A DNA stretch of 64,000 bases from positions 558,001 through 622,000 of the forward strand of contig NZ_CP049109.1 in NCBI RefSeq assembly GCF_011057975.1, given 5' to 3'. This DNA comes from Sphingosinithalassobacter tenebrarum (GTDB lineage Bacteria > Pseudomonadota > Alphaproteobacteria > Sphingomonadales > Sphingomonadaceae). The position numbers and the translations under genes were made by a program. Positions 1-64,000 of this stretch are shown one piece after another. The first letter of the stretch is position 1. Each line of letters opens with the position of its first letter. The notes beneath the pieces were generated by a model that had not been told where the DNA came from, did not search any database, and was given only the letters and a program-made list of their open reading frames with translations.

Positions 1-1818
1 GCCGAGCCGGCGTTCGCGCAGTGCCTCGACTGCGCCGGTGGCGGCATTGAAGCGGACGGTCCGGCGGGTTTCGATGCGGTCGGCGAACAGGGTTTCGACG
101 GTGGCGAAGTCGATCGGTGCGGCGGAAAGAATGCGCGCGCCCGATGCCATGCCCTGGGTTTCGGCGACCGCGAGCCATTCATGGCTGGCGAGTGACGAAG
201 TCGGGTCGAGGCGGAAGCCGCGTCCGCCCGCCGAGGCCCAGCTTTCGCCGGTGGAATCGCGGCGGCGGGCGATGCGATCGGGGAAGGCGAGGGCGATGCA
301 GGTGGCCAATCCTTGAGTCGCGCTTGTGGCACGTCCCTCGACTTCGCTCGGGACGAACGGGGGCTTTGTCCCGAGCCGGGCCCATCGTTCCGCCAGCTTC
401 CTTGCGCTTTCCGCGCGCTTTCCGCGTTCGCTCCGCCAGCGGCGCAGGCGCAGGTCGAGGTCGGGGTCGTTGCCGCCGAGGCCGCGTTCGCCGAGCAGGA
501 CGGCGACCTGGGCGGCCGTGCGGGCGAGGCCCGTTTCGCTCGCGCGCACCAGCATGTGGCCGAGGCGCGGCGGGAGCGGCAGCCCGGCGATGGCGCGACC
601 GTGATCGGTCGGGCGGCCATCGGCGTCGAGCGCTGCCAGCGTGGTCAGCCGGGCGCGGGCTTCGGCGATCGCGGCTTGCGGCGGCGAATCGAGCCATTGC
701 AGTTCGCGCGGATCGGATACGCCCCACAGGGCGCAATCGAGCGTCAGCGCCGACAAGTCGGCCTCGAGGATTTCGGGCGTGTCGAAGCGGGGCAGTCCCG
801 CCGTCGCGGCTTCTTCCCAGAGGCGATAGGCGACCCCCGGCCCCTGCCGTGCGGCGCGGCCGGCGCGCTGCGTCACCGATGCCTGGCTGGCGCGTTCGGT
901 GACGAGCCGGGTCATCCCGGCGGCGCGATCATAGCGCGGGCGTCGGGCGAGGCCGCTGTCGACCACGACGCGGATACCGTCGAGCGTCAGCGAGGTTTCG
1001 GCGATGCTGGTCGCGAGCACGATCTTGCGGCGGCCCTCCGGGTCGGGGGCTATCGCGGCGCGCTGCGCGGCGGGATCGAGGCTGCCGTGCAGCTTGTGGA
1101 GGATGGTGCCGGGCGGCGGATCGAGCCGTTCGGCGGTGCGCTCGATCTCGCCGACGCCGGGGAGGAAGGCGAGGATGCCGCCCGCTTCCTCGCGGAGCGC
1201 CTGGCGGATCGCGGCGGCCATCGAGTCCTCGCTGCGCGCTTCGGCGTTGCGGCCGATATGGTGGAGCGTGAGCGGGTGGCTGCGGCCTTCGCTCTCGATG
1301 ACCGGGGCGTTGCCCATCAGCACCGAGAAGCGCGCGCCGTCGAGCGTCGCCGACATCGGCACGATGCGCAGATCGGGGCGGAGCCCCGCCTGCGCGTCGA
1401 GCGCGAGTGCGAGTCCGAAATCGCTGTCGAGGCTGCGCTCATGGACTTCGTCGAACAGCACCGCCGAAACGCCCGCCAGTTCGGCATCGGCCTGGATGCG
1501 ATTGACGAAAATCCCTTCGGTGAGGACCGTCACGCGCGTCGCCGCCGAGCGTTTGGTGTCCATCCGCGTGGCATAGCCGAAGGTTCTGCCGACCGGCTCG
1601 CCCGCCAGCGCCGCCATCCGCTCGGCCGCCGCGCGCGCGGCGAGGCGGCGCGGCGAGAGCAGCAGGATTTCGCCGGTGCACCAGCTTTCGTGCAGCAGCG
1701 CCGGGGCAACGGCGGTGGTCTTGCCCGCGCCCGGCGGCGCGACGAGCACGGCGCTGCTCCCCGCGCGCAGCGAATCGAGTAAGGCCGGAAGGACGGCGTG
1801 GATCGGCAGCGCGCTCAT
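1..1818 (-). CDS. hrpB: ATP-dependent helicase HrpB (3' part beyond window)
   Basis: DEAH-box RNA helicase-like protein of the HrpB family. The frame opens at an ATG at 1818 and stays open to base 1, giving about 606 residues of a family that is usually around 820, so the C-terminal part lies outside the window. Visible motifs are a Walker A (PPGAGKT, about residue 30), DEVHE (about 123) and an SAT motif. The R-x-G-R-A-A-R-Q motif VI follows further on. The HrpB-specific region after the helicase core contains an in-frame segment (about residues 480-502, reading GTKPPFVPSEVEGRATSAT) that looks like a translated REP-type repeat rather than family sequence. HrpB function is poorly defined in most bacteria; the assignment rests on domain order and motifs. 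Confidence 0.9.
   Translation of the reverse strand, partial: MSALPIHAVLPALLDSLRAGSSAVLVAPPGAGKTTAVAPALLHESWCTGEILLLSPRRLAARAAAERMAALAGEPVGRTFGYATRMDTKRSAATRVTVLTEGIFVNRIQADAELAGVSAVLFDEVHERSLDSDFGLALALDAQAGLRPDLRIVPMSATLDGARFSVLMGNAPVIESEGRSHPLTLHHIGRNAEARSEDSMAAAIRQALREEAGGILAFLPGVGEIERTAERLDPPPGTILHKLHGSLDPAAQRAAIAPDPEGRRKIVLATSIAETSLTLDGIRVVVDSGLARRPRYDRAAGMTRLVTERASQASVTQRAGRAARQGPGVAYRLWEEAATAGLPRFDTPEILEADLSALTLDCALWGVSDPRELQWLDSPPQAAIAEARARLTTLAALDADGRPTDHGRAIAGLPLPPRLGHMLVRASETGLARTAAQVAVLLGERGLGGNDPDLDLRLRRWRSERGKRAESARKLAERWARLGTKPPFVPSEVEGRATSATQGLATCIALAFPDRIARRRDSTGESWASAGGRGFRLDPTSSLASHEWLAVAETQGMASGARILSAAPIDFATVETLFADRIETRRTVRFNAATGAVEALRERRLG
311..378. repeat. REP-like repeat inserted in frame within hrpB
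   Basis: The segment contains GTCCCTCGACTTCGCTCGGG followed by ACGAACGG and a CCCGAG turn. This resembles the dispersed palindromic repeats of sphingomonads, which read PSEVEG when translated. It sits inside the hrpB frame without breaking it and adds about 22 residues between an Ala-Glu-Arg-Trp-Ala-Arg helix and the next conserved segment. The exact borders are approximate. Confidence 0.55.
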
Positions 1819-2282
1819 CGTCCTGCCCGTCCAAAGGAGACAAAAGAGACACCACGTCCCCCCTCCCTTTCCCGCTCCGGGAAGGGCGCCGCGTCAATCG
1901 GGAGGAGAAGAGTCGAGCAGCACAACATCGCGTTTCACGCACGCCATGACACAGAAGCGGTCCTGTAGGACAGCGGGGATTGGTTTTGTTTGGCGAGCAA
2001 TTCCTCCCCTGGAAGGGGAGATGGCAGGCGAAGCCTGACGGAGGGGTAAGTTCCGGCAACGTCGCCGCTTGTGGCCAATACCCCTCCACCGCCTTCGGCG
2101 GTCCCAGTGGTGGGTCGTTCGTCGCCCCGCGACGAACTGAAATTGCCGGGGGCAATTTCACCCGCCACTCCCTTCGGGGGAGGAATTTGCGGTCATCGCA
2201 AATCGAGACCTTTCCGCAAATTTACATGGCACCGCTTGGCGCGGCGTGCGTTGCGGTCGGGAAGCTGATGAAGGAGTCGAGG
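1819..2282. other. 464-bp intergenic region with hairpin-rich repeat mosaic
   Basis: No convincing gene lies here; the open frames have shadow-like composition. The second half is a mosaic of short inverted repeats. One is CTCCCCT..AGGGGAG at 2004-2020, one ACCGCC..GGCGGT at 2088-2102, one GTTCGTCGC..GCGACGAAC at 2117-2137, and one GAAATTGCC..GGCAATTTC at 2139-2159. The CTCCCCT..AGGGGAG unit recurs at 2503-2522. The likely explanation is decayed copies of a dispersed chromosomal repeat. The far end supplies the ribosome binding site of the next gene (AAGGAG at 2271-2276). Confidence 0.6.
2117..2159. repeat. Two adjacent perfect 9-bp inverted repeats
   Basis: Arms 2117-2125/2129-2137 and 2139-2147/2151-2159 are each perfect 9-bp inverted repeats with 3-base loops, back to back. 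They could form two hairpins in RNA or DNA. There is no T-run, so they are not simple terminators. Confidence 0.6.
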
Positions 2283-2489
2283 ATGGCCAAGCTGCTTGCC
2301 CATTTTTCCATCTCGCGCACCGGCGAGGATTATGTACTGATGCTCGAGGACGAGGATGGCGATACGTCCGAATTCGTCGCGAGCTACGACCAGCTCGATC
2401 TGATCACCGATGCGATCGCCGAAGAGCTGGAGCGCGACGATGACGATCTGCTGTCGGTTGAAGCGGATGAGGACGAGATCGACGAGTGA
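2283..2489 (+). CDS. Small acidic hypothetical protein
   Basis: A 68-residue, strongly acidic protein ending in a run of Asp and Glu (residues about 48-68). It starts at ATG 2283, preceded by AAGGAG at 2271-2276 with good spacing, which decides this start over the longer upstream frame. No signal peptide, membrane segment or recognisable domain is seen. The first 40 residues have a regular pattern (HFSISRTGEDYVLML) compatible with a small beta sheet. Function unknown. Confidence 0.7.
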   Translation: MAKLLAHFSISRTGEDYVLMLEDEDGDTSEFVASYDQLDLITDAIAEELERDDDDLLSVEADEDEIDE

Positions 2490-2502
2490 GGGGCCGGCGC
2501 TT

Positions 2503-2522
2503 CTCTCCCCTGAAGGGGAGAG
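2503..2522. repeat. Perfect 9-bp inverted repeat
   Basis: CTCTCCCCT, GA, AGGGGAGAG, between the stop of the acidic small protein and the start of the RraB-like gene. It may act as a hairpin in the intercistronic RNA. Its 3' arm is also purine-rich enough to resemble a ribosome binding site, but it is 17 bases from the ATG. Confidence 0.6.
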
Positions 2523-2539
2523 AGGTTTCGGGGGCTGTC

Positions 2540-2860
2540 ATGTCGTTGTTTGAAGAAAATGCGGCCATCCTCGCCGCGTTGAAAGCCGAGGGGCATGACC
2601 TGGCGCGGCCCCGCGCGGTCGATTTTTCGCACCTGTTCGACGATCGGGCATCGGCCGACACCTTTGCGCTTGCCGCGCAAGGTCAGGGCTTCTCGATGCG
2701 CGTGGAATCCTATGAGCCCGAGCCCGGTCGATGGGATGTGACGGCTTCGCGGGTGATGGAGCCGAGTTGCCGGAACATCACTGATGTCGAGGCACAATTG
2801 TCTGAATTTGCCGGGCGACATGGTGGATGCTCGGACGGCTGGGGCTTCTTCGACGCTTGA
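2540..2860 (+). CDS. RraB-family protein (RNase E inhibitor-like)
   Basis: A 106-residue protein that matches the RraB/DUF1260 family. It has an acidic alpha-beta fold, a central segment with E-P-E-P-G-R-W-D-V-T, and the family-typical C-terminal D-G-W-G-F-F. In E. coli RraB binds RNase E and limits its activity; the same role here is only inferred. The ATG at 2540 begins MSLFEEN, and the frame can be extended 18 residues upstream to 2486, but that stretch translates the 2503-2522 inverted repeat and is unlikely to be protein. It ends just before the convergent polyprenyl synthase gene. Confidence 0.65.
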   Translation: MSLFEENAAILAALKAEGHDLARPRAVDFSHLFDDRASADTFALAAQGQGFSMRVESYEPEPGRWDVTASRVMEPSCRNITDVEAQLSEFAGRHGGCSDGWGFFDA

Positions 2861-2878
2861 GTCTTTCGCTCCGCGCGC

Positions 2879-3892
2879 TCAATACGCCCGCGCTACCGCG
2901 AATTCCACTGCCTGCACCATCGCGTCGCGGGCGTCGCCTGCCGGGAAAATCCCGAGCGCGTCGATCGCGCGCTGGCCGAAATGGCGCGCGCGGGCGAGTG
3001 TGTCGTCGAGCGCGCGGGTGCTGCGCACCAGCTCGATGGCATGGGCGAAATCCGCGTCGGTGATCTTGCGCCCGGCGATCGCCTCGCGCCAGAAATGCCG
3101 GTCCTCGCCTTCGCTGCGCGCATAGGCGAGGATGACGGGCAGCGTCATCTTGCCTTCGCGGAAATCGTCGCCCGCATCCTTGCCCATCGTCGCCGCGTCC
3201 GAGGCATAGTCGATCGCGTCGTCGATCAACTGAAAGGCGATGCCGAGATTGCGGCCATAGGCGTCGAGCGCCATTTCCTCGGTCTCGCTGCGTTCGGCGA
3301 CAACGGCCGCGATGCGGCATGCGGCGGCGAACAGCGCGGCGGTCTTGGCGCCGATGATGTCGAGATAGCGTTCCTCGGTCAGGTCGAGCCGGCGCACTGA
3401 CGTCAGCTGATTGACTTCGCCCTCGGCAATCACTGCGCTGGCGTTCGAAAGGATCTTGAGCACCTTCAGGCTGCCGTCCTCGACCATCAGTTCGAAGCTG
3501 CGGCTGAAGAGGAAGTCGCCGACCAGCACGCTCGCCGGATTGCCCCAGATGATGTTGGCGGTGCGCTTGCCGCGGCGCAGGTCCGATCCGTCGACGACAT
3601 CGTCGTGGAGCAATGTCGCGGTGTGGATGAATTCGACGACGGCGGCGAGCTTGTGATGGCGATTGCCCGAATAATCGAGCAATTTGGCGCTGGCGAGCGT
3701 CAGCATCGGCCGCATCCGCTTGCCGCCGCCCGCGATCAGGTGCCCGGCAAGTTCGGGGATCAGCGGCACATCCGACTGCATGCGATCGAGGATGACGCTG
3801 TTGACCAGATTCATGTCGGCGGCGACCATCTTGATCATCGGTTCCAGCGAAGGTTCCGGGCGCGCGCCGATGCGATGAATGGTAGCGGACAT
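2879..3892 (-). CDS. ispB: Polyprenyl (octaprenyl-type) diphosphate synthase
   Basis: A 337-residue trans-prenyltransferase that makes the long isoprenoid side chain of ubiquinone by adding isopentenyl diphosphate to an allylic diphosphate. The first aspartate-rich motif is DDVVD at 97-101 followed by LRRG; the second is DDAID at 224-228. GGGKRMRP at 55-62 is the usual substrate-binding stretch. Length and motifs match IspB and decaprenyl synthases; the chain length cannot be read from sequence by eye. The start at 3892 is preceded by GAGG. The gene is monocistronic and divergent from the chorismate mutase gene. Confidence 0.9.
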   Translation of the reverse strand: MSATIHRIGARPEPSLEPMIKMVAADMNLVNSVILDRMQSDVPLIPELAGHLIAGGGKRMRPMLTLASAKLLDYSGNRHHKLAAVVEFIHTATLLHDDVVDGSDLRRGKRTANIIWGNPASVLVGDFLFSRSFELMVEDGSLKVLKILSNASAVIAEGEVNQLTSVRRLDLTEERYLDIIGAKTAALFAAACRIAAVVAERSETEEMALDAYGRNLGIAFQLIDDAIDYASDAATMGKDAGDDFREGKMTLPVILAYARSEGEDRHFWREAIAGRKITDADFAHAIELVRSTRALDDTLARARHFGQRAIDALGIFPAGDARDAMVQAVEFAVARAY

Positions 3893-4030
3893 TGCGTTGT
3901 CCTCTGGCGATTAACCGCGTGGAAGGCAAGGGTGATCGTAGCGTCAAAGCGTGCTTTCGGCATGGCTCGGGCTTGCGTCGGCGGGCGCGGCGGGCGAAAG
4001 GGCGGGCTATCGCCGCAAGGGGGAACCGCA

Positions 4031-4312
4031 ATGAGCGAAGACATGCTGGACCGCTATCGCCAGAGCATCGACAATATCGATGCCGCCTTGGTCTATCTGC
4101 TCGCCGAACGGTTCAAGGTCACGCAGGCGGTGGGCCGCCACAAGGCCGAATCGGGCCTGCCGCCCGCCGATCCGGGGCGCGAGAAGCGGCAGATCGAGCG
4201 GCTGCGCAAGCTGGCCGAGGATGCCGATCTCGATCCCGAATTCTCTGAGAAATTTTTGCGTTTCATCATCGACGAAGTGATCCGCCATCATGAGAGGCTG
4301 CGCGAGGATTAG
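4031..4312 (+). CDS. Chorismate mutase, AroQ type
   Basis: A 93-residue helical protein of the AroQ class, which converts chorismate to prephenate for phenylalanine and tyrosine. The residues equivalent to E. coli Arg11, Arg28, Lys39, Asp48, Arg51 and Glu52 are all present one position earlier: Arg10, Arg27, Lys38, Asp47, Arg50 and Glu51. It is a stand-alone mutase with no fused dehydratase or dehydrogenase. It starts at ATG 4031, and a separate operon follows 24 bases after its stop. Confidence 0.88.
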   Translation: MSEDMLDRYRQSIDNIDAALVYLLAERFKVTQAVGRHKAESGLPPADPGREKRQIERLRKLAEDADLDPEFSEKFLRFIIDEVIRHHERLRED

Positions 4313-4336
4313 ACCTCTGCCTGCGGGAGCGAAGCG

Positions 4337-5455
4337 ATGGGCGATGACGACCGGCTGATCTTTTCTCCCGACGACGTCGATCTGGCGCGTTCGCCGCTGC
4401 GCGCGTCGCTCGACGTGCCGACCTATGTGCTCGGCGCGTTCAACCCGGGGCTGACGCGATTGCCGGGCGGCAACCTTCTGATGATGGTGCGCGTCGCCGA
4501 GGCGCTGTGCGAGCCGGTGGCGGGCAACAATGCGCTTACGATCCGCTGGAGCGAGCGCGGCTATGTGCTCGATCGCCACCCGATGGCGGACATCGAAATG
4601 GACGATCCGCGCCAGTTCGCGCTCGCCGGACGGCGGCCGCCGCTGCTGGGGCTGACGTCGCTTTCGTGGCTGTTGCCGGTGGAGCTGAGCGGCGACGCGC
4701 GGCAGGTCGTCAGGATCCATTACGACAAGGCCGTCGCACCGAGCGCGCCCTATATGGAATATGGGCTGGAGGACGCGCGGATCAGCCTGGTCGGCGGATG
4801 CTGGTGGATGACGGTCTGCGCGGTATCCTCGCAGCGGCACTGCACCTTGCTCTATCGATCGGTCAACGGACTCGATTACGAGCCGCTCGGCATCATTCTC
4901 GACCATCAGAACAAGGACATGGTGTTTTTCGAAGGCAAGCCGGGCGGGGCGTTCATGGCGCTCACCCGGCCGCTTGGCGAATGCTATTTCCTGCCCGCGC
5001 CCGACAGTCCCTGGGCGGGCGGCCCGGCGATCCAGTTCGCGACGTCGCCCGACGGGCTGCACTGGAAGCCGAGCGATGCGCCGGGGCTGCGCGCGCGCAA
5101 GGGCTCGCTTTCCGCCTTGCGCGTGGGCGGCGGGACGCAGCCGGTGCTGACGCCGCAGGGGTGGCTGATGCTCTATCACGGCGTCGAGCGGCGCGATTCG
5201 GTGGGCGTCTATCGCACTTTCTGGGCGTTGCTCGACCGCGAGGACCCGACGCATATCCTGCGCCAGGAGGACGAAGTGCCGCTGATGGAGGCCGATCCGG
5301 GGCTGACCGCGGGGATCTCCGAGCAGATGTACCTGCCGACCCCCGTCGTCTTCACCACCGGGCTTGCCGATGCGGGGGATCATTATGTCGTGGTATCGGG
5401 CGAGGCCGACCTGGCCTGCCGCATGACGCGTATCGCGAAGGAACGATTTGCCTGA
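4337..5455 (+). CDS. GH130 family glycoside phosphorylase/hydrolase
   Basis: A 372-residue five-bladed propeller protein of family GH130. Many members phosphorolyse beta-mannosides such as mannosyl-glucose or 1,2-beta-oligomannans; some are hydrolases. The motif YGLEDARI (142-149) carries the conserved acid Asp146. FFEGKPGG and the C-terminal GGGTQPVL...YHGV segments are also family-typical. No signal peptide is seen, so it acts in the cytoplasm. It is the first gene of a three-gene unit with a GH13 glucosidase and a GT4 glycosyltransferase, which suggests turnover of a small oligosaccharide. The substrate cannot be deduced. Confidence 0.8.
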   Translation: MGDDDRLIFSPDDVDLARSPLRASLDVPTYVLGAFNPGLTRLPGGNLLMMVRVAEALCEPVAGNNALTIRWSERGYVLDRHPMADIEMDDPRQFALAGRRPPLLGLTSLSWLLPVELSGDARQVVRIHYDKAVAPSAPYMEYGLEDARISLVGGCWWMTVCAVSSQRHCTLLYRSVNGLDYEPLGIILDHQNKDMVFFEGKPGGAFMALTRPLGECYFLPAPDSPWAGGPAIQFATSPDGLHWKPSDAPGLRARKGSLSALRVGGGTQPVLTPQGWLMLYHGVERRDSVGVYRTFWALLDREDPTHILRQEDEVPLMEADPGLTAGISEQMYLPTPVVFTTGLADAGDHYVVVSGEADLACRMTRIAKERFA

Positions 5456-5517
5456 ATACGGGATTCCCTCTCCATGCACCCCGCGATATGCTGCGGGTGC
5501 GAAGGGAGAATGAGCCG

Positions 5518-7101
5518 ATGACCGAGCCCGCCTGGTGGCAACGCGGCGTGATCTATCAAGTCTATCCGCGCAGTTTCCAGGATTCGAACGGCGACGGGAT
5601 CGGCGATCTGCGCGGAATCGCGGCGCGGCTCGACGAACTGGTGGCGCTGGGCATCGACGCGATCTGGATTTCGCCCATCTTTCCCTCGCCAATGGCCGAT
5701 TTCGGTTATGACGTCGCCGATTACTGCGATGTCGACCCGCGGTTCGGCACGCTCGAGGATCTCGATGCGCTGATCGCCGCCTGCCATGCTCGCGGGCTGA
5801 AGCTGCTGCTCGATTTCGTGCCCAACCACACGTCGGACCAGCATCCCTGGTTCCTCGAAAGCCGGTCGAGCCGCGACAATCCCAGGCGCGACTGGTATCT
5901 CTGGCGCGATCCGGTGATCGACGCCGAGGGCAATCGCTGCCCGCCCAACAACTGGATCAGCGATTTCGGCGGATCGGCCTGGGAATGGGACGAGGCCACC
6001 GGCCAATATTATTACCACGCCTATCTGAAGGAGCAGCCGGACCTCAACTGGCGCAACCCCGAAGTGGTCGCGGCGATGCTGGACGTGCTGCGCTTCTGGC
6101 TCGATCGCGGCATCGACGGGTTTCGGATCGACGTGCTGTGGCACATGGTGAAACACGCCGATTTCCCGGACAATCCGCCCAATCCGGCCTGGACCCCGGC
6201 AATGGCCGACATGGCCAGGGTCCTCCAGCGCAATTCGACCGATCAGCCCGAAGTGCACGGCATCGCCGCCGACATGCGCCGCCTGGCCGATCGCTACACG
6301 CCCGAACGCGTGCTGATCGGCGAAATCTATCTGCCGGTCGAAAAGCTGATGGACTATTACGGGCGCGGCGAGCCCGAAGTGCATCTGCCGTTCAATTTCC
6401 AGCTGATCGAAGCGCCGTGGAAAGCCGACACGCTGGCGCGGCTCATCGCCGATTACGAAGCCGCGCTGCCCCCGGGGGGCTGGCCCAACTGGGTGCTGGG
6501 CAATCACGACCGGCCGCGTGCCGCCACCCGCGTCGGCCCCGATCAGGCGCGCGTCGCGGCGATGCTGCTGCTCACGCTGCGCGGCACGCCGACTCTCTAT
6601 TACGGCGACGAGATCGGCATGGCCGATGTCGATATCCCGCGCGAGCGCATCCATGACCCGCGCGAGCTCAACGAACCCGGCAAGGGGCTGGGCCGCGATC
6701 CGGTGCGCACGCCGATGGCGTGGGACGCTTCGCCCAATGGCGGCTTCACCCAAGGCGATCCCTGGCTGCCGGTCCACGCGGATTGGGAGACGCGCAACGT
6801 CGCCGCGCAGCGCCGCGAGACGCGATCGATGTGGCGGCTGCATCACGACTTGCTCGCGCTGCGCCGCCGCCATCCCGCGCTGTCTGTGGGCGACTGGCTG
6901 CCGGTGACGGGAAGCGACGCGGTGCTTGCCTATGAACGCCGCGACGGCGATGACCGGCTGATGGTGCTGCTCAACCTTACCGACACGCCGCAGCGCCCCG
7001 ACCTGCCGGAATGGGCGCGGGGGCTGCGCGTGCTGCTTTCGACGCATGGCGACGGGGACCCGGCCCAGCTGCGTCGCAACGAGGGAATGATCCTGGGATG
7101 A
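5518..7101 (+). CDS. GH13 alpha-glucosidase
   Basis: A 527-residue cytoplasmic GH13 enzyme of the oligo-1,6-glucosidase/alpha-glucosidase type. The catalytic residues are Asp205 (GFRID), Glu269 (IGEIY) and Asp331 (NHDRPR). The N terminus WWQRGVIYQVYPRSFQDSNG and the [12 protein letters not shown] segment are diagnostic of this subgroup. The ATG at 5518 is preceded by GAAGGGAG at 5501-5508, better than an in-frame ATG at 5488. The stop overlaps the next start in ATGA, so it is translationally coupled to the glycosyltransferase. Confidence 0.88.
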   Translation: MTEPAWWQRGVIYQVYPRSFQDSNGDGIGDLRGIAARLDELVALGIDAIWISPIFPSPMADFGYDVADYCDVDPRFGTLEDLDALIAACHARGLKLLLDFVPNHTSDQHPWFLESRSSRDNPRRDWYLWRDPVIDAEGNRCPPNNWISDFGGSAWEWDEATGQYYYHAYLKEQPDLNWRNPEVVAAMLDVLRFWLDRGIDGFRIDVLWHMVKHADFPDNPPNPAWTPAMADMARVLQRNSTDQPEVHGIAADMRRLADRYTPERVLIGEIYLPVEKLMDYYGRGEPEVHLPFNFQLIEAPWKADTLARLIADYEAALPPGGWPNWVLGNHDRPRAATRVGPDQARVAAMLLLTLRGTPTLYYGDEIGMADVDIPRERIHDPRELNEPGKGLGRDPVRTPMAWDASPNGGFTQGDPWLPVHADWETRNVAAQRRETRSMWRLHHDLLALRRRHPALSVGDWLPVTGSDAVLAYERRDGDDRLMVLLNLTDTPQRPDLPEWARGLRVLLSTHGDGDPAQLRRNEGMILG

Positions 7102-8108
7102 AAGTCGCGATGATCGCGCCGATCGCGTGGCGCACCCCGCCGCGCCACTACGGCCCGTGGGAACTGGTGACGAGCATGCTCACCGAAGCTCTGGTGGCAC
7201 AGGGCGTCGACGTCACGCTGTTCGCGACGCAGGATTCGGAAACGTCGGGGACGCTCGATGGCGTGGTGCCGCGCGGCTATGAAGAGGATCGCGCCCTCGA
7301 CGCCAAGGTGTGGGAATATCGCCATCTCAGCCATGTCTTTTCGCGCGCGGGCGAATTCGACCTGATTCACAATCACGCCGATTTCCCCGCCCATGCCTTC
7401 GCGCCGCTGGTCGACACGCCGATGGTCACGACGATCCACGGCTTTTCCAGCGCGAAGATTCTGCCGATGTTCAAGCCGTTCGAAAATCGCGTCCATTATG
7501 TCGCGATCAGCGAAGCCGACCGGCGCAAGGACCTGCGCTATGCCGAAACGATCCATCACGGCATCCGCGTGCAGGATTTCGCTTTCGATCCGCGCGGCAG
7601 CGACGACCTGCTCTTTTTCGGTCGCATCCATCCCGACAAGGGCGCGGCCGAGGCGATCCGCGTGGCGAAGGCGGCGGGCATGCGGCTGCACCTCTACGGC
7701 ATCGTCCAGGACAAGGGCTATTTCGAGCGCGAGATCGAACCGCAGGTCGATGGCGAACGGATCGTTTGGCACGGGCCGGTCGGCGGCGAGGAACGCGTAA
7801 AGGCGCTGGGCAGTGCTCGCGCGATGCTGCACCTCATCGATTTCGACGAACCCTTCGGCCTGAGCGTGATCGAGGCGCTGGCGTGCGGCACGCCCGTGAT
7901 CGCGATCAACCGCGGCAGCATGCCCGAACTGATCACCGACGGCGTGACCGGTTTCCTGGTCCATGATGGCGACGAAGCGGTCGAGGCGCTCGAACAGATC
8001 GGCGAGATCAGCCGCAAGGCATGCCGGACGTCGGTCGAACAGCGGTTCACCGTGGAGGGCATGGCGAAGAAATATATCGCCCTGTACCATCGGATATTGG
8101 GCGGCTGA
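7098..8108 (+). CDS. Glycosyltransferase family 4
   Basis: A 336-residue retaining GT-B glycosyltransferase. It has a glycine-poor N-terminal Rossmann half with HNHADFPAH (91-99), Arg176 and Lys181 in the donor pocket (FGRIHPDKG), and the E-x7-E motif EPFGLSVIE at 251-259. The ATG at 7098 overlaps the GH13 stop (ATGA). No membrane segment is visible. Coupling to GH130 and GH13 enzymes suggests synthesis of a soluble glycoside that the same operon can degrade, rather than exopolysaccharide. Donor and acceptor are unknown. Confidence 0.85.
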   Translation: MKVAMIAPIAWRTPPRHYGPWELVTSMLTEALVAQGVDVTLFATQDSETSGTLDGVVPRGYEEDRALDAKVWEYRHLSHVFSRAGEFDLIHNHADFPAHAFAPLVDTPMVTTIHGFSSAKILPMFKPFENRVHYVAISEADRRKDLRYAETIHHGIRVQDFAFDPRGSDDLLFFGRIHPDKGAAEAIRVAKAAGMRLHLYGIVQDKGYFEREIEPQVDGERIVWHGPVGGEERVKALGSARAMLHLIDFDEPFGLSVIEALACGTPVIAINRGSMPELITDGVTGFLVHDGDEAVEALEQIGEISRKACRTSVEQRFTVEGMAKKYIALYHRILGG

Positions 8109-8172
8109 GCCCGGGAGCCCCGGAGCCCCGCCGATCAGGGAACCAGATGGGCCGCCCGGCATTGATTCGGGT

Positions 8173-8352
8173 ATGGAACGCACAGAGAGACATCAGAAGC
8201 GCGCGCAGGAAGATGCGCAGCATATCTCCGCGCGCGACGCCCGTGGCGGCAGCATCAACCTGATCCGTCGCGACGAACGACTGCTTTTCGGCACCGGCCT
8301 GGCCGCGATGATGATCCTTGCCGCCATGTCGGTATTCGTCGGTACGTTGTAG
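8173..8352 (+). CDS. Small single-pass membrane protein
   Basis: A 59-residue frame from ATG 8173. A charged N-terminal half (residues 1-35, rich in Arg, Glu, Gln and His) is followed by one hydrophobic helix (LLFGTGLAAMMILAAMSVF, about 37-55) at the very C terminus. This is a tail-anchored layout. It lies 64 bases after the GT4 gene and converges with the MFS gene. No ribosome binding site is obvious, so existence is likely but not certain. Confidence 0.5.
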   Translation: MERTERHQKRAQEDAQHISARDARGGSINLIRRDERLLFGTGLAAMMILAAMSVFVGTL

Positions 8353-8361
8353 CGCGCCGCA

Positions 8362-9573
8362 TCAGTTCGGGGCGATATCCGGCGCATCGGGATAGCGCCC
8401 CAGCGACCAGAAGAGCGCGCTGGCAATCACCAGCAGCGGCAGCATCGTCAGCAGCACCAGATCATAGCCGCCGCTGGCGTCGTAGATCGCACTGCCGATG
8501 AACGGCGCGACGCCCGATCCGAACCCCGAAAGCCCGCCGATCGTGCCGAACAGCGCGCCGAAATTGCGCCGGTCGAAGTGCCGCGTCGTCAGATAGGCGC
8601 AGGCATCGAATTCGGCGCCCGCCGCCAGCCCCAGGCTGAAACAGGCCAGCGAGGCGGCGAACGGGCTCTGCGTCACGAACAGCAGGATAAGTGCGGCGCC
8701 GAGCGCGCCCATGCCGCTGCCGATCGCCACCCAGCGCCCGTCGATACGGTCGAGCAGCAGTCCGCCCGCGAGCCGCCCGATGATCGTGCCCACGCCGAGC
8801 AGCCCGGCGATTTCGGCCGCGACCAGCACGTCGAATCCGTCCGCCATCAGCACCGGTACGGCATTGATGCCGAGCATCGTCACGCAGATCGAATAGATGA
8901 GGCCAGCGCCGGCCAGCCGGATGAACTTCCCCGAACGCATTTCGGGCGGTCGCTCGCGCTGCGCCGCCGGGGCCGCGCGCTCGCGTCCCGCCTGCGTCGT
9001 TCCGCGTGCAAAGAGAAACACGACGGCGGGATAGACGACGACGAAGGACAGCGCGCCGAGCCCGGCATAGGCGCCGCGCCAGCCATAGGCTTCGAGCAGG
9101 CGCGACACGATCACCGGCACTACTGCCGCCGTGATCCCGGTTCCCGACAGCGCGATCGCCATCGCCAGCCCGCGATTGGCCGTGAAACGCTCGGCGATCG
9201 CGGCCGTCCAGACGGTCGGGTAAATCAGGATCAGCGCCCCTGCGAGCAGCACGTGCAGCGCGATCCAGGCGAGGTTCGACTCCGCCGTGCCGATCAGCGC
9301 GAGACACGCGGCGAACATCGGAACGCCGACCAGTGCGATCCGGCGCGGCCCGAAATGGTCGACCGCGCGCCCGCCGAACGGCGCGAGCAGCAGCGTGCCG
9401 ATCGACGTCGCCAGCGGCCCGGCGGAAATCTGCGCGCGCGACCAGCCATATTCCGCCTCGAGCGGCGCGAACATCACGCCGAGCGCATAGGCATGCGCCG
9501 CGACGATGCTCATCCCCAACAGGCAGGCAGGCACCATCGCGCCGTGGCGGCGCCATTCGTCGAGCGCGATCAC
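8362..9573 (-). CDS. MFS transporter
   Basis: A 403-residue major facilitator protein with about 12 hydrophobic helices. The motif A-like loop after helix 2 reads GGRAVDHFGPRR. It probably starts at GTG 9573, with GGGGAG six bases upstream. It sits 21 bases downstream of a short-chain dehydrogenase in the same direction and probably shares its transcript. The likely substrate is an organic acid or a pathway intermediate, inferred only from the neighbouring catabolic genes. This unit has no copy of the 24-bp operator seen from 14.4 kb onward. Confidence 0.82.
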   Translation of the reverse strand: MIALDEWRRHGAMVPACLLGMSIVAAHAYALGVMFAPLEAEYGWSRAQISAGPLATSIGTLLLAPFGGRAVDHFGPRRIALVGVPMFAACLALIGTAESNLAWIALHVLLAGALILIYPTVWTAAIAERFTANRGLAMAIALSGTGITAAVVPVIVSRLLEAYGWRGAYAGLGALSFVVVYPAVVFLFARGTTQAGRERAAPAAQRERPPEMRSGKFIRLAGAGLIYSICVTMLGINAVPVLMADGFDVLVAAEIAGLLGVGTIIGRLAGGLLLDRIDGRWVAIGSGMGALGAALILLFVTQSPFAASLACFSLGLAAGAEFDACAYLTTRHFDRRNFGALFGTIGGLSGFGSGVAPFIGSAIYDASGGYDLVLLTMLPLLVIASALFWSLGRYPDAPDIAPN

Positions 9574-9594
9574 CGGGCGCTCCCCGGCGCGCGC

Positions 9595-10491
9595 TCACTT
9601 GCCACGATAATCGACCTTGCGGATCGGTTGCCACAGCGGCGCGCCGCGCTTTTCGCGCATCGACTGGATGCGGCTGCCGTCGATATCGACGACGCCATAC
9701 TCATCGGCGATCTCGGCGGTGATATAGGTACCGCCCGATCGGTCCATGATGTCGGGATCGGTCGCCAGCGCCGCGATCACCCGGCCGGGATGCTCGACGC
9801 TGCTGCCGGTCTGCCCGGCGACCGAATTGGTCATCTTGCCCTTCATCTTGGCAAGATTGTCCTTGGCCTTTTCGGTGAGCGTCAGCCCCTGCCACAGCGA
9901 GACGGTGGCGACATCATAGGGCTCGAGCTCGATCGCCATGTCGCGCGCGATGCGGTCGACCAGCGCCTTGGTCGCGCTGAACACCACGCCATAGGTATAG
10001 GTGACGCCGGTATAGCCGCTGATCATCACGATCAGCCCCGATTTCTGCCGCGCCATCATCTTCGCGGCATGCCACGAACAGACATAATAGGAGCGCGCGC
10101 CGACGCGCCACATCTCCAGATTGGAGAGCGGCTTTTCCCAGAAGGGCTTGGGTTCGAGCAGATCCTCCGAAAGCTGCGTCGCGCTGTTGACCAGGATGTC
10201 GAGCCGGCCCTGTTCCTTGTCGATCTGCGCGAACAATGCCGCGACCTGATCGTCGTCGCCATGATCGCACGCGACCGCGATGCCGCGACCGCCGCTTTCC
10301 GCGCCGCGCTCGTCGCATTCGCGCGCGGTGCCGCCGACGGTGCCGGGCAGATAATAGTCGCCTTCGTTCACCGTGCGGCCGGTGATGTAGACGGTCGCGC
10401 CCTGCTCGGCGAGGACCAGCGCGATCCCCTTGCCGATCCCCCGGCTCGCGCCGGTGACCAGCGCGACCTTTCCGGTAAGCGGTGCGTTCAT
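9595..10491 (-). CDS. Short-chain dehydrogenase with Tyr-to-Phe change in the active site
   Basis: A 298-residue SDR resembling the DHRS1 group. TGASRGIG (13-20) binds the dinucleotide and DILVNSA is the conserved strand-4 segment. The expected Ser is Ser158, and Lys175 is present, but the tyrosine of Y-x3-K is Phe171 (FSATK). Tyr167 sits four residues earlier and might substitute. Start ATG 10491 is preceded by GAGGA with seven-base spacing; a longer frame to 10521 lacks support. First gene of a unit with the MFS gene, divergent from a VOC gene. The altered site makes normal oxidoreductase activity uncertain. Confidence 0.82.
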   Translation of the reverse strand: MNAPLTGKVALVTGASRGIGKGIALVLAEQGATVYITGRTVNEGDYYLPGTVGGTARECDERGAESGGRGIAVACDHGDDDQVAALFAQIDKEQGRLDILVNSATQLSEDLLEPKPFWEKPLSNLEMWRVGARSYYVCSWHAAKMMARQKSGLIVMISGYTGVTYTYGVVFSATKALVDRIARDMAIELEPYDVATVSLWQGLTLTEKAKDNLAKMKGKMTNSVAGQTGSSVEHPGRVIAALATDPDIMDRSGGTYITAEIADEYGVVDIDGSRIQSMREKRGAPLWQPIRKVDYRGK

Positions 10492-10598
10492 GACCCGTCC
10501 TCTCTCATTTCGCCGGGGCAATGGCTGCCCTTCTGTGTGGCGATGTATTCGGCGACAGCTTGACCGCTTTGCCGATCAAGGTCGATCCTGCCGCCCCA

Positions 10599-10618
10599 CC
10601 AATCGCAACGGCGATTGG
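10599..10618. promoter_or_regulatory. Perfect 8-bp inverted repeat in divergent promoter region
   Basis: CCAATCGC, AACG, GCGATTGG in the 147-bp region between the divergent SDR and VOC genes, 21 bases before the VOC start. It could be an operator or a 5'-UTR hairpin. It does not resemble the AT-rich site found further into the island. Confidence 0.4.
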
Positions 10619-10638
10619 CAAGGAGCGGAGAAAGGCGA

Positions 10639-11112
10639 ATGCTGGAAGGGCGCCATTATCAGAATGCCTATGTCACGCGGAATCGCGACAAATGGCTCGA
10701 GCGGTTTCCGCGAATCGCGACTGCCGACACGATCCTGACTCACGAAGGCACGACGCCGGTGATGACGCCGGAAGGCCCCGGCGAGCAGACGTGCAGGCTT
10801 GCCTTCATCTGGATCGGCGGGCTGCAATATGAGCTGATCGAGCCGGTGGGCGGCGATGTCGGCATCTATGCCGATGCGCTTCCCGAAGGCGACGCGCTGC
10901 AATTCCACCATATCTGCATGCGGGTGCCCGACTGGACGGATTTTCGAGCGCGCGTCGACACCCAGCGCTATCCGATCGTGCTGGAAGGCGGCAGCGATCA
11001 CTTGCGCTTCCTGTACCTCGATATGCGCGAAACGCTCGGCCATTATTGCGAATATTGCTGGATGCACGAGGCGATGTGGACGCGAATGGGCGGGCCCGCC
11101 ATGCCCGCCTGA
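10639..11112 (+). CDS. VOC-superfamily (glyoxalase-like) protein
   Basis: A 157-residue single-unit VOC protein. The segment QFHHICMRVPDW (about 93-104) is the typical start of a second beta-alpha-beta-beta-beta module and offers His residues for a metal; ETLGHYCEY near residue 140 offers a Glu and a His. Such proteins include epimerases, ring-cleaving dioxygenases and lyases. ATG 10639 lies after a purine-rich GGAGAAAGG; the frame extends eight codons further upstream without support. It converges with the LeuD-like gene with a 9-bp gap. Reaction unknown. Confidence 0.65.
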   Translation: MLEGRHYQNAYVTRNRDKWLERFPRIATADTILTHEGTTPVMTPEGPGEQTCRLAFIWIGGLQYELIEPVGGDVGIYADALPEGDALQFHHICMRVPDWTDFRARVDTQRYPIVLEGGSDHLRFLYLDMRETLGHYCEYCWMHEAMWTRMGGPAMPA

Positions 11113-11121
11113 TCGCCGCTG

Positions 11122-11769
11122 TTACTGCGCCGGGCCCGTCGTGTCCGCGAGCGCCGAATAGGCCCAGCCGCGACGTTCCCGGTCTGCCTCGCGAAATGCA
11201 GCGATCCGGTCGCGCAGCAACAGCGTCTGGCCGATCGGGTCGAGGCCGAGCATCAGCGCCTCGCGCGCCTCGTCGCCGATTTCGAAGCGCCACAGCTTGT
11301 CCGACGGGGTGGTGATGGTGCGGCTTTCCAGGTCGACGGTCAGCATCGGTTCGGCGGCGGATTCCAGCAGCGCCGCGATCTCGGCGGCCGCCGCCGCGGT
11401 GACGGCCGCCGGAACGATCCCGTTGGCGACGCAGTTGCCGCGGAAGATGGCGTTGAAGGACGGCGCGATCACTGCGCGAAAGCCGTATTGCGCAAGCGCC
11501 CACACGGCATGCTCGCGGCTCGACCCGCAGCCGATATTCGCCCCGGCGACGAGGATTCCGGCATCGGCATAACGCGGACGGTTAAGCACGAAATCGGGAT
11601 CGGGATCGCGCGATCCGATGGCGGTATAGCGCCACCCGGCGAACAGCCCCTCGGCAAGGCCGCGGCCCAGCGGATCACGCATTTCGCGCGAGGGGATGAT
11701 GATATCGGTATCGATATTGTCGCGCAGCAGCGGCGCGGCGACGGCGGTGAGCGTGGTGAACGGTTCCAT
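11122..11769 (-). CDS. LeuD-like small subunit of an aconitase-family hydratase
   Basis: A 215-residue swivel-domain subunit of the isopropylmalate isomerase/homoaconitase family. It has the conserved NIDTDIIIPS (18-27) and GSSREHAVWAL segments. It pairs with the large subunit encoded immediately upstream, overlapping it by one base. The context is a CoA-transferase and an HMG-CoA-lyase-like enzyme with no other leucine genes. That points to hydration of a maleate-type acid such as citraconate or dimethylmaleate rather than leucine synthesis. The substrate is inferred. Confidence 0.8.
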   Translation of the reverse strand: MEPFTTLTAVAAPLLRDNIDTDIIIPSREMRDPLGRGLAEGLFAGWRYTAIGSRDPDPDFVLNRPRYADAGILVAGANIGCGSSREHAVWALAQYGFRAVIAPSFNAIFRGNCVANGIVPAAVTAAAAAEIAALLESAAEPMLTVDLESRTITTPSDKLWRFEIGDEAREALMLGLDPIGQTLLLRDRIAAFREADRERRGWAYSALADTTGPAQ

Positions 11770-13175
11770 CAGCCTGCCACCTTTCGCGGATCGGCGATGC
11801 GCCCGGCGATCGCCGAAGCGGCAACGGTTTCGGGCGAAGCGATATGCGTGCGGGTGCCCGGCCCCTGCCGGCTTTCGAAATTGCGATTGGTCGAGGAGAT
11901 GACCCGTTCCTGCGGCCCGAAGCTCTCGCCGCCGGCGAAGAAGCACATCGAACATCCCGACTCGCGCCATTCGAACCCGGCGTCGCGGAAGATCCGGTCG
12001 AGCCCCTCGGCCTCGGCGGCGCGCTTGACGCTGGTCGATCCGGGGACGCAGATCGCCTTGACTCCGGCCGCGACACGATGGCCTTCGAGCAGCCGGGCCG
12101 CGCGGCGCAGGTCGCTGATCCGGCTGTTGGTACACGAACCGATGAAGGCGGCATCGATCGCCAGGTCGGTCAGCGGCTCCCCGGGTTCCAGCCCCATATA
12201 GGTCCGCGCGCGCGACTGGCTGTCTTCATTGCCCTGTTCGGGCACGGCGCCCGGTGCGGGGACCGCGCCGTCGACCGGGATCACCTGTTGCGGGCTCGTG
12301 CCCCAGCTTACCAGCGGCACCAGAGTCGAGGCATCGAAATGCAGCTCGACATCATATTCGGCGCCGTCGTCGCTCGGCAGGTCGCGCCATTGCGCGACGG
12401 CGGCGTCCCAGTCGGGTCCTTCGGGTGCGAAACGGCGGCCCGCGACATAGTCGATCGTCTTGTCGTCGGGCGCGATGATCGCCGTGAAGGCGCCGAATTC
12501 GGTGCCCATGTTGCACAGGGTCAGCCGTGCCTCGATGTCGAGCGCGGACACTGCGCTGCCGGCATATTCCACGACATGCCCCGATCCGCCGCCGACGCCG
12601 AATTTGCCCAGCAGCGCGAGCGCGAGATCCTTTGCGGTCACGCCGGGCGCGAGTTCGCCGTCGATGGTGATGCGCATCTGCGGCGGGCGGCGGACCGGCA
12701 GCGTGGACGTCGCCAGCGCATGTTCGGCCTGTGTCGTGCCGATGCCCCAGGCGAGCGCGCCGAGCGCGCCCTGCGAGCAGGTATGGCTGTCCGGGCAGAT
12801 CAGCGTCGTGCCCGGCAGGACGATGCCCAGCTCGGGCGACATGACATGGACGATGCCCTGCAGGGGATCGTCAAGATCGAACAGGCGGATGCCCGCCGCG
12901 CGTGCGGCCTCGCGGGTGGTGGTGATGAACGCCTTGCCCGTCGGCATCCGCGTATCGTCGCTGCGGCCGGGAAAGGTGTCGACGATATGATCCATCACCG
13001 CGAACGCCTGTTCGGGCGCCATCACGTCATGGCCGCGATCGAGCAGGCGGCGAATCGCGGTTCCCCCGGTGCGTTCGTGCAGCAGGATGCGGTCGATCAG
13101 GATCAGGTCGGCGCCGTTGTCCAGAGCCGAAACCCGATGCCCGTCCCAGATCTTTTCGAAGATCGTCCGCTTCAA
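11769..13175 (-). CDS. LeuC-like large subunit of an aconitase-family hydratase
   Basis: A 468-residue [4Fe-4S] hydratase subunit. The cluster cysteines are Cys348 (IGSCTN), Cys408 and Cys411 (SGCSMC). The downstream STNRNFESRQGPG stretch is family-typical, but the part after the CxxC reads FFAGGESFGPQ in place of the usual LeuC sequence, supporting a different substrate. The start is TTG at 13175, overlapping the TGA of the CoA-transferase (TTGA), so translation is coupled; the long frame above it belongs to that gene's shadow. It would act as a heterodimer with the LeuD-like product, probably as a citraconate-type hydratase. Confidence 0.82.
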   Translation of the reverse strand: MKRTIFEKIWDGHRVSALDNGADLILIDRILLHERTGGTAIRRLLDRGHDVMAPEQAFAVMDHIVDTFPGRSDDTRMPTGKAFITTTREAARAAGIRLFDLDDPLQGIVHVMSPELGIVLPGTTLICPDSHTCSQGALGALAWGIGTTQAEHALATSTLPVRRPPQMRITIDGELAPGVTAKDLALALLGKFGVGGGSGHVVEYAGSAVSALDIEARLTLCNMGTEFGAFTAIIAPDDKTIDYVAGRRFAPEGPDWDAAVAQWRDLPSDDGAEYDVELHFDASTLVPLVSWGTSPQQVIPVDGAVPAPGAVPEQGNEDSQSRARTYMGLEPGEPLTDLAIDAAFIGSCTNSRISDLRRAARLLEGHRVAAGVKAICVPGSTSVKRAAEAEGLDRIFRDAGFEWRESGCSMCFFAGGESFGPQERVISSTNRNFESRQGPGTRTHIASPETVAASAIAGRIADPRKVAG

Positions 13176-14320
13176 CGGCTTTCCGCTCCGCTTTCCGCCT
13201 TGCCGAGCAGCGCGTCGCCGTCCTCGCCGGGCTTCGGAAGGTCGTGCCGCAATCCCATGCGCGCGCCGTCGATCTCGATCGGCAGCGCGGGCAGTTTCGC
13301 CTTGGTCCCGTTTTCGAGCGTCACTTCCACAAGACCGCCTTCGGCCTGAAGATGCGGATCGTCGAGCAGTTCCTGCGGACGGACGATCGGAGCGAAGGGC
13401 AGGCCGATGGCGCCGAGCCGCGCCACCAGCTCCTCGCGCGTCATGCCGGCGAAGAGCTCGCGCAGCACCGGCAGGATGCGGTCGCGCTGGAGCACGCGAT
13501 TGTTGTTCTGCGCGAGCTCGGCGTCGCTGGCGAATTCGGTGAGGTTCAGCTCGGCGCAGAAATCCTTCCACTGTCCGTCGCTGACCACGCCGACGAACAA
13601 TTGCTCGTCGGGATTCTTCGTTTCGAACACGTCGTACACCGCCCAGGCGGAGATGCGCGCGGGCATCGGATTGGCGGGCTGGCCGGTGACGGCATATTGC
13701 GCGATATGCTGGCCGACGAGGAACGCCGTGGTTTCGAACAGCGAGCATTTGACGCTCGCGCCCTCGCCATCGCGATGCCGGCGCTCGAGCGCGGCGAGGA
13801 TGCCGATCACGCCGAACATCGCGCCGGTCACGTCGATCACCGATGCGCCCGCGCGCAACGGGCGTCCCGGCGGGCCGGTCATATAGGCAAGGCCGCCCAT
13901 CATCTGCGCGACTTCGTCGAGCGCGGTGCGATTTTCATAGGGGCCGGTAAGGAAGCCCTTGGCGCTGCAATAGATCAGCCGCGGATTGCGCGCGCGCAGA
14001 TCCTCCGCGCCCAGCCCCAGCTTGGCCAGCGCGCCGGGGCGGAAATTCTCGATCACGACATCGGCGTCGTCGATCAGTCGCAGTGCCTCGGTATGGCCCT
14101 CGGGCGATTTGAGGTTCAGGCAGACACTGCGCTTGTTGCGGTTGAACATCGGGAAATATCCCGCGCCCGAACCGAGCAGCTTGCGTGTGTGATCGCCGCC
14201 CTCGGGCTCGATCTTGATGACTTCGGCTCCCAGGTCGCCAAGGATGAGACCGATCGACGGCCCCATCACCATATGGCTGAATTCAACGACCTTGAGCCCT
14301 TCAAGCGGAAGCGATTCCAT
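13172..14320 (-). CDS. CaiB/BaiF family (class III) CoA-transferase
   Basis: A 382-residue class III CoA-transferase that moves CoA between carboxylic acids. The N-terminal GLKVVEFSHMVMGP and the Asp163 of VIDVTG, matching the catalytic aspartate of formyl-CoA transferase, are present. ATG 14320 follows a G-rich run (GGGGGG), and the in-frame region above it is intergenic. First gene of the leftward unit with the LeuCD-like hydratase, divergent from the HMG-CoA-lyase-like gene. It most likely activates the hydroxy-dicarboxylate made by the hydratase, using succinyl-CoA or similar. Confidence 0.85.
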   Translation of the reverse strand: MESLPLEGLKVVEFSHMVMGPSIGLILGDLGAEVIKIEPEGGDHTRKLLGSGAGYFPMFNRNKRSVCLNLKSPEGHTEALRLIDDADVVIENFRPGALAKLGLGAEDLRARNPRLIYCSAKGFLTGPYENRTALDEVAQMMGGLAYMTGPPGRPLRAGASVIDVTGAMFGVIGILAALERRHRDGEGASVKCSLFETTAFLVGQHIAQYAVTGQPANPMPARISAWAVYDVFETKNPDEQLFVGVVSDGQWKDFCAELNLTEFASDAELAQNNNRVLQRDRILPVLRELFAGMTREELVARLGAIGLPFAPIVRPQELLDDPHLQAEGGLVEVTLENGTKAKLPALPIEIDGARMGLRHDLPKPGEDGDALLGKAESGAESR

Positions 14321-14371
14321 ATCCCCCCAACGCATTTCTGACGTACGCCGTGCCTCGACAACGTGTCGTGA

Positions 14372-14395
14372 TTTGATATAGAGATAGGACAATAA
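14372..14395. promoter_or_regulatory. Operator site A of the island regulon
   Basis: Imperfect palindrome TTTGATATAG-4-TAGGACAATA (approximate) between the divergent CoA-transferase and lyase genes. It matches site B (19570) at 19 of 24 bases by my alignment and shares the TTTGnT(A/C)TA half with the other sites. It ends 16 bases before the lyase ATG. I infer binding by the HutC-type regulator at 20.6 kb. Confidence 0.6.
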
Positions 14396-14411
14396 AGCAA
14401 GTAGAGGTTTG

Positions 14412-15368
14412 ATGGCTAGCGACATTCTGGTGAGCGAAGTCGGTCCGCGCGACGGATTGCAGAGCATCAAGACGGTCATGCCGACCGAGGCGAAAAAGGC
14501 CTGGATCGCGGCCGAAGCCGCCGCCGGCGTTCGCGAGATCGAGGTGGGAAGCTTCGTTCCCGCAAAGCTGTTGCCGCAGCTTGCCGACACGGCCGAAATC
14601 GTGGCCTTCGCGCGCGGCATAGCCGGGCTGACGGTCGCGGTGCTGGTGCCCAATCTGCGCGGTGCCCAGGCGGCGATTTCCGCGAAAGCGCATAAGCTTA
14701 CGCTTCCGCTGTCGGTTTCCGAATCGCATAGCATGGCCAATTTGCGGCGCACCCACGCGCAGGTGATCGAGGAAGCGCGCGGCATCGCCGCTGCCATCGC
14801 CGAATTGCCCGAGGAAGATCGTCCGCATTTCGAAGGAAGTCTCTCCACTGTGTTCGGGTGCACCATCGAGGGCGCGATTCCGCAGGGGCAGATCCTGCGC
14901 CTCGCCGAGCAGCTTATGGAAGCCGGCTGCGATGAGGTCGGGCTTTCGGACACGACCGGCTATGCCGACCCGGCATCGGTGAAGGCGATGATTCGCGCGG
15001 TGCGCGGCGCCGTGGGCGACGATGCCGTCACGGGCATCCATCTGCACAATACGCGCGGCCTCGGGCTCGCCAATGTGCTCGCCGCGCTCGACGCCGGTCT
15101 GGAAACGGTCGATTCGTCGCTGGGCGGGATCGGCGGCTGCCCCTTCGCGCCGGGCGCGAGCGGCAATATCGTCACCGAGGATCTGGTGTTCATGCTCCAG
15201 GCGATGGGGCTGAAGACCGGGATCGACCTGCCCAGGCTGCTCGAAGTGCGCGGAATCGTCGCCGATGCGCTGCCCGGCGAGCCGCTGTACGGCTTCACGC
15301 CCGACGCCGGGCTGCCGCTCGGCTTCATCCCCGAAAAGACCAATGCCAGACTGGAGGCCGCCGAATGA
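14412..15368 (+). CDS. HMG-CoA lyase-like enzyme (citramalyl-CoA lyase candidate)
   Basis: A 318-residue member of the HMGL/DRE-TIM family, cleaving a 3-hydroxy-acyl-CoA to acetyl-CoA and a keto acid. Arg13-Asp14 (VGPRDGLQ), His210 and His212 (IHLHNTRG) are the metal and substrate residues. Cys243 (GGCPFAPGASGN) is the catalytic loop cysteine. ATG 14412 is preceded by AGAGG. The (R)-citramalyl-CoA lyase of Chloroflexus belongs to this family, which fits the neighbouring hydratase and CoA-transferase. True HMG-CoA lyase activity remains possible. Its stop overlaps the amidase start (ATGA). Confidence 0.82.
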   Translation: MASDILVSEVGPRDGLQSIKTVMPTEAKKAWIAAEAAAGVREIEVGSFVPAKLLPQLADTAEIVAFARGIAGLTVAVLVPNLRGAQAAISAKAHKLTLPLSVSESHSMANLRRTHAQVIEEARGIAAAIAELPEEDRPHFEGSLSTVFGCTIEGAIPQGQILRLAEQLMEAGCDEVGLSDTTGYADPASVKAMIRAVRGAVGDDAVTGIHLHNTRGLGLANVLAALDAGLETVDSSLGGIGGCPFAPGASGNIVTEDLVFMLQAMGLKTGIDLPRLLEVRGIVADALPGEPLYGFTPDAGLPLGFIPEKTNARLEAAE

Positions 15369-16045
15369 CGATTGGAACGAAGATGGTGCGTGACGACCGG
15401 ACCGCGCGCGAGATTTTCGACGACGTGATGGCCAATCCCGCGCGCACCAAATTCGGGTTCGGCGATAAGCTTGCCATCGTGAATGTCGATTTCCAGAACG
15501 CCTATACGCGGATCGACGAATTCAAGACCGCGTACGAAACCGATCCGCGCCAGATCGAATATGCCAACACCATTTCGCGACTGGCGCGCGAAAAGGGGAT
15601 GCCGGTGATCTGGACCCATGTCGCGTACATGAAGGACGCGAGCGATGCCGGCGTCTGGGGCACGCGCACCGACACCCCCGATTCGCTGCAGAACATCAAA
15701 TATGGCTCGCGCCGCCACGCATTCGACGATCGCTGCGAAATCGATCACGACAAGGATGCGATCTACACCAAGCGCATGCCCTCGGCCTTTTTCGAAACGC
15801 CGCTGCAGAGCCTGCTCGTCTGGCACAAGGTCGATACTTTGGTGATCACCGGCGGTTCGACCTCGGGATGCATCCGCGCCACTGCGGTCGATAGCCTCAG
15901 CCGCGGCTATCGCACGATCGTCCCGATCGAAACCTGCGCCGACAAGCATGAAAGCTATCACTTCGCCAATCTCACCGACCTTCAGCTCAAATATGCCGAT
16001 GTCGAGCCGGTGCAGACGGTGATCGACTGGCTGGAGGCACGCTGA
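15365..16045 (+). CDS. Isochorismatase-fold amidase (half-amidase/maleamate amidase-like)
   Basis: A 226-residue cysteine hydrolase of the isochorismatase superfamily. The triad is Asp42 (NVDFQNAY), Lys136 (YTKRMPSAF) and Cys169 (STSGCIRATAVD), all intact. Close families include N-carbamoylsarcosine amidase and maleamate amidase (NicF). It is translationally coupled to the lyase before it and to the deacetylase-fold hydrolase after it. A reasonable role is hydrolysis of a substituted maleamate to the dicarboxylate and ammonia. No signal peptide. Confidence 0.82.
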   Translation: MTIGTKMVRDDRTAREIFDDVMANPARTKFGFGDKLAIVNVDFQNAYTRIDEFKTAYETDPRQIEYANTISRLAREKGMPVIWTHVAYMKDASDAGVWGTRTDTPDSLQNIKYGSRRHAFDDRCEIDHDKDAIYTKRMPSAFFETPLQSLLVWHKVDTLVITGGSTSGCIRATAVDSLSRGYRTIVPIETCADKHESYHFANLTDLQLKYADVEPVQTVIDWLEAR

Positions 16046-16986
16046 TGCGCGAAGGCGAAAAGGACCCCGGCCTTTATGATTTCCGGCCGTATCGCGACCG
16101 GACGAAGCTCGAATGGCCGGGCGGCAAGAAAGTCGCGGTTTGGGTGTCGCCCAATCTCGAATTCTACGAGATCGACCCGCCAGCCAATCCGCATCGCAAG
16201 AGCTGGCCCAAGCCGCATCCCGACATCGTCGGATACGGGCATCGCGACTATGCCAATCGCGTCGCGCACTGGCGCATGGCCGAAGTGATGGAAAAGCACG
16301 GCTTCAAGGGATCGGTGTCGCTGTCGGTCGCGCTGTGCCAGCATCACCCGGACGTGGTGGCCAATGCCAATGACCTGGGCTGGGAGTTCTTCAGCCACGG
16401 CATCTACAATACCCGCTACAGCTACGGCATGGATGAAGCGCAGGAACGCGCGATCATCGAGGATTCGATTCGGACGGTCCGCGATGCCACCGGCCAGACG
16501 ATCAAGGGCTGGCTTGCCCCCGCGCTCACCCACACGCCGCGCACGCTCGATCTGATCGCCGAATATGGCATGACCTATACCTGCGATCTCTATCACGACG
16601 ATCAGCCGGCGCCGGTGCGTGTGAAATCGGGCAAGCTCGTTTCGATGCCCTACAGCATCGAAGTGAACGATCATTACGGCTTCTTCGTCTACAACATGTC
16701 CCCGCGCGAATATGCCGAGACGCTGATGCGCCAATATGATCGGCTCGCCGCCGAAGCCGAGGCGAGGGACGGCCCCGGCGGCACGGTGATGTGCATTCCG
16801 CTGCACAGCTATCTGATCGCCCAGCCGCATCGCATCGGCCCGTTCGAGGATGTGCTGCGCCACATCGCTGCCGACGGTCGCGCCTGGATCACCCGGTCGG
16901 GCGACATCGCCGATCATTTCCTGTCGAGCGGCGGATATGACGCTGTCGCCGCCGACGCAGCCCGTTACGCAAAGGCAGACGCATGA
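16045..16986 (+). CDS. Polysaccharide deacetylase-fold hydrolase 1 (imidase/PuuE-like)
   Basis: A 313-residue NodB-homology protein without signal peptide or membrane anchor, so not a cell-wall deacetylase. The PEEP-like segment GWEFFSHGIYNTRY and the long W-x-P-G-G-K-K-V-A N-terminal strand resemble cytoplasmic allantoinases (PuuE) and cyclic imide hydrolases. ATG 16045 overlaps the amidase stop (TGATG). With the amidase downstream in the reaction order it could open a cyclic imide to a half-amide. Related to the next gene, though clearly diverged. Confidence 0.75.
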   Translation: MREGEKDPGLYDFRPYRDRTKLEWPGGKKVAVWVSPNLEFYEIDPPANPHRKSWPKPHPDIVGYGHRDYANRVAHWRMAEVMEKHGFKGSVSLSVALCQHHPDVVANANDLGWEFFSHGIYNTRYSYGMDEAQERAIIEDSIRTVRDATGQTIKGWLAPALTHTPRTLDLIAEYGMTYTCDLYHDDQPAPVRVKSGKLVSMPYSIEVNDHYGFFVYNMSPREYAETLMRQYDRLAAEAEARDGPGGTVMCIPLHSYLIAQPHRIGPFEDVLRHIAADGRAWITRSGDIADHFLSSGGYDAVAADAARYAKADA

Positions 16987-17912
16987 GCCTCGACTCCGCC
17001 TATCTCGAATATCCCAAGCGGCACGAGGGTATGGATCATGGCCTCTATACGCCCTCGCCGATGCCCAGCCGAAAGCCGGTCGCCTGGCCGGGCGGCAAGC
17101 CGGTGGCGGTGACGCTGCTGGTCAATCTGGAGTGGTTTCCGATCACGCCGGAGGACAAGCCGTTCCGCGCGCCGGGGCACATGGTCACGCCCTATCCCGA
17201 TTTCCGCCACTATACCGCGCGCGAATATGGCACGCGGGTGGGCTTTTACCGGCTGCTCGATGCCTTCGCCAAGGCCGGCGTGACGGCGACGATCGCAGTC
17301 AATTCGGCAATCGCCGAACGCTATCCGAGCATCATCGCCGATATCTTGGGCGCGGGGCACGAGATCATCGCGCATGCCACCGACATGAACGCGACGATTG
17401 CCTCGACGCTCGACGAGGACGCCGAACGGGCCATCATCACGCAAGCGCGTGACACGCTGGCGCAGGTGATGGGCAAGGCGCCGCGCGGCTGGCAGTCGAT
17501 CGCGCGGTCGCAGAGCTTCGATACGCCGCGGCTGCTCGTCGAAGCGGGGTTCGACTATATGTGCGACTGGGTGAATGACGATCTGCCCTGGGTCGCGACG
17601 ACCGATGCGGGCACGATCACCTCGGTCCCGTTCAACCATGAATTGTCTGACCGGCAGATGATCGCCGTTCAGCAGCATTCGATGGACAGCGTCGCGGTGC
17701 AGATCGAGGATGCGCTCGATTGGCTCAAGGCCGAGGCTGCGCAATATGGCGCGGGCCGTGTGCTGCCCTTCACGCTGACGCCGTACATCACTGGCCTGCC
17801 CTATCGCATGGATGCGTTCGAAGCGCTGCTCGGCCGGATGGCGAGCGACGAGGCGACCTGGTTCGCGAGCGCGGGGCAACTGGTCGACGCATGGAAGCCC
17901 CAGGCCGTCTGA
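16983..17912 (+). CDS. Polysaccharide deacetylase-fold hydrolase 2 (imidase/PuuE-like)
   Basis: A 309-residue cytoplasmic NodB-homology protein sharing the opening W-P-G-G-K-x-V-A-V pattern and overall length with the preceding protein. HEIIAHATDMN (about 121-131) is the metal/active-site region, and GWQSIARSQSFDTP corresponds to GWLAPALTHTP in its partner. ATG 16983 overlaps the previous stop (ATGA). Two adjacent diverged copies suggest either a heteromer or two related substrates. Last gene of the rightward unit, followed by an inverted-repeat element. Confidence 0.75.
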   Translation: MSLDSAYLEYPKRHEGMDHGLYTPSPMPSRKPVAWPGGKPVAVTLLVNLEWFPITPEDKPFRAPGHMVTPYPDFRHYTAREYGTRVGFYRLLDAFAKAGVTATIAVNSAIAERYPSIIADILGAGHEIIAHATDMNATIASTLDEDAERAIITQARDTLAQVMGKAPRGWQSIARSQSFDTPRLLVEAGFDYMCDWVNDDLPWVATTDAGTITSVPFNHELSDRQMIAVQQHSMDSVAVQIEDALDWLKAEAAQYGAGRVLPFTLTPYITGLPYRMDAFEALLGRMASDEATWFASAGQLVDAWKPQAV

Positions 17913-17940
17913 GCCGGTCTGCGTCCGAAGGGCCAAATAT

Positions 17941-18033
17941 CCCCGTTTGCGCTGAGCATGTCGAAGCGCTGCTCTGTTCCTTCACCCCGCAGGAGGAGAA
18001 GAACAGGGTTTCGACAGGCTCAGCCCGAACGGG
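17941..18033. repeat. Large imperfect inverted repeat (REP-type) between convergent genes
   Basis: The left arm (17941-17979) contains CGCTGAGCATGTCGAAGCGC and the right arm (18001-18033) contains TTTCGACAGGCTCAGCCCG. The arms pair over about 30 bases around a 21-base loop. The TCGACAGGCTCAGCCCGAAC core is a widespread sphingomonad repeat. It lies between the convergent deacetylase and small-protein genes and may end transcription from both sides. Confidence 0.7.
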
Positions 18034-18048
18034 CGTCGAGCAATAAAA

Positions 18049-18381
18049 TCAGAGTGTTGCGGTTTCCGCCTCGGCGTCCTGGCCGCGCGGATCGAGGATG
18101 ACGCGCAGCGCGCGCATCAAAAGCGCCTCGGTCGATTCGTGGCGTTCCTGTGCGATGTCGCCGTCATAGCGAATGTCGCGCAGTTGCTCGACCGGTTCGC
18201 CGCGCAGTTCTGCGACCAGCCGCTCGAGCCGATCGATCCGGTCGTTCGAAACCGCCAGCTCGACGGTCAGCGCCAGCGTGACGTTGAGCACTTCCTCCGC
18301 CTCGCGGCTGGCAAGGCTGAACGGGCGCGGGCCGCGTGCGGAAGCGATCAGCGCCGAAAGCGCTTCGGTACGGCTGGCCAT
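18049..18381 (-). CDS. Small helical protein 1 of the island
   Basis: A 110-residue, mostly helical protein of unknown function. Residues 36-57 (LALTVELAVSNDRIDRLERLV) have coiled-coil character. The pattern L-x2-ELA-x4-RxDxxERL and a later TEALLMRALRV segment also occur in the small protein at 25957-26250. ATG 18381 overlaps the methyltransferase stop (TGATG), so it is coupled to that enzyme. It could be an accessory subunit; that is inference from position only. Confidence 0.65.
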   Translation of the reverse strand: MASRTEALSALIASARGPRPFSLASREAEEVLNVTLALTVELAVSNDRIDRLERLVAELRGEPVEQLRDIRYDGDIAQERHESTEALLMRALRVILDPRGQDAEAETATL

Positions 18382-19511
18382 CAGGCGGGCTTTCGCCCGC
18401 TGATCGCGTACCAGCGATTATTGGCAAAGCCCTGCAGCGCGGCAAGGTCATGCTCGATCACGCTGTCTTCGGGAAAGCCGGCGGCGATCATGTCCGCGCG
18501 GAGATCGGCGGTGGCATAGGTGTTCCAGTGCACTTCGCCGTTGAAATGCGTGTCCCAGTCACGCTCAACCTGATGCACTATCGTGGGCTGGTTGCGGATC
18601 GCGACATCCTGATGGATGACGATCCCCCCCGGCCGCACGACGCGGAAGGATTCGGCGATCATCTTGCGACGCTTCTCCTCTCCGATTTCATGCATCAGGT
18701 TGTGCGAGACCACGAGGTCGAAGCTGTCCTTTTCGAACTTGAGCTCCGACGCGTCCATTTGATGGAAATGGACGGCGACACCGAGGGACTCCGCACGCGC
18801 GTGCGCGTAGCGGAGCATGCCCGCGCCGATATCGAGCGCGTGCACTTCGGATTGCGGCCAGTGCGCGGCATAGGCGGCCGAAGCCGCGCCCGCCGAGCAC
18901 CCGATATCGAGCATCTTGTCGGGTACGAACCCGTCGAAATGCTCCTCCAGAAGGCGGAGGATTACGCCCGCCTTGCTGTCGCCCCGGCCGATACCCTGGC
19001 CGAAGGAAAATACATTGCCGCCGCATTCGTAGAGCGCGCCGGCGACGACATCATGGTCGCCATTGTTCATCGCATAGCCGCCGGGCTGAAGATGAATATC
19101 GACATCGGCGACTTCGGGCGACGGATCATAGGCGGGATCGAGCGTCAGGCTGCCCAGCTTTTCGGGCGCGTCGATCAGCTCGGCGGTCGCCTTGGTCATG
19201 CGATCGAGGTCGCGATAGATCGGTTCGCCCACCGACACCCAGATCATTTCCTGCGCGGCGCGATTGGCGGCGCTCCAGCGGCGATAGCTGGGCGACATCA
19301 AGAACGCTTCCTGCACTTCGCGCGGCGATTGGGGCAGGCGGCCGTGTTTCGCGATGAAAGCCGGGCGCGCCTCTTCCTCGTACCGCTCGACATTCTTCGA
19401 ACGGACTTTGGCGTTGAGCAGCTTGCGCAGCATCACGACCGCCTCCTGGCGGCTGCGCTCTTCTGCGGTCGCCTGGGGCAGAACCGCGTGCTGGACGTCG
19501 CGAACCTTCAT
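18381..19511 (-). CDS. SAM-dependent methyltransferase 1 with long N-terminal domain
   Basis: A 376-residue protein. Residues 1-195 form an unrecognised N-terminal domain containing DVDIHLQPG (136-144). Residues 198-376 are a class I methyltransferase with DIGCSAG (202-208), an acidic loop (HALDIG) and a post-motif HNLMHEIGEEKRRKM. The protein at 33684-34889 shares the same two-part layout and the D-x-H-L-x-P-G motif. ATG 19511 is chosen because GGAG lies six bases upstream; the 18 codons above it overlap the promoter. Operator site B is upstream. Confidence 0.78.
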   Translation of the reverse strand: MKVRDVQHAVLPQATAEERSRQEAVVMLRKLLNAKVRSKNVERYEEEARPAFIAKHGRLPQSPREVQEAFLMSPSYRRWSAANRAAQEMIWVSVGEPIYRDLDRMTKATAELIDAPEKLGSLTLDPAYDPSPEVADVDIHLQPGGYAMNNGDHDVVAGALYECGGNVFSFGQGIGRGDSKAGVILRLLEEHFDGFVPDKMLDIGCSAGAASAAYAAHWPQSEVHALDIGAGMLRYAHARAESLGVAVHFHQMDASELKFEKDSFDLVVSHNLMHEIGEEKRRKMIAESFRVVRPGGIVIHQDVAIRNQPTIVHQVERDWDTHFNGEVHWNTYATADLRADMIAAGFPEDSVIEHDLAALQGFANNRWYAISGRKPA

Positions 19512-19569
19512 CACCAACTCCGTGCCTTGTGATGGAAAAAGATCATACTCGCGGGCATGGCGCAAGCAT

Positions 19570-19593
19570 TTTGTTCTAGAAGTAGGACAATTA
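19570..19593. promoter_or_regulatory. Operator site B of the island regulon
   Basis: TTTGTTCTAG-4-TAGGACAATT, about 60 bases upstream of the methyltransferase 1 start and overlapping the stop of the VOC gene. Nearly identical in layout to site A. Confidence 0.6.
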
Positions 19594-20523
19594 TCGCACT
19601 TCGATCAATTCAACCAGCTCCCCGGCAGGGCCGCGCAGGACGCAGCTGCGCCGGCCGCGATACACCGCCTCGTCGCGCGTGCCGGGCGAGCGGATCGCTT
19701 CCGCCGCAAACGGATCGATCGACTCGACTTCGAATGTCGCGACGGCATTGCCCGGCGGCAGATGGCCGGCGATCACCGGCCGTTCCGCGGCGGGGAAGCC
19801 CGGGCCGGTGGGATATGCGTCGAGCTCGACCAGATTGCCGCGCTGGCGCATGCCGATCGCGCTCAGCTCGACGGTCTGGTCGGGAGAAAGTCCCTGCGCG
19901 GCCTGAATGACCGCGACCTTGCTCTGGCGGACCGGGCGTTCGCGCAGCTCGAACTTGTCGACATACCAGCGCAGCAGCGCGTCGAAGTTCCGCCCCGCCA
20001 CGACGACGATGAAAGTGCGTCCGACGAATCCGGCGGGCGGCGGCAGGATCGAGCTTTCGCGATCGCCGCTTTCCATCGTGAAATACAGGCATTCATTCGC
20101 CGGACCGCGCACCTGCATCGCGACGATCGAAGGCATGAACTGGAGCGGGCGCGGCGGCCCGATGATCTCGAAGGGGGAATCGGTCAGTTTTTCGGCGAGC
20201 GTATGGACATCGTCGACGATGATCTCGAACGCGTTCCAGCCGAATGTGGTGAGCGGGCGATAGCCCGGCGGGGCGGGGGTTTCGACGAGCCGCGCGAAGA
20301 CATCGGTTTCCCCTTCGGGCGCCAGCGTCACCATCGCGGCGCCGGCAGCGGCGGGTGCGTCCCAGCTTTCCGCCAGCGATTGCGGCACCGTGCTCCGTTC
20401 GACCACGCGATAGCCCATATAGTCGCAATAGGCGCGTTCGGACGCGGCCATGTCGGGCGTCGCGGTGGTGACGGCGGCGATCCGCAGCAGTCCCGGTTGG
20501 GTGTCCGTGGTCCAGTCGCTCAC
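19591..20523 (-). CDS. Two-domain VOC protein (extradiol dioxygenase-like fold)
   Basis: A 310-residue protein with two VOC modules, about residues 12-155 and 165-308, the architecture of type I extradiol dioxygenases. The usual first metal histidine is not obvious: the opening strand reads LLRIAAVTTATPD. The closing Glu-rich strand GELVELIEV is present. Ring-cleavage activity is therefore uncertain. The start is GTG 20523 with GGAG five bases upstream; an overlapping ATG (ATGTGA) is out of frame and stops at once. Operator site C lies upstream. Confidence 0.7.
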   Translation of the reverse strand: MSDWTTDTQPGLLRIAAVTTATPDMAASERAYCDYMGYRVVERSTVPQSLAESWDAPAAAGAAMVTLAPEGETDVFARLVETPAPPGYRPLTTFGWNAFEIIVDDVHTLAEKLTDSPFEIIGPPRPLQFMPSIVAMQVRGPANECLYFTMESGDRESSILPPPAGFVGRTFIVVVAGRNFDALLRWYVDKFELRERPVRQSKVAVIQAAQGLSPDQTVELSAIGMRQRGNLVELDAYPTGPGFPAAERPVIAGHLPPGNAVATFEVESIDPFAAEAIRSPGTRDEAVYRGRRSCVLRGPAGELVELIEVR

Positions 20524-20574
20524 ATGCTCTCCTTCGCGCGTGGGTTGTCACGCGGCGAAGGGTGTACGCTTGCT

Positions 20575-20598
20575 TTTGTTATATATCTATAGCAAATT
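20575..20598. promoter_or_regulatory. Operator site C of the island regulon
   Basis: TTTGTTATAT-3-TATAGCAAATT, the most symmetrical of the six sites: TTTG(T)TATA on the left mirrors TATAGCAAA on the right. It lies between the GntR gene stop and the VOC gene start, about 50 bases upstream of the latter. Confidence 0.65.
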
Positions 20599-20619
20599 AA
20601 GCTGGTGGGCGGTCGCCCT

Positions 20620-21414
20620 TCAGAGCAGCTGAACTTCCCCGGACGGAGAATTGAGATCAAGGGTGATCTGATATTTGTCGGGGCGGAACTGCGCCAGGAT
20701 GTGCTGGACCGGGCGCCCGTTAATGTCTTCCACCGTGCGGCTGACGCGCAGGATCGGCGACCCGATATCGACCTGAAGGATCGACGAAAGCGTGGCATCG
20801 GCCAGCGTCGCCGAAATCGTCTGCCGGGCATGGCCGATCTGCACGCCGGCTTCGGAAATCAGCGTCAGTATCGGTGTCGACTTGAGCTTGGCGCGCGTCA
20901 TGCCCGCGCCGATATCGGTCGGCAGGAACGTGATGTAATGGCCGATCGGACTGTCCTCCAGCCAGCGGACGCGGCTGATCCGCAGCACTTGCGACCCGGC
21001 TTCGATCTGCAGCGCCTCGTCGATCGGCGCACGCGCGGGGACCGTATCGACCTCGAGCAGTTTGACGCGAGTCGTGCGGCCGAAGCTCAGCAGCGATTCG
21101 AGCGCCTGCTCGATATTGCCCTGAAAGGGCTTGGCCGGCGACTGGAAGATGACGGTGGTGCCGACGCGGCGCTTGCGTTCGACCAGATTATTCTCGGCAA
21201 GCTCGTCCAGCGCGCGGCGCGCGGTGATGCGCGAAACGCCGAATTGCGCGGACAATTCCTGTTCCGTCGGCAGCCGCGATCCGAACGCGCGTTCGCCGCT
21301 CGTGATTTCCTCGCGAAGCTGAAGGAATATCTGGTGGTACAAAGGTACCGCCTGCATCCGGTCCACCGCGACCGGTTCATCGCTTTCGATGGTCGTCAAC
21401 CCTGTCCCCATCAT
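20620..21414 (-). CDS. GntR/HutC-family transcriptional regulator
   Basis: A 264-residue regulator. The winged-helix GntR domain (about residues 20-90) shows PLYHQIFLQLREEI, SRLPTEQELSAQFGVSR and AL-DELAENNLV. It is followed by a UTRA ligand domain (about 105-260). HutC-type members usually repress catabolic operons until a pathway compound binds UTRA. The start is uncertain: two adjacent ATGs at 21414 and 21411 without a strong ribosome binding site, and an upstream TTG at 21468. It is the only regulator in the island and the best candidate for binding the six operator sites. Its own upstream region shows no clear copy. Confidence 0.85.
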   Translation of the reverse strand: MMGTGLTTIESDEPVAVDRMQAVPLYHQIFLQLREEITSGERAFGSRLPTEQELSAQFGVSRITARRALDELAENNLVERKRRVGTTVIFQSPAKPFQGNIEQALESLLSFGRTTRVKLLEVDTVPARAPIDEALQIEAGSQVLRISRVRWLEDSPIGHYITFLPTDIGAGMTRAKLKSTPILTLISEAGVQIGHARQTISATLADATLSSILQVDIGSPILRVSRTVEDINGRPVQHILAQFRPDKYQITLDLNSPSGEVQLL

Positions 21415-21485
21415 TGCTGGAAGCCGATGGCTTTCTTGCGACCACGCATCCTTCCGATCAATCAGCAAGTCATAGGGATGAATTC

Positions 21486-21881
21486 ATGCATACGAAACCC
21501 GTTCTTGGTGCTGCGGACATTCGCCGCATGCTCGATGCCGCATGGCAGGCGGCGGAGGCAGCCGGTCACGCGATGAGCATCGCATTCGCCGATGATGGCG
21601 GCTATCCGCTCGCGCTGCAGCGCATGGACGGCGCGGGGCTGATGACCGGCAAGGTCGCGATGGAAAAGGCGCGGACCGCGGCGCTGCTGCGCGCGCCCAG
21701 TGCGGTGCTGCAGGACCGCGTCAAGCAGGATCCGGCGCTGCTGGCGCTTACCGATTATCTGCCGATGGCCGGCGGCGTTCCGATCCGTGTCGACGATGCG
21801 ATCGTCGGGGCGGTGGGGATTTCGGGAGGCACGCCCGAGCAGGACGGGGCGATCGCCGCGGCCGCGCTCGCCGCGCTCTGA
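21486..21881 (+). CDS. GlcG/HbpS-family protein
   Basis: A 131-residue GlcG/HbpS-like (DUF336) protein with the typical A-x2-AG-HAMSIAFADDGG opening and a GVPI-x-DDAIVGAVGISGGTPEQD end. Such proteins occur in many catabolic operons and in corrinoid or heme-related settings; their function is often unknown. It reads divergently from the GntR gene and convergently with the MFS gene. The ATG at 21486 lies inside AATTCATGCAT with a weak ribosome binding site. No signal peptide is visible, so it is probably cytoplasmic. Confidence 0.75.
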   Translation: MHTKPVLGAADIRRMLDAAWQAAEAAGHAMSIAFADDGGYPLALQRMDGAGLMTGKVAMEKARTAALLRAPSAVLQDRVKQDPALLALTDYLPMAGGVPIRVDDAIVGAVGISGGTPEQDGAIAAAALAAL

Positions 21882-21896
21882 GTCCATCGGCGGCGA

Positions 21897-23114
21897 TCAG
21901 AGCGGCTGTTGCCGGGGGAGCGGCAGCCGCGTTCCCGCGATCAGCCCCAATGCCAGGCAGATGGCGGAGATCGTCAGCGCCGGGCCGACACCGACCCGGT
22001 CGGCCGCCATGCCCCAGATCAGCGATCCGATCGCCAGCCCGCCGAACGTGGTGGTCTGGTAGAGTGCGATGGTCCGGCCCACCAGCTCGCGCGGAGTGCC
22101 GAGCTGCAGCGTGACGTTGAAGGTCGACAAAGTCGAAACCCATCCCGCCCCCGCCGCAAGATGCGCGATCACCGCGACCGGAATCGACTTTGTCAGCCCC
22201 AGCGCGGCGATGGCGAGCAGGAATATCGCGATGCCGCCGCGCAGCACCGCTTCCGCGCCGAAGCGGTCGCGCAGCGTGACCGCGGCGACGGCGCCGCCCA
22301 TCGCGCCCACGCCGAAACAGCCGAACAGGATGCCGAGCAGATCCGGCCCGCCGTCGAGCCGCACCGCCACCACCGGCATCAATCCCCAGATGGCGGCGGC
22401 GCTGAGGCTGAACATCGCCGCGCGGATCAGCAATGCCCGCGTGTGCCGGTGCGTGACGCCATAGCGGAATCCCTCCGCCAGCACGGCCCAATAGCCGCTA
22501 TGGCGGCGTTCGGACTTTTCGGGGCGCCAGCGCCAGAGCACGGTGATGATCGCCAGATAGGACAGGGCATTGGCCAGGAAGGCGAGCGTGGCGCCCGCCA
22601 CAAGCACGATCGCGCCGCCGATCGCCGGGCCCAGGCTGCGCGCGACATTGTTGCCGACGATGTTGGCCGCCACTGCCGAGGATATCTGCGCGCGCGGGAC
22701 GAGCTCGCCGACCGAGGCCTGCCATGCCGGCCAGTGGACGGCGGTGCCGCATCCGATCAGGAAGGTGAGCGCAAGCAACAGCATCGGCGTCAGCGCGCCG
22801 AGCGCCGCCAGGGCCGCCAGCAGCGCCGAAAGCAGCAGCATCGCGAATTGCGCGCCCAGCATCACGCTGCGCCGGCTGAAGATATCGGCAAGCGCGCCCG
22901 CCGACACCGCGAACAGCATCGTCGGCAGGTTCGCCGCCGTCTGCACCAGCGACACCATCGTCGCCGACCCCTCGAGCTGGACCATCGCCCAGCTGGTCGC
23001 GACGACCTGGATGAAAGTGCCGAACTGCGAAACGATCGTCGCCGCCCACATCGCCCGGAAGCGCGGGATGCGCAGCGGCTCGGGCAATCGGGCAAAGGCG
23101 CGGCTGACGATCAG
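21897..23114 (-). CDS. MFS exporter-like transporter (MFS_3/EntS type)
   Basis: A 405-residue protein with about 12 hydrophobic helices and the loop GALADIFSRRSVML after helix 2, as in EntS-type efflux proteins. The most likely start is the CTG at 23114, which overlaps the SDR stop (CTGA) and has GAGGAA five bases upstream. A TTG at 23087 is an alternative. Upstream reading is SDR shadow. Last gene of the leftward unit that begins with the TonB receptor. It may export a toxic intermediate, which is inference. Confidence 0.75.
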   Translation of the reverse strand: MIVSRAFARLPEPLRIPRFRAMWAATIVSQFGTFIQVVATSWAMVQLEGSATMVSLVQTAANLPTMLFAVSAGALADIFSRRSVMLGAQFAMLLLSALLAALAALGALTPMLLLALTFLIGCGTAVHWPAWQASVGELVPRAQISSAVAANIVGNNVARSLGPAIGGAIVLVAGATLAFLANALSYLAIITVLWRWRPEKSERRHSGYWAVLAEGFRYGVTHRHTRALLIRAAMFSLSAAAIWGLMPVVAVRLDGGPDLLGILFGCFGVGAMGGAVAAVTLRDRFGAEAVLRGGIAIFLLAIAALGLTKSIPVAVIAHLAAGAGWVSTLSTFNVTLQLGTPRELVGRTIALYQTTTFGGLAIGSLIWGMAADRVGVGPALTISAICLALGLIAGTRLPLPRQQPL

Positions 23115-23962
23115 TGCATTTCCTCGCCGCCCGAGACGTTCATCGCCTCGCCGGTGATGTAGCGCGCCTGGCCGGAGCAGAGGAACGCGCAGGCATTGGC
23201 GGTATCCGAAGGCTCGCCGACGCGGCCGAGCGGAATACGGCCGCGCATCGCCGCAAGATATTCCTCGAGCGTCTGGCCGCGCGCCTTCGCCATATATTCG
23301 TTCTGCCAGCTGCCCAGCCCGGTGGTGACGTGATTGGGGCAGACTGCGTTGACGGTAATCTGTTCGGGGCCCAGCTCGATCGCCGCCGAGCGGGTGAGGC
23401 CGACAATGCCGTGCTTCGACGCGATGTAGGATGATGTCAGTGCCGAACCCGATTTCGACCCGCGACTGCCGATCGAAACGATGCGGCCACGGCCCCAGCC
23501 TTCGACGATATCCTGCTTCTGCATCTGGCGAACGGCGTGCTTCATCGCGAAAAAGGCGCCGCGCAGATTCACGTTGAGGACCGTGTCCCACATTTCCTGC
23601 GTCGCATCGACCAGCGGCCCGAACAGATAGCCGACTCCGGCATTGTTCACGAGGATGTCGAGTTTGCCATAGCTGGCAACGGCATGGGCGACCATCGCCT
23701 CGATTTGCGCTTCCTCGCGCATATCGGCCTGGAAGGTCGTGACGTCGGGATTGATCGCGCGCAGGTCCTCGGCGACCGCGGCCATTTCCTCGCTCGCGCC
23801 GACTCCGTGCGCAGGCGCCATGTCGCCCTTGGTCTCGCCCAGGTCGTGGAGCACCAGCTTGACGCCGTCCTCGGCCAGCTTGCGGGCAATGGCTTCGCCC
23901 AGCCCCTTGCGGCGCCCGGCGCCGGTGACGATCGCCACCTTGCCTTCCAGATCGGGATACAT
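23111..23962 (-). CDS. Short-chain dehydrogenase/reductase
   Basis: A 283-residue classical SDR. TGAGRRKGLGEA binds the cofactor, NNAGVGYL is the strand-4 motif, and Ser with YIASK supplies the catalytic Ser-Tyr-Lys, all intact. Of two ATGs in frame (23968 and 23962), the second is chosen: AAGGAG lies only one base from the first but seven from the second. It follows the Old Yellow Enzyme gene after 11 bases and overlaps the MFS start. It likely oxidises an alcohol or reduces a ketone in the island pathway. Confidence 0.85.
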   Translation of the reverse strand: MYPDLEGKVAIVTGAGRRKGLGEAIARKLAEDGVKLVLHDLGETKGDMAPAHGVGASEEMAAVAEDLRAINPDVTTFQADMREEAQIEAMVAHAVASYGKLDILVNNAGVGYLFGPLVDATQEMWDTVLNVNLRGAFFAMKHAVRQMQKQDIVEGWGRGRIVSIGSRGSKSGSALTSSYIASKHGIVGLTRSAAIELGPEQITVNAVCPNHVTTGLGSWQNEYMAKARGQTLEEYLAAMRGRIPLGRVGEPSDTANACAFLCSGQARYITGEAMNVSGGEEMH

Positions 23963-23973
23963 GGTCATACTCC

Positions 23974-25953
23974 TTACAGGTCCATTGCGGCGCGACAGCC
24001 TTCGCTCGTCGCCGAAAGCGTGATGCGCGGCGCCTTGCAGTCGCCGATCAGTCGCACGTCGATTCCCGCCGCGCGAAGCGGCGCGGCGAGCGCATCATCG
24101 GGGATGCGCGGCGTGGCATAGGTGAGGAAAGCGACGCCGGTCAGCGTCGCTTCGGCGCCGCTGAAGACATTGGCATAGGCGATTTCGCCATCCTCGATGC
24201 GCGGCGCGGGCAGAGGGCGTACCGACGTGACGATGCGCACGCCCTGGCTGTAGAGCCGCTTGTAAACGCCCTGCCGCACCATCAGCGATTCATCGCTGGC
24301 AATGCGTTCGCGCGGCGTGAGGATGGTGACGGCCTCGAAGCGCGTCATCAGAAACTCGGCGGCGTCATAAGTGAAGGCGCCATGATCCATGTCCCAGATC
24401 ACGGCGGTGCCTTCCATCCGCGTCTCATAGGGACGCAGCAGGACGGCGGCTTCCCGGATATCGGGGACAAGCCCTTCCTCGCGCCATTCGGGCGGCAGGA
24501 AATCCGGCCAGGCGGGCGTCGATCCGGTGGCGAGGACGACATGATCGGGTTCGAGCGCCAGAATGTCCCCGGCGCTTGCGCGCTGCCCCATGTGCAGCGT
24601 GACGCCGTGGCGTGCGGCGGCCAGAGCCTGATAGTCGTAAATGCTGCTCAGTCCTTCGCCGCCGGGCAGATCGGCATGGATGCGCGCCTTGCCGCCAACC
24701 TCGTCCGATGCGCCGAAGACATGAACCTCATGCCCGCGCGCGGCGGCGACCCAGGCGGCCTCCATCCCGGCGATGCCCGCGCCGACGACCACGACGCGCT
24801 TCTTCGCGTCGGCGAGCGGCGGCTTCCAGTCGGCCTCGTCCGCCGCGCCGACGCGCGGGTTGTTGTCGCACAGCAGCCCGCGGCCCGATGCGATCATGCT
24901 CCAGCAGCTGTTGCAGGAAACGCAGTAGCGGATCTCCGCTTCGCGCCCGTCGCGCGCCTTGATCCCCCAGGCCGGATCGGTGACGAGCGGGCGGGCGAGC
25001 ATTACGAGGTCCGCCTTGCCGTCGCGGATCAGCCGCTCGCCTTCATTGGGATCGGTGATGAGGCCGAGCGCGCCGAGCGGCACCCCGGGCGCGCCCGCGC
25101 GGCCCAGCCTCTCGATCGTGTCGACATAGGGCATGCGCGGCCCGTGATTGTCGGGCAGGTGGGTGTAAAGCGTGTCCGAATGGCTGCCCCAGCAATAGGT
25201 GAGATAGTCCATCTGGCCGGTGGCATGCAGGATCTGCGTGATCTCCGCCGCCTCGCTCTGGTCGATGCCGTCGGGCATGCCGTCCTCGGCGGGAAGCTTG
25301 AGGCCGATCAGGAAGCCGGCGCCGCATTCGGCGCGGATGCCCGCCATCAGCTCGCGCAGCAGCCGCGTTCGGCCCGTCAGGTTGCCGCCATAACCGTCTT
25401 CGCGGCGGTTCGACCGGCGCGAGAGAAACTGGTGAAAGAGATGGCCGTGCCCGGCGGAAATCTCGACGCCGGAAAAGCCCGCTTCGGCGAGTAGCGCGGA
25501 TGAGCGCACGAATTCGTCGATCATCCGCACCACCGCATCGGTTTCGAGCGCGTGCGGGACCGTCCAGCTCAGATCGTCGGGAAGCGCGCTGGCGCCATGC
25601 GCGTCGAGATTGCGGAAGCCGGCGCGAAAGCCGCGGCCATTATCCTGGATCTGGCCGAGCATATGCCCGCCCTCTTGCCGAACGGCTTCGGCCCAGCGGG
25701 GCAGTGTGTCGGCGTTGACGCCCGAAAGAATGTGCGGACGCGTCGGAAGCGTCTGCCAGTGGAGCATGCCCATCGGCTCGCTGACCAGCAGGCTGGCGCC
25801 GCCGCGCGCGCGATTGGCGTAATAGGATATCAGCCGGTCAGTGACGCGGCCCTTGTCGGCATAATGCGTCGAGGTCGACGCATGGACGATGCGGTTGGCC
25901 AGCGTCAGCGGCCCCACCTGCACCGGGGAAAAGAGATTCGGATAGGCGCTCAC
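23974..25953 (-). CDS. Old Yellow Enzyme-type NADH:flavin oxidoreductase (2,4-dienoyl-CoA reductase-like)
   Basis: A 659-residue three-part flavoenzyme. An FMN TIM barrel (1-340) is followed by a [4Fe-4S] motif of Cys344, Cys347, Cys350 and Cys362, then an FAD/NAD domain with GAGIAGMEAA from 391. The third spacing is C-x2-C where family members usually have C-x3-C. SAGHGHLFHQFL (167-177) is the barrel active-site strand. The family reduces C=C bonds or demethylates amines (for example dienoyl-CoA reductase and trimethylamine dehydrogenase). Same transcript as the small protein before it and the SDR after it. Confidence 0.85.
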   Translation of the reverse strand: MSAYPNLFSPVQVGPLTLANRIVHASTSTHYADKGRVTDRLISYYANRARGGASLLVSEPMGMLHWQTLPTRPHILSGVNADTLPRWAEAVRQEGGHMLGQIQDNGRGFRAGFRNLDAHGASALPDDLSWTVPHALETDAVVRMIDEFVRSSALLAEAGFSGVEISAGHGHLFHQFLSRRSNRREDGYGGNLTGRTRLLRELMAGIRAECGAGFLIGLKLPAEDGMPDGIDQSEAAEITQILHATGQMDYLTYCWGSHSDTLYTHLPDNHGPRMPYVDTIERLGRAGAPGVPLGALGLITDPNEGERLIRDGKADLVMLARPLVTDPAWGIKARDGREAEIRYCVSCNSCWSMIASGRGLLCDNNPRVGAADEADWKPPLADAKKRVVVVGAGIAGMEAAWVAAARGHEVHVFGASDEVGGKARIHADLPGGEGLSSIYDYQALAAARHGVTLHMGQRASAGDILALEPDHVVLATGSTPAWPDFLPPEWREEGLVPDIREAAVLLRPYETRMEGTAVIWDMDHGAFTYDAAEFLMTRFEAVTILTPRERIASDESLMVRQGVYKRLYSQGVRIVTSVRPLPAPRIEDGEIAYANVFSGAEATLTGVAFLTYATPRIPDDALAAPLRAAGIDVRLIGDCKAPRITLSATSEGCRAAMDL

Positions 25954-25956
25954 GGA

Positions 25957-26250
25957 TCAGCGCGGTTCGTGCGCGCGCAGCACCCGGCGGAGGAATTGCT
26001 GGGTCCAGGCGGAGCGCTCCGCCTCGGTTTGCGCGCTCGGGCTATAGGCCTCGATCTCGTCGCGGCTGACGCTGCCCTTTTCGTCGAGCAGCCGCTCGAT
26101 CGTGTCGACGCGTTCGCGCAGCGCGGCGGTTTCGGCCATCAGTTCGAGCAGGAAGGTCATCATCTGGTCGACTGCGGGATCGTCGTAGAATTGCGACCTT
26201 TTGCCCTTGGCGGCGCGGGGCAGTTTCACCTGTTCGTCCTGACCGGCCAT
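25957..26250 (-). CDS. Small helical protein 2 of the island
   Basis: A 97-residue protein with a basic N terminus and two helices. Residues 34-56 (LLELMAETAALRERVDTIER) match the coiled-coil pattern of the small protein at 18049-18381, as does the later TEAERSAWTQQFLRRVLR. ATG 26250 has GGAAAGG ten bases upstream. It follows the TonB receptor terminator and precedes the Old Yellow Enzyme gene by three bases. Function unknown; position suggests an accessory protein for that enzyme. Confidence 0.65.
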   Translation of the reverse strand: MAGQDEQVKLPRAAKGKRSQFYDDPAVDQMMTFLLELMAETAALRERVDTIERLLDEKGSVSRDEIEAYSPSAQTEAERSAWTQQFLRRVLRAHEPR

Positions 26251-26266
26251 GCTCGAAAACCTTTCC

Positions 26267-26302
26267 AAAAAAAAGCGGCGGGAGGCCGGTAAGCCCCCCG
26301 CC
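26267..26302 (-). terminator. Intrinsic terminator after the TonB receptor gene
   Basis: On the minus strand a GC hairpin (GGCGGGGGGC..GGCCTCCCGCC) is followed by GCTTTTTTTT, ending 17 bases upstream of the next start codon. It would end most TonB receptor transcripts and let a fraction continue into the enzyme genes. Confidence 0.8.
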
Positions 26303-26322
26303 GACTCGGGTTCGCTACGATA

Positions 26323-28650
26323 TCAGAAGTCGTAGCGTGCGCGTGCCATCCAGCTACCCGGCTGGTTCAGATACGGGTAGATCAGGAACGAAGTGCGATA
26401 GACTTCGTCGAAGCAGTTGGAGCATTCGAGCGTCAGCGACACGTTCGACGGCATGCGGAAGGTCAGGCCGGCGTTGAAGATGCTGTAGCCTTCCTGGAAA
26501 CCGCGCATGTCGTTCGACGTCGACACCCAGGTGTCCGACACATAGCGCCAGTTCACCGACGGCGTGATGCTGTACCCGCTGCCAAGCTCGGCGGTGTAGT
26601 TGAAGCCGAGCGTGGACGTGAAGTCCGGCGCGCGGGTCGGATCGGCGATCTCGCCGTCCGGCGTGACGATGCTGTTGTTGCAGCTGCCGGCAACCCCGTT
26701 CAGACAGTCCTGCTGCTGGGCAAGCGTGCCGGCATTGACGTTCTTGTACGTCGCATGCTGCAGGCCGGCCGACCAGTAGATGTTGAGGTTGCGCACCGGC
26801 GAAACGGTGACTTCGGCTTCCAGACCATAGTTTTCGAGGTCGGCGACGTTGCGCGTCAGATAGGTGATCGTGCCCGTCGTCGGATCGAGACCACCGCCCG
26901 GAAGCTGCTGGTCATAATCCATGAAGTAGAAACCGGTCAGATTGACCCGCAGCATCCGGTCGAACCATTCGGAACGGACGCCCGCTTCATAGGACCAGAT
27001 GGTTTCCTGGCTGAAGGGCTGGATGCCGGTGGCGTAATAGGCGCGGGCATTCCAACCGCCCGCCTTGAAGCCGCGCGTGGCCGAGGCATAGACGTTGAGG
27101 TCGGGATTGAACTCATATTGCAGCGCGAAGCGCGGCGTCCATTCCTTCGACTTCTGCTCGACCGGGATACCCGCGTCGATCAGGTCCTGCGTGCTGAACG
27201 GAACGTACAGCGGGTTGCCGGCGGGCAGCGGGCTGTCGTTCGGCGTGTAGGCAACGTCCTTGGTTTCGTCGGTGTAGCGGATACCGGCGGTGAAGGTCAG
27301 CGCCGGAGTCAAATGGAAGTCGCCCTGGGCGTAGCCGGCAAAGTCCTCGATGTCGTTGAAGACGGTGCGGTCGGCGCTGCGGGTGGCATTCGCCCGGCCC
27401 GAAAGCGGCAGCAGGCTGTTGACGAAATTCGTCTCGTTCGTCTCGTTGAAGTAGAAGACGCCCGCCACGTAATCGACAAAGCCGCCGAACGCCGAACCGG
27501 TTACCTTGATTTCCTGGCTGAACTGCTTGTGCCAGCTGTCATTCGCCAGCGGCGTCGAGAAACCGCGCGACGAAGAGACATAGTTGATGCCGTCGAGCAC
27601 CAGCGAGGAGCTGCTGACACCGGCGAAGCTGTCCGTCAGGAATTCCTGATAGAGGTGGCGATAGCCGGTGATGAAGTTCAGCGTGGCGTTGCTGCCCAGC
27701 GTGACTTCGAAATCCGACGCCAGGGCATAGGATTCGGCCGTGTTGCCGAGCGTGTTGTCCGCGAGTTCCTCGGAAACGAGGTCCGCTCCGATCGCCTCGT
27801 CGGTCCGCAGCGGCGTGAAGCTGATGCGGCGATCGTTTTCGGCATCGTAGAAGTGCGGCAGGTTGTTGTTCGACGAATTGACATATTCCGCCGACACGTC
27901 CCAGGTCACGTCCGGGGTCAGATAGGCACGGACCGCTCCGCGGAAACCATAGCTTTCCTCGCCGTTCAGCTTTTCGCCGGTCGTCAGATTGTCGACATAG
28001 CCGTCAGCCGAGATGTAGTAGGCCGAAACCTTGGTCAGCACATCGGCGCTGATCGGCAGATCGACCGAGCCGCGCAGCTGGACGCGATCATAGCGGCCAT
28101 AGCCGGCTTCCATGAACCCGGTGAATTCGTCGCTGGGCTTGCGCATGACGACGTTGATGGCGCCACCGGTGGTGTTCTTCCCGAACAGCGTGCCCTGCGG
28201 ACCGCGCAGCACTTCGATGCGCTCGACATCGAAGAAGGAGAAGTTGTTGGCGCCCTGGCGTGCGATGTAGATGCCGTCGACATAGGAGCCGATCGGCGGA
28301 TCGAAGGTCGAAATAGATTCGGTGTTCGAAAGACCGCGCATCGCATAGGCGTTGGCGGTGCCGACCGACGTGTTGTTGTGGCCGATCAGGTTGGGAACAT
28401 AGTTCACCAGATCGAGCGTGTTGGTGATCTGGCGCTCGGCCAGGTCTTCGGCCGAAAAGGCGCTGACTGCGATCGGAACATCCTGCAGCCGCTCTTCGCG
28501 ACGCTGTGCGGTAACGACGATTTCATTGGCCATGCCGGCGGCCGTATCCTGCGGATCGCTCGCACCGGTAGTTGTCTGGGCATGGGCGGAAGCGCTCGAA
28601 AGCAATACCGCGCCGACGAAGAACGCTAGTTTAGAAGTACGCTGGACCAT
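26323..28650 (-). CDS. TonB-dependent outer membrane receptor
   Basis: A 775-residue receptor with a signal peptide (residues 1-24, cleaved after SAHA), a TonB-box-like EIVVTAQRREE, a plug domain (LRGPQGTLFGKNTTGGAINV) and a beta barrel ending in the aromatic ARYDF. It imports a scarce or bulky solute across the outer membrane using TonB energy. Sphingomonads use many such receptors for organic carbon sources. ATG 28650 follows GGGGAG. Operator site D lies about 90 bases upstream, so uptake is probably co-induced with the pathway. Confidence 0.92.
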   Translation of the reverse strand: MVQRTSKLAFFVGAVLLSSASAHAQTTTGASDPQDTAAGMANEIVVTAQRREERLQDVPIAVSAFSAEDLAERQITNTLDLVNYVPNLIGHNNTSVGTANAYAMRGLSNTESISTFDPPIGSYVDGIYIARQGANNFSFFDVERIEVLRGPQGTLFGKNTTGGAINVVMRKPSDEFTGFMEAGYGRYDRVQLRGSVDLPISADVLTKVSAYYISADGYVDNLTTGEKLNGEESYGFRGAVRAYLTPDVTWDVSAEYVNSSNNNLPHFYDAENDRRISFTPLRTDEAIGADLVSEELADNTLGNTAESYALASDFEVTLGSNATLNFITGYRHLYQEFLTDSFAGVSSSSLVLDGINYVSSSRGFSTPLANDSWHKQFSQEIKVTGSAFGGFVDYVAGVFYFNETNETNFVNSLLPLSGRANATRSADRTVFNDIEDFAGYAQGDFHLTPALTFTAGIRYTDETKDVAYTPNDSPLPAGNPLYVPFSTQDLIDAGIPVEQKSKEWTPRFALQYEFNPDLNVYASATRGFKAGGWNARAYYATGIQPFSQETIWSYEAGVRSEWFDRMLRVNLTGFYFMDYDQQLPGGGLDPTTGTITYLTRNVADLENYGLEAEVTVSPVRNLNIYWSAGLQHATYKNVNAGTLAQQQDCLNGVAGSCNNSIVTPDGEIADPTRAPDFTSTLGFNYTAELGSGYSITPSVNWRYVSDTWVSTSNDMRGFQEGYSIFNAGLTFRMPSNVSLTLECSNCFDEVYRTSFLIYPYLNQPGSWMARARYDF

Positions 28651-28738
28651 GTTGCTCCCCTTAATGCTCTGGAGTCAGTTTCCTGCGGAAATTTGCAACG
28701 AACTGTCCGGCGCGCGACCCGGTGTGCGTTGTCATTTA

Positions 28739-28762
28739 TTTGTTATAGTCTTATATCATTAA
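28739..28762. promoter_or_regulatory. Operator site D of the island regulon
   Basis: TTTGTTATAG-4-ATATCATTAA upstream of the TonB receptor. It shares TATAGTCTTATATC with site F apart from one base, and the TTTGTTATA half with site C. Confidence 0.6.
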
Positions 28763-28836
28763 GGCCGGCTGTCCATAGTCTTTCGGTGCTTTGAAGGCCG
28801 ATTGGGCAAAAAAATAAATACAGTTGTTACAGATGG

Positions 28837-29691
28837 TTATGCCGTGTTCCCGTCGATGGTTTCCGACTGTGCCGTTTTGGCAACACTGTTCAAAAAGGTA
28901 GCGACCGGCACCCACCATTCGGTGATTCGGTCAAGCACCATGCCGGGGCCGCCGGGCAACTCGGCATAGTTCCAGTCGGGGCGCGCCTCGCGCAGCCGGG
29001 CGGCGGACGGGAACACCGCATCGGTGCGGCTGCCGATGATCAGCGTCGGGGCCGAAATGCGCGGCACTTCGGCTTCGAAGTCGAACAGCGGGATCACCGA
29101 ATGGCCATGTTCCTTCCACGGACCATGCAGGAAATAGGAGACGACGCCGATATGAACGGTTTCGTCGCTCCAGTCCTTGTCGCCGACGCGTTTCACCCAT
29201 TCCCACCGGTCGCTGATGTGCCTGCCGTCGGGCGCGATTTCCTGATTGTCGGGGAAGCGGCCGATGCGCGCGGCGCGGTCCTCGGCGGACATGAACGGCG
29301 CATTGTCGAGGATCAGCGCGCGAACAAGCTCGGGCCGGTCGGCAGCGAGCTTGCCCGCGGCGAGCCCGCCGCCGCGATGGCCCAGCACGATCGCGGGCGC
29401 GACGTCGAGCGCTTCGATCAGCGCGGCTGTTGCCTGCGCATAGGCTTCGATCGACGGGGTCGTGGGGGGATCGGACATGCCGTGCGCGGGCAGGTCGATC
29501 GCGATCGCGCGGAACCCGGCCCGCGCGATCAGCGGCAGCGCGTGGCGGAATTGGATCGAAGACCAGGGGGCCTGATGCACCAGCACGACCGCCGGGCCTT
29601 CGCCCATGCTGCGATAGTGAAGCTGGCCGTCCGGCCCGTCGACATAGCCGCGACGTTCGCCCGGCAGTGCCGTCATGATCGGCAGCGTCAT
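28837..29691 (-). CDS. Alpha/beta-hydrolase-fold protein lacking Ser and His of the triad
   Basis: A 284-residue alpha/beta-hydrolase fold protein. The nucleophile elbow reads GHRGG (104-108), with Arg106 where Ser is expected. The late catalytic His position reads GGPGMVLD with Pro249. The acid Asp224 (SRTDAVF) remains. Normal ester or C-C hydrolysis is therefore unlikely; it may bind, isomerise or act by another mechanism. ATG 29691 overlaps the stop of the flavoprotein gene (ATGA), so the two are coupled. Related to the secreted protein at 31269-32228 by QxPWSxxQ and the GMSD segment. Confidence 0.8.
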   Translation of the reverse strand: MTLPIMTALPGERRGYVDGPDGQLHYRSMGEGPAVVLVHQAPWSSIQFRHALPLIARAGFRAIAIDLPAHGMSDPPTTPSIEAYAQATAALIEALDVAPAIVLGHRGGGLAAGKLAADRPELVRALILDNAPFMSAEDRAARIGRFPDNQEIAPDGRHISDRWEWVKRVGDKDWSDETVHIGVVSYFLHGPWKEHGHSVIPLFDFEAEVPRISAPTLIIGSRTDAVFPSAARLREARPDWNYAELPGGPGMVLDRITEWWVPVATFLNSVAKTAQSETIDGNTA

Positions 29692-31136
29692 GCCGGTTCT
29701 CCCATCGGGATCATCGCTTCGCCGAGCAGCCGGCCGAAGGTCATCGCCGGCGTCACCATCATGCCACCGCACGCGGCCTTGCCCATCGTCTGGCTCGAGC
29801 CGAGAATCTCGCCCGCGGCATAGAGATTGGGGATGGCGCTGCCGTCGTGACGGATCACGCGCAGCCGCGCATCGACCGCGAGGCCTATCGCGCTCGAGAT
29901 CGAACTGGCCTGCATGCGGATGGCGTAGAAAGGACCCTTGGCAATCGGCAGCGGCGCGTGCTGCCGTCCGAAAAAGTCATTGCCGGTCAGCACGCCGTAG
30001 TTGAAGCCGGCAACCGAGGTTTCAAGGCCCGAGGCATCGATTCCCGCCTTCGCGGCCAGTGCCTCGATACTGTCGGCGCACAGGAATGCGGGGCCGCCGC
30101 GATCGAACGCGGCCCTGATGTCGTCGCGCGACCAGCCGACGATCATCGGCGGCGCTTCGTTCAGGATCGCGTCGTCGAACACGATCCAGTAGCGGTTCTT
30201 CGGCTGGAACAGCAGCGCCATTTCGCGCGCGTCGACGCTTTCAACGTCCTCGCGGACGAAGCGGGCGCCGTTGCTGTTGACGTAGATTTCCCACGGCTTT
30301 CGACGCTCGGGGAAATGTTCGATCCGGCCGGTCATCCGCGCGGGGAAATCGTCGGTGTCGAACAGCGTGCCGAAATTGACGAACAGATTTTCCTCGCCGC
30401 GGGCATAGCCGCCGACCGATTCGCCGAGCATCAGCCCCGCCCCGCGCGACCATTGATAGGGGGCAGCATTATATTGCGGATAGCCGTTGCGCTGCTCGAA
30501 CATCTCGGGATTGCCGGCATAGCCGCCACAGGTGAGCAGCACCGCAGCGGCGGAAATCCGGTGCGTATCGCCATCGGCATCGCGCGCGACCAGGCCGGTC
30601 ACGGCGCCCAGATTGTCGGTGGTCAGGCCGGTGACTTCGTGGCGCAGCGCGACAGTCAACTTGCCTTCGGCGACGAGCCGATCGACGATCGGGATCAGCA
30701 CGTCCTTGACGCTGATCCCGCCCTCGGCACCCCAGTAATAGCGGGGCAGGCGATAGGCTTCGTGGCCGAAGCCGGTGACCGGGTGTTCGGGCAGCGGCTC
30801 GAACCCTTCATCCATCAGCCAGTCGAAGGTTTCGGCGGCGTTTTCCACGGCCAGGCGGACGATGTCGGGATTGGCCGTGCCGCGGCTGATCCGCATTACG
30901 TCCTCGTAATGCAGCTCGGCGCTGTCCTCGATCCCGCGTTCGCGCTGCAGCCGCGTCCCGGCCGCGCTCATCTGGCCGGTGGCGACCCAGAGCGACCCGC
31001 CAAGCTGGTCGGCATATTCGAGCAGCAGCACGCGCGCGCCGCGCCGCGCGGCAAAGATCGCCGCGGGCAGCCCCGCCGATCCGCCGCCGACAATGGCGAT
31101 GTCCCAACGGCCGCCCAGATCGTGCTCGCTTGCCAT
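29688..31136 (-). CDS. FAD-dependent oxidoreductase, fumarate reductase/ketosteroid dehydrogenase family
   Basis: A 482-residue flavoprotein. DIAIVGGGSAGLPAAIFAARRG binds FAD near the N terminus, and the C-terminal NLYAAGEILG...ACGGMMVTPAMTFGR segment closes the FAD site. The family includes flavocytochrome c fumarate reductase, 3-ketosteroid 1-dehydrogenase and tricarballylate dehydrogenase; it desaturates or reduces bonds next to carbonyls. ATG 31136 is chosen; a GTG at 31148 is possible, and one at 31172 lies too close to operator site E. First gene of a unit with the alpha/beta-fold protein. Confidence 0.85.
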   Translation of the reverse strand: MASEHDLGGRWDIAIVGGGSAGLPAAIFAARRGARVLLLEYADQLGGSLWVATGQMSAAGTRLQRERGIEDSAELHYEDVMRISRGTANPDIVRLAVENAAETFDWLMDEGFEPLPEHPVTGFGHEAYRLPRYYWGAEGGISVKDVLIPIVDRLVAEGKLTVALRHEVTGLTTDNLGAVTGLVARDADGDTHRISAAAVLLTCGGYAGNPEMFEQRNGYPQYNAAPYQWSRGAGLMLGESVGGYARGEENLFVNFGTLFDTDDFPARMTGRIEHFPERRKPWEIYVNSNGARFVREDVESVDAREMALLFQPKNRYWIVFDDAILNEAPPMIVGWSRDDIRAAFDRGGPAFLCADSIEALAAKAGIDASGLETSVAGFNYGVLTGNDFFGRQHAPLPIAKGPFYAIRMQASSISSAIGLAVDARLRVIRHDGSAIPNLYAAGEILGSSQTMGKAACGGMMVTPAMTFGRLLGEAMIPMGEPA

Positions 31137-31184
31137 CCCGTTGCTCACTCCATGCCCTGAAACAAATTGCACGTTACCATCTTA

Positions 31185-31208
31185 AATGTTCTATCTTTAT
31201 ATCAAATC
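31185..31208. promoter_or_regulatory. Operator site E of the island regulon
   Basis: AATGTTCTAT-4-ATATCAAATC between the divergent flavoprotein and secreted alpha/beta-fold genes. The half TGTTCTA matches site B and the half ATATCAAAT matches inverted site A. One site could control both directions. Confidence 0.55.
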
Positions 31209-31268
31209 AGGCATTGCGACTGAAATCAAGCCGGTTCCGAACCCGATTTTCGAAAGGGAGAAAAATCC

Positions 31269-32228
31269 ATGTTTCAAATGCAGAAATGGCAGTTGCTGGC
31301 GTGTTCCGCGGCCCTGATGATCGGTACGGTGCCCGCCGCACAGGCACAGACTGCGTGCCCGGCTGAAGGCACGGCCAGCGCCGAATGGATCGGGCTGAGC
31401 CAGCTCCACGGCGGCAAGGGCTATGCCGACACGCCGATGGGGCAGGTGCATTATCGGCTGGCCGGTGAGGGGGAGGGGCCGGTGATCGTGCTGCTGCATC
31501 AGACGCCCTGGTCGATGGTGCAATATGCCGAGGTGCAGGCGTGCCTCGCCGAACGCGGCGTGCGGTCGCTGGCGATCGATACGCCGGGCTATGGCATGTC
31601 CGACATGCCCGGGGGGCATCCGACGATCGCGCAATATGCGGACAATCTGATTCCCGTGCTCGACAAGCTGGGGCTCGATCGCGTGATCCTGGCCGGCCAC
31701 CATACCGGGGCGAGCATCGCCGCGTCCTTCGCCTCGCGACATCCCGACCGCACGGCGGGCCTGCTGATGCACGGCACGCCGCTCTATAGCCGGGCCGAGC
31801 GCGAGACGCGGCTATCCGGGACGCACCGCACTCGCGACCTCAGCGAGGATGGCAGTCATCTGTCGGAATATTACGCCTATATCCGCAACTATGCCGGGCC
31901 GAATCCGCGCACCAGGATCACTGCCAACTGGTCGACGATCACCTGGTGGCTTTCGGGCGTCGCCGATGTCGCGCACGAAGCGGTGTATCTGCACGATCTG
32001 GGCGAGGATCTGGACCGCGTGATCGCGCCGACCATGATCTTTTCCGACGCGCAGGATTCGCTCCATGTGAACGATCAGCGTGCCGCTGCGCTGAAGCCGT
32101 GGTTCGGCTACACGCAATTTTCCGAAGGCGGCGCGCATGCGATGATGATCGACCCCGCGCGCTGGGCACGGCTCGCCGCCCGGTTCGTCGGCGAGGTTGC
32201 GGACGGAAGCGCCCCGGCGGGCGATTGA
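31269..32228 (+). CDS. Secreted alpha/beta-hydrolase-fold protein with His at the nucleophile position
   Basis: A 319-residue protein with a Sec signal peptide (residues 1-26, cleavage after AQA), so it is periplasmic. The elbow reads GHHTG (143-147) with His145 in the Ser position; Asp263 and His290 (GGAHAMM) of the triad remain. This GHHTG pattern occurs in a subset of the fold whose chemistry I cannot name. ATG 31269 follows AGGGAG. Divergent from the flavoprotein unit across operator site E. It may process the substrate before uptake across the inner membrane. Confidence 0.8.
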   Translation: MFQMQKWQLLACSAALMIGTVPAAQAQTACPAEGTASAEWIGLSQLHGGKGYADTPMGQVHYRLAGEGEGPVIVLLHQTPWSMVQYAEVQACLAERGVRSLAIDTPGYGMSDMPGGHPTIAQYADNLIPVLDKLGLDRVILAGHHTGASIAASFASRHPDRTAGLLMHGTPLYSRAERETRLSGTHRTRDLSEDGSHLSEYYAYIRNYAGPNPRTRITANWSTITWWLSGVADVAHEAVYLHDLGEDLDRVIAPTMIFSDAQDSLHVNDQRAAALKPWFGYTQFSEGGAHAMMIDPARWARLAARFVGEVADGSAPAGD

Positions 32229-32248
32229 CCCGCCGGGAAGCGCCCGTG

Positions 32249-33616
32249 TTACGCCAGCGTGGGCGCCGCTCCCGGCGTCTGGGTGGGGTCGATCGTGTCT
32301 TCCGGTTCGGCCCGGGTGCTCGCGGCCATCTCCTCGGCCAGCTTGCGATAGTGATGGAAGCCGAGGAAGACCGTGAGGATCGAGGGAATTCCGACCAGCA
32401 GCACAAACCCGCACAGCACGACGCCGATCGATGCGGGATTGCCCGACCAGTCAGTCGCCGCGCCGATCAGCGGCGGGCCGATCAGCGGGCCGACCAGCGT
32501 GATGATCGCATTGAAGATCGCCACCGAGCGGCTGCGCATTTCGCCGGGCGTGATCATCTGCAGCGCGGCGGGGCCGCCGGCGGTCGCCGCGGACTTGCCG
32601 ATGAATGCCAGGAACATCGCGACGATTGCCAGTTCGGGCGTCGGCAGGATCGGATAGAGCGCGCTCATCGGCACGGTGATGCACAGGCCGAGCATCAGTG
32701 TGCGCATGCCGACCAGATCGGCATTCTTGCCGAGGAACTTGCCTGCCCAGAGCGCCAGCGCGGTGCCGAGCGGCCCGGCAGTGAAGTAGAACAGGCCCGT
32801 CACGGCGCCGATCGTGGCGACGTCCCAGCCCCAGACACGCTCGAACAGCGGCACGTTCCAGACGGTGAGCGTGCTCATTGCGAAGTTGCAGGTTCCGCCG
32901 ACGATCAGCACGCCAAAGCCCTTCCACCGGTCGAGCATGTAGCGCACGGCGCTCATCTTGGCGGCTTCTTCCTCGTTCGCGCTGATCGTGTCGCGCTTCT
33001 TGGGTTCCTTCACCGTCAGCATCAGCAGCCCGAAGATGAAGCCGGGAACGCCGACGAGCAGGAAGGTCATCTGCCACGGCGCGAATTCCCGACCGAGGAT
33101 GGTGACATGCCCGACGTCATGGAGCGCGGCGACCAGCATGCCGCCGACCAGAAAGGCGAGTCCGGCGCCGAGATAGGGACCGGCCATATAGAGGCTGATC
33201 GCCCGTGCGCGCCCCTCGCGCTTGAAATAGTCGCTGATGATCGAGACCGAGCAGGGGCTTACCACCGCTTCGCCGATGCCGAGACCCAGGCGCAGCAGCA
33301 GCAGCGGCAGGAACGACATGGCAAAGCCGCTCATCGTCGTCATCGTGCACCAGATGAAGATGCCGAGGATCAGCATCCATTTGCGGCTCGTCTTGTCCGC
33401 CATCACGCCGAGCGGCACCGTTACCGCGACATTGAAAAGCGAGAAGGCCGGACCGAGCAGCAACCCGATCTGAAAGTCGGTAAGCCCGAGCGATTCCTTG
33501 ATCGGCCCCACCACCAGCGAAAGGATGAACCTGTCGAAATAGGACAGGATGAATACCAGCAGGAGAAGTATGACGACATACCAGCGATAGGCCGTGCTCT
33601 TGGGTTCGCTCGTCAC
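32249..33616 (-). CDS. MFS transporter, spinster-like
   Basis: A 455-residue, 12-helix transporter. The N terminus YRWYVVILLLLVFILSYFDR and the loop GVMADKTSRKWML after helix 2 place it in the spinster-like group often found in sphingomonad catabolic clusters. It starts at GTG 33616, preceded by GGGG; the overlapping ATG (ATGTGA) is out of frame. It lies 67 bases downstream of methyltransferase 2, probably on the same transcript from site F. A likely role is uptake of the growth substrate across the inner membrane. Confidence 0.85.
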   Translation of the reverse strand: MTSEPKSTAYRWYVVILLLLVFILSYFDRFILSLVVGPIKESLGLTDFQIGLLLGPAFSLFNVAVTVPLGVMADKTSRKWMLILGIFIWCTMTTMSGFAMSFLPLLLLRLGLGIGEAVVSPCSVSIISDYFKREGRARAISLYMAGPYLGAGLAFLVGGMLVAALHDVGHVTILGREFAPWQMTFLLVGVPGFIFGLLMLTVKEPKKRDTISANEEEAAKMSAVRYMLDRWKGFGVLIVGGTCNFAMSTLTVWNVPLFERVWGWDVATIGAVTGLFYFTAGPLGTALALWAGKFLGKNADLVGMRTLMLGLCITVPMSALYPILPTPELAIVAMFLAFIGKSAATAGGPAALQMITPGEMRSRSVAIFNAIITLVGPLIGPPLIGAATDWSGNPASIGVVLCGFVLLVGIPSILTVFLGFHHYRKLAEEMAASTRAEPEDTIDPTQTPGAAPTLA

Positions 33617-33683
33617 ATATTTCCCCTGCTCTGACCGGCTTCAGGCGCCGGTGATGTTGGTAATTCCCCCGGTCGCCCGACGC

Positions 33684-34889
33684 TTATTCGGGCAGGCTGC
33701 TGCCGAACACGTACCAGCCGCCCTTGCCGTGACGCGGACGTCCCGGTTCGTCCCAGTCGAACTCGCTGTGGCGATCGGGATAGCTGTTCACGTCGGGCAG
33801 GATATGCGCGAAGCTGCGCCCGGCATCGAACCCGGCTCCCTCGCACAGCGCAATCGGATCCTGCGCGCGAAAGGCAGTGTAGAAGGGTTCGTTATTGTGC
33901 TCGGTATCCCAGTTCCAGAAATAGTCTTCCCACGGATCGACCAGGTTCGACGCGGGCAGTTCCTGATGCACCATCAGTCCGCCGGGCCGCAGCAAGCGTC
34001 GGCATTCGGCGAGCACGTTGCGCGTCGCCTTGACCGGAATTTCGTGGAAGAAGAAGCTCGATACGATCAGGTCGAAATGCTGATCGGGGAAGTCGAGCTG
34101 CTCGGCATTCTGCTGGCTGAAATGGATCGGCACATCCATGTGCTCGGCAATCGCATGGCCCCAGCGCAGCAGCGGCGCGCCGACATCGACGCCGTGGATT
34201 TCGGCCTCGGGAAAGGCATCGGCATAGGGGATCAAGTTCTTCCCCGATGACGTGCCCAGATCGAGGATGCGCAGCGGCCGGAAATCGGGGCGCTTGTGCT
34301 TGATCCAGCGGCTGATCACGCGCGCGACGCCGCCCCAGCTGCGGAAATTCATGCTCGCGCTGAAGACGCGCGCGCCAAGGCTTACGACCGCGCCCTGCGC
34401 GACATCGTCCTCGATCCATTCGGAATGGAAACAGCCCGGCGTCAGATGCACGTCGAGCGCCGTGACATAGCGCGGAATTTCAAGATCGGGGTCGAGCCGC
34501 AGCGACCCGCCCGCCGGATTGCGCTCGGCGGCGTCGCGGGCAACCGCAATCATCTCGGGCAGGGCGCGCTCGACTTCGTCCTGCACCGACAGGAAGCACA
34601 TTTCCTGCGCATTGTAGCGAAGCGCGCTGTAGAGTTGGTAGCTCGGTTCTTTTTCCATCGCGGCGTCGATCGCGCGGGCCGAATCGAACACGGTGCCGCG
34701 CGCTTCGGCGGCGGGCCGTATCCGCGATTCGAAATCGTCGTGAACCGCTTCGGGCATATCCTGAATCGCATAGCGACGCAGCGCGCTGGCGAAGCGCTGG
34801 CGCCCGCGTTCGTCGAGCGTCGGATGCGCGAGCGATTCGATATCCGGGATGGCGGAATTCTGGCGATCCGATGTCGTGTCCACGGCCAT
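33684..34889 (-). CDS. SAM-dependent methyltransferase 2 with long N-terminal domain
   Basis: A 401-residue protein related to the one at 18381-19511. An N-terminal domain of about 200 residues contains TALDVHLTPG (143-152), matching DVDIHLQPG in its relative. The class I methyltransferase domain begins at about 205 with LDLGTSSG (209-216) and includes FFFHEIPVKATRNV, aligned to HNLMHEIGEEKRRKM. ATG 34889 follows GGAGGTG. Why a catabolic island needs two such enzymes is unclear; O- or N-methyl transfer within the pathway, or protection from an intermediate, are options. Confidence 0.8.
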   Translation of the reverse strand: MAVDTTSDRQNSAIPDIESLAHPTLDERGRQRFASALRRYAIQDMPEAVHDDFESRIRPAAEARGTVFDSARAIDAAMEKEPSYQLYSALRYNAQEMCFLSVQDEVERALPEMIAVARDAAERNPAGGSLRLDPDLEIPRYVTALDVHLTPGCFHSEWIEDDVAQGAVVSLGARVFSASMNFRSWGGVARVISRWIKHKRPDFRPLRILDLGTSSGKNLIPYADAFPEAEIHGVDVGAPLLRWGHAIAEHMDVPIHFSQQNAEQLDFPDQHFDLIVSSFFFHEIPVKATRNVLAECRRLLRPGGLMVHQELPASNLVDPWEDYFWNWDTEHNNEPFYTAFRAQDPIALCEGAGFDAGRSFAHILPDVNSYPDRHSEFDWDEPGRPRHGKGGWYVFGSSLPE

Positions 34890-34977
34890 GATGCACCTCC
34901 GTCCTTGGCGACTGCCGAGCGGCGGCTGGGACGCTTTTCGCTTGACCTCGTGCCGCTCTGGAGCGTTTACGCCTGTT

Positions 34978-35001
34978 GAATAGTCTTATATCTAGTACAA
35001 A
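34978..35001. promoter_or_regulatory. Operator site F of the island regulon
   Basis: Read on the minus strand: TTTGTACTAG-4-AAGACTATTC, matching site B at about 18 of 24 bases. It sits between the divergent methyltransferase 2 and monooxygenase genes and overlaps an in-frame ATG at 35001, one reason to prefer the downstream GTG start of the monooxygenase. Confidence 0.55.
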
Positions 35002-35021
35002 TGGAAACGCAAGGGGACGCT

Positions 35022-36221
35022 GTGGGACCGGATAAGAGACGGGTGGTGATCGTGGGTGCGGGGCCGGTGGGCCTGACCGCCGCGCGGCTGATGCAGGAGA
35101 AGGGGATTCCCTTCGTCCTGATCGAGGCCGCGGAGCAGCTTTCTGAGGATTTGCGAGCCTCCACCTTTCATCCTCCGACGCTTGAAATGCTCGATACGCT
35201 GGGCGCGGGCGCGCCGCTTATCGCGCAGGGGCTGATCGGTCGCACCTGGCAGATTCGCCTGCACCCGAGCGGCGAGAAGGCGCTGTTCGATCTTGCCGCG
35301 ATCGCGGACGACACAGCCCACCCCTATCGCCTGCAATGCACGCAGGCGACTCTGTGCCGCATCCTGCTGGCGCAGGTGCGCGAGCGCGGCGGCGATGTGC
35401 GGATGGGCATGGCGGCCGATGCGATCGAACAGGACGACAATGGCGTCCGTGTCACGGCGAAGGCGGCGGACGGATCGACCGAAATCTTCGAAGGCGGCTG
35501 GCTGATCGGGGCGGATGGCGCCCGCTCGCGCGTGCGCGGCGAAGTCGCGACCAGTTTCGAAGGCAAGACCTATCCCGAAACGACGATCCTCGCGACGACT
35601 CGCTTTCCGTTCGAGGAGCATCTGCCCGGGCTGTCCAACGTCAATTATGTCTGGAAGGACGCCGGGACGTTCAGCCTGTTGCGGCTGCCCGATCTGTGGC
35701 GGTGCAGTCTTTATCCCGATGGCGACGAGACCATCGAGGATGCGGTGCGGCCCGAAAGCATCGCGCGCAAGCTGCAGGAAATCGCGCCGAGCGATACGCC
35801 GCATATCGTTGACGAAATCCGGCCCTATCGCATCCACATGCGGATCGTGGACCGCTATCGCAACGGCCGCATCCTGCTGGCCGGCGACGCCGCGCATCTC
35901 AATTCGCCTTCGGGCGGCATGGGGATGAACGGCGGCATCCATGACGCGTTCGAGCTGGTGAACACGCTGGAACAGGTGATCGACGGCGTGTCGCCCGACC
36001 TGCTCGATCGCTATACGCGCCGTCGCCGTCCGATCGCCGAGGACGAGATACTCAAACAGGCCGATCGCAACCGGTCGCGGATGCAGGAGCGCGATCCCGC
36101 GCGTCGCCGCGAAATGCTGGCCGAGCTTCAGGCGATCGCCGCCGATCCCGACAAGGCGCGCGCGCATCTGCTGCGCACATCGATGTACACGGGCCTCGCC
36201 CGCGCGGCGGAAATCGCATGA
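35022..36221 (+). CDS. Group A FAD-dependent aromatic monooxygenase
   Basis: A 399-residue single-component flavin hydroxylase. VVIVGAGPVGLTAARLM binds FAD, IGADGARSRVR is the DG motif and LLAGDAAHLNSPSGGMGMNGG the GD motif. Such enzymes hydroxylate phenolic or hydroxypyridine rings with NAD(P)H and oxygen. The GTG at 35022 is preferred because AAGGGG lies five bases before it; the ATG at 35001 has no ribosome binding site and overlaps operator site F. First gene of a unit with the isomerase-like, ALDH and NTF2-like genes, all tightly spaced. It probably starts ring attack in the island pathway. Confidence 0.85.
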   Translation: MGPDKRRVVIVGAGPVGLTAARLMQEKGIPFVLIEAAEQLSEDLRASTFHPPTLEMLDTLGAGAPLIAQGLIGRTWQIRLHPSGEKALFDLAAIADDTAHPYRLQCTQATLCRILLAQVRERGGDVRMGMAADAIEQDDNGVRVTAKAADGSTEIFEGGWLIGADGARSRVRGEVATSFEGKTYPETTILATTRFPFEEHLPGLSNVNYVWKDAGTFSLLRLPDLWRCSLYPDGDETIEDAVRPESIARKLQEIAPSDTPHIVDEIRPYRIHMRIVDRYRNGRILLAGDAAHLNSPSGGMGMNGGIHDAFELVNTLEQVIDGVSPDLLDRYTRRRRPIAEDEILKQADRNRSRMQERDPARRREMLAELQAIAADPDKARAHLLRTSMYTGLARAAEIA

Positions 36222-36976
36222 GCGGCCGGTACGATTACGGATGCGCCGGGATCATCGGCATCGGTACGCCGCAGGCCAACCCCACGGTCGAGGCGGAGAT
36301 GCGCATCCTGTTCGATCCGACCGTGCTGACTCAGACGGTGCGGCTCACCAGCGGCGCGGAAGCGTCGAACGATCGGCTGCGCGACTATCTGCTCGGTCTC
36401 GAAACCGCGCTCGAACGCTATGACACGCTGCGCCCGGCGGCGTTCGGATTCGCCTGCACCGGTTCTTCCTATCTGGTGCGTGCGAACGATCAGGCGCTGC
36501 TGCTCGATCGGCTGCAGCGGCAGTTCGGCTTTCCCATCGTGACCGCCACCGACGCAATAACCGCAGAACTGGACCTGGCGGGGGCGAAGCGAATCGCACT
36601 CGCCTCGCCCTATCCGGGGACGCTTTCCGACGCGGCGGCCGATTTCTGGCGCGAAGCCGGGTTCGATGTCGCGACGGTACGGCGGATCGACACCGGCATC
36701 GCCGATACGCGCGGCATCTATACGCTGGGCAGCGCCGATGCGCGGCCGGTCGCGCAGGAACTGGCGAAGCTCGATGTCGACGCGGTGCTGCTCAGCGGCA
36801 CTGGCATGCCGTCGCTCGCGCTGCTCGCGCAAGCCGAGGACGGCCCTGCCATATTTTCCTCCAACTATTGCCTCGCCGCGCAGCTCTGCCGTGTCGCGGG
36901 GCTGCCCGCGCTCGACCGCTCGCAATGGGTCGCGCGCCTCGCCCAAGCCACCAGCCCGAAGGAACTTGCCCCATGA
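36218..36976 (+). CDS. Asp/Glu racemase superfamily protein (maleate isomerase/arylmalonate decarboxylase-like)
   Basis: A 252-residue member of the group containing maleate cis-trans isomerase and arylmalonate decarboxylase. The first catalytic cysteine is present (Cys80 in FGFACTGSSYL). The second is replaced: the matching loop reads LLSGTGMPSL with Gly194. Single-cysteine members exist in the decarboxylase branch, but there the retained cysteine is the second one. It is coupled by ATGA overlaps to the monooxygenase and the ALDH. A maleate-type isomerase role fits the pathway but is not certain. Confidence 0.75.
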   Translation: MSGRYDYGCAGIIGIGTPQANPTVEAEMRILFDPTVLTQTVRLTSGAEASNDRLRDYLLGLETALERYDTLRPAAFGFACTGSSYLVRANDQALLLDRLQRQFGFPIVTATDAITAELDLAGAKRIALASPYPGTLSDAAADFWREAGFDVATVRRIDTGIADTRGIYTLGSADARPVAQELAKLDVDAVLLSGTGMPSLALLAQAEDGPAIFSSNYCLAAQLCRVAGLPALDRSQWVARLAQATSPKELAP

Positions 36977-38442
36977 CCGACACGCCGACCGCCATCATCG
37001 ACGCCCAGCCGGTCACCGGCAGCGGCACTCCGTTCGACGTTGTCGATCCCGCCAGCGAGGAAGTGATCGCGACGATCCCCGGCGCCGAGGACGCGCTGGT
37101 CGACCGCGCCGTCACATCGGCCCGCGCCGCCTTCGAAAAGGGCGACTGGCGGCTGTTGCCCGTCGCGGACAAGCAGAAGGTGCTGCGCGATTCGGCCGAC
37201 GCGATCGACGCGGCGGCCGATGACATCGCCGATATCGAATGCGCCAATACCGGCCTGCCCTATCATCAGGTGCGCGGGCGGCAGGTCGGCCGTGCAGCCG
37301 ACAATTTCCGTTTCTTCGCCGATTATATCGGCCAGATGACCGCCGAGCTCTATGAGCAGGAGGCCAATTACCTCACTTATGTCCGGCGCGAGCCGCTGGG
37401 TGTCGCGGGTCTCATCTCGCCGTGGAATTCGCCGCTCGCGCTGGGGTCGATGAAGATCGCTTCGGCCATCGCCTTCGGCAACAGCTGCGTCATCAAGCCG
37501 GCGGAGCAGGCGCCGCTCGGCCTCACGATGATGACTCAGGTGATGCAGGGCGCCGGATTGCCGCCGGGCGTGGTCAATCTGGTCAACGGGCTGGGCGTGG
37601 AAAGCGGCGACCGGCTGGTCCGCCACCCGCTGATCGATGGCGTTTCGTTCACGGGCGGTACGCGGACAGGCAAGATCATCATGGAGGCCGCCGGCGCGAT
37701 GCTGAAACCGTCCGTCATGGAACTGGGCGGCAAATCGGCGAACATCATCTTCGACGATGCCGATTTCGAACAGGCGGTCGATGGCGCGCTGGTCGGCATC
37801 TTCACCAATAACGGCCAGCAATGCCTCGCCGGATCGCGCATCCTCGTCCAGCGCGGCATCTATGACCGTTTCGTCGAGGCATTCGTGGCGCGCGCGAAGA
37901 AGGTCCGTGTCGGCCATCCGCGCGAAGCGACCACCGAAGTCGGCCCGCTGATGACCAAGGCGCATTACGATCATGTGATGAGCTTCGTCCCCGCCGCCGA
38001 GGATGCCGGCGCCCGTATCCTTGTGGGCGGTGGCCGCGCCGAAGGGTTCGAGCGCGGCTATTATTTCCAGCCGACCATCGTCGAGGTCGATTCGAACACG
38101 CATCGGCTGTGTCAGGAGGAAATCTTCGGCCCGTTCGCGGCGATCATGCCGTTCGACACCGCCGAGGAGGCATGGGCCATCGCCAATGAATCGCGCTTCG
38201 GGCTGGTCAGCTACATCTGGTCGCAGGACATTGCGAAGATCATGGAGGGGCAGGAGCGCATCTTCGCCGGCACCGTGTGGTGCAACACCCCGATGATCCG
38301 CGATCTCCACGCCCCGTTCGGCGGCTATCGCGAATCGGGCGTCGGCGCCGAGGGCGGCCGCGCCGCCGAAGCCTTCTACACCCGGCAGAAGACGGTGAGC
38401 ATTCCGCGCCGCCCGCTCACCCTGCCCAAGCTGGGAGCCTGA
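36973..38442 (+). CDS. Aldehyde dehydrogenase
   Basis: A 489-residue NAD(P)-dependent ALDH. The catalytic pair is Glu250 (MELGGKSAN) and Cys284 (NNGQQCLAGSR), and SFTGGTRTGKII is the cofactor loop. The C-terminal GTVWCNTPMIRDLHAPFGGYRESGVGAEGG resembles muconate-semialdehyde dehydrogenases such as HpaE and XylG. ATG 36973 overlaps the preceding stop. It would oxidise an aldehyde from ring opening or side-chain metabolism to an acid. Followed after four bases by the NTF2-like gene. Confidence 0.9.
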   Translation: MTDTPTAIIDAQPVTGSGTPFDVVDPASEEVIATIPGAEDALVDRAVTSARAAFEKGDWRLLPVADKQKVLRDSADAIDAAADDIADIECANTGLPYHQVRGRQVGRAADNFRFFADYIGQMTAELYEQEANYLTYVRREPLGVAGLISPWNSPLALGSMKIASAIAFGNSCVIKPAEQAPLGLTMMTQVMQGAGLPPGVVNLVNGLGVESGDRLVRHPLIDGVSFTGGTRTGKIIMEAAGAMLKPSVMELGGKSANIIFDDADFEQAVDGALVGIFTNNGQQCLAGSRILVQRGIYDRFVEAFVARAKKVRVGHPREATTEVGPLMTKAHYDHVMSFVPAAEDAGARILVGGGRAEGFERGYYFQPTIVEVDSNTHRLCQEEIFGPFAAIMPFDTAEEAWAIANESRFGLVSYIWSQDIAKIMEGQERIFAGTVWCNTPMIRDLHAPFGGYRESGVGAEGGRAAEAFYTRQKTVSIPRRPLTLPKLGA

Positions 38443-38446
38443 CCCG

Positions 38447-38935
38447 ATGGCCAGCCTGCACGAAGAACTGACCGAATTTCTCGATGCCTATTTCGAAGCA
38501 TGGAACCGCTATGACGTCCCTGCGATGAAGGCACTGTGGGACGCGGACGAACCCGATGTCACCTATCTGGCCGAAGAGGCGGAACCGCATCACGGATGGG
38601 ACGCGGTGCACCGCTATTGGGGTGTCGACCGTTCCCAGTCCGAGCGGCTGGTGAGCTGGCACGATCTGCATGCGACCCGGGCGAGCGACGATGTCGCGAT
38701 CGCGTTCTTCCACGCCAACTGGAGCACCTATATTCCAGGCAACCGCCTCTATCCGCGGCCCTTTGGCGGGCCGGTGCGGATTTCGATGGTGCTGCGGCGC
38801 AAGGCCGATGGCTGGCGCGCGATCCACTATGTCGAATGCCCGCTTGCCTCGATCGTCCAGCTGCGCAAGGCGCATGAGGACGCAGTCGAGCCCGCGCTGC
38901 ACGAACGCCTTGCCGCCAAGGGCATCACCTACTGA
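38447..38935 (+). CDS. NTF2-like (SnoaL/DUF4440-type) protein
   Basis: A 162-residue cone-shaped NTF2-fold protein. The opening helix ELTEFLDAYFEAWNRYDVPAMKALW is typical, and the C-terminal strand reads GWRAIHYVECPL. Members act as small isomerases, hydratases or ligand binders. Last gene of the monooxygenase unit, four bases after the ALDH, so probably a pathway enzyme or accessory. No specific reaction can be assigned. Confidence 0.7.
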   Translation: MASLHEELTEFLDAYFEAWNRYDVPAMKALWDADEPDVTYLAEEAEPHHGWDAVHRYWGVDRSQSERLVSWHDLHATRASDDVAIAFFHANWSTYIPGNRLYPRPFGGPVRISMVLRRKADGWRAIHYVECPLASIVQLRKAHEDAVEPALHERLAAKGITY

Positions 38936-38964
38936 TCCTCCCTCCAAGCGAAAGAAGAGAGATT

Positions 38965-39516
38965 ATGGCAACCGAACTTCAGACCGTCCCGGTCCGCACC
39001 ATCGATGGCAGGGATGCCAGCCTCGGCGATTATGCCGGCAAGGTGCTGCTCGTCGTCAACGTCGCTTCGAAATGCGGCCTCACCCCGCAATATGAAGGGC
39101 TCGAAGCGCTCTATCGCTCCAAGAAGGATGCCGGTCTGGTCGTGCTCGGCTTCCCGGCCAACAACTTCCTTGCGCAGGAGCCCGGCACCGAGGAGGAAAT
39201 CGCGACCTTCTGTTCGACCGAATATGACGTGACTTTCCCGATGTTCTCGAAGATCAGCGTCGCGGGCGAGGATCGCCACGCGCTCTATTCGGCGCTGGTC
39301 GCCGCCGAACCGGAAGCGCAGGGTCCCAATGGCGAAGCGATGCGCGAACGCCTGTCGAGCAAGAACATTCCGATCCATCCCAAGCCCGAAGTGCTGTGGA
39401 ATTTCGAGAAGTTCGTGATCGGCCGCGACGGCGAAGTCGCCGCGCGCTTTGCTCCCGATACGCCGCCGAGCGACCCCGAGCTGCTCGCCGCGATCGACAA
39501 GGCGCTTGCCGCCTGA
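38965..39516 (+). CDS. Glutathione peroxidase family thiol peroxidase
   Basis: A 183-residue GPx-fold peroxidase using cysteine, not selenocysteine: Cys37 in NVASKCGLTPQYEG. Trp145 and Asn146 of the catalytic tetrad are present (LWNFEKF), but the usual Gln in the FPCNQF motif is Asn67 (FPANNFLAQEPG). The protein is longer than the common 160 residues because of an insert around 112-135. It reduces peroxides with thioredoxin or glutathione. It lies 29 bases after the NTF2-like gene and may be co-transcribed, or be a host gene at the island border. Confidence 0.88.
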   Translation: MATELQTVPVRTIDGRDASLGDYAGKVLLVVNVASKCGLTPQYEGLEALYRSKKDAGLVVLGFPANNFLAQEPGTEEEIATFCSTEYDVTFPMFSKISVAGEDRHALYSALVAAEPEAQGPNGEAMRERLSSKNIPIHPKPEVLWNFEKFVIGRDGEVAARFAPDTPPSDPELLAAIDKALAA

Positions 39517-39597
39517 CCGACGCGGCACGTCGCAGCGGCGGCACGCTCCGTAACATTGCGAATCGGAACCGGGAGGGCGGTGCGACATATTCGGGGC

Positions 39598-43887
<4,290 letters not shown>

Positions 43888-43891
<4 letters not shown>

Positions 43892-44175
43892 CCGATCGCG
43901 ACTCCGCACCGCCCGACCGGCTGGCCGATGCGGCGCATGTCGCGCGGCGCCGCGCGGAAAGAGGTGCACGGACCCCCGAACCCTCGCTCGCCGCGCGGCT
44001 GGCGCAGATTGGCGTGCTCGGCTGGATGATCGTCCTCCCGGCGCTGGCGGGAGTGGCGATCGGCCGCCTCGTCGACCGGCGGTTCGACAGCGGCATCATG
44101 ATGACGGCGGCACTGCTGTTGCTCGGCGTGTCGATCGGCTTCTGGTCGGCGTGGCGCTGGATGCATCGGTCATGA
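43888..44175 (+). CDS. atpQ: N-ATPase accessory membrane protein AtpQ (AtpI-like)
   Basis: A 95-residue protein with a hydrophilic N terminus (1-35) and two membrane helices (about 40-62 and 70-88), the second containing LLLLGVSIGFWSAW. It matches the AtpI/AtpQ group found in N-ATPase operons, thought to help rotor-ring assembly or metal supply. ATG 43888 and the stop both overlap neighbours. Confidence 0.75.
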
Positions 44176-44440
44176 GCGTCACGCTGCAGCTTCTTCTCGG
44201 CGCGCTTGGTGGAATCGCGCTCGCCGCGCTCCATCTCGGCACGCTTTCGCCCAGCGTGCGCTGGATGTCCGAAGGGCGGGCGGCGGCGGCGGTATTGCTG
44301 CAGTTCGTTCGTTTCGCGCTGCTCGCCGCGGCGTTGTTCGCGCTGGCGCAGCTGGGGGCGGCGACGCTCGTCGCGGCGGTGGTAACGCTGATCGCGACGC
44401 GACTGCTGCTGCTCCACCGGCTTTCGCGGACCTGCCATGA
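44172..44440 (+). pseudogene. atpR: atpR with no in-frame stop (probable -1 frameshift)
   Basis: The first 80 or so residues read as a three-helix membrane protein of the AtpR type (MSVTLQLLLGALGGIALAAL to RLLLLHRL). The expected end would be the TGA in CCATGATC that overlaps the atpB start at 44437, but that TGA is in another frame. In the sequence as given the atpR frame has no stop through all of atpB and is in the same frame as atpE, ending only at 45383. A single missing base near 44400-44430 would explain it. The end coordinate given is the expected natural stop. Confidence 0.6.
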
Positions 44441-45138
44441 TCGGTTCGCCGCTCGCGATCGAACCCGTGTTCCAGCTCGGTTCCGTGCCGATCACCATGC
44501 CGGTGCTCGTCACCTGGGGGATCATACTGGTCCTTGTCGGCGGCGCGGCGCTGCTGACGCGGCGGCTGCGGATCGAACCGGGCAAGGCGCAGGTCGCGCT
44601 CGAGCTGCTGGTGTCGACGATCGACAGCCAGATCCGCGACACGATGCAGGCCGACCCGGCGCGCCACCGCATGCTGATCGGCGGATTGTTCGTGTTCATC
44701 CTGATCGCCAACTGGACCGCGCTGATCCCGGGCGTCGAGCCGCCGACCGCCCATATCGAGACCGACGCGGCGCTTGCCGCGATCGTGTTCGCGGCGATGA
44801 TCCGCGAAGGCGTGCGTGCACGCGGCGCGCTCGGCTATCTCAAGAGCTTCGCCGAGCCGGTCTGGTTCATGGCGCCGCTGACCCTGATCGAGCAGATCAC
44901 GCGCACCTTCTCGATGATCGTGCGCCTGTTCGGCAACGTGATGAGCGGGGTGTTCGTCATCGGCATCCTGCTCTCGCTCGCCGGACTGCTCGTCCCGATC
45001 CCGCTGATGGCGCTCGACCTGCTCACCGGCGCGGTCCAGGCCTATATCTTCGCGGTGCTGGCGATGGTGTTCATCGGCGCCGCGATCGGCGAATCCGCTC
45101 CTTCTTCCCCCGACACTCATTCGCAGGAACCGACATGA
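44437..45138 (+). CDS. atpB: N-ATPase Fo a subunit
   Basis: A 233-residue integral membrane subunit with about five helices. The essential arginine lies in ITRTFSMIVRLFGNVMSG. It forms the ion half-channels against the c ring. ATG 44437 lies directly after the atpR region, and the stop overlaps the atpE start. Confidence 0.9.
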   Translation: MIGSPLAIEPVFQLGSVPITMPVLVTWGIILVLVGGAALLTRRLRIEPGKAQVALELLVSTIDSQIRDTMQADPARHRMLIGGLFVFILIANWTALIPGVEPPTAHIETDAALAAIVFAAMIREGVRARGALGYLKSFAEPVWFMAPLTLIEQITRTFSMIVRLFGNVMSGVFVIGILLSLAGLLVPIPLMALDLLTGAVQAYIFAVLAMVFIGAAIGESAPSSPDTHSQEPT

Positions 45139-45383
45139 CCGACCTTGTCCAGATCGCCAGCATCCTCGCCGCCGCGCTCGCGGTATCGTTCGGCGCGATC
45201 GGCCCGGCGCTCGGCGAAGGGCGGGCGGTGGCTGCCGCGATGGACGCGATCGCGCGACAGCCCGAAATGGCGGGCACCATTTCGCGAACGCTGTTCGTCG
45301 GGCTGGCGATGATCGAGACGATGGCGATCTACTGCCTCGTCGTCGCGCTGCTCGTGCTGTTCGCCAATCCCTTCGTCCACTGA
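45135..45383 (+). CDS. atpE: N-ATPase Fo c subunit
   Basis: An 82-residue hairpin with two membrane helices joined by the ARQPE loop. The helix-2 carboxylate is Glu in LAMIETMAIY. In helix 1 the position of the Na+-ligand Gln32 of Ilyobacter is Glu (GPALGEGR). Thr follows the key Glu and Tyr is five residues on, as in Na+-binding c rings, but two other ligand positions (before and after) are Met. Coupling ion Na+ is plausible but not settled. Confidence 0.9.
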   Translation: MTDLVQIASILAAALAVSFGAIGPALGEGRAVAAAMDAIARQPEMAGTISRTLFVGLAMIETMAIYCLVVALLVLFANPFVH

Positions 45384-45401
45384 TCGGCGGAGCGAGCGGC
45401 G

Positions 45402-46133
45402 GTGCGGATAGACTGGTGGACGCTGGGACTGCAGGCGGTCAACGCGATCGTCCTGATCTGGCTGCTCGGCCATTTCCTGTTCCGTCCGGTCGCCGCGATC
45501 ATTGCCACGCGGCAACAGGCTGCGGCGAAGCTGCTCGCCGATGCCGATGCCGCGCGCGCGCAGGCGGAAAGCGAGCGTTCCGCTGCCGAGGCCCTACGCA
45601 AGGACGTTGCGTCGAAGCGCGAAGCAATGCTCGACGCGGCGACCGGCGAAGCGGCGAAGGCGCGCGAAGAATTCGTCGCCGCCGCGAAGGCGGAAGCCGA
45701 CACATTGAGACAGGCCGCCGCCGCCGAGCGGGAGAAGCATCGCGACGAGGCCGATCGCGAGAGCCGGCGACAGGCGGCGCGGCTCGCAGTCGCCATTGCG
45801 CGCCGGCTGCTCGATCGGCTGCCCGCCGCGATGCAGGTCTTGCCGTTTCTGCCGGGTCTGGGCGAGGCGATCGACGCGCTGCCCGAGGAAAGCCGCGCCG
45901 CGCTGGCAAGCGCCGACCTTATGGTGCGCGTGCCGCGTGCCCTGGACGAAAGTGAAACCGCGCAGCTCAACGACCTCGTCTCGGCGAAGCTCGCCACCGA
46001 TCGGACGCCGGCGGTGACCGTCGATCCCGCTGTCCTTGCCGGCGTCGAACTCGAAGGACCGCACGCCGTCGCGACCAACAGCCTGCGCGCCGATCTCGAC
46101 CGGATCGCCCGGGAGCTGAGCCATGACGGGTGA
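45402..46133 (+). CDS. atpF: N-ATPase Fo b subunit (long form)
   Basis: A 243-residue b subunit: one N-terminal membrane helix ([20 protein letters not shown]), then a long Ala/Glu/Arg-rich helical stalk to about residue 140. A C-terminal region of about 100 residues is longer than in standard b subunits. N-ATPase operons lack a delta gene, and the extra C-terminal part may take over its role. It starts at GTG 45402, and the end overlaps the alpha start. Confidence 0.85.
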
Positions 46134-47637
46134 CCGCGCCGGCGAGTGGCTCGCACGCGAATCGGATCGCGTCGCGCGCGCCGCCGTCGGTCCGCGCGCG
46201 GAGGCGCTCGGGCGCGTCGAACACACTGCTGACACCATCGCCTTTGTCTCGGGCCTGCCCGATGCGCGGCTCGGCGAACTGCTGCGGTTTCCCGGCGATT
46301 GTTACGGCTTCGTGCTCAGCATGGAGGCCGACGGGCTCAACGCCGTGCTGCTCGACCGGGACAGTGCGATCGAGGCGGGCGCGCGGGTCCACGGCACCGG
46401 CGATGTGATCCGTGTGCCGGTGGGGCCCGGTCTGCTCGGCCGAGTCGTCGACCCGCTCGGGCGGCCACTCGACGGCGGCGAGGCAGTCGCGGCCGAGGAC
46501 CATCTGCAGATCGAACGCGAGGCGCCGCGTATCCTCGACCGCGATCTGGTCGATACGCCGCTCGAGACCGGGCTGCTGGTCGCCGACACGCTGTTCCCGA
46601 TCGGACGCGGCCAGCGGGAACTGATCATCGGCGATCGCGCGACGGGCAAGACCGCGCTCGCGCTCGATGCGATGGTCAACCAGCGTCATTCGGATGTGGT
46701 GTGCGTTTATGTCGCGATCGGACAGCGCGCGAGCGCAGTCGAGCGCGTCATCGAGGACATGCGCGCGCACGGCGCGTTCGATCGCGCCGTGTTCGTCGTC
46801 GCGGCCGCTGCCTCCGCGTCGGGGATGCAGTGGATCGCGCCGTTCGCGGGCTTTTCGATCGCCGAATATTTCCGCGACCGCGGGCGGGACGCGCTGATCG
46901 TTCTCGACGACCTGACCAAGCACGCCGCGACGCATCGCGAGATTTCGCTGCTGACCCGCGAGCCGCCGGGGCGCGAGGCCTATCCCGGCGACATCTTCTA
47001 TCTCCATGCGCGCATGCTCGAACGCGCCGCGCGCCTGTCGCCCGCGCTTGGCGGAGGCAGCCTGACCGCGTTGCCGATAGCCGAGACCGATGCGGGCAAT
47101 TTGTCGGCCTATATCCCGACCAATCTCATCTCGATCACCGACGGGCAGATCGTGCTCGACCGGCGGCTGTTCGCGGCGGGGCAGCGGCCCGCGGTCGATG
47201 TCGGGCTGAGCGTCAGCCGCGTCGGCGGCAAGGCGCAGAAGCCCGCGCTGCGCAAGGCCTCGGGCCGCATCCGGCTCGATTATGCGCAGTTTCAGGAACT
47301 CGAGATGTTCACGCGCTTCGGCGGGCTTTCCGACGAGCGCGTCAAGGCGCGGATCGTGCGCGGCGAGCGCATCCGTGCGCTGCTCACCCAGCAGCGCCTG
47401 TCGCCGCTGCGCATGGCCGATAGTGTCGCGCTGCTGACCGGACTTGCGGAAGGCCTGTTCGATGCAATTCCGCCCGAGGCCGTCGCCGCGCTGCGCGAGC
47501 GCCTTCCCAAGCGGCTCGACGCGCAGGCGAGCGCTGCGGTGCGCGCGATCGAAACGTCCGGCGAACTTGATGACGAAGCGCGTACGGCGCTGCGCGACGT
47601 CGTCCGCTCGCTGATCGCTTCGCCTGACGCGACATGA
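46123..47637 (+). CDS. atpA: N-ATPase F1 alpha subunit
   Basis: A 504-residue non-catalytic alpha subunit. [15 protein letters not shown] is the P-loop, and [14 protein letters not shown]...[13 protein letters not shown] supplies the arginine finger region. ATG 46123 overlaps the end of the b gene by 11 bases, and the stop overlaps the gamma ATG. The family-typical C-terminal helical domain is complete. Confidence 0.9.
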
Positions 47638-48496
47638 CCGATCGCCTCGCCGCCATCGCCGAACGCATGGAGACCGTGCATCAGCTTGGCGCGGTGGTGA
47701 CCGCGATGCGCGGGATCGCCGCCGCGCGCAGGAACGAGGCTGACGCGCGGCTCGAAGCGGTGCGCGCCTATGCCGCTACGGTGGGCGATGCGATCGGCAC
47801 CGCGCTGGCGCTCGCCACGCCAATGGCCGCGCCGCCCGGGCAGGCATCCGAGGCGCGGCGAATCGTGATCCTGATCGGCGCCGAACAGGGTTTTGCCGGT
47901 CCCTTCGGCGATCGCGCGCTCGACGCCGGGCAAGCTGCGCTCGCCGAAGCGGGCGCAGTCGCCGAACTGATGCTGCTCGGCAGCCGCACGCGGATGCTGG
48001 CGGAGGCACGCGATCTCGACGCCGTCTGGTCGGATGCGATGCCGCTGCATGTTCGCGAAGCCGCCGCCACGGCGGGCCGCGTTGCCGAGGCGCTGTATGC
48101 GCGAGTCGCGGCGCACGGCACCGATCGCGTGACGCTGGTGCACGCCGTTCCCGAAAGCGGGCGGTTGCCGAATTTCGAGTGTCGACGCTGATCCCGTTCG
48201 ATTATGCGCGCTTCCCGGTGCGGCGAAGCGACGCGCCGCCGCTGACGACGCTCTCTCCTGATGTGTTGCTGCCGCAACTGGCCGAGGAATATGTCTTTGC
48301 GGAGCTTTGCGAGGCGGTCGTCCTGGCGTTCGCGGCGGAACAGGAAGCGCGACTGCGCGCGATGATGAGCGTGAGCGAACATGTGAAGCGCAGCAGCGAG
48401 GATCTGGCCGCGCAATATCGTCAGCGCCGTCAGGAAGCGATCACCGAGGAAGTGGTGGAGCTCGCCGCCGGTGTCGATCGGGAGACGGGCTCGTGA
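47634..48496 (+). pseudogene. atpG: N-ATPase gamma subunit split by a -1 frameshift
   Basis: Residues 1-182 of a gamma subunit are read from ATG 47634 to FE at about 48179, after which the frame hits TGA at 48189. The remaining 105 residues (STLIPFDYARF, LAEEYVFAELCEAVVLAFAAEQEARLRAMM, EAITEEVVELAAG) continue without loss in the -1 frame to 48496. The junction GAGTG would become GAGGTG with one added G, restoring a normal gamma of about 287 residues. Either a real recent mutation or a sequence error. If real, the enzyme cannot couple F1 to Fo. Confidence 0.85.
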
Positions 48497-48509
48497 CCTG
48501 CCGGTGGCG

Positions 48510-48719
48510 CTAGCGGGCCAGTTTGGTGCACTTCACTTCGCTGGCGCGCGCCTTCCAGTGTTCGATCCGCTCAAGCCGCTCGAACTCGGCAATCGCCTTG
48601 GCGATCGCCGCTTCCTCACCGCCTTCGGTGGTGATCAGGATTTCGCGCTGGCAGACATGATGGTCATGCCCTGTGGAATCGCACAGTTCGTTGTAGAAGC
48701 CGACACGATAATTCGTCAT
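48510..48719 (-). CDS. Small conserved-looking hypothetical protein
   Basis: A 69-residue protein starting at ATG 48719 with an excellent AGGAGGG ribosome binding site seven bases upstream. The N-terminal half contains Cys and several His residues (ELCDSTGHDHHVCQRE), and the C-terminal half is a charged helix. No known domain recognised. It lies in antisense orientation between the N-ATPase and glgX genes. Confidence 0.7.
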   Translation of the reverse strand: MTNYRVGFYNELCDSTGHDHHVCQREILITTEGGEEAAIAKAIAEFERLERIEHWKARASEVKCTKLAR

Positions 48720-48856
48720 GTGGACCCTCCTGGCCTATTGGGGGTTCCGTATCCAAGATACGCTTCGTCGCCGGGATTTCTGTACGTAACTTTCCGGGTG
48801 CACCCTGCGCGGCGTTGCTTCCAGAGAGCAAATCGCAAGCATTTTCGGAGCATCCC

Positions 48857-50854
48857 GTGACCGATAGCCCATCAACCGGGAATTTCTTGCTCCTCGCGCC
48901 CGGCCTTCCGCTGCCCCTGGGTATGACCGCGAACGAGCGGGGCCATAATTTCGCGATTTTCAGCCGCCATGCAACCGCGATGTGGCTGTTGCTGTTCCGC
49001 CCGGGCGAATCGGAACCCTGCGCCGAATTCCCGCTCGACCCGCTGACGCATCGTACCGGCGAGATATGGCATGCGGAAGTCACCGGGGCCGGTGCCGATT
49101 TCGACTATGCGGTGCGTGCCAACGGCCCCGCGCGGCCCGATCTCGGCCATCGCTTCGATGCCTCGCGCGTGCTGCTCGATCCCTATGCCTGCGATGTCCG
49201 TGAACAGCCGGACCGGAGCTTTCGCGCGCGGATGGGGACGCCGGAATTCGACTGGGGCGACGATCGCCGGCCGCATCACGGCTGGAGCGAGACCGTGATC
49301 TACGAGGCGCATGTTCGCGGGCTCACCTGGCACGAGTCGGCGGGGGTCGCGCATCCCGGCCGCTATCTTGGCCTGATCGAGAAAATCCCGCATCTCCAGT
49401 CGCTGGGTATCACCGCGGTCGAGCTGCTGCCGGTTCAGGCCTTTCCCTGCGCTGCGCCTGCTTCGCCCGTCGACGGCCATGCGCGGGCCAACTACTGGGG
49501 CTATGATCCGGTCTGCTTCATGGCGCCGCATCCCGGCTATGCCGATGTCGATCCGACGATCGAGCTCAAGACGCTGATCCGAGCGCTGCACAAGGCGGGA
49601 ATCGAAGTGATTCTGGACGTCGTGTTCAATCACACCGCCGAAGGCGGCGCTGCGGGGCCGACACTGAGCCTCAAGGGGCTCGACAATGCCACATACTACA
49701 TGATCGAGCCCGAAACCGGCGAATATCACGACTTCACCGGTTGCGGCAACACGGTGGATTGCAGCCGCCCCGTGGTTCATGCGCTGATCATCGCCGCGCT
49801 GCGCCACTGGGTGGTCGACTATCATGTCGACGGCTTCCGCTTCGATCTGGCGACCGTGCTCGGCCGCGATTCGGACGGCACGCTGCTGCCGCGTCCGCCC
49901 TTGCTCGAGGAAATCGCCGAGGACCCGATTTTGGGTGGCGTCAAGCTGATCGCCGAGGCCTGGGACGCGGGCGGCGCGGAGGAGGTCGGGCGGTTCCCCG
50001 GCGTGCGCTGGGCCGAATGGAACAGCTATTTCCGCGACGATGTCCGCCGGTTCTGGCGCGGCGATCCGGGCATGACGGGTGCGTTCGCGACGCGATTGTG
50101 CGGCAGTCAGGATCTATTCGGCGACGGCGGCAAAACGCCGGTGAACAGCATCAACCTGGTCACGTCGCACGACGGCTTCACGCTCGCAGACCTCGTTTCC
50201 TACGGCCACCGCCACAACGAAGCGAACGGCGACGCCAATCGCGACGGTCCCGCGCAGAGCCACAGCGACAATAACGGTGTCGAGGGGCCGAGCGACGATC
50301 CCGAAATCGTCGCGATGCGCGACCGGCAGATCCGCAATTTCCTGCTGACGCTGATGGTCTCGCGCGGGGTGCCGATGCTGCTCGCCGGGGACGAATGCAA
50401 GCGGACGCAGCGCGGCAACAGCAATGCCTGGTGCCAGGATAATGACGTCAGCTGGTTCGACTGGCGGTTGGTGGCGGATAATGCGGAACTGGTCGCTTTC
50501 GTCCGGCGGCTGATCGCGTTTCGCCGCGCGCACCCGGTGCTGAGCGCCGAGCGTTTCTATACGGCGGAGGATATCACCTGGCTGGGTGCGGACGGCGGCG
50601 AGCCGCAATGGCAGGGCGCGGACAATCTGATCGGATGCGTGATCGAACCGCGATGCGCCGACGGTGCCGACCGGCTGGCGATGTTCTTCAACGCGAGCGA
50701 GGAGACGCGGCGCTTCCTGCTCGCCGGAGGGCCGTGGTACGTCGTGTTCGATACATCGGGCGCGATGCCGGCGGGGCGTCGTGTCGCATCGGAAAATATC
50801 GCCTTGCCCGCGCGTTGCTCGCTGGTGTTGCGTATCACGCCCTGGAAGGAATGA
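48857..50854 (+). CDS. glgX: Glycogen debranching enzyme GlgX
   Basis: A 665-residue GH13 debranching enzyme (isoamylase type) that hydrolyses alpha-1,6 branches of phosphorylase-trimmed glycogen. An N-terminal CBM48-like domain (PLPLGMTANERGHNFAIFSRHA) precedes the barrel. Catalytic residues are Asp330 (GFRFDLA) and Glu367 (IAEAWDAGG), with TSHDGFTLADLVSY. It starts at GTG 48857, with GGAG six bases upstream; the longer frame to 48815 lacks a site. It is followed after three bases by the phosphorylase. Confidence 0.9.
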   Translation: MTDSPSTGNFLLLAPGLPLPLGMTANERGHNFAIFSRHATAMWLLLFRPGESEPCAEFPLDPLTHRTGEIWHAEVTGAGADFDYAVRANGPARPDLGHRFDASRVLLDPYACDVREQPDRSFRARMGTPEFDWGDDRRPHHGWSETVIYEAHVRGLTWHESAGVAHPGRYLGLIEKIPHLQSLGITAVELLPVQAFPCAAPASPVDGHARANYWGYDPVCFMAPHPGYADVDPTIELKTLIRALHKAGIEVILDVVFNHTAEGGAAGPTLSLKGLDNATYYMIEPETGEYHDFTGCGNTVDCSRPVVHALIIAALRHWVVDYHVDGFRFDLATVLGRDSDGTLLPRPPLLEEIAEDPILGGVKLIAEAWDAGGAEEVGRFPGVRWAEWNSYFRDDVRRFWRGDPGMTGAFATRLCGSQDLFGDGGKTPVNSINLVTSHDGFTLADLVSYGHRHNEANGDANRDGPAQSHSDNNGVEGPSDDPEIVAMRDRQIRNFLLTLMVSRGVPMLLAGDECKRTQRGNSNAWCQDNDVSWFDWRLVADNAELVAFVRRLIAFRRAHPVLSAERFYTAEDITWLGADGGEPQWQGADNLIGCVIEPRCADGADRLAMFFNASEETRRFLLAGGPWYVVFDTSGAMPAGRRVASENIALPARCSLVLRITPWKE

Positions 50855-50857
50855 GAC

Positions 50858-52528
50858 TTGGCCGATCTGTCCGTCGCGCTCAAAGGCGCCTCGACTGCGT
50901 TCGTCACGATGGAAATCGCAATCGCGCCGGAGATGCGCTGCTATAGCGGCGGGCTGGGTGTACTTGCGGGGGATTATCTGCGCGCGGCAGCCGATCTGGC
51001 GCTGCCGATGGTGTTCGTCACGCTCGCCAATCGGGAGGGCTATGTCCTTCAGGAAATCGATGCGCAGGGCAATCAGATCGATCGTCCGCATCCCTGGGAG
51101 CCGGGGGACCATGCGGTGCCGCTCGATACAGTGGTTACGGTGCCGGTCGCGGGGCGCGACGTTGCGGTGCGCGCCTGGATGCATGTCAGCGAAGGCGTGA
51201 CCGGCGCCAGGGTCGCGACGTTGCTGCTCGACACCGATCTGCCGCAGAACAGCGCCGAGGACCGCGCGCTGACCGGTCGGCTATATGGCGGCGACGCGCG
51301 CTATCGGCTGCGGCAGGAGGCCGTGCTCGGCATCGGCGCGGCGCGGCTGCTGAGCGCGATCGGGCTCGCGATCGGGCATTGGCACCTCAACGAAGGCCAT
51401 GCCGCGCTGCTGCCGCTCGAACTGGTGCGCGCCGGATCGGATATCGACACGGTGCGCCGCGCCTGCGTCTTCACCACGCACACGCCCGTCGCGGCGGGGC
51501 GCGACAGGTTCGCGTTCGGGCTGATGGAAGCGGAGTTGCCGCGCGACTATCGCGCCGCTTATGATCGCGTGCTGCCGGATGCCGAGGATCTCGACATGAC
51601 GCTGCTCGCGATGCGGCTTTCGGGCTATGCCAATGCCGTGTCGAAGCGGCATCGCGACGTCGCCAGCGATCTCTATCCGGGCGAGGACATCGCCTATGTC
51701 ACCAACGGCGTCCATCCCGGCTATTGGGCGGCGCCGGCGATGCAGGCGCTGTTCGATGCACAGGCCTCCGGCTGGCGCGAGGACAGCGACGCGCTCGCCG
51801 CGATCGCCATGACCGATCCCGCGCGTGTCGCGCAGGCGCACGAGGCCGCGCGCGCGAATCTGATCGAAAGCGTCCGCACGCGCACCGGGCGGCAGCTTGA
51901 TCCGCAGCGGCCGATCCTCTGCTATGCGCGCCGCATGACCGGATACAAGCGGCCGACGCTGATGTTCGAGGACCTCGATCGGCTGCGAACGATCGCGCGG
52001 CGCCATCCCTTCACGCTGCTGATCGCGGGCAAGGCGCATCCGAATGACGGCGGCGGCAAGGACGCGATCCGCGCCATTCACGATTTCGCGCGGCAATGCG
52101 ACGACATGCCGTCGGTAGTGTTCCTGCCCGGATATGGGCTCGAACTCGCGCATCTGCTCGTCGGCGGGGCGGATGTCTGGCTCAACCTGCCGGTGCCGCC
52201 GCTCGAAGCCTCCGGGACCAGCGGGATGAAGGCGGCGATCAACGGCGGCCTTAACCTCAGTACCCCCGACGGCTGGTGGCTGGAGGGCGTGCGCGAAGGC
52301 GCGAACGGCTGGACGATCGGCGATGGCGATACCGATCCCGATCGCCACGGCGCGCTGCTGCTCGACATGCTTGCAAAAACGGTGCTGCCCGCCTGGTATG
52401 AGGATCGCGAAGGCTGGAACGGCATGATGCGCGATGCAATCGCGACGATCGGCCCCGCCTTCAGCGCGCAACGGGCGATGCGCGAATATGCGCGCGACGC
52501 CTATCGCTTCGACGGTCTGCGCGGCTAG
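50858..52528 (+). CDS. glgP: Alpha-glucan phosphorylase (short GT35 type)
   Basis: A 556-residue GT35 phosphorylase releasing glucose 1-phosphate from glucan ends. It is of the short type, well below the 800 or more residues of E. coli GlgP. The pyridoxal-phosphate lysine is Lys458 in EASGTSGMKAAING, and RMTGYKRPTL is the phosphate-site segment. It starts at TTG 50858, with AAGGA eight bases upstream and the glgX stop just before. Probably an operon with glgX. Confidence 0.88.
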   Translation: MADLSVALKGASTAFVTMEIAIAPEMRCYSGGLGVLAGDYLRAAADLALPMVFVTLANREGYVLQEIDAQGNQIDRPHPWEPGDHAVPLDTVVTVPVAGRDVAVRAWMHVSEGVTGARVATLLLDTDLPQNSAEDRALTGRLYGGDARYRLRQEAVLGIGAARLLSAIGLAIGHWHLNEGHAALLPLELVRAGSDIDTVRRACVFTTHTPVAAGRDRFAFGLMEAELPRDYRAAYDRVLPDAEDLDMTLLAMRLSGYANAVSKRHRDVASDLYPGEDIAYVTNGVHPGYWAAPAMQALFDAQASGWREDSDALAAIAMTDPARVAQAHEAARANLIESVRTRTGRQLDPQRPILCYARRMTGYKRPTLMFEDLDRLRTIARRHPFTLLIAGKAHPNDGGGKDAIRAIHDFARQCDDMPSVVFLPGYGLELAHLLVGGADVWLNLPVPPLEASGTSGMKAAINGGLNLSTPDGWWLEGVREGANGWTIGDGDTDPDRHGALLLDMLAKTVLPAWYEDREGWNGMMRDAIATIGPAFSAQRAMREYARDAYRFDGLRG

Positions 52529-52555
52529 ACACGCCCCTGACAGCGGGGGAAAGCA

Positions 52556-53548
52556 ATGATCATCTGGCTCGCATTTCTCGCCTGCGCCGCGGTCATCATG
52601 ATGGCCGGGCCGGTGCTGACGCGGCAGGCCGACGCGATCGCCAATGCCAGCGGGCTTTCGCGTTCCTGGGTCGGGCTGATCCTGCTCGCCACCGCCACCT
52701 CGCTTCCCGAATTGCTGACCGGCCTGAGTTCGGTGACGCTCGCCGATGCGCCCAACATCGCGGTGGGCGATGTGCTGGGGAGCTGCATCTTCAACCTGCT
52801 GCTGATCGCGGTGCTCGACCTGTTGAGCCGCGACCAGTCGCTGTTCGGCACGATTGATCGCAGCCATATCCTCACCGCGACGCTCGGGCTCATCCTGATC
52901 GGAACGGTTGGCGCGCTGCTGATCGTCGCGCGGGGCGCGCTCGATTTCCGCATCGCCCATGTCAGCATCTATTCGCCCTTTCTGGTGATCCTCTATTTCG
53001 TCGCGGTGCGCGCTTCCTTCCGGCATCAGGGGCACGCTGGCGGCGTGGTGTCGGAACCGCAGCCTGACGCGCGGCTGGGACCTGCGATCCTGCGCTATGC
53101 GGGCGCGGCGCTGGTGATCTGTCTCGCCGGCGCGCTACTGCCGTTCATCGGCGTCGCGCTCGCCGAGGCGATGGGTTGGAAGACCAGCTTCGTCGGAACC
53201 CTGTTCGTCGCCGCCGCCACGTCGCTTCCCGAACTGGTGGTGATGCTCGCCGCGCTGCGGCTGCGCGCGGTCGACATGGCAACCGCCAATCTGCTGGGCA
53301 GCAACCTGTTCGACGTGCTGATCCTCGCCATCGACGATTTTGCCTATACCAGGGGGGCGCTGCTCGCCGATGCTTCGCCGGCGCATGCCGGATCGGCCTT
53401 CGCCGCGACGATCATGTCGGGGATCGTCATCATCGGCATCCTCGATCAGCCGCGCGCGCGCTTCTTCGGCGTCATCGGCTGGATCAGCATCCTGCTCGTC
53501 GCCGTTTATGTGCTGAGCGCCTATTCGATCTTCCTGCTCGGGCAATAG
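52556..53548 (+). CDS. CaCA-family sodium/calcium exchanger-like antiporter
   Basis: A 330-residue membrane protein with about ten helices and the two inverted alpha repeats of the CaCA family. Alpha-1 reads ATATSLPELLTG and GDVLGSCIFN; alpha-2 reads AAATSLPELVVM and NLLGSNLFD. It exchanges Ca2+ or a related cation for Na+ or H+. It is close downstream of glgP (27 bases) and may share its transcript. Its location next to an N-ATPase hints at a link to Na+ cycling, which is speculative. Confidence 0.88.
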   Translation: MIIWLAFLACAAVIMMAGPVLTRQADAIANASGLSRSWVGLILLATATSLPELLTGLSSVTLADAPNIAVGDVLGSCIFNLLLIAVLDLLSRDQSLFGTIDRSHILTATLGLILIGTVGALLIVARGALDFRIAHVSIYSPFLVILYFVAVRASFRHQGHAGGVVSEPQPDARLGPAILRYAGAALVICLAGALLPFIGVALAEAMGWKTSFVGTLFVAAATSLPELVVMLAALRLRAVDMATANLLGSNLFDVLILAIDDFAYTRGALLADASPAHAGSAFAATIMSGIVIIGILDQPRARFFGVIGWISILLVAVYVLSAYSIFLLGQ

Positions 53549-53625
53549 CTCGCCCGCGATGCGGATAATCCCGTAACGACGCGGCTTCATTCCGCCTGCA
53601 ATATGATCGGCGAAAGGGGTATGCC

Positions 53626-53808
53626 ATGCATCGCAACGAAATTCGCTATCTCGTCCGTCGCGCGCTCGATCATCGCCAGGCGGCGCGTGCCGCTCTCATG
53701 CCTGAGGTGCAGTCGGTGCATCGTAGTTTCGTGAAGTCCTATCTCGGCGCGGCGACGTCGGTTCGCCGGTCGGCGCGCGACCTCGCGCTTCACGGGACGA
53801 TGGGCTGA
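53626..53808 (+). CDS. Small basic hypothetical protein
   Basis: A 60-residue basic protein rich in Arg, Ala and His from ATG 53626, with AAAGGGG a few bases upstream. Its 3' end overlaps the end of the convergent dehydrogenase gene by 19 bases. No domain recognised. The ribosome binding site is the main support. Confidence 0.5.
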   Translation: MHRNEIRYLVRRALDHRQAARAALMPEVQSVHRSFVKSYLGAATSVRRSARDLALHGTMG

Positions 53809-54824
53809 ACCGGGCAGCCCATATGGCTGGCGCTCGATACGCGGTTGACCAGCGGTTCGCCGGCTTCCACCGCGGCGAGATTGCCGAGCGTCGTGTCGCA
53901 AATCGCGGTCAGCGCTTCCTCGGTCAGGAACGCCTGATGGCCGGTGATCAGGACGTTGGGGAAAGTGAGCAGCCGCTGGAACACATCGTCCTGGACGATT
54001 TCATCGGACAGGTCGGCGAAGAACAGATCGGCCTCCTGTTCATAAACGTCGAGCGCGATGCCGCCGATATCGCCGCGTTTCAGCCCCTCGATCACCGCGC
54101 TCGTGTCGATCAGCGCGCCGCGACTGGTGTTGACGATCACCAGCCCCTTGCGCGCCCGGGCGATCACCTCCCGGTCGATCAGATGGCGCGTGTCGGGGGT
54201 GAGCGGGCAATGGAGCGAGATGATGTCGCTCTCCGTCAGCAATTGCGCGCGCGGGACATAGCGTACGCCGATCGCCTTGAGATTTTCGTCCTCATAGGGG
54301 TCGCTCGCCAGCACCTCGCAGCCGAAGCCCAGCCGCAGCGCGCGGGCAACGAGCGCCCCGATCCGGCCGGTTCCGACGACCCCGGCGACGCGGCCATGAA
54401 CGTTGCGCCCGATCAGTCCGTCGAGCGCGAAGTTGTTCTCACGCACGCGCGCCCAGGCGCGATGGATCTTGCGATCGAGCGCGAGCAGCAGCCCGATGGT
54501 GAATTCGGCGACCGCCTCGGGCGAATAGGCCGGAACGCGGACCACCGCGATCTCCAGCGCCTCGGCGGCGGGCAGATCGACATTGTTGAACCCCGCGCAG
54601 CGCAGCGCCACCGTGCGCACGCCGAGCCGATCGAGCGCGGCGAGCACATCGGCATCGACGCAATCGTTCACGAAGACGCACACCGCGTCGGCGCCGTCGG
54701 CAAGCTGCGCCGTTGCCGTGTCGAGCCGCGCGTCGAAGAAAATGAGGTCGTGCCCGAAGCGGCGGTTCGACGCTTCGAGGAAGCGGCGATCATAGCCCTT
54801 GGCACTGAAAACGGCGACGCGCAT
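53790..54824 (-). CDS. ldhA: D-lactate dehydrogenase-like 2-hydroxyacid dehydrogenase
   Basis: A 344-residue D-2-hydroxyacid dehydrogenase. VAGVVGTGRIGALVAR binds NAD. The catalytic Arg lies in NTSRGALID, with a downstream Glu in DVYEQE and the catalytic His in ITGHQAFLTEEAL. Overall sequence style fits fermentative LdhA, reducing pyruvate to D-lactate. ATG 54824 has AGGGAG six bases upstream. With PEP synthase, N-ATPase and glucan phosphorylase nearby, this suggests a low-oxygen carbon and energy role. Confidence 0.85.
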   Translation of the reverse strand: MRVAVFSAKGYDRRFLEASNRRFGHDLIFFDARLDTATAQLADGADAVCVFVNDCVDADVLAALDRLGVRTVALRCAGFNNVDLPAAEALEIAVVRVPAYSPEAVAEFTIGLLLALDRKIHRAWARVRENNFALDGLIGRNVHGRVAGVVGTGRIGALVARALRLGFGCEVLASDPYEDENLKAIGVRYVPRAQLLTESDIISLHCPLTPDTRHLIDREVIARARKGLVIVNTSRGALIDTSAVIEGLKRGDIGGIALDVYEQEADLFFADLSDEIVQDDVFQRLLTFPNVLITGHQAFLTEEALTAICDTTLGNLAAVEAGEPLVNRVSSASHMGCPVQPIVP

Positions 54825-55052
54825 GGGAATCTCCCTGCCGGGTTTGCGCATATTCTATCGTGGATCGGGGCGCCCTGTGAACCGGGGGCACGCGGTCTTC
54901 ACATTCGCGGCGAATTGCGGGAAAACCGCGTCGGACTTAACCTTTGTCCCAAGCGAACGATGCTAGGGGACATATTCGGCGCCTGAACCATTTCATCACT
55001 GTGCAACAGCCGCGGCGGCGCTGTCGGGCGCCGGAAGGAAAGGGGAAGCAAC

Positions 55053-55340
55053 ATGACCGATACACGTATTCGCGAACGGGCCTTCGCCATCTGGGAAGAA
55101 GAAGGCCGCCCGCATGGGCGCGACAAGGAGCATTGGGAGCGCGCGAGCCGGGAAGTCACCGAAAGCGCGCCCGCAAAGGCGCCCGCCAAACCCAAGCGAT
55201 CGCGCGCCAAGGCCGCACCGGCGACGGCTGGTGACGCGAAGCCCGCCCCCAAGCGCACGCGCGCAAAGGCCGAGGCAAAGGCGCCCGCCGATGCGTCCGC
55301 ACCGGCCAAGTCACGAAGCCGCAAGACAAGCAAGGAATAG
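55053..55340 (+). CDS. DUF2934 protein with Lys/Ala-rich tail
   Basis: A 95-residue protein. Residues 1-36 (IRERAFAIWEEEGRPHGRDK, then EHWERA) are a DUF2934 domain. Residues 40-95 are a low-complexity Lys, Ala, Pro and Arg tail resembling histone H1 tails. ATG 55053 has a strong AGGAAAGGGG region upstream. The domain's function is unknown; the tail suggests nucleic-acid binding. Confidence 0.8.
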   Translation: MTDTRIRERAFAIWEEEGRPHGRDKEHWERASREVTESAPAKAPAKPKRSRAKAAPATAGDAKPAPKRTRAKAEAKAPADASAPAKSRSRKTSKE

Positions 55341-55448
55341 CGCAACGCGGCCGCACGGGCCGCCTTGCCTTGTCACCATTCGTTTGCCTGCCGTCGGAAC
55401 GCGAGCGCAGACGGCGGGTTGTCCCTGCAAAGGAATGAGGAGCCCCAA

Positions 55449-58400
55449 TTGTCCTTCAGCAGCTGCATCGCTTCCGCCGGCCCGGAGTTGCTTGCGGGAG
55501 TCGAGCCTGTCGCAGACGCTCTGACGCGTGCGAAGGACGCGGGGTTCGAGTCCTTGCTCTGGCGGCCAGAGACGCTGCTCCACGGCAGCGGCGATATCGT
55601 GCCGACGCCGCTGGCCGAAGCGGTCGGGAAAATCGGATTGCGGCTGCTGGTCGAGACTGACCCGGCGCGTTTTCCGCTCGAACATCCGCTCGTCGAAAAA
55701 CAACCGGCGCTGTTTTCAGTACGCCGGACGGCTGATCGCGCCGCCGTGGTCGATCCGCGCAGACCGCGCCCAGCGCATGGCGAGGCGCGCGCGCGGATGC
55801 AGGCACCCGAAGCCGCGACGACAATCGCCCCGGCCATTGCCGATGCCCTGGCCGCGCTGACCGAACTCGGCGTCGCGGGCTTCCGTTTCGATCAGGCGAG
55901 CCGGTTCGGCATCGCGCCACTGCGCGATCTGGTCGCGGCGATGCGCCAACGTCTGCCCGATGCGCAGCTGCTCGCGGGGCAGCCCGGACTGACGCGGCCT
56001 GACGCGCTCGCACTCGAAGGTTGCGGGCTCGACGCGCTGGTCTCGTCCTTCGACTGGTGGGATCTCCACGCGCCCTGGCTGGTCGAGGAATGGAGCGAGC
56101 TGCGCCATGTCGCGCCGCTGCTCGCCGAATTGCGCGATGCGCCACTCGACGCCGACGATCCGGTCGCGCTCGACCGGCGCATGCTCGCGGCGGCGGCGAC
56201 CGGGCGGGGGCTGATCCTGCCGCTCGAGATGATCGAGGCGCGGCCCGAAACGGCGGCGCGCGCTGCGGCGCTTGCCCGCGAGACGCAGGCGCTGGGGGGC
56301 GAGATGCGGCAAGTGACCGGACCCGGCGCGCCGGTGACCGCGCTGCTGCGCACCGCTGCGCCCGATATGCGCTGTGCCGATGCGGCGAGCATCCTGCTGA
56401 TCAATCGCGGCGCGCAGCCGGTAGCGGCGCCCGACGCATCGGGCCTGCTCGCAAGCGTGGGCGAGGCGCTGTGTTTCGATGACGCCAAGCGCGCCGAGGC
56501 GCCGCTGGCGGGCGGCGAAGTGCGTATGCTCGACCTCAAGCGCGCCAAACCGGTGTTGCTGCGCCGTAAGGATCGCGTCGATCGCGCAGTCGAGGCACCG
56601 CGGCTGGTGGTCGAGGAGATGACGCCGCGCGTCGACGGCGGCGATTTTCCGGTGAAGTGCGTCACCGGCGAGCAGCTCACGGTCGAAGCCAAAATCTATG
56701 CCGATGGGCATGAACAGCTCGCCGCCGAATTGCTGTGGCGCCCCGCCGACGCCAAGAAATGGACCGCGGTGAGGATGGAGCAGCTGCCCAATGACGGCTG
56801 GCGCGCGGCATTCCGCCCCGAACGGCTCGGGCGGCACGAATTTACCGTGCAGGGCTGGCTCGACCGGTTCGGCGGCTTTCGGCGCGATTTCGGCAAGAAA
56901 CTCGACGCGGGCGTTGCGCTGGCGGTCGATTATGCCGAGGGCCGCGTGCTGGTCGAGCGCGCGCGCGACCGTTCGAGCGGCAAGCTGCGCGACACGCTGG
57001 GCAAATGGGCCGAGCGGCTCGCGGGCGACAACGATGCCGATGCGTTGCTTTCGCCCGAACTTGCTGCCGCGATGGATGCCGCCGACGATCGCCCGCACCT
57101 GCTCGCCGGGCCGGTGCAGTTGCTCGACGCCGAGCGGCTGCAGGCGCGGTTTTCGAGCTGGTACGAGCTCTTCCCGCGCTCGCAGACCGACGATCCCGCG
57201 CGCCACGGCACGTTCGCCGATGTCGAAAAGCGGCTGCCGCAGATCCGCGCGATGGGGTTCGACACGCTCTATTTCCCGCCGATCCACCCGATCGGCCGTA
57301 CCCATCGCAAGGGGCCGAACAACAGCCTGACCGCGGGGCCGGACGATCCCGGCAGCCCCTATGCGATCGGCAGCAAGGACGGCGGCCATACCGCGCTCCA
57401 CCCCGAACTCGGCAGTTTCGATGATTTCGCCCGGCTGATCGCGGCCGCGCGCGAGCATGAGCTAGAAATCGCGCTCGACTTCGCGATCCAGTGTTCGCCC
57501 GACCATCCCTGGCTCAAGGAACATCCCGGCTGGTTCGACTGGCGGCCCGACGGCTCGATCAAATATGCCGAGAACCCGCCCAAGAAATATCAGGATATCG
57601 TCAACGTCGATTTCTACCAGCCCGACGCGCTGCCTGACTTGTGGGTGGCGCTGCGCGACGCGGTGCTGTTCTGGATCGACAAGGGCGTGAAGGTGTTCCG
57701 CGTCGATAATCCGCACACCAAGCCGCTGCCCTTCTGGGAATGGATGATCGCCGATATCCGCGCGCGCCATCCCGATGCGATCTTCCTCGCCGAAGCCTTT
57801 ACCCGCCCGGCGATGATGTACCGCCTCGCCAAGATCGGCTTTTCGCAAAGCTATACCTATTTCACCTGGCGCGACCACAAGGGCGAGCTGACCGACTATC
57901 TGACCGAGCTGACAACGCAGGCGCCGAAGGATTTCTATCGCCCGCATTTCTTCGTCAACACGCCCGACATCAATCCGAAATTCCTCCAGACGTCGGGCCG
58001 TCCCGGCTTCCGCATTCGCGCGGTGCTTGCGGCGACGCTATCGGGGCTGTTCGGCGTCTATTCGGGGTTCGAACTGTGCGAAGCCGCGCCCGTGCCGGGC
58101 AAGGAGGAATATCTCGATTCGGAGAAATACGAAGTCAAACCGCGCGATTGGCAGGCGCCGGGCAACATCGTCGCCGACATCACGCTGCTGAACCGGCTGC
58201 GCCGCGCCTATCCGGCGCTGCAGACGCATCTCAATACCCGCTTCCTCGTCGCGCATGACGAGGCGATCCTTTATTATGCCAAGCCCTCGCCCGACGGTGC
58301 GGACATGATCCTGGTGATGGTCAGCCTCGATCCGCACCATGCGCGCGAGGCCGATTTCGAAGTGCCGCTCTGGGAATTCGGGCTCGCCGACCATGAATCG

Positions 58401-58523
58401 ATCGGCGTGGAGGATCTCGTCTCGGGCGATCGTTTCGCCTGGCACGGCAAGATGCAGCATGTCCGGCTGACGCCCGACCACCCCTATCACATCTGGCGCA
58501 TCGCGCCGGGAGCGGCGGCATGA
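55449..58523 (+). CDS. glgE: Alpha-1,4-glucan:maltose-1-phosphate maltosyltransferase GlgE
   Basis: A 1024-residue GlgE, which elongates alpha-1,4-glucan from maltose 1-phosphate. Residues 1 to about 360 look like a reduced amylase-like barrel (FRFDQASRFG, QPGLTRPDALALE). The GlgE core follows (VDGGDFPVKCVTGEQL onward). Catalytic residues are Asp753 (KVFRVDNPHTKP) and Glu782 (FLAEAFTRP). It starts at TTG 55449, with GAGGAG at 55436-55441; the frame above is shadow. The stop overlaps the treS start. First gene of the GlgE-pathway operon. Confidence 0.9.
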   Translation: MSFSSCIASAGPELLAGVEPVADALTRAKDAGFESLLWRPETLLHGSGDIVPTPLAEAVGKIGLRLLVETDPARFPLEHPLVEKQPALFSVRRTADRAAVVDPRRPRPAHGEARARMQAPEAATTIAPAIADALAALTELGVAGFRFDQASRFGIAPLRDLVAAMRQRLPDAQLLAGQPGLTRPDALALEGCGLDALVSSFDWWDLHAPWLVEEWSELRHVAPLLAELRDAPLDADDPVALDRRMLAAAATGRGLILPLEMIEARPETAARAAALARETQALGGEMRQVTGPGAPVTALLRTAAPDMRCADAASILLINRGAQPVAAPDASGLLASVGEALCFDDAKRAEAPLAGGEVRMLDLKRAKPVLLRRKDRVDRAVEAPRLVVEEMTPRVDGGDFPVKCVTGEQLTVEAKIYADGHEQLAAELLWRPADAKKWTAVRMEQLPNDGWRAAFRPERLGRHEFTVQGWLDRFGGFRRDFGKKLDAGVALAVDYAEGRVLVERARDRSSGKLRDTLGKWAERLAGDNDADALLSPELAAAMDAADDRPHLLAGPVQLLDAERLQARFSSWYELFPRSQTDDPARHGTFADVEKRLPQIRAMGFDTLYFPPIHPIGRTHRKGPNNSLTAGPDDPGSPYAIGSKDGGHTALHPELGSFDDFARLIAAAREHELEIALDFAIQCSPDHPWLKEHPGWFDWRPDGSIKYAENPPKKYQDIVNVDFYQPDALPDLWVALRDAVLFWIDKGVKVFRVDNPHTKPLPFWEWMIADIRARHPDAIFLAEAFTRPAMMYRLAKIGFSQSYTYFTWRDHKGELTDYLTELTTQAPKDFYRPHFFVNTPDINPKFLQTSGRPGFRIRAVLAATLSGLFGVYSGFELCEAAPVPGKEEYLDSEKYEVKPRDWQAPGNIVADITLLNRLRRAYPALQTHLNTRFLVAHDEAILYYAKPSPDGADMILVMVSLDPHHAREADFEVPLWEFGLADHESIGVEDLVSGDRFAWHGKMQHVRLTPDHPYHIWRIAPGAAA

Positions 58524-61500
58524 GCGACTCCGAAGGCGACCTGCTCTGGTACAAGGATGCCGTGGTCTATCAGCTCCACGTCAAATCCTTCTTCGACGCC
58601 AATAATGACGGGATCGGCGACTTTGCCGGGCTGATGGCGAAGCTCGACTATATCGCCGATCTCGGCGTTACGGCGATCTGGCTGCTTCCCTTCTATCCCA
58701 GCCCGCGCAAGGACGACGGATACGACATCGCCGAATATCGCGAAGTCAGCGAGGATTACGGCACGCTCGACGATCTGCGCGCATTCATCGACGCGGCGCA
58801 TGAGCGGAACATTCGCGTCATCACCGAGCTGGTGATCAATCACACCTCGGACCAGCATCCCTGGTTCCAGGCCGCGCGCCGCGCGCCGCCGGGATCGCCC
58901 GAGCGCGACTTCTATGTCTGGTCGGACGATGACAAGCTCTATTCGGGCACGCGGATCATTTTCTGCGACACCGAAAAATCGAACTGGACGTGGGACGAAG
59001 AGGCGCAGGCCTATTTCTGGCATCGTTTCTACAGCCACCAGCCCGACCTCAATTTCGACAATCCCAAGGTGCTCGAGGAAGTGCTGTCGATCATGCATTT
59101 CTGGCTCGATGCCGGGGTCGACGGGCTGCGGCTCGACGCCATCCCCTATCTGATCGAGCGCGACGGGACGTCGAACGAGAACTTGCCCGAGACGCATGCG
59201 GTGCTGAAGAAGATCCGCGCCGATCTCGACGCGCATTATCCCGATCGGATGCTGCTCGCCGAGGCCAATATGTGGCCCGAGGATACCGAGCAATATTTCG
59301 GCGCCAGGCGCGCGGACGGCACCGGCGACGAATGCCATATGGCGTTCCACTTCCCGCTGATGCCGCGCATGTACATGGCGGTGGCGCAGGAGGATCGCTT
59401 TCCGATCACCGACATCATGCGCCAGACGCCGCCGATCCCGGACGACTGCCAATGGGCGATTTTCCTGCGCAACCATGACGAGTTGACGCTCGAAATGGTG
59501 ACCGATGCCGAACGCGACTATCTGTGGAGCACCTATGCCGCCGACAAGCGCGCGCGGATCAACCTGGGCATTCGCCGCCGCCTCGCGCCGCTGATGGAGC
59601 GCGACCGGCGGCGGATCGAACTGATGCATGCGCTGCTGCTCACCATGCCGGGAACGCCCGTCCTCTATTATGGCGACGAGATCGGGATGGGGGACAATGT
59701 CTTCCTCGGCGATCGCGATGGCGTCCGCACGCCGATGCAATGGTCGTCGGACCGAAACGGCGGCTTTTCGCGTGCCGATCCGGCGGGCCTCACGCTGCCG
59801 CCGATCATGGACCCGTTGTTCGGCTATGAAGCGGTCAATGTCGAGGCGCAGGAGCGCGACCGCTATTCGATCCTCAACTGGCTCAAGCGCATGCTCGCGG
59901 TGCGCGGCGAATATCGCGCCTTCGGGCGCGGCGGGCAGCGCTTCCTGCGGCCCGCCAACCGCAAGATCCTCGCCTATCTGCGCGAATATGAGGACGAGAC
60001 GGTGCTGTGCGTCGCCAATCTTTCGCGCACCGCGCAGGCAGTCGAGCTCGACCTGCATGAATTCGAGGGGCGCACTCCGGTCGAGCTGACCGGCGGCACG
60101 CCCTTCCCCGAAATCGGCCAGCTTCCCTATCTGCTGACGCTGCCGCCGTTCGGCTTCCTGCTCTTCTCGCTGTCGCAGAGCGAAACCGCGCCGCACTGGT
60201 CGACCGCCGCGCCGGCGGTGGAAGTCGAGCGCTATACCTTCGTGCTGCGCCCGGCACTGCTCGGCGTGACGCAGGGCGAGGACGCGCGCGTTCTGACGCA
60301 GGACATGCTGCCCGGCTATGTCGCGCAGCGCCGCTGGTTCGGGGCGAAGGACGAGACGATCCGCTCGGTGAATTTCGTGCGCGCGGTGCCGATGCCCGAA
60401 GTCGAGGACCTGGTCTTCACCACGATCGACGTCACGACCGACAAGGGCACCGCCACCTATACCCTGCCGCTCGGCATCTCGTGGGAAGGCGAGCTTTCCG
60501 GCCCCTATGCGGCGAACCTCGCGCTCGCCCGGGTGCGGCGCAATCGCTATGTCGGGCTGCTGACCGACGGCTTCGCGGTGGGCAGTTTCGCCTCGTCGGT
60601 GATCGGCGCGCTCCGCCGCGACGCGACCGTCGAATTCGACGGCGGGCGGCTGCGTTTCACCGGCACGCCCGATCTCGATGTCGGCCCCGAAGCCGAGCCC
60701 GAATGGCTTTCGGCCGAACAGTCGAACAGCACGATGGTGCTCGAACAGCGTGCGGTGCTGAAGCTGCTGCGCAAGCTCCAGCCTGGCGTCCATCCCGATG
60801 CCGAGATGGTGCGCTATCTGACGACCGGCGGCTTTGCGAACACGCCCGAAATTCTCGGCGAGGTCTGGCTCGAGGAAGGTGACCGGCACAGCCTCGTCAT
60901 GCTCGTCCAGCGCTTCGTTTATAATCAGGGCGACGGCTGGGCCTGGACGCTGGGCATGCTCGAACGCGTGGCGAGCGACGCGCATCCCAATATCGGCGAC
61001 GCGCTGACCAATTACCGCAATTTCGCGTGCAATCTCGGCAGCCGTCTTGCCGAGGCGCACGCCATCCTCGCGCGCGACACCTATGATCCTGCCTTTGCGC
61101 CAGAACCGACCGATCTTGGCACAGCCGACCGGCTTTCGGGGCGTGTCGAGGGGCAGTTCGACAAGGCGCTCGGCCTGCTGCGCGGGCTCGATCTGCCGAC
61201 CGAAGTCGGGCGCACTCAGGCGGCGTTCCTGCTCAACAACCGCCAGGCGATCATGGACCGCATCAAGGCGACCGCGCGAAAGGCCGAAGGCTGCACGCGC
61301 ACGCGCATTCACGGCGACCTGCATCTGGGGCAGGTGCTCGTCACCGGCAGCGACGTGATGCTGATCGATTTCGAAGGCGAACCCGCCAAGTCGCTCGACG
61401 AGCGCCGGGCGAAGGACCTGCCGGTGCGCGACGTTGCCGGCGTGCTGCGTTCGTTCGACTATGCCGCCGCCGTCGCCGAGCGCAATCGTCCTGCCGCCGC

Positions 61501-61747
61501 GAACAGCGAGGAAGCGCGCGCCGACTTGCTCTATCCCGAATTCCGCGAGTGTGCCGTCACCGCGTTCCTCGAAGGCTATTACGGCGCCGACGGCGCGCCC
61601 TCCGATCCGCTGCTCGGCCTCTTCCTGCTCGAAAAGGCGGCGTATGAACTCACCTATGAGGCGGCGAACCGGCCCGACTGGGTCGAAGTGCCGATCGCGG
61701 GGCTCGCGCGCGCCGCCGAACATTTGCTCGAAGGAGGCGCTCCATGA
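58520..61747 (+). CDS. treS: Trehalose synthase-maltokinase fusion (TreS-Pep2)
   Basis: A 1075-residue bifunctional enzyme. Residues 1 to about 560 are a GH13 trehalose synthase (trehalose to maltose) with Asp206 ([10 protein letters not shown]) and Glu248 ([11 protein letters not shown]). Residues about 580-1075 are a maltokinase with [11 protein letters not shown] (His931) and [19 protein letters not shown], making maltose 1-phosphate for GlgE. The fusion channels maltose to phosphorylation. ATG 58520 and the stop overlap both neighbours (ATGA). Confidence 0.92.
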
Positions 61748-63936
61748 CCGCGCCCGACATGAAAGCAGCCGCCGCAGCGCTCGATGCCGGGCGGCAAGAC
61801 GATCCCTTCGGCCTGCTCGGCCCGCACGGCAGCGGCGACGATCGCCTCGTCCGCACCTATCAGCCGGGCGCCGAGGGGGTGACCTTGCTCGCGCCCGACG
61901 GTAGCGAAATCGGCGCGATGGAACAGGTCGCGCCGGGGCTGTTCGTGGGCTCGCTTCCGTCAGACAGCGGCTATCGCTTGCGCATCGCCTGGCCGGGCGG
62001 CGGCGCATGGGACACCGAGGACCCGTACAGTTTCGGCACGATCGTCGGCGATCTCGACCTGCATCTGTTCAGCGAAGGGCGCCACTGGAATCTCGCCGAA
62101 GCGATGGGCGCGCATCCGCGCACGATCGACGGTGTCGAAGGTGTCGCCTTTTCGGTCTGGGCGCCCAATGCGCGCCGCGTTTCCGTCGTCGGCGAATTCA
62201 ACAGTTGGGACGGGCGCCGCCTTCCGATGCGCCGCCGCCATGATGCGGGGGTGTGGGAATTGTTCGTGCCGCGGATCGGCCCGGGCGCCTCGTACAAATT
62301 CGAAATCGCCGGCGCCGACGGCAGCGTGATCCAGAAAGCCGACCCGCTCGCGCGTCAGACCGAGGAGCCGCCCGCGACAGCCTCGATCGTCGCGCCCGCT
62401 TCGCAGTTCGAATGGACCGATGCCGACTGGATGGCCGAACGCGGCGCGCGGCAGGCGAGCGACGCGCCGATGGCGATCTACGAAATCCATGCCGGTTCGT
62501 GGCTGCGCCCGGAAGGCGATCCGATGGGCCATTTCGGCTGGCGCGATCTCGCCGAGCGGCTGATCCCCTATGTCGCGGATATGGGCTTCACGCATGTCGA
62601 GCTGATGCCGATCATGGAGCACCCCTTTGGCGGTTCCTGGGGCTATCAGCCGCTGTCGCAATTCGCGCCCTCGGCGCGGTTCGGCACGCCCGAGGGCTTC
62701 GCCGCATTCGTCGATGCGTGCCATCGCGCCGGGATCGGCGTCATCCTCGACTGGGTGCCAGCGCATTTCCCGACCGATCCGCACGGGCTCGCGCATTTTG
62801 ACGGCACGCATCTTTATGAACATGCCGATCCGCGCGAAGGCTTCCATCAGGACTGGAACACGCTGATCTACAATCTCGGACGGCGTGAGGTTTCGGGGTT
62901 TCTGCTCGCCTCCGCCTTATGGTGGCTCGAAACCTATCATGTCGACGGGCTGCGCGTGGATGCGGTCGCGTCGATGCTCTATCGCGATTACAGCCGCGAG
63001 GCAGACCAGTGGGTGCCCAATAAATATGGCGGGCGCGAGAATCTCGAAAGCGTCGACTTCCTCAAGGCAATGAACGGTATCATCGCCGAACGCTGCCCCG
63101 GCGCAGTGACGATCGCCGAGGAATCGACTGCCTGGCCCGGCGTGTCGGCGCCGCTCGATCAGGACGGGCTCGGCTTCAGCTACAAATGGAATATGGGCTG
63201 GATGCACGACACGCTCCAATATGTGGAGCGTGATCCGCTGTACCGCCGCTGGCATCACAACGAGCTGACCTTCGGGCTGGTCTATGCCTTTTCCGAGCGG
63301 TTCGTGCTGCCGATCAGCCATGACGAAGTGGTGCACGGCAAGGGATCGCTGATCGGCAAGATGCCGGGCGACCGCTGGCGCAAATTCGCCAATCTGCGTG
63401 CCTATCTGAGCTTCATGTGGACGCATCCGGGCAAGAAGCTGCTCTTCATGGGCAGCGAGCTTGCGCAGGAAAGCGAGTGGAATCACGATGCGCAGGTCCC
63501 TTGGGAGTTGCTCGAACAGCCCGAACATGCCGGGGTCCAGCGAATGCTGCGCGACCTCAATGCGCTCTATTCCGCCGAGCCGGCGCTGCATGCGCGCGAT
63601 TGCGAGCCTTCGGGATTTTCCTGGATCGAAGGCGGCGACGCCGAACGCAGCGTCTTCGCCTATGCCCGTTTCGGCGGCGACGGCCCGCCGGTCGTGATCC
63701 TGCTCAATATGAGCCCCGAGCCGCAACATGGCTATCGCGTCGGCATGCCGCGCGCCGGGCAGTGGCGCGAGGTCTTCAACAGCGATGCCGAAGGATATGG
63801 CGGCGGCAATATCGGCAATGGCGGCAGTATAGACGCAGTGCCTTCACCCAGCCACGGTCAGCCCGCCAGCGCTAGCGTGGTGATTCCACCGCTTGGCGCC
63901 GTCATCCTCCGCCATGAAGGACGATCGCGCACGTGA
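61744..63936 (+). CDS. glgB: 1,4-alpha-glucan branching enzyme GlgB
   Basis: A 730-residue GH13 branching enzyme. Two N-terminal CBM48-like domains (about 15-100 and 115-215, the second with [20 protein letters not shown]) precede the barrel. Catalytic residues are Asp406 ([14 protein letters not shown]) and Glu459 ([12 protein letters not shown]). It introduces alpha-1,6 branches into the glucan built by GlgE. ATG 61744 overlaps the treS stop, and the stop overlaps the next ATG (TGATG). Confidence 0.93.
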
Positions 63937-64000
63937 TGCCGTTGCCCGACAAGCTCGGCCCGGGCGTGCCCTATCCGCTGGGCGCCAATTTCGACGGGCT
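63936..64000 (+). CDS. Glycogen debranching enzyme GlgX-like, 5' end only
   Basis: Only about 21 codons are in the window: ATG 63936 overlapping the glgB stop, then PLPDKLGPGVPYPLGANFDG. This opening is typical of GlgX-type debranching enzymes, and resembles the start of the GlgX at 48857. It would be a second glgX in the locus. The call rests on a short segment and context. Confidence 0.55.
   Translation, partial: MPLPDKLGPGVPYPLGANFDG

Follow-up and report, generated by a model that had tools for sequence, protein, structure and literature searches.

GntR-type regulators of the HutC subfamily, among them HutC, PhnF, YvoA/NagR and DasR, combine a GntR winged helix with a UTRA domain, and in this subfamily one palindrome may be common to divergent operons, with the regulator encoded among its own targets (PMC4494728). 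The norm for their operators is GT-N4-AC, with FarR, NagQ and SdhR named as exceptions, the SdhR operator being a palindrome with additional symmetry (PMC4494728). In operators of the YtrA subfamily, the GT and AC lie far from the dyad centre (PMC4494728). The C-terminal domains of YtrA proteins are short, and these regulators act mostly on genes for ABC transporters.

The locus described here belongs to a window of 64,000 nucleotides, the whole stretch of Sphingosinithalassobacter tenebrarum DNA that was analysed. It encodes a protein with the winged helix and UTRA domain of the HutC group, and it shares with that group the use of one palindrome between divergent operons and a regulator gene among the putative targets (PMC4494728). 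The palindrome, present six times, does not conform to GT-N4-AC, which is typical of the subfamily without defining it; it is wider than this norm (PMC4494728), its outer G and C being 14 bp apart and its centre almost always 4 bp long. Like the SdhR operator it is a long AT-rich palindrome outside the subfamily norm (PMC4494728), a likeness of operators only, but its sequence and spacing differ from those of SdhR. It recalls YtrA-type operators in its distant outer bases, whereas the protein of the island has a UTRA domain and would control catabolic genes. Most probably (probability about 0.85), judging by sequence comparisons, the six palindromes are operators of this GntR/UTRA protein, which would most likely repress nine transcription units until released by a ligand.

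Palindromes and transcription units of the island

The original prediction placed six related AT-rich sequences in the promoter regions of the island, and all six are present there. Aligned on their dyads, they constitute one 22-bp palindrome, TTTGNTATA-N4-TATANCAAA (Table 1). The 24-mer first given for site F, from 34978, begins 2 bp ahead of the palindrome register, and this site matches the earlier consensus form on the minus strand. Sites A and B were confirmed to be identical at 19 of 24 bases; the 13-base core attributed to D and F is a real common 13-mer, but its placement with respect to the dyad differs by 6 bp between the two sites. Site B overlaps the final base of the stop codon of the VOC gene.

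Table 1. Transcription units and candidate operators of the island (window positions; operator scores from the symmetrised matrix)
Feature	Position	Strand	Remarks	Score (bits)
CoA-transferase family III, LeuC-like and LeuD-like hydratase subunits	11122..14320	-	lower-pathway core, first arm; start ATG 14320	
Candidate operator A	14372-14393		between CoA-transferase unit (-) and HMG-CoA-lyase-like unit (+)	31.4
HMG-CoA-lyase-like, isochorismatase-like, two PuuE-allantoinase-like hydrolases	14412..17912	+	lower-pathway core, second arm; start ATG 14412	
MT1 (methyltransferase-like) and 110-aa protein	18049..about 19511-19565	-		
Candidate operator B	19570-19591		upstream of MT1 (-)	30.0
VOC-family protein	19591..20523	-		
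Candidate operator C	20575-20596		upstream of VOC gene (-), just downstream of gntR	35.6
GntR regulator, UTRA domain (HutC subfamily)	20620..21414	-	proposed binder; PF00392, PF07702	
TonB-dependent receptor, 103-aa protein, OYE-type flavoenzyme, SDR, MFS transporter	21897..28650	-		
Candidate operator D	28739-28760		upstream of TonB-receptor unit (-)	29.3
FAD_binding_2 flavoprotein and alpha/beta hydrolase	28837..31148	-	flavoprotein start uncertain: 31136 or 31148	
Candidate operator E	31185-31206		between flavoprotein (-) and alpha/beta hydrolase (+) units	31.1
Alpha/beta hydrolase	31269..32228	+		
MT2 (methyltransferase-like) and MFS transporter	32249..34889	-	MT2 33684-34889	
Candidate operator F	34980-35001		between MT2 (-) and FAD monooxygenase unit (+)	27.2
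FAD monooxygenase, arylmalonate-decarboxylase-like, aldehyde dehydrogenase, SnoaL-like	35022..38935	+	start GTG 35022	

The six sites are real and far beyond chance. With a symmetrised matrix built from the six window sites they scored 27.2-35.6 bits, as compared to 13.2 bits for the next non-overlapping match in the window and 17.7 bits for the best of 20 first-order Markov simulations; in leave-one-out scoring each omitted site still reached 20.3-31.9 bits and ranked within the top six. The pattern WWWGN3TAN4TAN3CWWW, allowing at most one mismatch, recovered exactly the six in the window (0.18 expected), and none of 100 shuffles reached six. In the complete genome of 3,859,475 bases (3.86 Mb) the exact matches to this degenerate pattern are the same six and no others, in keeping with the earlier remark that none was noticed elsewhere. 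A further 27 places in the genome match with one mismatch; the best two of these score 22.4 bits, below all six sites. Since the reversed control pattern is commoner at one mismatch genome-wide (87 versus 33), information is to be drawn from exact matches alone.

Start codons and Shine-Dalgarno sequences were inspected to set the unit starts, and for the FAD monooxygenase the GTG (with AAGGGG) was preferred over ATG 35001, which falls on operator F. By this reading nine promoters face the six sites, one more than the eight units proposed earlier, at distances of about 20-90 bp from site to start codon; the gntR promoter of this island is without a site. That the GntR protein is the only regulator present was borne out among the island ORFs scanned. 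A promoter and terminator consensus scan gave 3 promoter-like sites against 3.5 expected, and promoters were not locatable; tRNA and Rfam scans of the window gave no matches.

MT1 and MT2 are paralogues (31.5% identity), as are the 110-aa protein and the 103-aa protein (25957-26268). The structure model of MT1 has a mean pLDDT of 86.2, and a Foldseek comparison of this model with the PDB gave class I methyltransferases as the best matches and no clue to the substrate. Homologous pairs of a methyltransferase-like and a small protein lie near the core genes even where the core is without the operator (L161-L163, L165, L166). A gene for an HbpS-like protein (haem-binding type; 21414-21881) is divergent from gntR and also present in L033, L034 and L059 (partial query), and an additional ATP synthase gene set (42054-47637) is found just past the island.

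Geometry and conservation of the palindrome

Among 125 distinct sites outside the window, chosen by the window matrix at a threshold of at least 18 bits, 115 keep both the outer G and the outer C. Equating these bases with the GT and AC of the family is an assumption; GT occurs in at least one half of 113 of the 125 sites and the full GT-N12-AC in only 30. Clade loci amounting to 718 kb contain 86 sites with a 4-bp centre and 0-15 for any other centre length between 0 and 10 bp; at lengths of 2 and 6, part of the count may come from the same sites read with the frame shifted. In the control regions, no site with a 4-bp centre was counted, and other centres gave 0-1. At position 5, the halves of the sites outside the window agree less than shuffled halves (0.31 versus 0.46), with A favoured in one half and T in the other; shared ancestry may account for this, as may asymmetric binding.

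Conservation at the sites exceeds that of their flanks for A (0.95 versus 0.74), B (0.79 versus 0.65), C (0.91 versus 0.54) and D (0.84 versus 0.53), each in 12 aligned loci, for E (0.90 versus 0.54; 10 loci) and for F (0.89 versus 0.70; only 3 loci), a comparison that favours the site since the aligned rows were picked for having a visible one. Ten pairs of palindromes offset by 8 bp, forming double sites of 30 bp, occur in nine loci (L047-L051, L053, L055, L056, L121). Some of these pairs precede gntR or a TonB-receptor gene, and in eight of the ten both members score at least 18 bits. The double sites recall the extra half-boxes reported in PMC4494728.

Co-occurrence of the sites with a GntR clade

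The GntR protein scores 72.6 bits against PF00392 and 108.6 bits against PF07702, both above the cut-offs, and thus has the N-terminal winged helix and C-terminal UTRA domain that define HutC-subfamily membership. Its scores against the curated NCBIfam models for HutC (TIGR02018, 111.4 of the 220 required) and PhnF (TIGR02325, 125 of 156.8) lie below the cut-offs, so that by these models it does not qualify as an orthologue of either. All 21 relatives carry the recognition helix VSRITARR, as do L042, L120 and L121, whereas the 15 control UTRA-GntR proteins lack it. In the contact numbering of PMC4494728, the clade has Gln, Glu, His or Met at position 28 in place of the usual Arg, and Arg in place of the usual Gly at wing position 59. 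As distinctive marks of the clade these two positions were rejected, since Arg is missing at 28 in 12 of the 15 controls and present at 59 in 7 of them, and only the whole helix was taken as evidence. For the more remote GntR relatives found in Cupriavidus and Azospirillum, the wing reads GxGTFV and no site exceeds 13 bits.

A gntR gene at E<=1e-60 is present in 22 of 397 genomes of the family, the own genome included; ten of the gntR loci were taken from named genomes. When related genomes were scanned, as the original prediction had proposed, with the matrix built from the window alone, sites of at least 20 bits were identified in 18 of 21 short loci around clade relatives in other genomes, in none of 15 loci of other UTRA-GntR genes (from 14 of the clade genomes) and in none of 18 control regions totalling 358 kb, counts that are not independent because the loci are related by descent. 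With longer stretches around the clade gntR, a site was found in 20 of 21. An equal frequency of the motif away from the island, which would have spoken against it, was sought in the genome and the control regions and was not found. A stricter pattern is matched in 20 of the 22 genomes with gntR versus 39 of the 375 without (Fisher's test, 2.2e-16); these 39 look like background, since about 50 of the 397 genomes (hand count) match the reversed control.

The most telling test of the GntR protein as the putative binder is a comparison in which the pathway gene is held constant. The isochorismatase-like core gene occurs at 73 places in 72 of the 397 genomes, and 30 of these places were covered: a site lies upstream in 20 of 21 genomes with the GntR clade versus one of nine without a clade GntR at E<=1e-60. 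The single miss (G289) has no HMG-CoA-lyase gene in front, and its site is ahead of the TonB-receptor gene that precedes the core genes. The single extra (G178) is explained by a 40%-identical GntR protein about 13 kb away with the same recognition helix, VSRITARR, and RRRRVGT. Seven of the nine genomes have some GntR match at E<=1e-15; the helix was read in five of these, and that of the four other than G178 differs. One genome (G052) encodes a GntR protein with the same helix and has no site in 20 kb, no core gene and no exact match to the strict pattern in the genome. In another (G320), gntR and the core genes are on separate contigs, the core genes accompanied by two strong sites, so that site and GntR are linked by more than proximity.

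Compared over many genomes, the sites thus follow the GntR clade in its presence and absence, consistent with the regulator first put forward as the candidate. It is highly unlikely that the palindromes are bound by another transcription factor, encoded elsewhere, with gntR merely a neighbour. The spacing unusual for the HutC subfamily (PMC4494728) and the missing autoregulatory site of the island gntR would fit such a factor, but with the pathway gene held constant the sites track the clade in different genera and on plasmids, a site does lie upstream of gntR itself in the relatives L022, L023 and L028-L030, and the scanned island ORFs include no second regulator. Still more improbable, to the point of being negligible, is that, rather than operators, the palindromes represent elements of promoters or AT-rich sequence that arose by chance: their TATA-like stretches do lie within AT-rich intergenic DNA, but against this stand the fixed 4-bp centre, the lack of any other exact match in the genome or of any match of at least 20 bits in the control regions, and their absence from eight of the nine orthologous operons without the clade protein. 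The assignment of the sites to the GntR protein is strongly supported by these sequence relationships. Points that weigh against it are the bare gntR promoter of the island, the siteless genome G052, the two one-mismatch places of 22.4 bits, the common descent of the loci and a spacing unlike that of most HutC-subfamily operators (PMC4494728).

Proposed regulation and content of the regulon

In the proposed mechanism, a GntR dimer would bind each 22-bp site, one subunit per half, across the fixed 4-bp centre. With the sites some 20-90 bp ahead of the start codons, protein bound there would sit over promoters, so that GntR most likely represses the nine units. Release, and with it derepression, would follow when the UTRA domain takes up a ligand, probably an intermediate of the pathway. 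HutC-type proteins are mostly repressors, which, together with the scant room left for a promoter downstream of the sites about 20 bp before the HMG-CoA-lyase-like and FAD monooxygenase starts, argues against the protein binding these sites as an activator or a dual regulator; this would seem unlikely, though the variable distance between site and start and the promoters that could not be located leave it some room.

The regulon that GntR would control comprises a constant and a variable part. The lower-pathway core, with both arms, is kept at about 45-97% identity, while the upper modules vary. The core is also borne on the plasmids pJE1 (7 sites) and pTomTYG65b (6 sites), and on an Acidiphilium plasmid with weaker sites, the best of 21.1 bits. 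Its neighbours on pJE1 are a further LeuCD pair and a gene of the isocitrate-lyase/PEP-mutase family, a combination that may parallel dimethylmaleate hydratase and dimethylmalate lyase. A RedY/HapK-like gene (PF11639, E 2.3e-08; L120:33075-33395) is also part of the regulon as it occurs on pJE1.

Within the core, the hydrolases resemble PuuE allantoinase (6.6e-23) and N-carbamoylsarcosine amidohydrolase; these and the LeuC-like match, as family assignments, would fit a cyclic-imide route. Taken together with the pJE1 neighbours, the core assignments suggest a route of cyclic-imide opening, half-amide hydrolysis, hydration, CoA activation and lyase cleavage. A more speculative and rather doubtful extension is that the clade has a geometry new to the HutC subfamily (the wide 22-bp operator and, in some relatives, the 30-bp double site) and governs a horizontally moving modular regulon, the core of which would degrade alkylmaleimides through imide hydrolysis, half-amide hydrolysis, LeuCD-type hydration, CoA transfer and HMG-CoA-lyase-type cleavage, with upper modules generating these imides out of pyrrole compounds, for example bilins derived from chlorophyll or haem. 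In searches of an open-licence library, none of the listed titles and abstract beginnings described this cluster or operator.

A GntR protein with its operators is a known kind of system; what is new here is a candidate operator of such width in the HutC subfamily, together with a conserved regulon that is carried in part on plasmids. The analysis links an uncharacterised GntR clade to its candidate operator across sphingomonad genera and plasmids. The operator may serve as a search key for genes of an uncharacterised degradation pathway, including those on other replicons, and the clade offers a tractable case for how GntR proteins alter half-site spacing.
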